Made by a program: the position numbers and the translations under genes. From assembly GCA_947650365.1 (NCBI GenBank), contig CANTAL010000026.1, positions 124,001-188,000 on the forward strand: 64,000 bases of DNA, in the 5' to 3' direction. Shown here in pieces: positions 1-64,000 of this stretch (position 1 is the stretch's first letter; each line of letters begins with the position of its first letter). The notes under the pieces were generated by a model that did no database searches, was not told the origin of the DNA, and saw nothing but the letters and a program-made list of their open reading frames with translations. Origin of the DNA: Chamaelirium japonicum. Taxonomy: Eukaryota; Streptophyta; Magnoliopsida; Liliales; Melanthiaceae.

Positions 1-2044
1 ATGTATCCATTCTAATGCATTCGTACGATCCATTCTAATTCATTCGCACGATGCATTCATTCATTCGCATGATCCATTCTAATTCATTCGCACGATCCAT
101 TCTAATTCATTCGCTCGAATGTGTCCATTCTAATTCATTCGCACGAATGTATCCATTCTAATTCATTCGTACGATCCATTCTAATTCATTCGTATGATCC
201 ATTCTAATTCATTCGCACGAATGTAACCATTCTAATTCATTCGTATGGTCCATTCTAATTCATTCCTATGATCCATTCTAATTCATTCCTACGATCTATT
301 CTAATTCATTCGTACGATCCATTCTAATGCATTCGTACGATTCATTCTAATTCATTCACACAATCTATTCTAATTCATTCGTACGATCCGTTCTAATTCA
401 TTCCTACAATCCATTCTAATTCATTCGCACGAATGTATCCATTCTAATTCATTCGTACGATCCATTCTAATTCATTCGTACGATTCATTCTAATCCATTC
501 GTACGGTCCATTCTAATTCATTCGCACGAATGTAACCATTCTAATTCATTCGTACGATCCATTCTAATTCATTCCTACGATCCATTCTAATTCATTCGCA
601 CGAATGTATCCTTTCTAATTCATTTGCACGATCCATTCTAATTCATTCGTATGATCCATTCTAATTCATTCGTACGATCCATTCTAATTCATTCGTACGA
701 TCCATTCTAATCCATTCGTGCGATCCATTCTAATTCATTCCTACGATCCATTCTAATTCATTCTCACAAATGTAACCTTTCTAATTCATTTGTACGATCC
801 ATTCTAATTTATTCATACGATCCATTCTAATTCATTCGCACGATCCATTCTAATTCATTCGTACGATCCATTCTAATTCATTCGCACAATCCATTCTTAT
901 TCATTCGTACGATCCATTCTAATTCATTCGTATGATCCATTCTAACTCATTCGGTGGATCCATTCTAATTCATTCGTACGATCCATTCTAATTCATTCGC
1001 ACGATCCATTCTAACTAATTCGCACGATCCATTCTTATTCATTCATACGATCCATTCTAATTCATTCGCACAATCCATTCTAATTCATTCGTACTATCCA
1101 TTCTAATTCATTCGTATGATCCATTCTAACTCATTCGGTGGATCCATTCTAATTCATTCGTACGATCCATTATAATTCATTCGCACGAATGCATCCATTC
1201 TAATTTATTCGTACGATCCATTCTAATTCATTCGTACGATCTATTCTAATTCATTCGCACGAATGTAACCATTCTAATTCATTCGTACGATTCATTCTAA
1301 TTCATTCGTATGAGCTATTCTAATTCATTCATACAATCCATTCTAATTCATTCGTACGATCCATTGTAATTCATTCGTACGATCCATTCTAATTCATTCG
1401 CACGATCCATTCTAATTCATTTGCACGATCCATTCTAAATCATTCCTATGATCCATTCTAATTCATTCGTACGATCCATTCTAATTCATTCGTACGATGC
1501 ATTCTAATCCATTCGTACGATCCATTCTAATTCATTCGTACGATCCATTCTAATTCATTCTCACAAATGTAACCTTTCTAATTCATTTGTACGATCCATT
1601 CTAATTCATTCGTACGATCCATTCTAATCCATTCGTACAATCCATTCTAATCCATTCGTACGATCCATTCTAATTCATTCGCACGAATGTAACCATTCTA
1701 ATTCATTTGTACGATCCATTCTAATTCATTCCTACGATCCATTCTAATTCATTCGTACGAATGTATCCATTCTAATTCATTTGCACGATTCATTCTAATT
1801 CATTTCTATGATCCATTCTAATTCATTCTTACGATCCATTCTAATTTATTCGTTCGAATGTATCCATTCTAATTCATTCGTACGATCCATTCTAATTTGT
1901 TCGTACGATCCATTCTAATTCGTTCGTACGATCCATTCTAATTCATTCGCACGATCCATTCTAATTCATTCGCACGATCCATTCTAATTCATTTGTACGA
2001 TCCATTTTAATTCCTTCGCATGATCCATTCCAATTCATTCGTAT
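1..2044 (+). repeat. Satellite block 1, + orientation
   Basis: The window opens in mid-array. The block mixes 23-mers with scattered 28-mers and carries two cassette-C units (CATTCGGTGGATCC) near 948 and 1132, inside a 184-bp local duplication. It closes on the seam GTATGATAC at 2041-2049. Confidence 0.95.
885..1190 (+). repeat. Adjacent 184-bp duplication carrying cassette C
   Basis: The unit CATTCGGTGGATCC occurs at about 948 and 1132, an offset of 184 bp (8 x 23), with matching units on both sides (GTATGATCC, TAACTCATTCGG). Confidence 0.85.
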
Positions 2045-4135
2045 GATACATTCGTGCGAACGAATTAGAATAGATCGCATGAATGAATTAGAATGGATCG
2101 TACGAATGAATTAGAATAGCTCATACGAATGAATTAGAATGAATCGTACGAATGAATTAGAATGGATACATTCGTGCGAATGAATAAGAATAGATCGTAT
2201 GAATGAATTAGAATGGATCGTACGAATGAATTAGAATGGATCGTGCGAATGAATTTGAATGGATCGTACGATTGAATTAGAATGGATCGTGCAAATGAAT
2301 TAGACTGGATACATTCGAGCGAATGAATTAGAATGGATCGTACGATTGAATTAGAATGGATCATAGGAATGAATTAGAATGGATCGTACAAATGAATTAG
2401 AATGGATACATTCGTGCGAAATAATTAGAATGGATCGTAGGAATGAATTAGAATGGATCGTACGAATGAATTAGAATGGTTACATTCGTGCGAATGAATT
2501 AGAATGGATCGTACGAATGGTTTAGAATGGATCGTACGAATGGATTAGAATGGATCGTACGAATGAATTAGAATGGATCGTACAAATGAATTAGAAAGGT
2601 CACATTTGTGAGAATGAATTAGAATGGATCGTACAAATGAATTAGAAAGGTTACATTTGTGAGAATGAATTAGAATGGATCGTACGAATGAATTAGAATG
2701 GATCGTACGAACGAATTAGAATGGATCGCACGAATGAATTAAAATGGATCGTACGAATGAATTAGAATGGATCATATGAATGAATTAGAATGATTACATT
2801 CGTGCGAATGAATTAGAATGGATCGTACGAATGGATTAGAATGGATCGTACGAATGGATTAGAACGCACTGTACGAATGAATTGGAATAGATATATTTGT
2901 GCGAATGAATTAGATTGCATCGTACGAATGAATTAGAATGGATCGTACGAATGAATCAGAATGGATCGTACGAATGAATAAGAATGGATCATGCGAATGA
3001 ATTAGAATGGATCGTACGAATGAATTAGAATGGATACATTCGAGTGAATGAATTAGAATGGATCGTACGAATGAATTAGAATGGATCGTACGAATGAATT
3101 AGAATGGATACATTCGTGCGAATAAATTAGAATGGATCGTACGAATGAATTAGAATGGATCGTAGTAATGAGTTAGAATGGATCCACCGAATGAGTTAGA
3201 ATGGATCATACGAATGAATTAGAATGGATCGTACGAATGAATTAGAATGGATACATTCGAGCGAATGAATTAGAATAGATCGTAGGAATGAATTAGAATA
3301 GATCATACTAATGAATTAGAATGGATCATGCGAATGAATTAGAATGGATCGTACGAATGGATTAGAATGGATCGTACGAATGAATTAGAATGGATCGTAC
3401 GAATGAATTAGAATAGCTTATACGAATGAATTAGAATGAATCGTACGAATGAATTAGAATGGTTACATTCGTGCGAATGAATTAGAATAGATCATACGAA
3501 TGAATTAGAATGGATCGTACGAATAAATTAGAATGGATACATTTGTGCGAATGAATTAGAATGGATCGTATATTCGTGCAAATAAATTAGAATGGATCGT
3601 ACAAATGAATTAGAATGGATCGTACGAATGAGTTAGAATGGATCGTGCGAATGAATTAGAATGGATCGTACTAATGAATTAGAATGGATCCACCGAATGA
3701 GTTAGAATGGATCATACGAATGAATTAGAATGGATTGTACGAATGAATTAGAATGGATTGTGCGAATGAATTAGAATAGATCGTATGAATGAATTAGAAT
3801 GGATCGTAGGAATGAATTAGAATAGCTCATACGAATGAATTAGAATGAATCGTACGAATGAATTAAAATGGTTACATTCGTGCGAAGGAATTAGAATAGA
3901 TCGTACGAATGAATTAGAATGGATCCACCGAATGAGTTAGAATGGATCATACGAATGAATTAGAATGGATCGTACGAATGAATTAGAATCGATTGTGCGA
4001 ATGAATTAGAATGGATCGTATGAGTGAATAAGAATGGATCGTACGAACGAATTAGAATGGATCGTGCGAATGAATTAGAATGAATCGTACGAATGCATTA
4101 GAATGGATCGTACGAATGAATTAGAATGAATCGTA
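2045..4135 (-). repeat. Satellite block 2, - orientation
   Basis: Core reads CGAATGAATTAGAATGG. It holds a cassette-B marker (AGAACGCA) near 2871 and three cassette-C units starting at 3180, 3686 and 3921. The spacings are 506 bp (22 x 23) and 235 bp (9 x 23 + 28), so the units are kept in phase. An open frame at 2134-2364 is a by-product of the period. Confidence 0.95.
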
Positions 4136-4530
4136 TCATTCGTACGATCCATTCTAATTCATTTGTACGATCCATTCTAATTCATTCCCACAAATGTATC
4201 CATTCTAATTTATTCGTACGATCTATTCAAATTCAATCGTATGATCTATTCTAATTCATTCGCACAAATGTATCCATTCTAATTCATTCATACGATCCAT
4301 GCTAATTCATTCGTTCGATCCATTCTAATTCATTCGTACGATCCATTCTAATCCATTCGTACGATCCATGCTAATCCATTCGTACGATCCATTTGTACGA
4401 TCCATTCTAATTCATTCGTACGACCCATTCTAATTCATTCGCTCGAATGTATCCATTCTAATTCATTCGTACGATCCATTCTAATTCGTTCATACGATCC
4501 ATTCTAATTCGTTCGTACGATCCATTCTAA
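4136..4530 (+). repeat. Satellite block 3, + orientation
   Basis: Short + block of about 395 bp. It enters through GAATCGTATCATTCG and ends abruptly at 4530 inside a core (TCCATTCTAA), without a palindromic seam. Confidence 0.93.
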
Positions 4531-6200
4531 AATGAGTTATAATGGATCATACGAATGAATTAGAATGGATCGTACGAATGAATTAGAATGGATTGTGCGA
4601 ATGAATTAGAATGGATCGTATGAATGAATAAGAATGGATCGTACGAATGAATTAGAATGGATCGTACGAATGAATTAGAATGGATTGAACGAATAAATTA
4701 GAATGGATCGTACGAATGAATTAGAATGGATACATTTGTGCGAATGAATTAGAATGGATCATACGATTGAATTTGAATGGATCGTACGAATAAATTAGAA
4801 TGGATACATTTGTGCGAATGAATGGATCGTACAACTGAATTAGAATGGATCGTACGAACAAATTAGAATGGATCGTACGAATGAATTAGAATGGATACAT
4901 TCGAGCGAATGAATTAGAATGGATCGTACGAATGGATTAGAATGGATCGTACGAATGTATTAGAATGGATCGTACGAATGGATTAGAATAGATCGAACGA
5001 ATGAATTAGAATGGATCGTACGAATGAATTAGAATGGATACATTTGTGCGAATGAATTAGAATGGATCATACGATTGAATTTGAATGGACCGTACGAATA
5101 AATTATAATGGATACATTTGTGCGAATGAATTAGAATGGATCATACAAATGAATTAGAATGGATCGTACGAATGAATTAGAATGGATCGTACGAATGAAT
5201 TAGAATGGATCATACAAATGAATTAGAAAGGTTACATTCGTGAGAATGAATTAGAATGGATCCTACGAATGAATTAGAATGGATCGTGTGAATGAATTAG
5301 AATGGATCGTACGAATGAATTAGAATGGATCGTATAAATAAATTAGAAAGGTTACATTTGTGAGAATGAATTAGAATGGATCGTACGAATGGATTAGAAT
5401 GGATCGTACGAATGGATTAGAATGGATCGTACGAATGAATTAGAATGGATCGTATGAATGTATTAGAATGGATATATTCATGCGAATGAATTAGAATGGA
5501 TCGTTCGAATGAATTAGAATGGATCATGCGAATGAATTAGAATGGATCGTACGAATGAATTAGAATGGATCGTGCAAATGAATTAGAATGGATCGTACGA
5601 ATGAATTAGAATGGATCGTGCGAATGAATTAGAATGAATCGTACGAATGCATTAGAATGGATACATTCGTGCGAATGAATTAGAATGGATCGTACGAATG
5701 AATTAGAATGGATCATACAAATGAATTAGAAAGGTTACATTCGTGATAATGAATTAGAATGGATCGTACGAATGAATTAGAATGGATCATACGAATGAAT
5801 TAGAATGAATCGTACGAATGAATTAGAATGGATCGTACAAATGAATTAGAATGGATACATTCGTGTGAATGAATTAGAATGGATCGTATGAATGAATTAG
5901 AATGGATCGTATGAATTAGAATGGATACATTTGTGCGAATGAATTAGAATGGATCGTACAAATGGATTAGAATGGATCGTACGAATGGATTAGAATGGAT
6001 CGTGCAAATGACTTAGAATGTATCGTACGAATGAATTAGAATGGATCGTACGAATGAATTTGAATGGATTGTACGAATGAATTAGAATGGATCATGCGAA
6101 TGAATTAGAATAGATCGTGCGAATGAATTAGAAAGGATCGTGCGAATGAATTAGAATGGATCGTACAAATGGATTAGAAGGCATTGTACGAATGAATGAG
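4531..6200 (-). repeat. Satellite block 4, - orientation
   Basis: Starts with AATGAGTTATAATGG, which matches a cassette-C unit cut just after its CCACCG, so the break fell inside that unit. Leaves through GAATGAGACATTCG near 6200. Confidence 0.94.
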
Positions 6201-8031
6201 ACATTCGTACAATCCATTCTAATTCATTCGCACGATCAATTCTAATTCATTCGTATGATCCATTCTAATTCATTCGTATGATCCATTCTAATTCATTCGT
6301 ATGATCCATTCTAACTCATTCGCACAAATGTATCCATTCTAATTCATTCGTATGATCCAATCTAATTCATTCGTATGATCCATTCCAATTCATTCGTATG
6401 ATCCATTCTAACTCATTTGCACAAATGTATCCATTCTAATTCATTCGTACGATCCATTCTAATTCATTCGTACGATCCATTCTAATTCATTCACACGATC
6501 TATTCTAATTCATTCGCACGATCCATTCTAATTCATTCGCACGATCCATTCTAATTCATTCGCACGATCCATACTAATTCATTCATACGATCTATTCTAA
6601 TTCATTCGTTCGATCCATTCTAATTCTTTCGCACGATCCATTCAAATTCATTCACACGATCCATTCTAATTCGTTCATACGATCCATTCTAATTCGTTCG
6701 TACGATCCATTCTAATCCATTCGTACGATCCATTCAGATTCATTCGCACGAATGTAACCTTTCTAATTCATTTGTATGATCCATTCTAATTCATTCGTAC
6801 GATCCATTCTAATTCATTCGTATAATCCATTCTAATTCATTCGCACGAATGTAACCATTATAATTCATTTGTACGATCCATTCTAATCCATTCATACGAT
6901 CCATTCTAATCCATTCGTACGATCCATTCTAATCCATTCGTACGATCCATTCTAATTCATTCTCACAAATGTAACCTTTCTAATTCATTTGTACGATCCA
7001 TTCTAATTCATTCGTACGATCCATTCGAATCCATTCATACGATCCATTCAAATTCATTCGTACGATCCATTCTAATCCATTCGTACGATCCATTCTAATT
7101 CATTCGTACGATCCATTCTAATTCATTCTCACAAATGTAACCTTTCTAATTCATTTGTACGATCTATTCTAATTCATTCGTACGATCCATTCTAATCCAT
7201 TCGTACGATCCATTCAAATTCATTCATACGATCCATTCTAATCCATTCGTCCGATCCATTCTAATCCATTCTAATTCATTTGTACGATCCATTTTAATTC
7301 ATTTGCACGATCCATTCTAATTCATTCGTACGATCCATTCTAATTCATTCGTACGATCCATTCTAATTCATTCGCACAAATGTAACCTTTCTAATTCATT
7401 TGTACGATCCATTCTAATTCATTCGTACGACCCATTCTAATTCATTCGCACGAACGTAACCATTCTAATTCATTCGTACGATCCATTCTAATTAATTCCT
7501 ACGATCCATTCTAATTCATTCGCACGAATGTATCCATTCTAATTCATTTGCACGATCTATTTTAATTCATTCCTATGATCCATTCTAATTCATTCGTATG
7601 ATCCATTCTAATTCATTCGCTCGAATGTATTCATTCTAATTCATTCGTACGATCCATTCTAATTCATTCGTATGATCCATTCTAATCCATTCGTACGATT
7701 CATTCTAATTCATTCGTACGATCCATTCTAACTCATTCTCACAAATGTAACCTTTCTAATTCATTTATACGATCCATTCTAATTCATTCGTACGATCCAT
7801 TCTAATCCATTCGTACGATCCATTCTAATCCATTCGTACCATCCATTCTAATTCATTCGCACGATCCATTCTAATTCATTAGCACAAATGTATCCATTCT
7901 AATTCATTCGTACAATCCATTCTAATTCATTCGTACGATCCATTCTAATTCATTCGTACGATCCATTCTAATTCATTCGCACAAATGTATCCATTCTAAT
8001 TCATTCGTACGATCCATTCTAATTCATTCGT
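6201..8031 (+). repeat. Satellite block 5, + orientation
   Basis: Rich in the sub-variant AATCCATTCG and in TCACAAATGTAACC 28-mers. A 33-mer lies near 7258-7290. The block ends in the middle of an 86-bp perfect palindrome (7989-8074). Confidence 0.95.
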
Positions 8032-8074
8032 ACGAATGAATTAGAATGGATCGTACGAATGAATTAGAATGGAT
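7989..8074. repeat. 86-bp perfect palindrome at a + to - seam
   Basis: Centred between 8031 and 8032 on CGT/ACG, the two arms match for 43 bases each before the first difference. There is no spacer, so in principle the DNA can extrude a cruciform with nearly two monomers per arm. Confidence 0.93.
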
Positions 8075-8299
8075 TGTACGAATGAATTAGAATGGATACA
8101 TTCGAGCGAATGAATTAGAATGGATCGTACGAATGAATTAGAATGGATCGTGCGAATGAATTAAAATGGATCGTACAAATGAATTAGAATGGTTACATTC
8201 GTTAGAATGAATTAGAATGGATCGTACGAATGAATTAGAGTGGTTACATTCGTGCGAACGAATTAGAATGGATCGTACGACTGAATTAGAATGTATCGT
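8032..8299 (-). repeat. Satellite block 6, - orientation, short
   Basis: About 268 bp of inverted units between two CGTACG seams, one at 8031/8032 and one at 8299/8300. A short inverted insert of this kind is the simplest form of the flip seen across the window. Confidence 0.94.
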
Positions 8300-10578
8300 A
8301 CGATTCATTCTAATTCATTTGCACGAGCCATTCTAATTCATTCCTATGATCCATTCTAATTCATTCCTACGATCCATTCTAATTCGTTCACACGAATGTA
8401 ACCATTCTAATTCATTCGTACGATCCATTCTAATTCATTCTCACGAATGTAACCATTCTAATTCATTCGTACGATCCATTCTAATTCATATCACGAATGT
8501 AACCTTTCTAATTCATTTGTATGATCCATTCTAATTCATTCGTACGATCCATTCTAATCCATTCGTACGATCCATTCTAATCCATTCGTACTATCCATTC
8601 TAATTCATTCTCACAAATGTAACCTTTCTAATTAATTTGTACGATCCATTCTAATTCATTCGTACGATCCATTCTAATCCATTCGTACGATCCATTCTAA
8701 TCCATTCGTACGATCCATTCTAATTCATTCGCACGAATTTAACCATTCTAATTCATTCGTACGATCCATTCTAATTCATTCCTACGATCCATTCTAATTC
8801 ATTCGCACGAATGTATCCATTCTAATTCATTCGTACGATCCATTCAAATTCAATCGTATGATCCATTCTAATTCATTCACACAAATGTATCCATTTTAAT
8901 TCATTCGTACGATTCATTCTAATTCATTCGCACAATCCATTCTAATTCATTCGCACGAATGTATCCATTCTAATTTATTTGCACGATCCATTCTAATTCA
9001 TTCCTATGATCCATTCTAATTCATTCGTACGATCCATTCTAATTCACTCGCTCGAATGTATCCATTCTAATTCATTCGTACGATCCATTCTTATTCATTC
9101 ATACGATCCATTCTAATTCATTCGTCTGATCCATTCTAATTCATTCGCACGAATGTATCTATTCTAATTCATTCGTACAATCCATTCTAATTCATTCGCA
9201 CGATCCATTCTAATTCATTCGTACGATCCATTCTAATTCATTCCTACGATCTATTCTAATTCATTCGCTCGAATGTATCCATTCTTATTCATTCGTACGA
9301 TCCATTCTAATCCATTCGTACGATCCATTCTATTCCATTCGTACGATCCATTCTAATCCATTCGTACGATCCATTCTAATCCATTCGTACGATCCATTCT
9401 AATTCATTCTCAGAAATGTAACCTTTCTAATTCATTTGTAGGATCCATTCTAATTCATTCATACGATCCATTCTAATCCATTCGTATGATCCATTCTAAT
9501 CCATTCGTATGATCTATTCTAATTCATTCGTATGAATGTAACCATTCTAATTCATTCGTACGATCCATTCTAATTCATTCGCCAATCCATTCTAATTCAT
9601 TCGCACGAATGTAACCATTCTAATCCATTCGTACGATCCATTCTAATCCATTCGTACGATCCATTCTAATCCATTCTAATCCATTCGTACGATCCATTCT
9701 AATTCGTTCATATGATCCATTCTAATTCATTCTCACGAATGTAACCTTTCTAATTCATTTGTACAATCCATTCTAATTCATTTGTACGATCCATTCTAAT
9801 TCATTCGTACGATCCATTCAAATCCATTCGTACGATCCATTCTAATTCATTTGCACGATCCATTCTAATTCATTCGTATGATCCATTCTAATTCATTCGT
9901 ACGATCCATTCTAATTCATTCGCACAAATGTATCCATTCTAATTCATTCGTACAATCCATTCTAATTCATTCGCACGATCTATTCTAATTCATTCGTACG
10001 AACCATTCTAATTCATTCGTACGATCCATTCTAATTCATTCGTACGAACCATTCTAATTCATTCGTACGATCTAATTCATTCGTACGATCTAATTCATTC
10101 GTACGATCCATTCTAATTCATTCGCACGAATGTAATCATTATAATTCATTCCTATGATCTATTCTAATTCATTCGCTCGAATGTATCCATTCTAATTCAT
10201 TCGTTTGATCCATTCTAATTCATTCGTACGATCCATTCAAATTCATTCGCATGATCCATTCTAATTCATTCGTACGATCCATTCTAATTCATTCTCACGA
10301 ATGTAACCTTTCTAATTCATTTGTATGATCCATTCTAATTCATTCGTACGATCCATTCTAATTCATTCGCACGATCCATTCTAATTCACTTGCACGATCC
10401 ATTCTAATTCATTCCTATGATCCATTCTAATTCGTTCGTACGATCCATTCTAATTCATTCGCTTGAATGTATCCATTCTAATTCATTCGTACGATCCATT
10501 CTAATTCATTCGTACGATCCATTCTAATTCATTCTCACAAATGTAACCTTTCTAATTCATTTGTACGATCCATTCTAA
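8300..10578 (+). repeat. Satellite block 7, + orientation
   Basis: Contains paired GAACC-variant linkers at 10000 and 10046 (46 bp, a dimer step), two successive 18-mers at about 10069-10104, and a cassette-A copy at about 10140-10330. It ends at the CTAATTAG seam centred on 10578/10579. Confidence 0.95.
10069..10104 (+). repeat. Two adjacent 18-bp units
   Basis: Two successive units read GATCTAATTC in place of GATCCATTCTAATTC, each missing one CATTC pentamer. Single 18-mers occur near 13405, 18475, 23829, 33325, 47995 and 59985. Confidence 0.9.
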
Positions 10579-10924
10579 TTAGAAAGGTTACATTCGAGCG
10601 AATGAATTAGAATAGATCGTAGGAATGAATTGGAATGGATCATACGAATGAATTAGAATGGATCGTACGAATGAATTAGAATGGATTGTACGAATGAATT
10701 AGAATGGATACATTCGTGCGAATGAATTAGAATGGATCATATGAATGAATTAGAATGGATCGTACGATTGAATTAGAATGGATTGTGCGAATGAATTAGA
10801 ATGGATCGTATGAATGAATAAGCATGGATCGTACGAATGAATTAGAATGGATCGTGCGAATGAATTAGAATGAATCGTACGAATGCATTAGAATGGATCG
10901 TACGAATGAATTAGAATGAATCGT
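10579..10924 (-). repeat. Satellite block 8, - orientation, short
   Basis: About 346 bp. Opens with TTAGAAAGGTTACATTCG and closes on GAATCGTACGATCC, preceded by the GAATGCATTAG unit also found before the seam at 27485. Confidence 0.94.
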
Positions 10925-12768
10925 ACGATCCATTATAATTCATCCGTCCTATCCATTCTAATTCATTCGCACGAATGTATCCATTCTAATTCATTCGTAC
11001 AATCCATTCTAATTCATTCGCACGATCCATTCTAATTCATTCGTATGATCCATTCTAATTCATTCCTATGATCTATTCTAATTCATTCGCTCGAATGTAT
11101 CCATTCTAATTCATTTGTACGATCCATTCTTATTCATTCGTACGAACCATTCAAATTCATTCGCATGATCCATTCTAATTCATTCGTACGATCCATTCTA
11201 ATTCATTCTCACGAATGTAACCTTTCTAATTCATTTGCATGATCCATTCTAATTCATTCGTACGATCTATTCTAATCCATTCGTACGATCCATTCTAATC
11301 CATTCGTACGATCCATTCTAATCCATTCGTACGATCCATTCTAATCCATTCGTACGATCCATTCTAATGCATTCGTATGATTCATTCTAATTCATTCGTA
11401 CGATCCATTCTAATTCATTCGTACGATCTAATTCTAATCCATTCGTACGATCCATTCTAATTCGCACAAATGTATCCATTTTAATTCATTCGTACGATCC
11501 ATTCTAATTCATTCGCATGATCCATTCTAATTCATTCGTACGATCCATTCTAATTCATTCGCATGAATATATCTATTCTAATTCATTCGTATGATCCATT
11601 CTAATTTATTCGCACGATCTATTCTAATTCATTCGTACGATTCATTCTAATTCATTCGCACGATCCATTCTAATTCATTCGTACGATCCATTCTAATTCA
11701 TTCGCACGAATGTATCCATTCTAATTCATTCGTGCAATCCATTCTAATTCAATCGCACGAATGTATGCATTCTAGTTCATTCGTACGCTCCATTCTAATT
11801 CATTCGTACGCTCCATTCTTATTCATCGCACAAAAGTATCCATTCTAATTCATTTGTACGATCCATTCTAATTCATTTGTACGATCCATTCTAATTCATT
11901 CGTACGATCCATTCTAATTCATTCGCACAAATGTATCCATTCTAATTCATTCGTACGATCCATTCTAATTCATTCGCACGATCCATTCTAATTCCTTCGT
12001 ACGATCCATTCTAATTCATTCGTATGATCCATTCTAATTCATTCGCACGAATGTATCCATTCAAATGCATTCGTACGATCCATTCTAATTCATTCGTACG
12101 ATCCATTCTAATACATTCGTACGATCCATTCTAATCCATTCATACGATCCATTCTAATTCATTCTCACAAATTTAACCTTTCTAATTCATTTGTACGATC
12201 CATTCTAATTCATTCGTACGATCCATTCTAATCCATTCGTACGATCCATTCTAATCCATTCGTACGATCCATTCTAATTCATTCGCACGAATGTAACCAT
12301 TCTAATTCATTCGTACGATCCATTCTAATTCATTCCTACGATCCATTCTAATTCATTCGCACGAATGTATCCTTTCTAATTCATTTGCACGATCCATTCT
12401 AATTCATTCGTATGATCCATTCTAATTCATTCGTACGATCCATTCTAATTCATTCGCTCGAATGTATCCATTCTAATTCATTCATACGATCCATTCTAAT
12501 CCATTCGTACGATCCATTCTAATTCATTCGTACAATGCGTTCTAATTCATTCGCACGAATGTATCCATTCTAATTCATTTGCACGATCCATTCTAATTCA
12601 TTCCTATGATCCATTCTAATTCATTCGTACGATCCATTCTAATTCATTCATACGATCCATTCTAATTCGTTCGTACGATCCATTCTAATTCATTCGCACG
12701 ATCCATTCTAATTCATTTGTACGATCCATTTTAATTCATTCGCATGATCCATTCTAATTCATTATATG
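10925..12768 (+). repeat. Satellite block 9, + orientation
   Basis: Has a cassette-A copy at about 11043-11235 and dense 28-mers from 11700 to 12600. It ends on a decayed GTAT-G-ATAC seam (ATATGATAA) at 12764-12772. Confidence 0.94.
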
Positions 12769-13157
12769 ATAAATTTGTGCGAATGAATTAGAATGGATCG
12801 TACGAATGAATTAGAATAGATCGTGCGAATAAATTAGAATGGATCGTACGAATGAATTAGAATGGATCGTACGAATGAATTAGAATAGATCGTGCGAATA
12901 AATTAGAATGGATCATACGAATGAATTAGAATAGATATATTCATGCGAATGAATTAGAATGGATCGTACGAATGAATTAGAATGGATCGTGCGAATGAAT
13001 TAGAATGGATCATATGAATAAATTAGAATGGATCGTACGAATGAATTAAAATCGATACATTTGTGCGAATGAATTAGAATGGATCATACGATTTAATTTG
13101 AATGGATCGTACGAATAAATTAGAATGGATACATTTGTGCGATGAATAAGAATGGAG
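12769..13157 (-). repeat. Satellite block 10, - orientation, short
   Basis: About 389 bp, rich in AATAAATTAG units. The right end breaks inside a cassette-D unit, right after AATGGAGC. Confidence 0.92.
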
Positions 13158-13205
13158 CGATCCATTTTAATTCATTCGCATGATCCATTCTAATTCATTC
13201 GTATG
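13158..13205 (+). repeat. Satellite block 11, + orientation, two units
   Basis: Only about 48 bp, two monomers, sit in + orientation between two - blocks. The right seam GTATGATAC followed by ATTCATACGACTG is shared with 44742. Confidence 0.9.
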
Positions 13206-14760
13206 ATACATTCATACGACTGAATTAGAATGGATTGTACGAATGAATTAGAATTGATCAAACGAATGAATTAGAATGGATCGTACGAATGAATTAGAAT
13301 GGATTGTGCGAATGAATTAGAATGGATCGTACGAATGAATTAGAATGGATCGTGCGAATGAATTAGAATTGATCGTACGAATGAATTAGAATGGATCGTA
13401 TGAATGAATTAGATCGTACGAATGAATTAGGATAGATCATACGAATGAATTAAAATGGATACATTCATACGACTAAATTAGAATGGATCGTACGAATTAA
13501 TTAGAATGGATCGTACGAATGAATTTGAATGGATACATTTGTGCGAATGAATCTGAATGGATTGTATGAATGAATTACAAAGGATCGTACAAATGAATTA
13601 GAATGGATACATTCGAGCGAATGAATTAGAATGGATCGTACGAATGAATTAGAATGGATCATAGGAATGAATTAGAATGGATTGTGCAAATGAATTAGAA
13701 TGGATACATTCGTGCGAATGAATTAGAATGGATCGTAGGAATAAATTAGAATGGATCGTACGAATGAATTAGAATGGTTACATTTGTGCGAATGAATTAG
13801 AATGGATCGTACGAATGGATTAGAATGGATCGTACGAATAGATTAGAATGGATCGTACGAATTAATTAGAATGGATCGCTCAAATGAATTAGAAAGGTTA
13901 CATTTGTGAGAATGAATTAGAATGGATCGTACGAATGGATTAGAATGGATCGTACGAATGGATTAGAATGGATCGTACGAATGAATTAGAATGGATCATA
14001 CAAATGAATTAGATGGATCATGCGAATGAATTAGAATGGATACATTCGAGCGAATGAATTAGAATAGATCGTAGGAATGAATTAGAATGGATCATACGAA
14101 TGAATTAGAATGGATCGTACGAACGAATTAGAATGGATCGTACGAACGAATTAGAATGGATCGTGCGAATGAATTAGAATGGATACATTCGAGCGAATGA
14201 ATTAGAATGGATCGTACAAATGAATTAGAATGGATCATAGGAATGAATTAGAATGGATCGTGCAAATGAATTAGAATGGATACATTCGTGCGAATGAATT
14301 AGAATGGATCATACGAATAAATTAGAATGGATCGTACGAATGAATTAGAATGGATATATTCATGCGAATGAATTAGAATGGATCGTACGAATGGATTAGA
14401 ATGGATCATAGGAATGAATTAGAATGGATCATACGAATAAATTAGAATCGATCGTATGAATGAATAAGAATGGATCGTACGAATGAATTAGAATGGATTG
14501 TGCGAATGAATTAGAATGAATCGTACGAATGCATTAGAATGGATCGTACGAATGAATTAGAATGGATACATTTGTGCGAATAAATTAGAATGGATCGTGC
14601 GAATGAATTAGAATGGATACATTCGTGCGAATGAATTAGAATGGATTGTGCGAATGAATTAGAATGGATCGTACGAATGGATTAGAATGGATCGTACGAA
14701 TGGATTAGAATGGGTCGTACGAATGGATTAGAATGGATCGTACGAATGAATTAGAATGGA

Positions 14761-14958
14761 TCATACAAATGAATTAGAAAGGTTACATTCGTGAGAATGA
14801 ATTAGAATGGATCGTACGAATGAATTAGAATGGTTCATGCGAATGAATTTGAATGGATCGTACGAATGAATTAGAATGGATCGAATAAATGAATTAAAAT
14901 GGATACATTCGAGCGAATGAATTAAAATAGATCGTAGGAATGAATTAGAATGGATCAT
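14761..14958 (-). repeat. Cassette A copy
   Basis: Cassette A is a fixed order of variant units. Read on its own strand: a CCTACGATCTATTC unit, a GCTCGAATGTATCC 28-mer, a unit with CATTCAAATTC, a GCATGATCC unit, and a TCACGAATGTAACC 28-mer ending in TTTCTAATTC. Because 23 and 28 shift frame, and CATTCTAA is replaced by CATTCAAA in one unit, the stretch stays open for 65 codons. Confidence 0.9.
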
Positions 14959-14959
14959 A

Positions 14960-17900
14960 CGATTGAATTAGAATGGATCGTGCGAATGAATTAGAATGGA
15001 TCGTACGAATGAATTAGAATGGATCGTACGAATGAATTAGAATGGATCGTACGAATGAATTAGAATGGATCGTGCGAATGAATTAGAATGGATACATTTG
15101 TGGAAATGAGTTAGAATGGATCATACGAATTAATTAGAATAGATCGTACGAATGAATTAGAATGGATCGTGCGAATGATTTAGAATGGATCGTGCGAATG
15201 AATTAGACTGGATCGTACGAACGAATTAGAATTGATCGTACGAACGAATTAGAATGGATCGTACGAATGAATTAGAATGGATCGTATGAATGGATTAGAA
15301 TGGCTCGTACGAATGGATCATGCGAATGAATTAGAATGGATCGTACGAATGAATTAGAATGGATCGTACGAATAAATTAGAATGGATCATAGGAATGAAT
15401 TAGAATGGATCGTGCAAATGAATGAGAATGGATACATTCATGCGAATGAATTAGAATGGTTCGTAGGAATGAATTAGAATGGATCGTATGAATGAATTAG
15501 AATGGTTACATTCGTGCGAATGAATTAGAATGGATCGTACGAATGGATTAGAATGGATCGTACGAATGAATTAGAATGGATCGTACAAATAAATTAGAAA
15601 GGTTACATTTATGAGAATGAATTAGAATGGATCGTACGAATGGATTAGAATGGATCGTACGAATGGATTAGAATGGATCGTACGAATGGATTAGAATGGA
15701 TCGTACGAGTGAATTAGAATGGATCATACAAATGAATTAGAAAGGTTACATCCGTGATAATTAATTAGAATGGATCGTACGAATGAAATAGAATGGATCA
15801 TAGGAATGAATTAGAATGGATCGTGCAAATGAATTAGAATGGATACATTCGTGCGAATGAATTAGAATGGATCGTAGGAATTAATTAGAATGGATCGTAC
15901 GAATGAATTAGAATGGTTACATTCGTGCGAATGAATTAGAATGGATCGTACGAATGGATTAGAATGGATCGTACGAATGGATTAGAATGGATCGTACGAA
16001 TGAAATAGAATGGATCGTACAAATGAATTAGAAAGGTTACATTTGTGAGAATGAATTAGAATTGATCGTACGAATAAATTAGAATGGATCGTATGAATGG
16101 ATTAGAATGGATCGTACGAATGGATTAGAATGGATCGTACGAATGGATTAGAATGGATCGTACGAATGAATTAGAATGGATCATACAAATGAAATAGAAA
16201 GGTTACATTCGTGAGAATGAATTAGAATGGATCGTACGAATGAATTAGAATGGATCATGCGAATGAATTTGAATGGATCGTACGAATGAATTAGAATGGA
16301 TCGAACGAATGAAATAGAATGGATACATTCGAGCGAATGAATTAGAATAGATCGTAGGAATGAATTAGAATGGATCATACGAATGAATTAGAATGGATCG
16401 TGCGAATGAATTAGAATGGATTGTACGAATGAATTAGAACTGATACATTCGTGCGAATGAATTAGAATGGATCGGACGAATGAATTAGAATGGATCGTAT
16501 GAATGAATAAGAATGGATCGTATGAATGAATTGGAATGGATACATTCGAGCGAGTGAATTAGAATGGATCGTACGAATGAATTAGAATGGATCATAGGAA
16601 TGAATTAGAATGGATCGTGCAAATGAATTAGAATGGATACATTCGTGCAAATGAATTAGAATGGATTGTGCGAATGAATTAGAATGAATCGTACGAATGA
16701 ATTAAAATGGATACATTTGTGCGAATGAATTAGAATGGATCATACGATTGAATTTGAATGGATCGTTCAAATGAATGGATCATACAAATGAATTAGAATG
16801 GATACATTTGTGCGAATGAATTAGAATGGATCGTACGAATGAATTAGAATGGATCGTACGAATGAATTAGAATGGATCGTACGAATGAATTAGAATGGAT
16901 CGTGCGAATGAATTTGAATGGATACATTTGTGGAAATGAGTTAGAATGGATCATACGAATTAATTGGAATGGATCGTACGAATGAATTAGAATGGATCGT
17001 GCAAATGAATTAGAATGGATCGTGCGAATGAATTAGACTGGATCGTACGAACGAATTAGAATGGATCGTACGAACGAATTAGAATGGATCGTACGAATGA
17101 ATTAGAATGGATCGTATGAATGGATTAGAATGGCTCGAACGAATGTATCATGCGAATGAATTAGAATGGATCGTACGAATGAATTAGAATGGATCGTACG
17201 AATAAATTAGAATGGATCATAGGAATGAATTAGAATGGATCGTGCAAATGAATTAGAATGGATACATTCATGCGAATGAATTAGAATGGATCGTAGGAAT
17301 GAATTAGAATGGATCGTATGAATGAATTAGAATGGTTACATTCGTGCGAATGAATTAGAATGGATCGTACGAATGGATTAGAATGGATCGTACGAATAAA
17401 TTAGAAAGGTTACATTTGTGAGAATGAATTAGAATGGATCGTACGAATGGATTAGAATGGATCGTACGAATGGATTAGAATGGATCGTACGAGTGAATTA
17501 GAATGGATCAAACAAATGAATTAGAAAGGTTACATCCGTGATAATTAATTAGAATGGATCGTACGAATGAAATAGAATGGATCATAGGAATGAATTAGAA
17601 TGGATCGTGCAAATGAATTAGAATGGATACATTCGTGCGAATGAATTAGAATGGATCGTAGGAATTAATTAGAATGGATCGTACGAATGAATTAGAATGG
17701 TTAAATTCGTGCGAATGAATTAGAATGGATTCGAATGGATCGTACGAATGGATTAGAATGGACCATACGAATGGATTAGAATGGATCGTACGAATGAATT
17801 ATAATGGATCATACAAATGAATTAGAAAGGTTACATTCGTGAGAATGAATTAGAATGGATCGTACGAATGAATTAGAATGGATCATGCGAATGAATTTGA

Positions 17901-18600
17901 ATGGATCATACGAATGAATTACAATGGATCATACAAATGAATTAGAAAGGTTACATTCGTGAGAATGAATTAAAATGGATCATACGAATGAATTAGAATG
18001 GATCAAACGAATGAATTAGAATGGATACATTCGAGCGAATGAATTAGAATAGATCGTAGGAATAAATTAGAATGGATCATACGAATGAATTAGAATGGAT
18101 CGTACGAACGAATTAGAATGGATCGTACGAACGAATTAGAATGGATCGTACGAATGAATTAGAATGGATACATTCCAGTGAATGAATTAGAATGGATCGT
18201 ATAAATGAATTAGAATGGATCATAGGAATAAATTAGAATGGATCGTGCAAATGAATTAGAATGGATACATTCGTGCGAATGAATTAGAATGGATCGTGCG
18301 AATGAATTAGAATGGATCGTACGAATGAATTAGAATGGATATATTTGAACGAATAAATTAGAATGGATCATACAAATGAATTAGAATGGATTGTACGAAT
18401 GAATTAGAATGGATCGTGCGAATGAATTAGAATCGATTGTACGAATGAATTAGAATGGATCGTACAAATGAATTAGATCGTACGAATGAATTAGAATGGA
18501 TCGTCCGAATGAATTTGAATGGATCGTACGAATGAATAAGAATGGATCGAACGAATGAATTAGAATGGATACATTCGAGCGAATGAATTAGAATAGATCG
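14960..18600 (-). repeat. Tandem duplication of about 1.8 kb
   Basis: The private unit GGATACATTTGTGGAAATGAG at 15090 recurs at 16920, exactly 1830 bp later. It is followed in both places by the same odd units: CATACGAATTAATT, GACTGG, paired GAACGAATT, GGCTCG and GGATCATGCG or its variant. Farther on, TTACATCCGTGATAATT (15746 and 17530) is offset by 1784 bp, so one copy lost or the other gained 46 bp, two units. Sharing of rare variants in order shows a duplication rather than a chance match. Confidence 0.85.
16181..16378 (-). repeat. Cassette A copy
   Basis: Same unit order as at 14761, 1420 bp further on. It has two AAATAG changes (16192 and 16312 regions) not seen in that copy. Confidence 0.9.
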
Positions 18601-18624
18601 TAGGAATGAATTAGAATGGATCAT
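18427..18624 (-). repeat. Cassette A copy, rearranged left part
   Basis: The GCTCG and CCTACG units are as expected, but the distal part carries an 18-mer (near 18475) and lacks the usual GGTTACATTCGTGAG 28-mer. Confidence 0.85.
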
Positions 18625-19610
18625 ATGAATGAATTAGAATGGATCGTGCGAATGAATTAGAATGGATTGTACGAATGAATTAGAATGGATACATTCGTGC
18701 GAATGAATTAGAATGGATCGGAGGAATGAATTAGAATGGATCGTACGAATGAATTAGAATGGTTCATGCGAATGAATTAGAATGAATCGTACGAATGCAT
18801 TAGAATGGATACATTCGTGCGAATGAATTAGAAAGGATCGTACGAATGAATTAGAATGGATCGTGCGAATGAATTAGAATGGATCGTACGAATGAATTAG
18901 AATGGATCGTGCGAATGAATTAGAATGGATCGTACGAATGAATTAGAATGCATACATACAAATGAATTAGAAAGGTTACATTCGTGAGAATGAATTAGAA
19001 TGGATCGTACGAATGAATTAGAATGGATCGTACGAATTAATTAGAATGGATACATTCGATCGAATGAATTAGAATGGATCGTACGAATGAATTAGAATGG
19101 ATCATAGGAATGAATTAGAATGGATCGTGCAAATAAATTAGAATGGATCGTACGAATGGATTAGAATGGATCGTATGAATGAATTAGAATGGATCAAACA
19201 AATGAATTAGAAAGGTTGCATTCGTGAGAATGAATTAGAATGGATCGTGCGAATGAATTAGAATGGATCGTGCGAATGAATTAGAATGGATCGTGCGAAT
19301 GAATTAGAATGGATCGTACGAACGAATTAGAATGGATCGTACGAACGAATTAGAATGGATCGTACGAATGAATTAGAATGGATACATTCAAGCGATCCAA
19401 TTAGAATGGATCGTACGAAGGAATTAGAATGGATCATAGGAATGAATTAGAATGGATCATGCAAATGAATTAGAATGGATACATTCGTGCGAATGAATTA
19501 GAATGGATCGTAGGAATGAATTAGAATGGATCGTATGAATGAATTAGAATAGTTTCATTCGTGCGAATGAATTAGAATGGATCGTACGAATGAATTATAA
19601 TGGATCGTGC

Positions 19611-19652
19611 GAATGAATTAGAATGAATCGTACGATTCATTCTAATTCATTC
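19611..19652. repeat. 42-bp perfect palindrome at a - to + seam
   Basis: Centred at 19631/19632 on CGT/ACG and flanked by GATTC on the right, with its complement on the left. It is the upstream member of a duplicated pair with 21625. Confidence 0.92.
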
Positions 19653-20014
19653 ATTTGATCAATTCTAATTCATTCGCACGATCCATTCTAATTCATTCGT
19701 ACGATCCATTCTAATTCATACGCACGAATGTAACCATTCTAATTCATTCGTACGATCCATTCTAATTCATTCCTACGATCCATTCTAATTCATTCGCACG
19801 AATGTATCCATTCTAATTCATTTGCACGATCCATTCTAATTCATTCCTATGATCCATTCTAATTCATTCGTACGATCCATTCTAATTCATTTGCTCGAAT
19901 ATATCCATTCTAATTTATTCGTACGATTCATTCTAATTCATTCACACGATCCAATCTAATTCATTCGTACGATCCATTCTTATTCATTCATACGATCCAT
20001 TCTAATTCATTTGT
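19632..20014 (+). repeat. Satellite block 13, + orientation, short
   Basis: About 383 bp. It shares the private unit TTCATACGCAC (about 19705) with 21700. Its right seam, TTTGTACGAATG, is shared with the seam at 30464. Confidence 0.94.
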
Positions 20015-21625
20015 ACGAATGAATTAGAATGGATCGTACGAATGGATTAGAATGGATCGTACGAATGAATTAGAATGGATCGTACGAACGAATTAGAATG
20101 GATCGTATGAACGAATTAGAATGGATCGTACGAATGAACTAGAATGGATATATTCGAGCGAATGAATTAGAATGGATCGTACGAATGAATTAGAATGGAT
20201 CATAGGAATGAATTTGAATTGATCGTGCAAATGAATTAGAATGGATACATTCGTGCGAATGAATTAGAATGGATCGTAGGAATAAATTAGAATGGATCGT
20301 ACGAATGAATTAGAATGGTTACATTCGTGCGAATGAATTAGAACGCATCGTACAAATGGATTAGAATGGATCGTACGAAAGGATTAGAATGGATCGTACG
20401 AATGAATTAGAATGGATCGTACAAATGAATTAGAAAGGTTACATTTGTGAGAATGAATTAGAATGGATCATACGAATGGATTAGAATGGATCGTACGAAT
20501 GGATTAGAGTGGATCGTACGAATGGATTAGAATGGATCGTACGAATGATTTAGAATGGATCATACAAATGAATTAGAAAGGTTACATTCATGAGAATGAA
20601 TTATAATGGATCGTACGAATGAATTAGAATGAATCATGCGAATGAATTTGAATGGATCATACGAATGAATTAGAATAGATCAAATGAATGAATTAGAGTG
20701 GATACATTCGAGCGAATGAATTAGAATAGATCGTAGGAATGAATTAGAATGGATCATACGAATGAATTAGAATGGATCGTGCGAATGAATTAGAATGGAT
20801 TGTACGAATGAATTAGAGTGGATACATTCGTGCGAATGAATTAGAGTGGATCGTACGAATGAATTAGAATGGATCATAGGAATGAATTAGAATGGATCGT
20901 GCAAATGAATTAGAAAGGATACATTGATGCGAATGAATTAGAATGGATCGTAGGAATGCATTAGAATGGATCGTAAGAATGAATTAGAAAGGTTACATTC
21001 GTGAGAATGAATTAGAATGGATCGTACGAATAAACTAGAATGGATCGTACGAATGAATTAGAATGGATATATTCGATCGAATGAATTAGAATGGATCGTA
21101 CGAATGAATTAGAATGGATCATAGGAATGAATTAGAATGGATCGTGCAAATAAATTAGAATGGATCATACGAATGGATTACAATGGATCGTACGAATGAA
21201 TTAGAATGGATCATACAAATGAATTAGAAAGGTTGCATTCGTGAGAATGAATTAAAATGGATCGTGCGAATGAATTAGAATGGATCGTACGAACGAATTA
21301 GAATGGATCGTACGAACGAATTAGAATGGATCGTATGAACGAATTAGAATGGATCGTATGAATGAATTAGAATGGATACATTCGAGTGATCCAATTAGAA
21401 TGGATCGTACGAATGAATTAGAATGGATCATAGGAATGAATTAGAATGGATCATGCAAATGAATTAGAATGGATACATTCGTGCGAATGAATTAGAATGG
21501 ATCGTAGGAATAAATTAGAATGGATCGTACGAATGAATTAGAATGGTTACATTCGAGCGAATGAATTAGAATGGATCGTACGAATGAATTAGAATGGATC
21601 GTGCGAATGAATTAGAATGGATCGT
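20015..21625 (-). repeat. Satellite block 14, - orientation
   Basis: Holds a cassette-A copy at about 20560-20757. From about 20950 it repeats, with private variants, the sequence lying 1.99 kb upstream. It ends in a 44-bp perfect palindrome at 21604-21647. Confidence 0.95.
20560..20757 (-). repeat. Cassette A copy, diverged
   Basis: Full unit order is present with several private changes (ATTATAATGG, CAAATGAATG), so the open frame is lost. Confidence 0.85.
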
Positions 21626-21647
21626 ACGATCCATTCTAATTCATTCG
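21604..21647. repeat. 44-bp perfect palindrome at a - to + seam
   Basis: Centred on CGT/ACG at 21625/21626 with 22-base arms. The paralogous seam at 19631 has 21-base arms (19611-19652). Confidence 0.92.
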
Positions 21648-24507
21648 TATGATCAATTCTAATTCATTCGCATGATCCATTCTAATTCATTCGTACGATC
21701 CATTCTAATTCATACGCACAAATGTAACCATTCTAATTCATTCGTACGATCCATTCTAATTCATTCCTATGATCCATTCTAATTCATTCGCACGAATGTA
21801 TCCATTCTAATTCATTTGCACGATCCATTCTAATTTATTCCTATGATCCATTATAATTCATTCGTACGATCCATTCTAATTCATTCGCTCGAATGTATCC
21901 ATTCTAATTCATTCGTACGATTCATTCTAATTCATTCGCACGATCCATTCTAATTCATTCGTATGATCCATTCTAATTCATTCCTATGATCTATTCTAAC
22001 TTATTCGCTCGAATGTATCCATTCTAATTCATTCGTTCGATCCATTCTAATTCATTCGTACGATCCATTCAAATTCATTCGCATGATCCATTCTAATTCA
22101 TTCATACGATTCATTCTAATTCATTCTCACGAATGTAATCTTTCTAATTCATTTGTATGATCCATTCTAATTCATTCGTACGATCCATTCTAATCCATTC
22201 GTACGATCCATTCTAATCCATTCGTACGATCCATTCTAATTCATTCGTACGATCCATTCTAATTCATTCTCACAAATGTAACCTTTCTAATTCATTTGTA
22301 CGATCCATTCTAATTCATTCGTACGATCTATTCTAATCCATTCGTACGAGCCATTCTAATTCATTCGCTCGAATGTAACCATTCTAATTCATTCATACGA
22401 TCCATTCTAATTCATTCCTACGATCCATTCTAATTCATTCGCACGAATGTATCCATTCTAATTCATTTGCACGATCCATTCTAATTCATTCCTCTGATCC
22501 ATTCTAATTCATTTGCATGATCCATTCTAATTCATTCCTCTGATCCATTCTAATTTATTCGTACGATCCATTCTAATTCATTCGCTCGAATGTATCCATT
22601 CTAATTCATTCGTACGATCCATTCTAATTCATTCGTACGATCCATTCTAATCCATTCGTACGATCCATTCTAATTCATTTGTACAATGCGTTCTAATCCA
22701 TTCGTACGATCCATTCTAATCCATTCGTACGATCCATTCTAATTCATTTGTACGAATGGATCCATTCTAATTCATTAGTACGATCCATTCTAATTCATTA
22801 TTACATTCCATTCTAATTCATTCGCACGAATCTATCCATTATAATTCATTCGCACAATCTATTCTAATTCATTTGAACGATCCATTCTAATTCATTCGTA
22901 TGATCCATTCTAACTCATTCGGTGGATCCATTCTAATTCATTCGTACGATCCATTCTAATTCATTTCGCACGATCCATTCTAATTTATTTGTACGATCCA
23001 TTCTAATTCATTCGTACGATCTATTCTAATTCATTCGCATGATCCATTCTAATTCATTCGTACGATCCATTCTAATTCATTCGTACAATCCATTCAAATT
23101 CATTCGTACGATGCAATCAAATTCATTCGCACAAATGTATCTATTCTAATTCATTCGTACAATGCGTTCTAATCCATTCGTACGATCCATTCTAATCCAT
23201 TCGTACGATCCATTCTAATTCATTCGCACGAATGTAACCATTCTAATTCATTCATATGATCCATTCTAATTCATTCGTACGATCCATTCTAATTCATTCA
23301 TCCGATCCATTCTAATTCATTCGCACGAATGTATCCATTCTAATTCATTCGCACGAATGTATCCATTCTAATTCATTCGTACGATCCATTCTAATTCATT
23401 CGTACGATCCATTCTAATTAATTCACACGATCCATTCTAATTCAGTCGTATGAATGTATCCATTTTAATTCATTCGTACGATCCATTCTAATTCATTCGT
23501 ACGATATAATTCATGCATACGATCCATTCTAATTCATTCGTACGATCGATTCTAATTCATTCGCATGATCCATTCTAATTCATTCGTACGATCCATTCTA
23601 ATTTATTCGTATGATCCATTCTAATTTATTCGTTCAAATATATCCATTCTAATTCATTCGTACGATCCATTCTAATTCATTCGCACGATTCATTCTAATT
23701 AATTCGTAAGATCCATTCTAATTCATTCGTACGATCCATTCTAATTCATTCGTACAATCCATTCTAATTCAGTCGTATGAATATATCCATTTTAATTCAT
23801 TCGTACGATCCATTCTAATTCATTCGTACGATCTAATTCATTCGTACGATCCATTCTAATTCATTTGTACGATCGATTCTAATTCATTCGCACGATCCAT
23901 TCTAATTTATTCGTATGATCCATTCGAATTTATTCGTTCAAATATATCCATTCTAATTCATTCGTACGATCCATTCTAATTCATTCGCACGATCATTTCT
24001 AATTCTTTCGTACGATCCATTCTAATTCATTCGTATGATCAATTCTAATTCATTCGCACGATCCATTCTAATTCATTTGTACGATCTATTCTAATTCATT
24101 CGTCCAATCCATTCTAATTCATTCGCACGAATGTATCCATTCTAATTCATTCGTACGATCCATTCTAATTCATTCGTATGATCCATTCTAATTCATTCGT
24201 ACGATCCATTCTAATTAATTCGCACAAATGTATCCATTCTAATTCATTCGTACGATCCATTCAAATTCAATCGTATGATCCATTCTAATTCATTCGCACA
24301 AATGTATCCATTTTAATTCATTCGCATTAATGTATCCATTCTAATTCATTCGCTCGATCCATTCTAATTCATTCGTACGATCCATTCTAATTCATTCACA
24401 TGAATATATCTATTCTAATTCATTCGTATGATCCATTCTAATTTATTCACACGATCTATTCTAATTCATTCGTACGATCCATTCTAATTCATTCGGACGA
24501 ATGTATC
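21626..24507 (+). repeat. Satellite block 15, + orientation
   Basis: Has cassette A at about 21960-22158, cassette C near 22917 and cassette B at about 23100-23250. Unusual units include ATTATTACATTCC near 22798 and 18-mers near 23502 and 23829. It ends on GTATCATAC at 24503-24511. Confidence 0.95.
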
Positions 24508-25372
24508 ATACGAATGAATTAGAATGGATCATGCGAATGAATTAAAATGGATCGTACAAATGAATTAGAATGGATCGTGCAAATGAATTAGAATGGATCG
24601 TACGAACGAATTAGAATGGATCGTACGAACGAATTAGAATGGATCGTACGAATAAATTAGAATGGATACATTTGAGCGAATGAATTAGAATGGATCGTAC
24701 GAATGAATTAGAATGGATCATAGGAATGAATTAGAATGGATCGTGCAAATGAATTAGAATGGATACATTCGTGCGAATGAATTAGAATGGATCGTAGGAA
24801 TGCAATAGAATGGATCGTACGAATGAATTAGAATGGTTACATTCGTGCGAATGAATTAGAATGGATCATACGAATGGATTAGAATGGATCGTACGAACGG
24901 ATTAGAATGGATCATACGAATGAATTAGAATGGATCGTACAAATGAATTAGAAAGGTTACATTTGTGAGAATGAATTAGAATGGATCGTACGAATGAATT
25001 AGAATGGATCGTACGAATGGATTAGAATGGATCGTACGAATGGATTAGAATGGATCATACAAATGAATTAGAAAGGTTACATTCGTGAGAATGAATTAGA
25101 ATGGATCGTACGAATGAATTAGAATGGATCATGCGAATGAATTTGAATGGATCGTATGAATGAATTAGATTGGATCGAACGAATGAATTAGAATGGATAC
25201 ATTCGAGCGAATGAATTAGAATAGATCGTAAGAATAAATTAGAATGGATCATACGAATGAATTAGAATGGATCGTGCGAATGAATTAGAATGGATTGTAA
25301 GAATGAATTAGAATGGATACATTCGTGCGAATGAATTAGAATGGATCGGACGAATGAATTAGAATGGATCGT
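24508..25372 (-). repeat. Satellite block 16, - orientation, recurrent inverted block
   Basis: An 865-bp block carrying in order the ATACGAATG entry, paired GAACGAATTAG units, cassette A (25055-25252), and the GGATCGGACG exit into CGTACGATTC. The same order is seen in the blocks at 30465-31281 and 60871-61660. Confidence 0.95.
25055..25252 (-). repeat. Cassette A copy
   Basis: Lies inside the recurrent inverted block 24508-25372. It has GTAAGAATAAATT where most copies have GTAGGAATGAATT. Confidence 0.9.
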
Positions 25373-26590
25373 ACGATTCATTCTAATTCATTCGTACGAT
25401 CCATTCTAATGCATTCGTACGATTCATTCTAATTCATTCTCACGATCCATTCTAATTCATTTGTACGATCAGTTCTAATTCATTCGCACGATACATTCTA
25501 ATTCATTCGTACGATCCATTCTAATTCATTCGCACGAATGTAACAATTCTAATTCATTCGTACGATCCATTCTAATTCATTCCTATGATCCATTCTAATT
25601 CATTCGCACGAATGTATCTATTCTAATTCATTTGCACGATCCATTCTAATTCATTCCTATGATCCATTCTAATTCATTCGTATGATCCATTCTAATTCAT
25701 TCGCTCGAATGTATCCATTCTAATTCATTCGTACGATCCATTCTAATTCGTTCATACGATCCATTCTAATTCGTTCGTACGATCCATTCTAATTCATTCA
25801 CACGATCCATTCTAATTCATTCGCACGATCCATTCTAATTCATTCTCACGAATGTAACCTTTCTAATTCATTTGTATGATCCATTCTAATTCATTCGTAC
25901 GATCCATTCTAATCCATTCGGACGATCCATTCTAATTCATTTGCACGATCCATTCTAATTCATTCCTATGATCCATTCTAATTCATTCGTACGATCCATT
26001 CTAATTCATTCGCTCGAATGTATCTATTCTAATTCATTCGTACGATCCATTCTAATTCATTCGTACGATCCATTCTAATTCATTCTCAAGAATGTAACCT
26101 TTCTAATTCATTTGTATGTATCCATTCTAATTCATTCGTACGATCCATTCTAATTCATTCGCACGATCCATTCTAATTCATTCGTACGATCTATTCTAAT
26201 TCATTCGCACGATCCATTCTAATTCATTCGTACGATCCATTCTAATTTATTCGCACGAATGTATCCATTCTAATGCATTCGTACGATACATTCTAATTCA
26301 TTCGCACGATCCATTCTAATTCATTCGTACGATCCATTCTAATTCATTCGTCCGATCTATTCTAATTCATTCGCACGAATGTATCCATTCTAATTCATTC
26401 GTACAATCCATTCTAATTCATTCGCACGATCCATTCTAATTCATTTGTATGATCCATTCTAATTCATTCCTACGATCTATTCTAATTCATTCACTCGAAT
26501 GTATCCATTCTAATTCATTCGTTCGATCCATTCTAATTCATTTGTACGATCCATTCTAATTCATTCATATGATCCATTCTAACTGATTCA
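25373..26590 (+). repeat. Satellite block 17, + orientation
   Basis: Opens with the TTCATTC / GCATTCGTACGATTC units that always follow this seam type. Ends at about 26590 in a non-palindromic break (AACTGATTCATAGG). Confidence 0.93.
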
Positions 26591-27485
26591 TAGGAATGAA
26601 TTAGAATGGATCGTACGAATGAATTAGAATGGTTACATTCGTTCGAATGAATTAGAATGGATCATACGAATGGATTAGAATAGATCGTATGAATGGATTA
26701 GAATGGATCGTACGAATGAATTAGAATGGATCGTACAAATGGATTAGAAAGGTTATATTTGTGAGAATGAATTAGAATGGATCGTACGAATGAATTAGAA
26801 TGGATCGTACGAATGGATAAGAATGGATCATACGAATGGATTAGAATGGATCGTACGAATGGATTAGAATGGATCGTACGACTGAATTAGAATGGATCAT
26901 ACAAATGAATTAGAAAGGTTACATTCGTGAGAATGAATTAGAATGGATCGTGCGAATGAATTAGAATTGAACATACGAATGAATTAGAATGGATCGTACG
27001 AATGAATAAGAATGGATCGTACGAATGAAGTAGAATGGATACATTCGAGCGAATGAATTAGAATAGATCGTTGGAATGAATTAGAATGGATCATACGAAT
27101 GAATTAGAATGGATCGTATGAATGAATTAGAATGGATCGTATTAATTAATTAGAATGGATACATTCGTGCGAATGAATTAGAATGGATCGTACGAAAGAA
27201 TTAGAATGGATCGTACGAATGAATTAGAATGAATCGAACGAATGAATTAGAATGGATCGTACGAATGAATTAGAATGGATATATTTGTACGAATAAGTTA
27301 GAATGGATTGTACGAATGAATTAGAATGGATACATTCTTGCGAATAAATTAGAATGGATCGTATATTCATGCAAATAAATTAGAATAGATCATACGAATG
27401 AATTAGAATGGATCGTGCGAATGAATTAGAATGAATCGTACGAATGCATTAGAATGGATCGTACGAATGAATTAGAATGAATCGT
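26591..27485 (-). repeat. Satellite block 18, - orientation
   Basis: About 895 bp with a cassette-A copy at about 26897-27092. It exits through GAATGCATTAG then GAATCGTATGATCC, the seam type also seen at 10924. Confidence 0.94.
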
Positions 27486-30464
27486 ATGATCCATTCTAAT
27501 TCATTCGTCCGATCCATTCTAATTCATTCGCACGAATGTATCCAATCTAATTCATTCGTACAATCCATTCTAATTCATTCGTACGATCCATTCTTATTCA
27601 TTCAAACGATCCATTCTTATTCATTCGTACGATCCATTCTAATTCATTCGTACGATCCATTCTAATTCATTCGCACGAATGTAACCATTCTAATTAATTC
27701 GTACGATCCATTCTAATTCATTCATACGATCCATTCAAATTCATTCATATGATCCATTCTAATTCATTCCTACGATCTATTCTAATTCATTCGCTCGAAT
27801 GTATCCATTCTAATTCATTCGTACGATCCATTCTTAATCATTCGTACGATCCATTCTAATTCATTCGTATGATCAATTCTAATTCATTCGCAGGATCCAT
27901 TCTAATTCATTCTCACGAATGTAACCTTTCTAATTCATTTGTATGATCCATTCTAATTCATTCGTACGATCCATTCTAATCCATTCGTACGATCCATTCT
28001 AATCCATTCGTACGATCCATTCTAATTCATTCGTATGATCCATTCTAATTCATTCTCACAAATGTAACCTTTCTAATTCATTTGTACGATCCATTCTAAA
28101 TCATTCGTACGATCCATTCTAATTCATTCGTATGATCCATTCTAATTCATTCGTTCGATCCATTCTAATTCATTCGCATGAATATATCCATTCTAATTCA
28201 TTCGTACGATCCATTCTAATTCGTTCATACGATCCATTCTAATTCGTTCGTACGATCCATTCTAATTCATTCGCATGAATATTTCTATTCTAATTCATTC
28301 GTAAGATCCATTCAAATTCATTCGTATGATCCATTCTAATTCATTCGTACAATCAATTCAAATTCATTCGTACGATGCAATCTAATTCATTCGTACAAAT
28401 ATATCTATTCTAATTCATTCGTACAATGCATTCTAATCCATTCATACGATCCATTCTAATCTATTCGTACGATCCATTCTAATTCATTCGCACGAATGTA
28501 ACCATTCTAATTCATTCATATGGTCCATTCTAATTCATTCGTACGATCCATTCTAATTCATTCTCACAAATGTAACCTTTCTAATTCATTCGTACGATCC
28601 ATTCTAATTCATTCGTACGATCCATTCTAATTCATTCGTACGATCCATTCTAATTCATTCCTATGATCCATTCTAATTCATTCGTAGGATCCATTCTAAT
28701 TCATTCATACGATCCATTCTAATTCATTCTCACAAATGTAACCTTTCTAATTCATTTGTACGATCCATTCTAATCCATTCATACGATCCATTCTAATCCA
28801 TTCGTACGATCCATTCTAATTCATTCGCACGAATGTATCCATTCTAATGCATTCGTACGATTCATTCTAATTCATTCGCACGATCCATTCTAATTCATTC
28901 GTACGATCCATTCTAATTCATTCGTCCGATCCATTCTAATTCATTCGCACGAATGTATCCATTCTAATTCATTCGTACAATCCATTCTAATTCATTCGCA
29001 CGATCCATTCTAATTCATTCGTATGATCCATTCTAATTCATTCCTATGATCTATTCTAATTCATTCGCTCGAATGTATCCATTCTAATTCATTCGTTCGA
29101 TCTATTCTAATTCATTTGTACGATCCATTCTAATTCATTCGTATGATCCGTTCTAACTCATTCGTAGGAAGTACGATCCATTCTAATCCATTCGTACGAT
29201 CCATTCTAATTCATTTATACAATGCGTTCTAATCCATTCGTATGATCCATTCTAATTCATTCGTATGATACATTCTAATTCATTCGTACGATCCATTCTA
29301 ATTCATTCGGACGAATGTATCCATTCTAATTCATTCGTACAATCCATTCTAATTCATTCGCACGATCCATTCTAATTCATTCGTATGATCCATTCTAATT
29401 CATTCCTATGATCTATTCTAATTCATTCGCTCGAATGTATCCATTCTAATTCATTCGTTCGATCCATTCTAATTCATTCGTACGATCCATTCAAATTCAT
29501 TCGCATGATCCATTCTAATTCATCGTACGATCCATTCTAATTCATTCTCACGAATGTAACCTTTCTAATTCATTTGTATGATCCATTCTAATTCATTCGT
29601 ACGATCCATTCTAATCCATTCGTACGATCCATTGTAATTCATTCATACAATCCATTCAGATTCATTCGCACAAATGTATCAATTCAAATTCATTCGTACG
29701 ATCCATTCTAATTAATTCCCACGATCGATTCTAATTCAGTCGTATGAATGTATCCATTTTAATTCATTCGTACGATCCATTCTAATTCGCACGATCCATT
29801 CTAATCCATTCCTACGATCCATTCTAATCCATTCGTACGATCCAATCTAATTCATTCGCACGAATGTAACCATTCTAATTCATTCGTATGATCCATTCTA
29901 ATTCATTCCTACGATCCATTCTAATTCATTCGCACAAATGTATCCATTCTAATTCATTTGCACGATCCATTCTAATTCATTCCTATGATCCATTCTAATT
30001 CATTCGTACGATCCATTCTAATTCATTCGCTTGAATGTATCCATTCTAATTCATTCGTACGATCCATTCTAATTCATTCGTACGATCCATTCTAATTCGT
30101 TCATACGATCCATTCTAATTCGTTCGTACGATCCATTCTAATTCATTCGTACGATCAATTCTAATTCATTCGCACGATCAATTCTAATTCATTCGCACGA
30201 TCCATTCTAATTCATTCGCACGAATGTAGCCATTCTAATTCATTCGTACGATCCATTCTAATTCATTCGCACGAATGTATCCATTCTAATTCATTTGCAT
30301 GATCCATTCTAATTCATTCCTATGATCCATTCTAATTCATTCGTACAATCCATTCTAATTCATTCGCTCAAATGTATCCATTCTAATTCATTTGTACGAT
30401 ACATTCTAATGCATTCACACAATCCATTCTAATTCATTCATACGATCCATTCTAATTCATTTGT
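27486..30464 (+). repeat. Satellite block 19, + orientation
   Basis: About 3.0 kb. Carries cassette B (28370-28510) and cassette A (29390-29590, followed by CATTCAGATTC and CAGTCGTATG units). A truncated unit at 29160-29172 (GTAGGAAGTACG) marks an in-orientation breakpoint. Confidence 0.95.
29390..29590 (+). repeat. Cassette A copy with trailing units
   Basis: Same order as 42088 with a one-base loss (ATTCATCGTACG near 29521) that closes the frame. It continues into CATACAATCCATTCAGATTC and CAGTCGTATG units to about 29760. Confidence 0.88.
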
Positions 30465-31281
30465 ACGAATGAATTAGAATGGATCGTACGAACGAATTAG
30501 AATGGATCGTATGAACGAATTAGAATGGATCGTACGAATGCATTAGAATGGATACATTCAAGTAAATGAATTAGAATGGATCGTACGAATGAATTAGAAT
30601 GGATCATAGGAATGAATTACAATGGATCATGCAAATGAATTAGAATGGATACATTCATGCGAATGAATTAGAATGGATCGTAGGAATAAATTAGAATGGG
30701 ACGTACGAATGAATTAGAATGGTTACATTTGTGCGAATGAATTAGAATGGATCGTACGAATGGATTAGAATGGATCGTACGAATGGATTAGAATGGATCG
30801 TACGAATGGATTAGAATGGATCGTACAAATGAATTAGAAAGGTTACATTTGTGAGAATGACTTAGAATGGATCGTACGAATGAATTAGAATGGATCATAC
30901 GAATGGATTAGAATGGATCGTACGAATGGATTAGAATGGATCATACGAATAAATTAGAATGGATCATACAAATGAATTAGAAAGGTCACATTCGTGAGAA
31001 TGAATTAGATTGTAGCGTACGAATGAATTAGAATGGATCATGCGAATGAATTTTAATGGATCGTACGAATGAATTAGAATGGATCGAACGAATGAATTAG
31101 AATGGATACATTCGAGCGAATGAATAAGAATAGATCGTAGGAATGAATTAGAATGGATCATACAAATGAATTAGAATGGATCGTGCGAATGAATTGGAAT
31201 GGATTGTACGAATGAATTAGAATGGATACATTCGTGCGAATGAATTAGAATGGATCGGACGAATGAATTAGAATGGATCGT
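30465..31281 (-). repeat. Satellite block 20, - orientation, recurrent inverted block
   Basis: An 817-bp relative of the 24508-25372 block. It has the same order of units, cassette A at 30964-31161 and the same GGATCGGACG exit, but enters through the TTTGTACGAATG seam also found at 20014. Confidence 0.95.
30964..31161 (-). repeat. Cassette A copy
   Basis: Counterpart of the 25055 copy in the paralogous block 30465-31281. It has GGTCACATTCG and TTTTAATGG changes. Confidence 0.9.
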
Positions 31282-31417
31282 ATGATTCATTCTAATTCAT
31301 TCGTACGATCCATTCTAATGCATTCGTACGATTCATTCTAATTCATTCGTACAATCCATTCTAAGTCATTCGCACGATCCATTATAATTAATTCGTATGA
31401 TCCATTCTAATTCATTC
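31282..31417 (+). repeat. Satellite block 21, + orientation, very short
   Basis: About 136 bp, six units. The right seam is TTCATT-C-AATGAA, a small palindrome centred at 31417. Confidence 0.92.
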
Positions 31418-31488
31418 AATGAATTATAATGGATACATTCGTGTGAATGAATTAGAATGGATCGGACGAATGAATTAGAATGGATCGT
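31418..31488 (-). repeat. Satellite block 22, - orientation, very short
   Basis: About 71 bp. It is a second, shortened copy of the GGATCGGACG to CGTACGATTC exit found about 205 bp upstream, so the seam itself was duplicated locally. Confidence 0.92.
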
Positions 31489-31954
31489 ACGATTCATTCT
31501 AATTCGTCCGTACGATCCATTCTAATTCATTCGTATGATCCATTCTAACTCATTCGGTGGATCCATTCTAATTCATTCGTACGATCCATTCTAATTCATT
31601 CGCACTATCCATTCTAATTCATTCGCATGATCCATTCTAATTCTTTCGTACAATCCATTCTAATTCATTCGCACGAATGTATCCATTCTAATTCATTTGT
31701 ATGATCCATTCTAATTCATTCGTATAATGCATTCTAATCCATTCGTACGATCCATTCTAATTCATTCCTATGATCCATTCTAATTCATTCGTACGATCCA
31801 TTCTAATTCATTCGCTCGAATGTATCCATTCTAATTCATTCGTACGATCCATTCTAATTCGTTCATATGATCCATTCTAATTCGTTCGTACGAATGTATC
31901 TATTCTAATTCATTCGCATGATCCATTCTAATCCATTCGTACGATCCATTCTAA
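31489..31954 (+). repeat. Satellite block 23, + orientation
   Basis: About 466 bp with a cassette-C unit near 31553. It ends in the 24-bp perfect palindrome 31943-31966 centred on CTAA/TTAG. Confidence 0.94.
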
Positions 31955-31966
31955 TTAGAATGGATC
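31943..31966. repeat. 24-bp perfect palindrome, CTAATTAG seam
   Basis: Centred on CTAA/TTAG at 31954/31955 with 12-base arms. It is the longest of the four seams of this type; the others are at 10578, 50494 and 58858. Confidence 0.92.
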
Positions 31967-32797
31967 ATACGAATGGATCATACGAATGAATTAGAATGGA
32001 TTAGAATGGATCGTACGAATGAATTAGAATGGATCGTACGAACGAATTAGAGTGGATCGTATGAACGAATTAGAATGGATCGTACGAATGACTTAGAATG
32101 GATACATTCGAGCGAATGAATTAGAATGGATCGTACGAATGAATTAGAATGGATCGTCCGAATGAATTAGAATGGATCGTACGAATTAATTAGAATGGGT
32201 AGTACGAATGAATTAGAATGGATCGTACGAATGAATTAGAATGCATTGTACGAATGAATTAGAATAGATCGTGCAAATGAATTAGAATGGATCGTACGAA
32301 AGAATTAGAATGGATCGTACGAATGAATTAGAATGGATCATACAAATGAATTAGAATAGATCGTGCGAATGAATTAGAATGGATTGTACGAATGAATTAG
32401 AATGGATACATTTGTGCGATGAATAAGAATGGAGCGTACGAATGAATTAGAATGGAGCGTACGAATGAACTAGAATGGATACATTCGTGCGAATGAATTA
32501 GAATGGATCATATGAAAGAATTAGAATGGATCGTGCGAATGAATTAGAATGGATCGTGCGAATGAATTAGAATGGATCGTACGAACGAATTAGAATGGAT
32601 CGTACGAACGAATTAGAATGGATCATATGAACGAATTAGAATGGATCGTACGAATGAATTAGAATGGATCGAACGAATGAATTAGAATGGATTGTGCGAA
32701 TGAATTAGAATGGATCGTATGAATAAATAAGAATGGATCGTACGAACGAATTAGAATGGATCGTGCAAATGAATTAGAATGGATACATTCATGCAAA
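31955..32797 (-). repeat. Satellite block 24, - orientation
   Basis: About 843 bp with the clearest cassette-D copy (32416-32640). It breaks into + orientation at about 32797 within ATGCAAATGATCC, without a palindrome. Confidence 0.93.
32416..32640 (-). repeat. Cassette D copy
   Basis: Order on the + strand: GATGAATAAGAATGGAGCG, a second GGAGCG unit, GAACTAG, ATATGAAAGAATTAG, two GTGCG units, then paired GAACGAATT units. The copy at 55690-55890 keeps the same order, and a shortened one lies at 62246-62310. Confidence 0.87.
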
Positions 32798-35187
32798 TGA
32801 TCCATTCTAATTCATTCGTACGATCCTTTCTAACTCATTCCTACGATCCATTCTAATTCATTCGCACGAATGTATCCATTCTAATTAATTCGTATGATCC
32901 ATTCTAATTCATTCGTATGATCCATTCTTATTCATTCGCACGATCCAGTCTAATTGATTCGCACGATCTATTCTAATTCATTCGCACGATCCATTCTAAT
33001 TTATTCGTACTATACATTCTAATTCATTCGTACGATCTATTCTAATTCATTCGCACGAATGTAACCTTTCTAATTTATTTGTACGATTCATTCTAATTCA
33101 TTCGTATGAGCTATTTTAATTCATTCATACGATCCATTCAAATTCATTCGTACAATCCATTGTAATTTATTCATACAATCCATTCAGATTCATTCACACA
33201 AATGTATCCATTCAAATTCATTCGTACGATCCATTCTAATTAATTCGCACGATCCATTCTAATTCAGTTGTATGAATGTATCCATTTTAATTCATTCATA
33301 CGATCCATTCTAATTCATTCGTACGATCTAATTCATTCGTACGATCCATTCTAATTCATTCGTACGATCGATTCTAATTCATTCGTACGATCGATTCTAA
33401 TTCATTCGCACGATCCATTCTAATTCATTCATGCAATTCATTCAGATTCATTCACACAAATGTATCCATTCAAATTTATTCGTACGATCCATTCTAATTC
33501 ATTCGTATGACCTATTCTAATTCATTCGTACGATCCATTCCATTCGCACGATCCATTCTAATTTATTCGTACGATCCATTCTAATTCATTCGTACGATCC
33601 ATTCTAATTCATTCGCTCGAATGTATCCATTCTAATTCATTCGTACGATCCATTCTAATTCATTCGTACGATCCATTCTAATCCATTCGTACGATCCATT
33701 CTAATCCATTCGTATGATCAATTCTAATTCATTCGCACGAATGTAACCTTTCTAATTCATTTGTATGATCCATTGTAATTCATTCGTACGATCCATTCTA
33801 ATCCATTCGTACGATCCATTCTAATCCATTCGTACGATCCATTCTAATTCATTCGCTCGAATATATCCATTCTAATTCATTCGTACGATCCATTCTAATC
33901 CATTCGTACGATCCATTCTAAACCATTCGTACGATCCATTCTAATTCATTCGCACGAATGTAACCATTCTAATTCATTCATACAATCCATTCTAATTCAT
34001 TCCTACGATCCATTCTAATTCATTGGTATGATCAATTCTAATTCATTCGCACAATCCATTCTAATTCATTCGTACGATCCATTCTAATTCATTCGCATGA
34101 ATGTAACCATTCTAATTCATTCGTACGATCCATTCTAATTCATTCGCATGATACATTCTAATTCATTCGCACAAATGTAACCATTCTAATTCATTCGGTG
34201 GATCCATTCTAATTCATTCGTACGATCCATTCTAATTCATTCTCACAAATGTAACCTTTCTAATTCATTTGTATGATCCATTCTAATTCATTCGTACGAT
34301 CCATTCTAATCCATTCGTACGATCCATTCTAATCCATTCGTACGATCCATTCTAATCCATTCGTACAATCCATTCTAATTCATTCGCACGATCCATTCTA
34401 GTTCATTCGTATGATCCATTCTAATTCATTCGCTCGAATGTATCCATTCTAATTCATTCGTACGATCCATTCTAATTCATTCGTACGATCAATTCTAATC
34501 CATTCGTACGATCCATTCTAATTCATTCGTACAATGCGTTCAAATCCATTCGTACGATCCATTCTAACTCATTCGTACGATCCTTTCTAATTCATTTGTA
34601 CGATCCATTCTAATTCATTCGTACGATCCATTCTAATTCATTCGTACGATCCATTCTAATCCATTCTAATTCATTCGCTCGAATGTATCCATTCTAATTC
34701 ATTCGTACGATCCATTCTTATTCATTCATACGATCCATTCTAATTCATTCGCATGATCCATTCTAATCCATTCGTACGATCCATTATAATTCATTCGTAC
34801 GATCCATTCAAATTCATTCGTATGATCCATTCTAATTCATTCGCACAATCCATTCTAATTCGTTCGTATGATCCATTCTAATTCATTCGTACGATCCATT
34901 CTAATTTATTTGTACGAATGGATCCATTCTAATTCATGAGTACGATCCATTCTAATTCATTCTTACATTCCATTCTAATTCATTCGCAGGAATGTATCCA
35001 TTCTAATTCATTCGCACAATCCATTCTAATTCATTCGTACGATCCATTCTAATCCATTCGTACGATCCATTCTAATCCATTCATACGATCCATTCTAATT
35101 CATATGCACAAAGGTATCCATTCTAATTCATTCATACGATCTATTCTAATTCATTCGCTCGAATGTATCCATTGTAATTCATTCGTT
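32798..35187 (+). repeat. Satellite block 25, + orientation
   Basis: Contains CAGATTC and CAGTTGTATG units (33183-33280) that normally follow cassette A, an 18-mer near 33325, a cassette-C unit near 34193 and a 33-mer near 34655. The right break, ATTCGTTAAAATGG, is not palindromic. Confidence 0.94.
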
Positions 35188-35520
35188 AAAATGGATACAT
35201 TCGTGCTAATGAATTTGAATGGATCGTACGAATGAATTAGAATGGATCGTGCGAATGAATTAGAATTGATCATATGAATGAATTAGAATAGATCGTGCGA
35301 ATGAATTAGAATGGATCGTACGAATGAATTTGAATGGATACATTCGTGCGAATGAATTAGAATGGATCGTACAAATGGATTAGAATACATCGTACGAATG
35401 GATTAGACCGCATTGTACGAATGAATTAGAATAGATACATTTGTGCGAATGAATTAGATTGCATCGTACGAATGAATTTGAATGGATTGTACGAATAAAT
35501 TCGAATGGATATATTTGAAT
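35188..35520 (-). repeat. Satellite block 26, - orientation, short
   Basis: About 333 bp holding a cassette-B marker in reverse (about 35395-35470). It exits through ATATTTGAATGTATCGATTC. Confidence 0.93.
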
Positions 35521-37380
35521 GTATCGATTCTAATTCGTTCGTACAATTCATTCATTCGTATGAGCTATTCTAATTCATTCGTACGATCTATTCTAATTCA
35601 TTCGTACGATCCATTCTAATGCTATCGTACGATCCATTCTAATTCATTTGTACAATGCGTTCTAATCCATTTGTACGATCCATTCTAATTCATTCGTACG
35701 ATCCATTCTAATTCATTTGTACGAATGGATCCATTCTAATTCATTAGTACGATCCATTCTAATTCATTCTTACATTCTATTCTAATTCATTCGCACGAAT
35801 GTATCCATTCTAATTCATTCGTACGATCCATTTTAATCCATTCGTACGATCCATTCTAATCCATTCGTACGATCCATTCTAATTCATTCGCTCGAATGTA
35901 ACCATTCTAATTCATTCGTACGATCCATTCTAATTCATTCGCACGAATGTATCCATTCTAATTCATTTGTATAATCCATTCTAATTCATTCGTACGATCC
36001 ATTCTAATTCATTCGCACGATCCATTCTAATTCGTTCGTATGATCCATACTAATTCATTCGTACGATCCATTCTAATTCATTTGCATGAATGTATCCATT
36101 CTAATTCATTCGTACGATCCATTCCAATTCATTCATATGATCCATTCTAATTCATTCATGCAATCCATTCTAATTCATTCATATGATCCATTCTAACTCA
36201 TTCTCACAAATGTAACCTTTCTAATGCATTTGTACGATCTATTCTAATTCATTCGTACGATCTATTCTAATTCATTCGCTCGAATGTATCCATTCTAATT
36301 CATTCGTACGATCCATTCTAATTCATTCGCACGAATGTAACCATTCTAATTCATTCGTACGATCCATTCTAATTCATTCATACAATCCATTCTAATTCAT
36401 TCGCACGAATGTATCCATTCTAATTCATTCGTACGATCCATTCTAATCCATTCGTACGATCCATTCTAATTCATTCGTACGATCTATTCTAATTCATTCT
36501 CACAAATATAACCTTTCTAATTCATTTGTACGATCCATTCTAATTCATTCGTATGATCCATTCTAATTCATTCACACGATCCATTCTAATTCATTCGTAC
36601 GATCCATTCTAATTTATTCGCACGATCCATTCTAATTCATTCGTACGATCGATTCTAATTCATTCGCACGAATATATCCATTCTAATGCGTTTGTACGAT
36701 CCATTCTAATTCATTCGTACGATCCATTCTAATCCATTCGTACGATCCATTCTAATTCATTCGTACGATCCATTCTAATTCATTCTCACAAATGTAACCT
36801 TTCTAATTCATTTGTACGATCCATTCTAATTCATTCGTACGATCCATTCTAATCCATTCGTACGATCCATTCTAATTCATTCGCACGAATGTAACCATTC
36901 TAATTCATTCGTACGATCCATTCTAATTCATTCCTACCATCCAGTCTAATTCATTCGCACGAATGTATCCATTCAAATTCATTTGCACGATCCATTCTAA
37001 TTTATTCCTATGATCTATTCTAATTCATTTGCACGATCCATTCTAATTCATTCGCTCGAATGTATCCATTCTAATTCATTCGTACGATCCATTCTAATTC
37101 ATTCGTACGATCCATTCTAATCCATTCGTACGATCCATTCTAATTGATTCGTACAATGCGTTTTAATCCATTCGTACGATCCATTCTAATTCATTTGTAC
37201 GAATAGATCCATTCTAATTCATTAGTACGATCCATTCTAATTCATTCTTACATTCCATTCTAATTCATTCACACGAATGTATCCATTCTAATTCATTCGC
37301 ACAATCCATTCTAATTCATTCGTAAGATCCATTCTAATTCATTCGTATGATCCATTCTAACTCATTCGCACGAATGTATC
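35521..37380 (+). repeat. Satellite block 27, + orientation
   Basis: Two copies of an unusual set (TTTGTACGAATGGATCC, then ATTAGTACG, then CTTACATTC) lie near 35720-35780 and 37195-37265. It ends on GTATCATAC centred at 37380. Confidence 0.94.
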
Positions 37381-38766
37381 ATACGAATGAATTAGAATGG
37401 ATCATGCGAATGAATTAAAATGGATCATGCAAATGAATTAGAATGGATCGTGCGAATGAATTAGAATGGATCGTATGAACGAATTAGAATGGATCGTACG
37501 AACGAATAAGAATGGATCGTATGAACGAATTAGAATGGATCGTACGAATGAATTAGAATGGATACATTCGAGCGAATGAATTACAATGGATCGTACGAAT
37601 GAATTAGAATGGATCATAGGAATGAGTTAGAATGGATCGTGCAAATGAATTAGAATGGATACATTCATGCGAATGAATTAGAATGGATCGTAGGAATGAA
37701 TTAGAATGGATCGTACGAATGAATTAGAATGGTTACATTCGTGCGAATAAATTAGAATGGATCGTACGAATGGATTAGAATCGATCGTGCGAATGGATTA
37801 GAATGGATCGTGTGAATAAATTAGAATGGATCGTACGAATGAATTAGATTGGATCGTGCGAATGAATTAGAATGGATCGTACGAATGAATTAGAATGGAT
37901 CGTACGAATGAATTAAAATGGTTACATTTGTGAGAATGAATTAGACTGGATCGTACGAATGAATTAGAATGGATTGTATGAATGGATTAGAATGGATCGT
38001 ACGAATGGATTAGAATGGATCGTACGAATGGATTAGAATGGATCATACAAATGAATTAGAAAGGTTACATTTGTCAGAATGAATTACAATAGATCATATG
38101 AATGAATTAGAATGGATCATGCGAATGAATTTTAATGGATCGTACGAATGAATTAGAATGGATCGAACGAATGAATTAGAATGGATACATTCGAGTGAAT
38201 GAATTAGAATAGATCGTAGGAATGAATTAGAATGGATCATACGAATAAATTAGAATGGATCGTGCGAATGAATTAGAATGGATTGTATGAATGAATTAGA
38301 ATGGATACATTCATGCAAATAAATTAGAATGGATCGTACGAATGAATTAGAATGGATCATACGAATGAATTAGAATGGATTGTACGAATGGATTAGAATG
38401 GATCGTACGAATGGATTAGAACGCATTGTACGAATAAATTAGAATAGATACATTTGTTCGAATGAATTAGATTGCATCGTACGAATAAATTTGAATGGAT
38501 CGGACGAATGAATTAGAATGGATCGTACGAATGGATTAGAATGGATCATAGGAATGAATTAGACTGGATCGTGCAAATGAATTAGAATGGATACATTCGT
38601 GCGAATGAATTAGAATGGATCGTGCGAATGAATTAGAATGGTTCGTACGAATGAATTAGAATGGATATATTTGAACGAATAAATTAGAATGGATCATACG
38701 AATGAATTAGAATAGATCGTACGAATGAATTAGAATGGATCGTGCGAATGAATTAGATTGCATCGT
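37381..38766 (-). repeat. Satellite block 28, - orientation
   Basis: The first 850 bp follow the same unit order as the 24508-25372 block, with cassette A at about 38038-38236. It then runs on with a cassette-B marker (about 38395-38480) to the exit GCATCGTACGATCC. Confidence 0.94.
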
Positions 38767-39480
38767 ACGATCCATTCTAATTCATTCGCTCGAATGTATC
38801 CATTCTAATTCATTCATACGATCCATTCTAATTCGTTCATAAGATCTATTCTAATTCGTTTGCACGATCCATTCTAATTCATTCATACGATCTATTCTAA
38901 TTCATTCGCATGATCCATTCTAATTCATTCATACGATCCTTTCTAATTCATTCGTACAATCCATTCAAATTCATTCGTACGATGCAATGTAATTCATTTG
39001 CACAAATGTATCTATTCTAATTCATTCGTACAATGCGTTCTAATCCATTCGTACGATCCATTCTAATCCATTCGTACGATCCATTCTAATTCATTCGCAC
39101 GAATGTAACCATTCTAATTCATTCGCTCGATCCATTCTAATTCATTAGTACGATCTATTCTAATTCATTCCTACGATCTAGTCTAATTCATTCGCTCGAA
39201 TGTATCCATTCTAATTCATTCGTACGATCCATTCTAATTCATTCGTTCGATCCATTCTAATTCATTCGTTCGATCCATTCTAATTCATTCCTATGATCCA
39301 TTCTAATTCATTCGAACAAATGTATCCATTCTAATTCATTTGTTCGATCCATTCTAATTCATTCGCATAAATATATCCATTCCTCGATCCATTCTAATTC
39401 ATTCGCACGAATGTACCCATTCTAATTCATTCGTACAATCCATTCTAATTCATTCGCACGATCCATTCTAATTCATTCGT

Positions 39481-39678
39481 ATGATCCATTCTCATTCATT
39501 CCTACGATCTATTCTAATTCATTCGCTCGAATGTATCCATTCTAATTCATTTGTTCGATCCATTCTAATTCATTCGTACGATCCATTCAAATACATTCGC
39601 ATGATCCATTCTAATTCATTCGTACGATCCATTCTAATTCATTCTCACGAATGTAACCTTTCTAATTCATTTGTATGA
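39481..39678 (+). repeat. Cassette A copy
   Basis: The first long + strand copy that remains open throughout; CATTCAAATACATTCG replaces CATTCAAATTCATTCG. Confidence 0.9.
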
Positions 39679-42087
39679 TCCATTCTAATTCATTTGTACG
39701 ATCCATTCTATTCAATCGTATGATCCATTCTAATTCATTCACACGATCAATTCTAATTCATTCGTCCGATCTATTCTAATTCTTTCGTACGATCCATTCT
39801 AATTCATTCTCATGATCCATTCTAACTCATTCAGTGGATCCATTCTAATTCATTCGCACGATCCATTCTAATTCATTCGCACGATCCATTCTAAGTTATT
39901 CGTACGATCAATTCTAATTCATTCGTACGATCTATTCTAATTCATTCGTATGATCCATTCTAATTCATTCGTACGATCCATTCTAATTCATTCGTACAAT
40001 CCATTCAAATTTATTCGTACGATGCAATCTAATTCATTCGCACAAATGTATCTATTCTAATTCATTCGTACAATGCATTCTAATCCATTCGTACGATCCA
40101 TTCTAATTCATTCGTATGATCAATTCTAATTCATTCGCACGATCCATTCTAATTCATTCGTACGATCCGTTCTAATTCAATCGCACGAATGTAACCATTC
40201 TAATTCATTCGTACGATCCATTCTAATTCATTCATACAATCCATTCTAATTCATTCGTACGATCCATTCTAATTCATTTGCACGAATGTATCCATTCTAA
40301 TTCATTCTAATTCATTCGTACGATCCATTCTAATGCATTCGTACGATTCATTCTAATTCATTCGCCCGATCCATTCTAATTCATTCGTATAATCCATTCT
40401 AATTCATTCTCACGAATGTAACCTTTCTAATTCCTTTGTATAATCCATTCTAATTCATTCGTACGATCCATTGTAATTCATTCGTACGATCCATTCTAAT
40501 TCATTCGCACGATCCATTCTAATTCATTCGCACGATCCATTCTAATTTATTCGTACGATCCATTCTAATTCATTCGCACGAATGTATCCATTCTAATTCA
40601 TTCGTATGATCCAATCTAATGCATTCGTACGATTCATTCTAATTCATTCGCATAAATATATCTATTCTAATTCATTCGTACGATCCATTCTAATTCATTC
40701 GCACGATCCATTCTAATTCATTCGCACAAATGTATCCATTCTAATTCATTCGTACGATCCATTCTAATGCATTCGTACGATTCATTCTAATTCATTTGCA
40801 TGATCATTCGCACGATCCATTCTAATTCATTCCTACGATCCATTCTAATTCATTCGCACGATCCATTCTAATTCATTCCTACGATCCATTCTAATTCATT
40901 CGCACGATCCATTCTAATTCATTCGTACGATCCATTCTAATTCATTCGTACGATCCATTCTAATTCATTCGTACAATCCATTCAAATTCATTCGTACGAT
41001 GCAATCTAATTCATTCCACAAATGTATCTATTCTAATTCATTCGTACAATGCGTTCTAATCCATTCATACGATCCATTCTAATCCATTCGTACGATCCAT
41101 TCTAATTCATTCGCACGAATGTAACCATTCTAATTCATTCATATGATCCATTCTAATTCATTCGTACGATCCATTCTAATTCATTCGTATGATCCATTCT
41201 AATTCATTCGCACGATCCATTCTAATTCATTTGCAAGAATGTATCTATTCTAATTTATTCGTACGATCCAGTCTAATTCATTCGTACGATCCATTCTAAT
41301 TCATTCACACGAATATATCCATTCTAATTCATTCCTACGATCCTTTCTAATTCATTTGCACGATCCATTCTAATTCATTCCTATGATCCATTCTAATTTA
41401 TTCATACAATCCATTCTAATTCATTCGTGCGATCCATTCTAATTCATTCGAACGAATGTATCCATTCTAATTCATTCGCTCGAATGTATCCATTCTAATT
41501 CATTCGTACGATCCATTCTAATTCGTTCATACGATCCATTCTAATTCGTTCGTACGATCCATTCTAATTTGTTCGTACGATTCATTCTAATTCATTCGTA
41601 CGATCTATTCTAATGCATTCGTACGATTCATTCTATTTCATTCGCACGATCCATTCTAATTCATTCGTACAATCCATTCTTATTCATTCGTCCGATCCAT
41701 TCTAATTCATTCGTACGATCCATTCTAATTCATTCGTACGATCCATTCTAATTCATTCGCATGATCCATTCTAATTCATTCGCACGATCCATTCTAATTC
41801 ATTCGCACAATCCAATCTAATTCAAACGTACAATCCATTCTAATTCATTCGTACGACCCATTCCAATTCATTTGTACAATCCATTTTAATTCATTTGTAT
41901 GATCCATTCTAATGCATTCGTACGATTCATTCTAATTCATTCCCATGATCCATTCTAATTCATTCGTACGATCCATTCTAATTCATTCGTACGATCCATT
42001 CTAATTCATTCGCACGAATGTATCCATTCTAATTCATTCGTACAATCCATTCTAATTCATTCGCACGATCTATTCTAATTCATTCGT

Positions 42088-42285
42088 ATGATCCATTCTA
42101 ATTCATTCCTACGATCTATTCTAATTCATTCGCTCAAATGTATCCATTCTAATTCATTCGTTCGATCCATTCTAATTCATTCGTACGATCCATTCAAATT
42201 CATTCGCATGATCCATTCTAATTCATTCGTACGATCCATTCTAATTCATTCTCACGAATGTAACCTTTCTAATTCATTTGTATGA
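42088..42285 (+). repeat. Cassette A copy
   Basis: Close to consensus and followed by CAGAATAATTCG and CAGTCATGTG units, the trailing order also seen after the copies at 29390 and 49970. Confidence 0.92.
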
Positions 42286-43140
42286 TCCATTCTAATTCAT
42301 TCGTACGATCCATTCTAATCCATTCGTACGATCCATTGTAATTCATTCATACAATCCATTCAGAATAATTCGCACAAATGTATCCATTCAAATTCATTCA
42401 TACGATCCATTCTAATTAATTCGCACGATCCATTCTAATTCAGTCATGTGAATATAACCATTTTTATTCATTCGTACGATCCATTCTAATTCGTACAATC
42501 CATTCTAATCCATTCGTACGATCCATTCTAATCCATTCATACGATCCATTCTAATTCATTCGCACGAATCTAACCATTCTAATTCATTCGTACGATCCTT
42601 TCTAATTCATTCCTACGATCCATTCTAATCCATTCGCACGAATGTATCCATTCTAATTCATTTGCACGATCCATTCTAATTCATTCCTATGATCCTTTCT
42701 AATTCATTCGTACGATCCATTCTAATTCATTCGCTCGAATGTATCCATTCTAATTCATTCGTATGATCCATTCTAATTCATTCGTACGATCCAATCTAAT
42801 CCATTCGTATGATCCATTCTAATTCATTCGTACAATGCGTTCTAATCCATTCGTACGATCCATTCGAATTCATTCGTACGATCCATTCTAATTCATTTGT
42901 ACGATCCATTCTAATTCATTCGCTCGAATATATCTATTCTAATTCATTCATACGATCCATTCTAATTCATTCGTATGATCCATTCTAACTCATTCGGTGG
43001 ATCCATTCTAATTCATTCGTACGATCCATTCTAATTTATTCACACGATCCATTCTAATTTATTCATACGATCCATTCTAATTCATTCGTACGATCTATTC
43101 TAATTCATTCGTATGATCCATTCTAATTCATTCGTACGAT

Positions 43141-43620
43141 CCATTCTAATTCATTCGTACAATCCATTCAAATTCATTCATACGATGCAATCTAATTCAT
43201 TTGCACAAATGTACCTATTCTAATTCATTCGTACAATGCGTTCTAATCCATTCGTACGATCCATTCTAATCCATTCGTACGATCCATTCTAATTCATTCG
43301 CACGTATGTAACCATTCTAATTCATTCGTACGATCCATTTTAATTCATTCGCACGATCCATTCTAATTCATTCGTACGATCCATTCTAATTCATTCGTAC
43401 GATCCATTCAAATTCATTCATACGATGCAATCTAATTCATTTGCACAAATGTACCTATTCTAATTCATTCGTACAATGCGTTCTAATCCATTCGTACGAT
43501 CCATTCTAATCCATTCGTACGATCCATTCTAATTCATTCGCACGTATGTAACCATTCTAATTCATTCGTACGATCCATTCTAATTCATTCCTACGATCCA
43601 TTGTAATTCATTCGCACGAA
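43141..43620 (+). repeat. Adjacent 240-bp duplication, nearly identical
   Basis: Bases 43201-43320 and 43441-43560 read the same, including the private changes GTACCTATTC and CACGTATGTAACC, at an offset of exactly 240 bp. 240 equals 8 x 23 + 2 x 28, so the duplicated piece is a whole number of units. It is among the youngest duplications visible in the window. Confidence 0.95.
43185..43320 (+). repeat. Cassette B copy
   Basis: Cassette B on its own strand runs: CGATGCAATCTAATTC, a 28-mer of the CACAAATGTATCTATTC type, ACAATGCGTTCTAATCC, two AATCC units, then CACGAATGTAACC. Other + copies start near 23100, 28370, 38970, 40015, 40990, 43425 and 52880. Reverse markers are near 2871, 35404, 38410, 46808 and 61268. 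Confidence 0.88.
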
Positions 43621-44742
43621 TGTATCCATTCTAATTCATTTGCACGATCCATTCTAATTCATTCCTATGATCCATTCTAATTCATTCGTACGATCCATTC
43701 TAATTCATTCACTCGAATATATCCATTCTAATTCATTCGTACGATCCATTCTAATTCGTTCGTACGATCCATTCTAATTCGTTCGTACGATCCATTCTAA
43801 TTCGTTCGTACAATCCATTCTAATCCATTCGTACGATCCATTCTAGTCCATTCGTACGATCCATTCAAGTTCATTCCTACGATCCATTCTAATTCATTCG
43901 CACGAATGTATCCATTCTAATTCATTTGCACGATCCATTCTAATTCATTCGTACGATCCATTCTAATTCATTCGTACGATCCATTCTAATTCATTCGCAT
44001 TATCCATTCGTACGATCCATTCTAATCCGTTCGTACGATCCATTCTAATTCGTTCGTACGATCCATTCTAATTCGTTCGTATGATCCATTCTAATTAGTT
44101 CGTACGATTCATTCTAATTCATTCGCACGATCCATTCTAATTCATTCGCACGATCCATTCTAATTCATTCGCACAATCCATTCTAATTCATTCGTACGAT
44201 CCATTCTAATTTATTCGTATGATCCATTCTAACTCATTTGCGTAAATGTATCCATTCTAATTCATTCGTACGATCCATTCTAATTCATTTGCACGATCCA
44301 TTCTAATTCATTCGTACGATCCATTCTAATTCATTAGTACTATCCATTCTAATTCATTCGTACAATCCATTCTAATTCATTCGCACAAATGTATCCATTC
44401 TAGTTCATTTGTATGATCCATTCTAACTCATTCGTATGATCCATTGTAATCCATTCGTACGATCCATTTTAATCCATTCGTACGATCCATTCTAATTCAT
44501 TCGTACGATCCATTCTAATTCATTCGTATGATCCATTCTAATTTATTCGTTCAAATATATCCATTCTAATTCATTCGTACGATCCATTCTAATTCATTCG
44601 CATGATCCATTTTAATTCATTCGTACGATCCATTATAATTCATTCGTACGATCCATTCTAATTCATTCGCACGATCCATTCTAATTCATTTGTACGATCC
44701 ATTTTAATTCATTCGCATGATTCATTCTAATTCATTCGTATG

Positions 44743-45186
44743 ATACATTCATACGACTGAATTAGAATGGATTGTACGAATGAATTAGAATGGATTGTAC
44801 AAATGAATTACAATGGATCGTACGAATGGATTAGAATGGATCGTACGAATGAATTAGAGTGGATCGTACGAATGCATTAGAATGGATACATTCGTGCGAA
44901 TAAATTAGAATGGATCGTGCGAATGAATTAGAATGGATCGTACGAATGAATTAGAATGGATACATTTGTGCGAATGAATTAGAATGGATCGTACGAATGA
45001 ATTAGAATGGATCATGCGAATGAATTAGAAAGGATCGTGCGAATGAATTAGAATGGATACATTCGTACAAATGAATTAGAATGGATCGTACGAATGAATT
45101 AGAATGGATCGTACGAATGAATTAGAATGGTTACATTCGTGCGAATGAATTAGAATGGATCGTACGAATGGATTAGAATGGATAGT
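44743..45186 (-). repeat. Satellite block 30, - orientation, short
   Basis: About 444 bp, opening with ATTCATACGACTG as at 13205. The right break (GATAGTCTAATTAACTCG) lies inside a unit. Confidence 0.93.
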
Positions 45187-45947
45187 CTAATTAACTCGCA
45201 CGATCTATTCTAATTCATTCGTATGATCCATTCTAATTCATTCCTACGATCTATTCTAATTCATTCGCTCGAATGTATCCATTCTAATTCATTCGTACGA
45301 TCCATTCTTATTCATTCGTACGATCCATTCAAATTCATTCGCATGATCCATTCTAATTCATTCGTACGATCCATTCTAATTCATTCTCACGAATGTAACC
45401 TTTCTAATTCATTTGTATGATCCATTCTAATTCGTTCGTACGATCCATTCTAATCCATTCGTACGATCCATTCTAATCCATTTGTACGATCCATTCTAAT
45501 TCATTCGCACGAATGTATCCATTCTAATTCATTCGCTCGAATGTATCCATTCTAATTCATTCGTACGATCCATTCTAATTCATTCGTCCGATCCATTCTA
45601 ATTCATTCGCACGAATGTATCCATTCTAATTCATCCGTACAATCCATTCTAATTCATTCGCACGATCCATTCTAATTCATTCGTATGATCTATTCTAATT
45701 CATTCGTACAATCCATTCTAATTCATTCGCTCGAATGTATCCATTCTAATTCATTCGTACGATCCATTCTAATTCATTCGTACGATCCATTATAATTCAT
45801 TCTCACGAATCTAACCTTTCTAATTCATTTGTATGATCCATTCTAATTCATTCGTATGATCCATTCTAATCCATTCGTACGATCCATTCTAATCCATTCG
45901 TACGATCCATTCTAATTCATCGCACGAATCCGTTCTAATTCATTCGC
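45187..45947 (+). repeat. Satellite block 31, + orientation
   Basis: About 761 bp, mostly cassette A (45223-45420) and derivatives. The right seam is CATTCG-CA-CGAATG, where a 28-mer type linker runs straight into an inverted core. Confidence 0.94.
45223..45420 (+). repeat. Cassette A copy
   Basis: Consensus order, entered directly after the break at 45186; CATTCTTATTC is its private unit. Confidence 0.92.
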
Positions 45948-48900
45948 ACGAATGAATTAGAATGGATACATTCGCAAGAATGAATTAGAAGGATCGTACG
46001 AATGAATAAGAATGGATTGTACAAATGAATTAGAATGGATACATTCGAGCGAATGAATTAGAATGGATCGTACGAATGAATTAGAATGGTTCATACGAAT
46101 GAATTAGAATGGATCATGCGAATGAATTAGAATGGATCGGACGAATGAAATAGAATGGATACATTCGAGCGAATGAATTAGAATGGATTAGAATGGATAC
46201 ATTCGTGCGAATGAATTAGAATGGATCGTACGAATGGATTAGAATGGATCGTACGAATGGATTAGAATGGATCATACGAATGGATTAGAATGGATCATAC
46301 AAATGAATTAGAAAGGTTACATTCGTGAGAATGAATTAGAATGGATCGTACGAATGAATTAGAATGGATCATGCGAATGAATTTGAATGGATCATACGAA
46401 TGAATAAGAATGGATCGTATGAATGAATTAGAATGGATACATTCGAGCGAATGAATTAGAATAGATCGTAGGAATGAATTAGATTAGATCATAGGAATGG
46501 ATTAGAATGAATCGTACGAATGAATTAAAATGGATCGTACAAATGAATTAGAATGGATCGTGCGAATGAATTAGAATGGATCGTACGAACGAATTAGAAT
46601 GGATCGTACGAACGAATTAGAATGGATCGTATGAACGAATTAGAATGGATCGTACGAATGAATTAGAATGGATCGTACGAATGAATTAGAATGGATTGTA
46701 CGAATGAATTAGAATGGATCATATGAATGAATTAGAATGGTTACATTCGTGCGAATGAATTAGAATGGATCATACGAATGGATTAGAATGGATCGTACGA
46801 ATGGATTAGAACGCATTATACGAATGAATTAGAATAGATACATTTGTGCGAATGAATTAGATCGCATCGTACGAATGAATTTGAATGGACTGTACGAATA
46901 AATTAGAATGGATCGTACGAATGAATTTGAATGGATCATACGAATGAATTAGAATAGATATATTAATGCGAATGAATTAGAATGGATCTTATGAATAAAT
47001 TAGAATGCATCGTGCGAATGAATTAGAATGTATCGTACGAATGAATTAGAAAGGTTACATTCGTGACAATGAATTAGAATGGATCGTACGAATGAATAAG
47101 AATTGATCATACGAATGGATTAGAATGGATCATACGAATGAATTAGAATGGATCGTACGAATGAATTAGAATGGATTAGAATGGATTGAATGAATGAATT
47201 AGAATGGATCGTACGAATGAATTAGAATGGATACATTCGAGCGAATGAATTAGAATGGATCGTACGAATGAATTAGAATGGATCATAGGAATGAATTAGA
47301 ATGAATCGTGCAAATGAATTAGAATGGATACATTCGTGCGAATGAATTAGAATGGATCGTAGGAATGAATTAGAATGGATCGTACGAATGAATTAGAATG
47401 GTTACATTCGTGCGAATGAATTAGAATGGATCGTACGAATGGATTAGAATGGATCGTAGGAATGAATTAGAATGGATCGTACAAATGAATTAGAAAGGTT
47501 ACATTTGTGAGAATGAATTAGAATGGATCGTACGAATGGATTAGAATGGATCGTACGAATGAATTAGAATGGATCATACAAATGAATTAGAAAGGTTACA
47601 TTCATGAGAATGAATTAGAATGGATCGTACGAATAAATTAGAATGGATCATGCGAATGAATCTGAATGGATCGTACAAATGAATTAGAATGAATCGTACG
47701 AATGAATTAGAATGGTTACATTCGTGCGAATGAATTAGAATAGATCATACGAATGAATTAGAATGGATCGTACGAACGAATTAGAATGGATCGTACGAAC
47801 GAATTAGAATGGATCGTACGAACGAATTAGAATGGATCGTACGAATGGATTAGAATGGATCGTACGAATAAATTAGAATCGATCGTACAAATGAATTAGA
47901 AAGGTTACATTTATGAGAATGAATTAGAATGGATCGTACGAATGAATTAGAATGGATCGTACGAATGGATTAGAATGGATCGTACGAATGAATTAGATCG
48001 TACGAATGAATTAGAATGGATCGAACGAATTAATTAAAATGGATACATTCGAGCGAATGAATTAGAATGGATACATTTGTGAGAATGAATTAGAATGGAT
48101 CATGCGAATGAATTAGAATGGATCGTACGAATGAATTAGAATGGATCGTACGAATGAATTAGAATGGTTACATTCGTGCGAATGAGTTAGAACGGATCAT
48201 ATGAATGGATTAGAATGGATCGTATAAATGGATTAGATTGGATCGTACGAATGAATTAGAATGGATCGTACAAATGAATTAGAAAGGTTATATTTGTGAG
48301 AATGAATTAGAATGGATCATACGAATGGATTAGAATGGATCGTACGAATGGATTAGAATGGATCGTACGAATGAATTAGAAAGGTTACATTCGTAAGAAT
48401 GAATTAGAATGGATCGTACGAATGAATTAGAATGGATCATGTGAATGAATTTGAATGGATCGAACGAATGAAATAGAATGGATCGTACGAATGAATTAGA
48501 ATGGATCGTACGAATGGATTAGAACGCATTGTACGAATGAATTAGAATGGATCGTATGAATGGATTAGAATGGATCGTACGAATGAATTAGAATGGATCG
48601 TATGAATGAATTAGAATGGATACATTCGAGCGAATGAATTAGAATGGATCGTACGAATGAATTAGAATGGATCATAGGAATGAATTAGAATGGATCGTGC
48701 AAATGAATTAGAATGGATATATTCGTGCGAATGAATTAGAATGGATCGTAGGAATGAATTAGAATGGATCGTACGAATGAATTAGAATGGTTACATTCGT
48801 GCGAATGAATTAGAATGGATCGTACGAATGGATTAGAATGGATCATACGAATGGATTAGAATGGATCATACGAATGAATTAAAATGGATACATTCATACG

Positions 48901-49497
48901 ACTGAATTAGAATGGATCATGCAAATTAATTAGAATGGATCGTACAAATGAATTTGAATGGATATATTTGTGCGAATGAATCTGAATGGATTGTATGAAT
49001 GAATTACAATGGATCGTACGAATTGATTAGAATGGATCGTACGAATGAATTAGAATGGATCATACAAATGAATTAGAAAGGTTACATTCGTGAGAATGAA
49101 GTAGAATGGATCGTACAAATGAATTAGAATGGATCATGTGAATGAATTTGAATGGATCGTACGAATGAATTAGAATGGATCAAACGAATGAATTAGAATG
49201 GATACATTCGAGCGAATGAGTTAGAATAGATCGTAGGAATGAATTAGAATGGATCATACGAATGAATTAGAATGGATCGTGCGAATGAATTAGAATGGAT
49301 TGTACGAATGAATTAGAATGGATACATTCGAGCGAATGAATTAGAATAGATCGTAGGAATGAATTAGAATGGATCATACGAATGAATTAGAATGGATCGT
49401 GCGAATGAATTAGAATGGATTGTACGAATGAATTAGAATGGATACATTCGTGCGAATGAATTGGAATGGATCGGACGAATGAATTAGAATAGATCGT
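45948..49497 (-). repeat. Satellite block 32, - orientation
   Basis: About 3.6 kb. It has cassette A at about 46293-46489 and 49066-49263, a cassette-B marker near 46808, 33-mers near 46180 and 47165, an 18-mer near 47995, and a 120-bp duplication at 49201-49440. It exits by GGATCGGACG into CGTACGATTC. Confidence 0.95.
49201..49440 (-). repeat. Adjacent 120-bp duplication
   Basis: Bases 49201-49320 and 49321-49440 differ at one base that I can see (GAATGAGTT against GAATGAATT). 120 equals 4 x 23 + 28, a five-unit module. Confidence 0.95.
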
Positions 49498-49800
49498 ACG
49501 ATTCATTCTAATTCATTCGTACGATCAATTCTAATGCATTCGTACGATTCATTCTAATTCAATCGCACGATCCATTCTAATTCATTCGTATGATCTATTC
49601 TAATTTATTTGCACGAATATACTATCCATTCTAATTTATTCGCAAGAATGTATGCATTCTAATTCATTCGTACAATCCATTCTAATTTATTCGTACAAAT
49701 GTATCCATTCTAATTCATTCGTACGATCCATTCTAATTCATTTGTACGATCCATTCTAATTCATTCGCACGAATGTATCCATTCTAATTCATTTGTACAA

Positions 49801-50040
49801 TCCATTCTAATTCATTCGCACGATCCATTCTAATTCAATCGTATGATCCATTCTAATTCATTCCTACGATCTATTCTAATTCATTCGCTCGAATGTATCC
49901 ATTCTAAGTCATTCGTACAATCCATTCTAATTCATTCGCACGATCCATTCTAATTCATTCGTATGATCCATTCTAATTCATTCCTACGATCTATTCTAAT
50001 TCATTCGCTCGAATGTATCCATTCTAATTCATTCGTTTGA
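49801..50040 (+). repeat. Adjacent 120-bp duplication, + strand
   Basis: Bases 49801-49920 and 49921-50040 repeat the same five-unit module with few differences (CAATCGTATG against CATTCGTATG, TAAGTC against TAATTC). The same 120-bp module length is duplicated on the other strand 600 bp away. Confidence 0.92.
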
Positions 50041-50166
50041 TCCATTCTAATTCATTCGTACGATCCATTCAAATTCATTCGCATGATCCATTCTAATTCA
50101 TTCGTACGATCCATTCTAATTCATTCACACGAATGTAACGTTTCTAATTCATTTGTATGATCCATT
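49970..50166 (+). repeat. Cassette A copy with trailing units
   Basis: Overlaps the right half of the 120-bp duplication. The last 28-mer reads CACACGAATGTAACG. It is followed to about 50335 by the same CAGATTC and CAGTCGTATG units as at 29390 and 42088. Confidence 0.88.
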
Positions 50167-50494
50167 CAAATTCATTCGTACGATCCATTCTAATCCATTC
50201 GTACGATCCATTGTAATTCATTCATACAATCCATTCAGATTCATTCGCACAAATGTATCCATTCAAATTCATTCGTACGATCCATTCTAATTAATTCGCA
50301 CGATCCATTCTAATTCAGTCGTATGAATGTATCCATTTTTATTCATTTGTACGATCCATTCTAATCTATTCGTACGATCCATTCTAATCCATTCGTACAA
50401 TCCATTCTAATTCATTCGCACGAATGTAACCATTCTAATTCATTCCTACGATCAATTCTAATTCATTCATACGATCCATTCTAATTCATTCTAA

Positions 50495-51156
50495 TTAGAA
50501 TGGATCGTACAAATGAATTAGAAAGGTTACATTCGTGAGAATGAATTAGAATGGATCGTACGAATGAATTAGAATGGATCGTACGAATGAATTATAATGG
50601 ATACATTCGAGCGAATGATTAGAATGGATCGTACGAACGAATTAGAATGGATCTTAGGAATGAATTAGAATGGATCGTGCAAATGAATTAGAATGGATCG
50701 TGCGAATGAATTAGAATGAATCGTACGAATGCATTAGAATATATCCATCGAATTAGTTAGAATAGATCATACGAATGAATTAGAATGGATCGTACGAATG
50801 GATTAGAATGGATCGTACGAATGAATTAGAATGGATCATACAAATGAATTAGAATGGTTACATTCGTGAGAATGAATTAGAATGGATCGTACGAAAGAAT
50901 TAGAATGGATACATTCGAGCGAATGAATTAGAATAGATCGTTGGAATGAATTAGAATGGATCATACGAACGAATTAGAATAGATCGTAGGAATGAATTAG
51001 AATGGATCGTACGAATGAATTAGAATGGATCGTAGGAATGAATTAGAATGGATCAACCGAATGAATTAGAATGGATCGTACGAATGAATTAGAATGGATC
51101 ATAGGAATGAATTAGAATGGATCACGCAAATGAATTAGAATGGATACATTCGAGCG
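50495..51156 (-). repeat. Satellite block 34, - orientation
   Basis: The first 290 bp match 58859-59150, including the decayed cassette-C unit near 50745. The right break, CATTCGAGCGGTCC, is not palindromic. Confidence 0.93.
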
Positions 51157-51264
51157 GTCCATTCTAATTCGTTCATACGATCCATTCTAATTCATTCGTC
51201 CGATCCACTCAAATTCATTCGTACGATCCATTCTAATTCATTCGCACGAATGTATCCATTCTAA
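51157..51264 (+). repeat. Satellite block 35, + orientation, very short
   Basis: About 108 bp, four to five units. The right edge CATTCTAACGAATG joins half a + core directly to a - core. Confidence 0.92.
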
Positions 51265-52806
51265 CGAATGAATTAGAATGGATACATTCGTGCGAATGAA
51301 TTAGAATGGATCGTACGAATGAATTAGAATGGATCGCACGAATGAATTAGAATGGATCGTACGAATGAATTAGAATGGATCGTACGAATGGATTAGAATG
51401 GATCGTACAAATGAATTAGAATGGATCATACAAATGAATTAGAAAGGTTACATTCGTGAGAATGAATTAGAATGGATCGTACGAATGAGTTAGAATGGAT
51501 CATACGAATGAATTAGAATGGATCGTACGAATGAATTAGAATGGATTGTGCGAATGAATTAGAATGGATCGTATGAATGAATTAGAATGGTTACATTCGT
51601 GCGAATGAATTAGAATGGTTACATTCGTGCGAATGAATTAGAATGGATCGTACGAATGGTTTAGAATGGATCGTACGAATGGATTAGAATGGATCATACG
51701 AATGAATTAGAATGCATACATTCGAGCGAATGAATTAGAATGGATCGTACAAATGGATTAGAATGGATCGTACGAATGGATTAGAATGGGTCGTACGAAT
51801 GAATTAGAATGGATCATACAAATGAATTAGAAAGGTTACATTCGTGAGAATGAATTAGAATGGATCGTACGAATGAATTAGAATGGATCGTATGAATGAA
51901 TTAGAATGGATACATTCGAGCGAATGAATTGGAATGGATCTTACGAATGAATTAGAATGGATCATAGGAATGAATTAGAATGGATCGTGCAAATGAATTA
52001 GAATGGATACATTCGTGCGAATGAATTAGAATGGATCATAGGAATGAATTAGAATGGATCGTACGAATGAATTAGAATGGTTATATTCGTGCGAATAAAT
52101 TAGAATGGATCATAGGAATGAATTAGAACGGATCGTGTGAATGAATTAGAATGGATCGTACGAATAAATTAGAATGGATCGTATGAATGAATTAGAATGG
52201 ATCGTACGAATGAATTAGAATGGATACCTTTGTGCATATGAATTAGAATAGATCATACGAATGAATTAGAATGGATCATATTATTGAATTAGAATGGATC
52301 GTACGAATGTATTAGAATGGATACATTCGTGCGAATGAATTAGAATTGATCGTGCAAATCAATTAGACTGGATCGTGCGAATGAATAAGAATGGGTCATA
52401 CGAATGAATTAGAATTGATCGTACGAATAAATTAGAATTGTTACATTCGTGCGAATGAATTAGAATGGATTATATGAATAAATTAGAATGGATCGTGCGA
52501 ATGAATTAGAATGGAAACATTCGTGCGAATGAATTAGAATGGATCGGACGAATGAATTAGAATGGATCGTACGAACGAATTAGAATGGATCGTATGACAT
52601 ACGACTGAATTAGAATGGATCGTGCGAATGAATTAGAATGGATACATTCTTGCGAATAAATTAGAATGGATCGTATATTCGTGCAAATAAATTAGAATGG
52701 ATCATACAAATGAATTAGAATGGATCGTGCGAATGAATTAGAACGAATCGTACGAATGCATTAGAATGGATCGTACGAATGGATTAGAATGGATCGTATG
52801 AATGAA
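51265..52806 (-). repeat. Satellite block 36, - orientation
   Basis: About 1.5 kb. The last 300 bp include divergent units such as GGATACCTTTGTGC (52210) and CGTATGACATACG (52590). The exit is GAATTC at 52804-52809, itself a palindrome. Confidence 0.93.
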
Positions 52807-55279
52807 TTCTAATTCCATTCTAATTCATTCGTACGATCCATTCTAATTCATTCGTACAATCCATTCAAATTCATTCGTACGATGCAATCTAATTCATTCG
52901 CACAAATGTATCTATTCTAATTCATTCGTACAATGCGTTCTAATCCATTCGTACGATCCATTCTAATCCATTCGTACGATCCATTCTAATTCATTCGCAC
53001 GAATGTAACCATTCTAATTCATTCGTACGATCCATTCTAATTCATTTGTATGATCCATTCTAATTCATTCGTCCGATCCATTCTAATTCACTTGCATGAA
53101 TATATCCATTCTAATTCATTCGTACGACCTATTCTAATTCATTCGTATGATACATTCTAATTCATTCGCATGAATGTATTCATTCTAATTCATTTGCACG
53201 ATCCATTCTAATTCATTCGCACAAATGTATCCATTCTAATTCATTCATACGATCCATTCTAATTCATTCGTATGATCTATTCTAATTCATTCGCACGAAT
53301 GTAACCATTCTAATTCATTCGTACGATTCATTCTAATTCATTCATACGATCCATTCTAATTCACATTCGTACAATGCATTCTAATCCATTCGTACGATCC
53401 ATTCTAATCCATTCGTACGATCCATTCTAATTCATTCGCACGAATGTAACCATTCTAATTCATTCATATGATCCATTCTAATTTATTCATACGATCCATT
53501 CTAATTCATTTGTACGATCCATTCTAATTTATTCGTATGATCCATTCTAATTCATTCGTAGGATCCATTCTAATTCATTTGCATGAATGTATCCATTCTA
53601 ATTTATTCGTACGATCCAGTCTAATTCATTCATACGATCCATTCTAATTCATTCGCACGAATATACCTATTCTAATTCATTCGTACGATCCTTTCTAATT
53701 CATTCGCACGATCCATTCTAATTCTTTCATATGATCCATTCTAATTCATTCTAATTCATTCGCACGATCCATTCTAATTCATTCGCATGATCCATTCTAA
53801 TTCATTCGTACGATCCATACTAATTCATTCTCACGAATGTAACCTTTCTAATTCATTTGTATGATCCATTCTAATTCATTTGCACGAATGTAACCATTCT
53901 AATTCATTCGTACGATCCATTCTAATTTATTCCTACGATCCATTCTAATTCATTCGAACAAAGGTATCCATTCTAATCCATTCGTAGGATCCATTCTAAT
54001 CCATTCGTATGATCCATTCTAATTCATTCGTACGATCCATTCTAATTCATTTGTACGATCCATTCTAATTCATTCGTATGAATGTATCCATTCTAATTCA
54101 TTCGTACGATCCATTCTAATTCATTCCTACGATCTATTCTAATTCATTCGCTCGAATGTATCCATTCTAATTTATTCGTTCGATCTATTCTAATTTATTC
54201 GTACGATCCATTCAAATTCATTCGCATGATCCATTCTAATTCATTCGTATGATCCATTCTAATTCATTCTCACGAATGTAACCTTTCTAATTCATTTGTA
54301 TGATCCATTCTAATTCATTCGTACGATCCATTCTAATTCATTCGTATGATCCATTCTAATTTATTCATACGATCCATTCTAATTCATTCGTACGATCCAT
54401 TCTAATTCATTCGTTCGATCCATTCTAATTCATTCGTACGATCCATTCTAATTCATTCGTACTATCCATTCTTCTTCATTCATACGATCCATTCTAATTC
54501 ATTCGCACAATCCATTCTAATTCATTCGTACGATCCATTCTAATTCATTCGCACGATCCATTCAAATTCATTCGTACGATCACGATCCATTCTAATTCAT
54601 TCCTATGATCCATTCTAATTCATTTGTACGATCCATTCTAATTCATTCGCTCGAATGTATCCATTCTAATTCATTCGTACGATCCATTCTAATTCGTTCA
54701 TACGATCCATTCTAATTCGTTCGTACGATCCATTCTAATTCATTCGCACGATCCATTCTAATTCATTCGCACGATCCATTCTAATTCTTTCATATGATCC
54801 ATTCTAATTAATTTGCACGAATGTATCCATTCTAGTTCATTCGTACGCTCCATTCTAATTCATTCGTATGATCCATTCTAATTCATTCGCACGATCCATT
54901 CAAATTCATTCGCACGATCCATTCTAATTCATTCGTACGAATGTATCCATTCTAATTCATTCGCACAATCCAATCTAATTCAAACGTACGATCCATTCTA
55001 ATTCATTCACATGATGTATTTTAATTCATTCGTATGATCCATTCTAATTCATTCGTATGATTCATTCTAATTCATTCGTACGATCCATTCTAATTCATTC
55101 GTATGATCCATTCTAATTTATTCGTTCAAATATATCCATTCTAATTCATTCATACGATCCATTCTAATTCATTCGCACGATCCATTCTAATTCATTCGTA
55201 CGATCCATTCTAATTCATTCGTATGATCAATTCTAATTCATTCGTACAATCCATTCTAATTCAATCGTATGAATGTATC
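52807..55279 (+). repeat. Satellite block 37, + orientation
   Basis: About 2.5 kb with cassette B (52880-53010), a 33-mer near 53740 and a cassette-A copy at about 54108-54303. It ends on GTATCACAC, a one-base variant of the GTATCATAC seam. Confidence 0.94.
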
Positions 55280-56552
55280 ACACGAATGAATTAGAATGGA
55301 TCATAGGAATGAATTAGAATGGATCGTGCAAATGAATTAGAATGGATCATACAAATGAATTAGAATGGATATATTTGAACGAATAAATTAGAATGGATCA
55401 TACGAATGAATTAGAATGGATCGTACGAATGAATTAGAATGAATCATACGAATGAATTAGAATGGATCATACGAATGAATTAGAATACATCATGTGAATG
55501 AATTAGAATGGATCGTACGTTTGAATTAGATTGGATTGTGTGAATGAATTAGAATGGATACATTCGTGCGAATGAATTAGAATAGATCGTATGAATGAAT
55601 TAGAATGGATCGTACGAATGAATTAGAATGGATCGTGCGAATAAATTTGAATGGATCGTCCGAATGAATTAGAATGGATCATACGAATGAATTAGAATGG
55701 AGCGTACGAATGAACTAGAATGGATACATTCGTGCATGTGAATTAGAATGGATCATATGAAAGAATTAGAATGGATCGTGCGAATGAATTAGAATGGATC
55801 GTGCGAATGAATTAGAATGGATCGTACGAACGAATTAGAATGGATCGTACGAACGAATTAGAATGGATCGTATGAACGAATTAGAATGAATCGTACGAAT
55901 GAATTAGAATGGATATATTCGAGCGAATGAATTAGAATGGATCGTACGAATGAATTAGAATGGATCATAGGAATGAATTAGAATGGATCGTGCAAATGAA
56001 TTAGAATGGATACATTCGTGCGAATGAATTAGAATGGATCGTAGGAATGAATTAGAATAGATCATACGAATGAATTAGAATGGATCGTGCGAATGAATTA
56101 GAATGGATTGTACGAATGAATTAGAATGGATACATTCGTATGAATGAATTAGAATGGATCGTACGAATGAATTAGAATGGATCGTACGAATGAATTAGAA
56201 TGAATCGTACGAATGCATTAGATTGGATCGTACGAATGAATTAGAATGGATACATTTGTGCGAATGAATTAGAATGGATCGTATATTCGTGCAAATAAAT
56301 TAGAATGGATCGTACGAATGAATTAGAATGGATCCACTGAATGAGTTAGAATGGATCATACGAATGAATTAGAATGGATCATACGAATGAATTAGAATAG
56401 ATTGTGTGAATGAATTAGAATGGATCGTATGAATGAATAAGAATGGATCATGCGAATGAATTAGAATGGATGTACGAATGAATTAGAATGGATCGTGCGA
56501 ATGAATTAGAAACATTCGTGCGAATGAATTAGAGTGAATTAGATTGCATCGT
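55280..56552 (-). repeat. Satellite block 38, - orientation
   Basis: Carries cassette D (about 55690-55890) and a cassette-C variant (GGATCCACTG) near 56331. A broken unit AGAAACATTCG occurs near 56508. The exit GCATCGTACGATCC resembles that at 38766. Confidence 0.94.
55690..55890 (-). repeat. Cassette D copy
   Basis: Shares GGAGCG, GAACTAG and ATGAAAGAATTAG with 32416-32640 in order. Its private change is GTGCATGTGAATTAG near 55732. Confidence 0.86.
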
Positions 56553-58858
56553 ACGATCCATTCTAATCCATTCGTACGATCCATTCTTATTCATTCATAC
56601 GATCCATTCTAATTCATTCGCACAATTCATTCTAATTCATTCGTATGATCCATTCTAATTCATTCGTATGATCCATTCTAACTCATTCGGTGGATCCATT
56701 CTAATTCATTCGTATGATCCACTGTAATTTATTTGCACGAATATACGATCCATTCTAATTCATTCGCACAAATGTATCCATTCTAATTCATTCGTACAAT
56801 CCATTCTAATTCATTCGTATGATCTATTCTAATTCATTCGCACAAATGTATCCATTCTAATTCATTCGTTCAATCCATTCTAATTCATTCGCATAAATAT
56901 ATCCATTCTAATTCATTCGTACGATCCATTCTAATTCATTTGCACGATCCATTCTAATTCATTCGCACAAATGTATCCATTCTAATTCATTCGTACAATC
57001 TATTCTAATTCATTCGCATGATCCATTCTAATTCATTCGTACGATCCATTCTAATCCATTCGTACAATCCATTCTAACTCGTTCGTACGATCCATTCTAA
57101 TTCATTCTCACAAATATAACCTTTCTAATTCATTTCTACGATCCATTCTAATTCATTCGTACGATCCATTCTAATTCATTCGCACGATCCATTCTAATTT
57201 ATTCGTACGATCCATTCTAATTCATTCGTACGATCTATTCTAATTCATTCGCATGATCCATTCTAATTCATTCGTACGATCCATTCTAATTCATTCGTAT
57301 AATCCATTCAAATTCATTCGTACGATGCAATCTAATTCATTCGCACGAATATATCCATTCTAATTCATTCGTACGATCCTTTCTAATTCATTCGCACGAT
57401 CAATTCTAATTCAATCGTATGATCCATTCTAATTCATTCCTACGATCTATTCTAATTCATTCGCTCGAATGTATCCATTCTAATTCATTCGTTCGATCCA
57501 TTCTAATTCATTCGTACGATCCATTCTAATTCATTCGTACGATCCATTCTAATTCATTCGTACGATCCATTCTAATTCATTCGCACGATACATTCTAATT
57601 CATTCGTAGGATCGATCCATTCTAATTTATTCGCACGATCTATTCTAATTCATTTGCACGAATGTATCCATTCTAATTCATTCGTACGATCCATTCTAAT
57701 TCATTCGTACGATCCATTCTAATTCATTCGCACGATCCGTTCTAATTCATTCCTATGATCCATTCTAATTCATTCGCACGAATGTAACCATTCTAATTCA
57801 TTCGTACGATCCATTCTTATTCATTCCTACGATCCATTCTAATTCATTCGCACGAATATATCCATTCTAATTCATTTGCACGATCCATTCTAATTCATTC
57901 CTATGATCCATTCTAATTCATTCGTACGATCCATTCTAATTCATTCGCTCGAATGTATCCATTCTAATTCATTCGTACGATCCATTCTAATTCATTTGTA
58001 CAATCCATTCTAATTCATTCTCACGAATGTAACCTTTCTAATTCATTTGTATGATCCATTTAATTCATTCGTACGATCCTTTCTAATTCATTCGTACGAT
58101 CCATTCTAATTCATTCGTATGACCAATTCTAATTCATTCGCACGATCCATTCTAATTCATTCGTATGATCCATTCTAATTCAATTCGTGCAATCCATTCA
58201 AATTCATTCGCACAAATGTATCCATTCTAATTCATTCGTATGATCCATTCTAATTCATTCGCTCGAATGTATCCATTCTAATTCATTCGTACAATCCATT
58301 CAAATTCATTCGTACGATGCAATCTAATTCATTCACACAAATGTATCTATTCTAATCCATTCATACGATCCATTCTAATTCCTTCGTACAAATGTATCCA
58401 TTCTAATTCATTCGTACGATCCATTCTAATTCATTCGTACGATTCATTCTAATTCATTCGCACGATCCATTCTAATTCATTCGTACGATCCATTCTAATT
58501 CATTCGTATGATCTATTCTAATTCATTCGCACGAATGTATCCATTCTAATTCATTTGCACGATCCATTCTAATTCATTCCTATGATCCATTCTAATTCAT
58601 TCGTACGATCTATTCTAATTCTTTCGCTCGAATGTATCCATTCTAATTCGTTCGTACGATCCATTCTAATTCGTTCGTACGATCCATTCTAATTCGTTCG
58701 TACGATCCATTCTAATTCATTCGTATGATCCATTCTAATGCATTCGTACGATTCATTCTAATTCATTCGCACGATCTATTCGAATTCATTCGTATGATCC
58801 ATTCTAACTCATTACTACGATCTATTCTAATTCATTCGCTCGAATGTAACCTTTCTAA
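56553..58858 (+). repeat. Satellite block 39, + orientation
   Basis: About 2.3 kb with a cassette-C unit near 56686, a partial cassette A near 57420-57490 and a partial cassette B near 58316. It ends on CTAATTAG centred at 58858/58859. Confidence 0.94.
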
Positions 58859-60341
58859 TTAGAATGGATCGTACAAATGAATTAGAAAGGTTACATTCGT
58901 GAGAATGAATTAGAATGGATCGTACGAATGAATTAGAATGGATCGTACGAATGAATTAGAATGGATACATTCGAGCGAATGAATTAGAATGGATCGTACG
59001 AACGAATTAGAATGGATCATAGGAATGAATTAGAATGGATCGTGCAAATGAATTAGAATGGATCGTGCGAATGATTTAGATTGAATCGTACGAATGCATT
59101 AGAAGGGATCCACCGAATGAGTTAGAATGGATCATACGAATGGATTAGAATGGATCGTACGAATGGATTAGAATCGATCGTACGAATGGATTAGAATGGA
59201 TCGTACGAATGAATTAGAATGAATTGTACGAATGCATTAGAATGGATCGTACGAATGAATTAGAATGAATCGTACGAACGAATTAGAATGGATCGTACGA
59301 ACGAATTTGAATGGATCGTATGAACGAATTCGAATGGATTGTACGAATGAATTAGAATGGATACATTCGAGCGAATGAATTAGAATGGATCGTACGAATG
59401 AATTAGAATAGATCCTTGGAATGAATTAGAATGGATCGTGCAAATGAATTAGAATGGATACATTCGTGCGAATGAATTAGAATAGATCATATGAATGAAT
59501 TAGAATGGATCGTAGGAATGAATTAGAATGGATCGTGCGAATGAATTAGAATGGAATGTACGAATGAATTAGAATGGATACATTTGTGCGAATGAATTAG
59601 AATGGATCATATGAAAGAATTAGAATGGATGGTGCGAATGAATTAGAATGGATACATTCGAGCGAATGAATTAGAATGGATAGTACGAATGAATTAGCAT
59701 GGATCATAGGAATGAATTAGAATGGACCGTGCAAATGAATTAGAAGGGATACATTCGTGCGAATGAATTAGAATGGATCGTAGGAATGAATTAGAATGGA
59801 TCGTACGAATGAATTAGAATGGATTATATGAATGAATTAGAATGGTTACATTCGTGCGAATAAATTAGAATGGATCGTACGAATGGATTAGAAAGGATCG
59901 TACGATTGGATTAGAACGGATACATTCGTATGAATGAATTAGAATGGATCGTACGAATGGATTAGAATGAATCATACGAATGAATTAGATCGTAGGAATG
60001 AGTTAGAATGAATCGTACAAATGAATTGGAATGGATCGTACGAATGAATTAGAATGGATCGAGCGAATGTATAAGAATGGATCGTACGAATGAATTAGAA
60101 TGGATCATAGGAATGAATTAGAATGGATCGTGCAAATGAATTAGAATGGATACATTCGTGCGAATGAATTAGAATAGATCGTAGGAATGAATTAGAATGG
60201 ATCGTACGAATGAATTAGAATGGATACATTTGTACGAATGAATTAGAATGGATCGTACGAAGGAATTAGAATGGATCGTACGAATTAGAATGGATCGTAC
60301 GAATGAATTAAAATGGATACATTCATACGACTGAATTAGAA
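58859..60341 (-). repeat. Satellite block 40, - orientation
   Basis: The opening matches 50495 onward, and 59090-59405 matches the last 345 bp of the window. The right break TAGAAATTTATTCG (about 60341) is not palindromic. Confidence 0.94.
59090..59405 (-). repeat. Segmental copy shared with 63655-64000
   Basis: Both stretches run in order through a GCATTAG unit, cassette C, GAATGAGTTAG, several GAATGGATTAG units, a second GCATTAG unit, three GAACGAATT units and GGATACATTCGAGCG. The offset grows from 4579 to 4602 bp, one extra 23-mer in the right copy. Confidence 0.87.
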
Positions 60342-60870
60342 ATTTATTCGTACGATCCATTCAAATTCAATCGTATGATCCATTCTAATTCATTCGCACG
60401 ATCAATTCTAATTCATTCGTCTGATCCATTCTAATTCATTCTAATTCGTTCATACGATCCATTCTTATTCATTCTCACGAATGTAACCTTTCTAATTGAT
60501 TTGTATGATCCATTCAAATTCATTCCTACGATTCATTCTAATCCATTCGTACGATCCATTCTAATTCATTCGAACGATCCATTCTAATTCATTCGCTCGA
60601 ATGTATCCATTCTAATTCATTCGTACGATCCATTCTAATCCATTCGTACGATCCATTCTAAACCATTTGTACGATCCATTCTAATTCATTCGCACGAATG
60701 TAACCATTCTAATTCATTCATACAATCCATTCTAATTCATTCGCACAATCCTTTCTAATTCATTCGTATGATCCATTCTAATTCATTCGCACGATCCATT
60801 CTAATTCATTTCTATGATCCGTTCTAATTCATTCATACGATCCATTCTAATTCATTCGCACGAATGTATC
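60342..60870 (+). repeat. Satellite block 41, + orientation, short
   Basis: About 529 bp. A 33-mer variant occurs near 60430. It ends on GTATCATAC centred at 60870, the seam also used at 24507 and 37380. Confidence 0.94.
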
Positions 60871-61660
60871 ATACGAATGAATTAGAATGGATTTGCGAAT
60901 GAATTAAAATGGATAGTACAAATGAATTTGAATGGATCATGCGAATGAATTAGAATGGATCGTACGAACGAATTAGAATGGATCGTACGAACGAATTAGA
61001 ATGGATCGTCCGAATGAATTAGAATGGATACATTCGAGCGAATGAATTAGAATGAATCATACGAATGAGTTAGAATGGATCATAGGAATGAATTAGAATG
61101 GATCGTGCAAATGAATTGGAATGGATATATTCGTGCGAATGGATTAGAATGGATCGTACGAATGGATTAGAATGGATCGTACGAATGAATTAGAATGGTT
61201 ACATTCGTGCGAATGAATTAGAATGGATCGTACGAATGGATTAGAATGGATCGTACAAATGGATTAGAACGCATTGTATGAATGAATTAGAATAGATACA
61301 TTTGTGCGAATGAATAAGAATGGATCGTACGAATGAATTAGAATGGATCTTACGAAAGAATTAGAATGGATCTTACAAATGAATTAGAATGGATCATACG
61401 AATGAATTAGAATGGATCGTGCGAATGAATTTGAATGGATCGTACGAATGAATTAGAATGGATCGAACGAATGAATTAGAATGGATACATTTGAGCGAAT
61501 GAATTAGAATAGATCGTAGGAATGAATTAGAATGGATCATACGAATGAATTAGAATGGATCGTGCGAATGAATTAGAATGGATTGTACGAATGAATTAGA
61601 ATGGATACATTCGTGCGAATGAATTAGAATGGATCGGACGAATGAATTAGAATGGATCGT
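60871..61660 (-). repeat. Satellite block 42, - orientation, recurrent inverted block
   Basis: A 790-bp relative of the 24508-25372 block with both seams in common (GTATCATAC in, GGATCGGACG / CGTACGATTC out). The middle has a cassette-B marker (about 61255-61310) and only a partial cassette A near 61390-61530. Confidence 0.95.
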
Positions 61661-62010
61661 ACGATTCATTCTAATTCATTCGTACGATCCATTCTAATGC
61701 ATTCGTACAATTCATTCTAATTCATTCGCACGATCCATTCTAATTCATTCGTATGATCCATTATAATTTATTCATATGATCCATTCTAATTCATTCGCAC
61801 AATCCATTCTAATTCATTCGTACGATCCATTCTAATTCATTCGTTCGATCCATTCTAATTCATTCGTACGATCCATTCTAATTCATTCGTACGATCCATT
61901 CTAATTCATTCGCACGATCCATTCTAATTTATTCCTATGATCCATTCTAATTCATTCGCACGAATGTAACCATTCTAATTCATTTGTACGATCCATTCTA
62001 ATTCATTCGT
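61661..62010 (+). repeat. Satellite block 43, + orientation, short
   Basis: About 350 bp, starting with the TTCATTC / GCATTC units typical of this seam and ending at the centre of a 40-bp perfect palindrome (61991-62030). Confidence 0.94.
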
Positions 62011-62030
62011 ACGAATGAATTAGAATGGAT
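61991..62030. repeat. 40-bp perfect palindrome at a + to - seam
   Basis: Centred at 62010/62011 on CGT/ACG with 20-base arms; the right arm then diverges into a 28-mer linker (ACATTAGAGCG). Confidence 0.92.
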
Positions 62031-64000
62031 ACATTAGAGCGAATGAATTAGAATAGATCGTACTAATGAATTAGAATGGATCGTACGAATAAATTAGAAT
62101 GGATCGTGCGAATGGAATGGATTGTACGAATGAATTAGAATGGATCTACCGAATGAGTTAGAATGGATCATACGAATGAATTAGAATGGATCATACGAAT
62201 GAATTAGAATGGATTGTGCGAATGAATTAGAATGGATACATTTGTGCGATGAATAAGAATGGAGCGTACGAATGAATTCGAATGGAGCGTACGAATGAAC
62301 TAGAATGGATACATTCATAGGAATGAATAAGAATGGATTGTACGAATGGATTAGAATGGTACATTCGTGCGAATGAATTAGAATAGATCATACGAATGAA
62401 TTAGAATGGATCATACGAATGAATTAGAATGGATCGTACGAATGAATTCGAATGGATACATTCGAGCGAATGAATTAGAATGGATCGTGCGAATGAATTA
62501 GAATGGATCGTACGAATGAATTAGAATGGATCGTACGAATGAATTAGAATGGATTGTACAAATGAATTAGAATGGATCGTACAAATTAATTAGAAAGGTT
62601 GCATTTGTGAGAATGAATTAGAATGGATCGTACGAATGAATTAGAATGGATCGTACGAATGAATTAGAAAGAATCGTAGGAATGGATTGTGTCGAGCGAA
62701 TGAATAAGAATAGATCATAGGAATGAATTAGAATGGATCATACGAATGAATTAGAATGGATCGTGCGAATGAATTAGAATGGATCGTACGAACGAATTAA
62801 AATGGATCGTACGAATGAATTAGAATGGATCGTGCGAATGAATTAGAATGGATCGTGCGAATGAATTAGAAAGGATCGTACGAACGAATTAGAATGGATC
62901 ATATGAACGAATTAGAATGGATCATACGAATGAATTAGAATGGATCGTACGAATGAATTAGAAAGGTTACATTTGTGAGAATGAATTAGAATGGATCGTA
63001 CGAATGAATTAGAATGGATCGTACGAATGAATTAGAAAGGTTACATTTGTGAGAATGAATTAGAATGGATCGTACGAATGGATTAGAATGGATCGTACGA
63101 ATGGATTAGAATGGATAGTATGAATGGATTAGAATGGATCATACGAATGGATTAGAATGGATAAAACAAATGAATTAGAATGGATCATACAAATGAATTA
63201 GAAAGGTTACATTCGTGAGAATGAATTAGAATGCATCGTACGAATGCATTAGAATGGATACATTCGTACGAATGAATTAGAATGGATCGTACGAATGGAT
63301 TAGAATGGATCGTACGAATGAATTAGAATGGATCATACAAATGAATTAGAAAGGTTACATTTGTGCGAATAAATTAGATTGCATCGTACGAATGAATTTG
63401 AATGGATTGTACGAATGAATTAGAATGGATCGTACGAATGAATTAAAATGGATACATTCGTGCGAATAAATTAGAATGGATCGTAGGAATGAATTAGAAT
63501 GGATCGTACGAATGAATTAGAAGGGATAGTGCGAATGAATTAGAATGAATCGTGCGAATGAATTTTAATGGATCGTGCGAATGAATTAGAATGGATCATA
63601 CGAATGAATTAGAATGGATCGTGCAAATGAATTAGAATGGATCGTGTGAATGAATTAGAATGAATCGTACGAATGCATTAGAATGGATCCACCGAATGAG
63701 TTAGAATGGATCATACGAATGAATTAGAATGGATCGTACGAATGGATTAGAATGGATCGTACGAATGGATTAGAATGGATCATACGAATGGATTAGAATG
63801 GATCGTATGAATGAATTAGAATGAATCGTACGAATGCATTAGAATAGATCGTACGAATGAATTAGAATGAATCGTACGAACGAATTAGAATAGATCGTAC
63901 GAACGAATTAGAATGGATCGTATGAACGAATTAGAATGGACCGTACGAATGAATTAGAATGGATACATTCGAGCGAATGAATTAGAATGGATCGTACGAA
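62011..64000 (-). repeat. Satellite block 44, - orientation, runs off the window
   Basis: About 2.0 kb. It has a short cassette-D copy (62246-62310), cassette-C units near 62150 and 63685, and a final 345 bp duplicating 59090-59405. The block continues past base 64000. Confidence 0.95.
63655..64000 (-). repeat. Segmental copy shared with 59090-59405
   Basis: Right-hand member of the pair. It contains one more 23-mer than its partner and is cut by the window end. Confidence 0.87.

Follow-up and report, generated by a model that had tools for sequence, protein, structure and literature searches.

Base-level seam anatomy and one inverted duplication in a strand-alternating Chio1/Chio2-type satellite array

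An alternating array matching a published centromere satellite

The window, by which we mean the whole 64,000-nucleotide stretch analysed here (contig C38:124001-188000), is occupied by a single unbroken satellite array. Scanning both strands with the 17-bp core CCATTCTAATTCATTCG at up to 4 mismatches and counting non-overlapping units, we found 2,645 units in 44 blocks separated by 43 flips, and successive unit starts were never more than 60 bp apart. Same-strand spacings were 23 bp in 2,056 cases and 28 bp in 476, with the two monomer lengths intermingled; at 3 mismatches or fewer the core matched 2,628 times, where 100 dinucleotide shuffles gave an expectation of 1.39. The earlier note had described 44 blocks and 43 flips, a near balance of about 34 kb on + and 30 kb on -, a median block well under 2 kb and some blocks of only 48-136 bp. 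The scan reproduced this picture: the strands held 33,953 bp (+) and 29,427 bp (-), the median over all 44 blocks was 1,101.5 bp, and four blocks were shorter than 150 bp (measured core to core: 40, 68, 86 and 132 bp). GC skew, taken every 1 kb along the window, mirrored the larger blocks. The flips, whose density the note had counted with the strand balance as the most striking property of the window, extend well beyond it: 234 of them were found across 284 kb of C38 (145,452 bp + and 135,675 bp -). A 965-bp insert in the same 284 kb has + units at both ends.

Based on the unit lengths, the relation of the two units and the motif TTCGTACGA, the array is very probably Chio1/Chio2, the centromere satellite described in Chionographis japonica, a holocentric plant; CENH3 enrichment has been published for this satellite (PMC10264360). 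The window units CCATTCTAATTCATTCGTACGAT and CCATTCTAATTCATTCGCACGAATGTAT stand a 5-bp deletion and one substitution apart, as Chio1 and Chio2 do according to the published description with which they were compared (PMC10264360); the unit strings themselves gave no match when searched for in the paper texts. The motif TTCGTACGA, reported in Chio1/Chio2 (PMC12722358), occurs 471 times on + and 409 times on -. Forward and reverse arrays, described as mixed in the published satellite (PMC10264360), are likewise mixed both in the window and over the 284 kb. Among the features tested, namely the 23/28-bp units, their relation, mixed orientation and TTCGTACGA, the window resembled Chio1/Chio2 as described in PMC10264360 and PMC12722358, and no difference was found. 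On many contigs of the assembly COX1 can be read free of stops, which fits a plant genome. An array of mixed orientation is thus already in print, and the novelty implied for it does not hold; what we add is the base-level anatomy of the seams and one inverted duplication. Neither was found in the passages of PMC10264360 and PMC12722358 that the comparison covered, nor was a base-level account of Chio seams found in the literature as judged by titles and the beginnings of abstracts.

Table 1. Features of the array, in window positions; positions prefixed C38 are those of the contig
Position	Strand	Feature	Evidence or remark
1..64000		Unbroken Chio1 (23 bp)/Chio2 (28 bp) array (very probable identity), 44 alternating blocks	Core scan spacings and flips
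8014..8049		'+-' seam example with core distance 19; at its centre the native palindrome TCGTACGA	Sequence at seam
13162..13201	+	Shortest block, two units	Core scan
21604..21647		'-+' seam example, centred on the same palindrome as the TCGTACGA seam (GGATCGTACGATCC), core distance 27	Sequence at seam
24479..24527		Recurrent '+-' seam, core distance 32 (GTATCATAC type)	Same junction at 37352-37400 and 60842-60890
37830..64000		Window portion of segmental copy B (C38:161829-216095); identity to copy A (C38:4000-65003) about 99.3%	51,101 compared bases, 18 direct segments
46150..55701		Segment whose copy A counterpart occurs a second time, inverted	9,551 bp, A/B comparison
54787..55701		Two sites joined at junction 1, 914 bp apart	Flank existing seam 55267/55283; 13 bp identical, unit register
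56116..56416		Intact form of the junction 2 place (~56266)	Five further copies at 98-99% (40 scored of 1,463 candidates)

Seams at unit-native palindromes

The seams cluster at palindromes that the unit itself contains, chiefly TCGTACGA, which is the longest match between unit and reverse-complemented unit in the consensus. A seam was called at a core distance below 80, a rule that dropped none of the 234 flips in the 284 kb. Because seam-bearing segments have themselves been copied, these seams are not all separate events; they fall into 46 sequence classes at a threshold of 0.88, 76 at 0.90, 85 at 0.92 and 103 at 0.94, numbers that depend on the threshold and on single linkage. Seams at the TCGTACGA position made up 29 of the 85 classes at 0.92 against 3.7 expected, and still 9 of 46 against 2.0 at the most merging threshold. 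Overlap at the seam had class medians of 6.5 to 8.5, compared with a null median of 2.

Within the window, core distance 19 was found in 6 of the 22 '+-' seams and distance 27 in 11 of the 21 '-+' seams, some of either kind with an altered central base, while distance 32 accounted for a further 7 of the '+-' seams. The counts at distances 19 and 27 rose to 40 and 57 over 264 kb of C38, and to 41 and 59 over 284 kb. Exact patterns of native-palindrome seams occurred genome-wide at 2,566, 3,946, 3,267 and 618 places, and those of three other phases at 2, 44 and 0; these are counts of copies rather than events, taken with patterns of differing length (34, 30 and 26 bases). Such patterns catch a minority of the seams, with 8 and 6 copies in the 284 kb where 41 (distance 19) and 59 (distance 27) are present, and the exact GATC, AATT and control kinds had none there. 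The commonest pattern genome-wide was the GATC-centred one, whose palindrome is only 4 bp long, indicating that palindrome length does not set abundance.

The presence of palindrome-position seams in both polarities is what two-ended inversion predicts, so that plain inversion, by recombination or end-joining at two oppositely paired sites with TCGTACGA as the site shared by both ends and with no duplication, has to be considered. Consistently, all five '-' blocks that open at distance 19 and are closed within the window have distance 27 at their other end. However, once copies were removed from the 284 kb, blocks with the palindrome at both ends did not exceed chance, either at threshold 0.92 (11 versus 9.5 expected, p 0.30; 14 versus 10.9, p 0.09) or at 0.94 (14 versus 11.5, p 0.16; 16 versus 12.6, p 0.08), and the one recent event that could be worked out, in copy A, duplicated its sequence. 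We regard plain inversion as rather unlikely.

Treating the seams instead as fold-back points flanked by mirror arms was also unsuccessful. With seams beside blocks shorter than 250 bp left out, the arms of the remaining 173 of 234 were no more alike than shuffled pairs ('-+' 0.843 versus 0.849; '+-' 0.855 versus 0.855), so that for most seams no fold-back point is visible. The exception was C38:271805, at 0.94 over 250 bp and 0.81 by 500 bp.

Inherited seams and an inverted duplication in copy A

Flips are inherited between copies. Comparison of copies A and B (segments of at least 400 bp, >93% identity) showed that 37 of the 40 seams in the direct, colinear segments of A recur in B no more than 3 bp away; two of the other three are present in B with a length difference at the seam, and one is new. 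On another contig, C42, a 6-kb stretch carries five seams in the block order of the window, and two of its four inner blocks are equal in length to their window counterparts while two differ.

Copy A lies along B forward to C38:178787, then backward from 179701 to 170150, and forward again from 180266, which points to one recent event in which a 9.55-kb segment was inserted inverted in A and made one new seam. Junction 1 consists of 13 identical bases in unit register and is without a new seam. Junction 2 (CCATTCTA/ATTAGAATGG), which is the new seam, has an overlap of 1 bp against present B and of 4 bp (AATT) against the unit consensus. Among 40 scored out of 876 candidates, nothing else matched the junction 2 sequence of A in full at more than 86%, and the intact site has the five further copies given in Table 1; by this comparison, the inverted duplication in A is the derived state. 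Six seams were inherited within the inverted copy, and five of them are matched by a mirror partner in B. Seam 26018, the remaining one, has no partner at the mirror place, and seam 30475 is the new one.

The two arms in A are 99.74% alike, differing at 11 of 4,299 positions, and each is about 99.5% like B. At 16 sites both arms are unlike B; the C42 outgroup sides with B at 4 of these, suggesting that those changes predate the inverted copying, barring subsequent homogenisation between the arms, and the remaining 12 are changes of B. These shared changes of A's own lineage, together with a source that adjoins the inverted copy, argue against random-orientation re-insertion of short arrays, such as those carried by extrachromosomal circles, which predicts a source elsewhere. 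Re-insertion is one published route for the spread of Chio arrays (PMC10264360), and as the origin of the flips we consider it improbable.

Satellite arrays are hard to assemble, and the flips could in principle come from chimeric or palindromic reads. The recurrence of seams in diverged copies, both between A and B and in order on C42, speaks against such an artefact, as do the differences between the inverted arms, which a read turning back on itself would not produce, and the HiFi reads at 58.5x behind the published C. japonica assembly (PMC10264360). An artefact as the general explanation is accordingly very hard to sustain, although a misassembly may exist at copy A itself.

Strand switching as a possible origin of the flips

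Inverted DNA at centromeres is suspected to give rise to breaks and to chromatin structure, which lends interest to how satellite arrays gain and keep inverted blocks. The large number of seams and the near-identical copies in this satellite make it possible to polarise the events that form seams and to read them base by base. We think it fairly probable that the flips of this Chio centromeric array arose by strand-switching repair or replication followed by amplification, a proposal behind which stands essentially one event. A growing or broken strand would switch to an oppositely oriented block, copy up to kilobases backwards and rejoin. The switch could use unit-register homology between opposite blocks, with a stem-loop provided by an existing head-to-head seam, or could rely on brief stretches shared by the unit and its reverse complement, such as TCGTACGA; closure of the junction by microhomology would leave a new seam, and copying of seam-bearing segments as higher-order repeats and segmental duplications would add more. 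As each inverted copy reverses all its contents, orientations would drift to balance. The event in A may have taken the route of in-strand fold-back, sister-strand switching or repair, which fit the present evidence alike. We infer, and have not observed directly, that the event is representative, that it was brought about by a stem spanning the seam, and that it accounts for the strand balance.

The proposal can be tentatively extended to seams that breed seams, a possibility we put short of probable. A head-to-head junction would form a stem-loop, its neighbourhood would be copied inverted, and a new seam would arise at a short palindrome or microhomology, so that dense, balanced alternation would follow after a first flip. 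The Chama satellite of Chamaelirium luteum is relevant here: this sister-genus centromere satellite shares the 9-bp TTCGTACGA, but has a 60-bp unit, consistent orientation and higher-order repeats over several hundred kilobases, as described in PMC12722358. If seams do breed seams, Chio would alternate and Chama would stay one-way, having the same 9-bp palindrome and no established seams. The same comparison bears on selection, under which flips would persist through the hairpins or cruciforms of head-to-head units, structures that would promote loading of the centromere protein. Hairpins are predicted for Chio dyads (PMC10264360), and TTCGTACGA hairpins have been suggested to cause breaks or to help CENH3 loading (PMC12722358). 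The consistent orientation of Chama nevertheless indicates that in the sister species a centromere can work without flips, and we consider selection unlikely.

The macro-dyads TmSat1/TmSat2 of Tribolium madens, as described in PMC13081366, resemble this array in being likely (peri)centromeric, in their internal orientation changes and strand balance, and in recurrent inversion sites in near-identical copies. They consist mostly of two subarrays and have a few highly conserved types of inversion site with diverged subunits, unlike C38, where the 284 kb contain 234 flips in 46 to 103 seam classes; an assignment to mostly two mirror subarrays with few site types was therefore rejected. Human fold-back inverted duplications (PMC3907307) offer a parallel for the inverted duplication in A: there too an inverted copy lies beside its source, with a spacer (914 bp between inverted and direct copies in A) and short inverted homology where the spacer ends (in A, 13 identical bp at junction 1). 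Unlike these, the C38 copy is interstitial, only 9.55 kb long and inside a satellite; a dicentric stage or terminal deletion also belongs to the fold-back type.

The event in A provides a testable rule: a new seam should form at a short palindrome or at microhomology, and an older seam should serve as the pairing point. A search for recent orientation switches over the 284 kb (segments of at least 350 bp, 95.5% identity, words seen at most 80 times) gave 35 adjacencies. Two stem from the A/B event itself and another six from viewing it from the side of B; of the 27 that are left, 19 run through five recurrent short segments. One such group, considered as an in-place flip, looked like one seam carried in several copies (block maps of 11 loci, three pairwise comparisons). 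A second, smaller candidate, C38:226306-226788, lies in a + block and shares 97.5% identity with the reverse-complemented sequence of C38:250541-251023, part of a - block, while the sequence on either side of it aligns in direct orientation with C38:247830-249993. It makes no seam and is a candidate for an inverted-template patch of 0.48 kb.

Strand flips in the window and beyond

A scan for the 17-bp unit core, allowing up to four mismatches, found 2,645 units across the window (C38:124001-188000, where C38 is the contig that holds it in an assembly of 1,518,659,071 bases and 3,253 contigs), with spacings mostly of 23 bp (2,056 cases) or 28 bp (476 cases). Successive unit starts were never more than 60 bp apart, so the window is one unbroken array. 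With at most three mismatches, 2,628 core matches were found, versus 1.39 expected from shuffles. Orientation changed 43 times, giving 44 blocks, which bore out on the assembled window the flip count of the earlier note; the near balance of the two strands that it described was likewise recovered (33,953 bp in + versus 29,427 bp in -), and its claim of a median block well under 2 kb with some very short blocks agreed with the measured median of 1,101.5 bp and the four shortest blocks of 40, 68, 86 and 132 bp. On these counts the original observation was right.

The window units, CCATTCTAATTCATTCGTACGAT (23 bp) and CCATTCTAATTCATTCGCACGAATGTAT (28 bp), differ from each other by a 5-bp deletion and a single substitution, the same relation that the available part of the report on Chionographis japonica gives for its centromere units Chio1 and Chio2 (PMC10264360). 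The window units also contain TTCGTACGA, which is common to this satellite and the Chama satellite of the sister species according to the accessible text of PMC12722358. Judged by these unit properties, the window array is very probably the Chio1/Chio2 satellite of C. japonica, and a strand-flipping array as such is already known and not new. The nearest architecture found was the macro-dyad symmetry of Tribolium madens satellites, which, in the portion of the source available, mostly consists of two subarrays with few types of conserved inversion site; the Chio array falls outside the macro-dyad definition in that portion (PMC13081366). No base-level account of Chio seams, the points of strand flip, was found in the literature searched, which covered few subscription journals and no supplements.

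Strand flips occur widely and are inherited. The 284 kb of C38 that we read, window included, contained 234 flips, with 145,452 bp in +, 135,675 bp in - and a median block of 880 bp. Two segments of this contig, copies A and B, were 99.3% identical over 51,101 compared bases in 18 direct segments, and for 37 of the 40 seams in A's direct segments B had the matching seam no more than 3 bp away; two others also occur in B but differ in length at the seam itself, and the last was a new junction of A (junction 2). A 6-kb stretch of the contig C42 showed the block order of part of B with five seams, two of its four inner blocks differing in length. At a 4-kb locus on another contig (C6:57293001-57297000, L040) nine flips were found, and the block pattern restarted after 2,872 bp, with six flips per repeat and 92.7% identity over 1,128 comparable bp. 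Seven 4-kb loci picked by similarity to the window start each had two or three flips. Within the 284 kb, copies at 95.5% or higher exist for about 75% of the window, and inverted ones for 23%.

An inverted duplication in copy A

Positions on C38 of the two copies, of the points in B where A changes direction, and of other features
Feature	C38 position	Window position	Remark
Copy A	4000-65003		about 150 kb from copy B
Copy B	161829-216095		about 150 kb from copy A
A tracks B forward to	178787	54787	
A tracks B backward from	179701	55701	
A tracks B backward to	170150	46150	
A tracks B forward again from	180266	56266	
Candidate patch	226306-226788		in + block
Reverse-complement match of patch	250541-251023		in - block
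Direct match of patch flanks	247830-249993		
Seam with similar arms	271805-271808		
Stretch without satellite units	111430-112394		L025:7430-8394, outside window

Compared with B, copy A contains 9,551 bp a second time in inverted orientation, and 178787-180266 is missing from it as a forward stretch. The two sequences joined at junction 1 are identical at 13 bases in unit register; since their units point the same way, this join makes no new seam. Those joined at junction 2 overlap by 1 bp in B as it is today, or by 4 bp (AATT) if the unit consensus is used, and a new '+-' seam is created in A. Scoring 40 of 1,463 candidates for the intact site gave at least five further copies at 98-99%, on C42, C302 (two), C282 and C49, while 40 scored of 876 candidates for junction 2 gave no second full match above 86%; B is therefore regarded as the ancestral form and A as the derived one.

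Over 4,299 bp the two arms of A are 99.74% alike, and each matches B at about 99.5%. Both arms together differ from B at 16 sites, the direct arm singly at five and the inverted arm singly at six. When C42 served as the outgroup, the 16 shared sites comprised 12 changes of B and four of A, the latter seen in both arms, so the inverted copying took place within the lineage of A, unless the four are explained by gene conversion that acted on the arms afterwards. The inverted stretch of A carries seven seams, five of which have a mirror partner in B; of the remaining two, that at 26018 has no partner at the mirror place and that at 30475 is junction 2.

The junctions of A resemble those of fold-back inverted duplications, with a spacer and short inverted homology, as described in the available part of PMC3907307. 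The junction 1 sites flank an existing seam (55267/55283 in window coordinates), lying 914 bp apart with a midpoint at 55244. We propose that a strand switch in the course of repair or replication produced the event, in which opposite blocks would pair across the existing seam, within one strand or between sisters, at junction 1, and junction 2 would be closed by microhomology. Seams would then multiply as seam-bearing segments are amplified. The nearly equal share of the two strands would fit this proposal, as an inverted copy turns round everything within it.

The 284 kb held 35 orientation-switch adjacencies, among which the A/B event was worked out and two other groups were re-read. A second, smaller candidate, a segment in a + block, matched the reverse complement of a segment in a - block at 97.5%, and its flanks matched a third segment directly. 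It would be a 0.48-kb patch that was copied from one block into another of opposite orientation, keeping the unit register and creating no new seam.

Position of seams within the unit

Across 264 kb, the spacing of unit cores over the seam was 19 in 40 '+-' seams and 27 in 57 '-+' seams. Both distances centre the seam on the place in the unit where its 8-bp palindrome TCGTACGA lies, which at some of these seams carries a changed base. The 234 seams were clustered by sequence to limit the counting of copies, which gave 46, 76, 85 and 103 classes at thresholds of 0.88, 0.90, 0.92 and 0.94, respectively. Palindrome-position classes numbered 9, 24, 29 and 36, versus 2.0, 3.3, 3.7 and 4.5 expected under uniform phase; the count at 0.88 (p 1.4e-4) is the most dependable because stricter thresholds may still count old copies apart. 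The overlap between the two sides of a seam had class medians of 6.5 to 8.5, versus 2 in 2,978 random joins, and reached at least 8 in about half of the classes (21/46 to 45/85) versus 8.6% of random joins.

Blocks with palindrome seams at both ends were not commoner than chance once copies were removed. This chance-level pairing weakens a plain two-ended inversion as the source of flips, and it favours no single model. Mirror-image arms were not beyond background in the 173 seams tested, so most seams are either not fold-back points or too old to show it. One seam above the shuffled 99% level had arms 0.94 alike over 250 bp and may be a true fold-back of recent origin.

Genome-wide, exact matches to seams centred on TCGTACGA occurred at 2,566 and 3,267 places for the two polarities, those on the other native palindromes GATC and AATT at 3,946 and 618, and those at three other phases at 2, 44 and 0. 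These counts, from patterns 34, 30 and 26 bases long, represent copies in amplified families, and show the location of surviving consensus-like seams rather than the rate of seam formation. Most seams escape the exact patterns: in the 284 kb these matched 8 and 6 seams of the two TCGTACGA kinds, versus 41 and 59 seams by distances 19 and 27. No exact AATT or other-phase pattern was found in the 284 kb of C38. The GATC-centred '+-' seam, the commonest counted pattern, also had no exact copy there, and from this absence centromere units seem to differ in seam families.

Elsewhere on C38, the otherwise pure array contains 965 bp without satellite units, with + units on both sides. The reading frame of COX1 starts free of stops on many small contigs, which would be in line with a plant genome. 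COX1 matched at the same full score on at least 59 contigs, for example the small contigs C514, C537 and C551 (96 scored of 100 candidates), as if many unplaced contigs were pieces of mitochondrial DNA.
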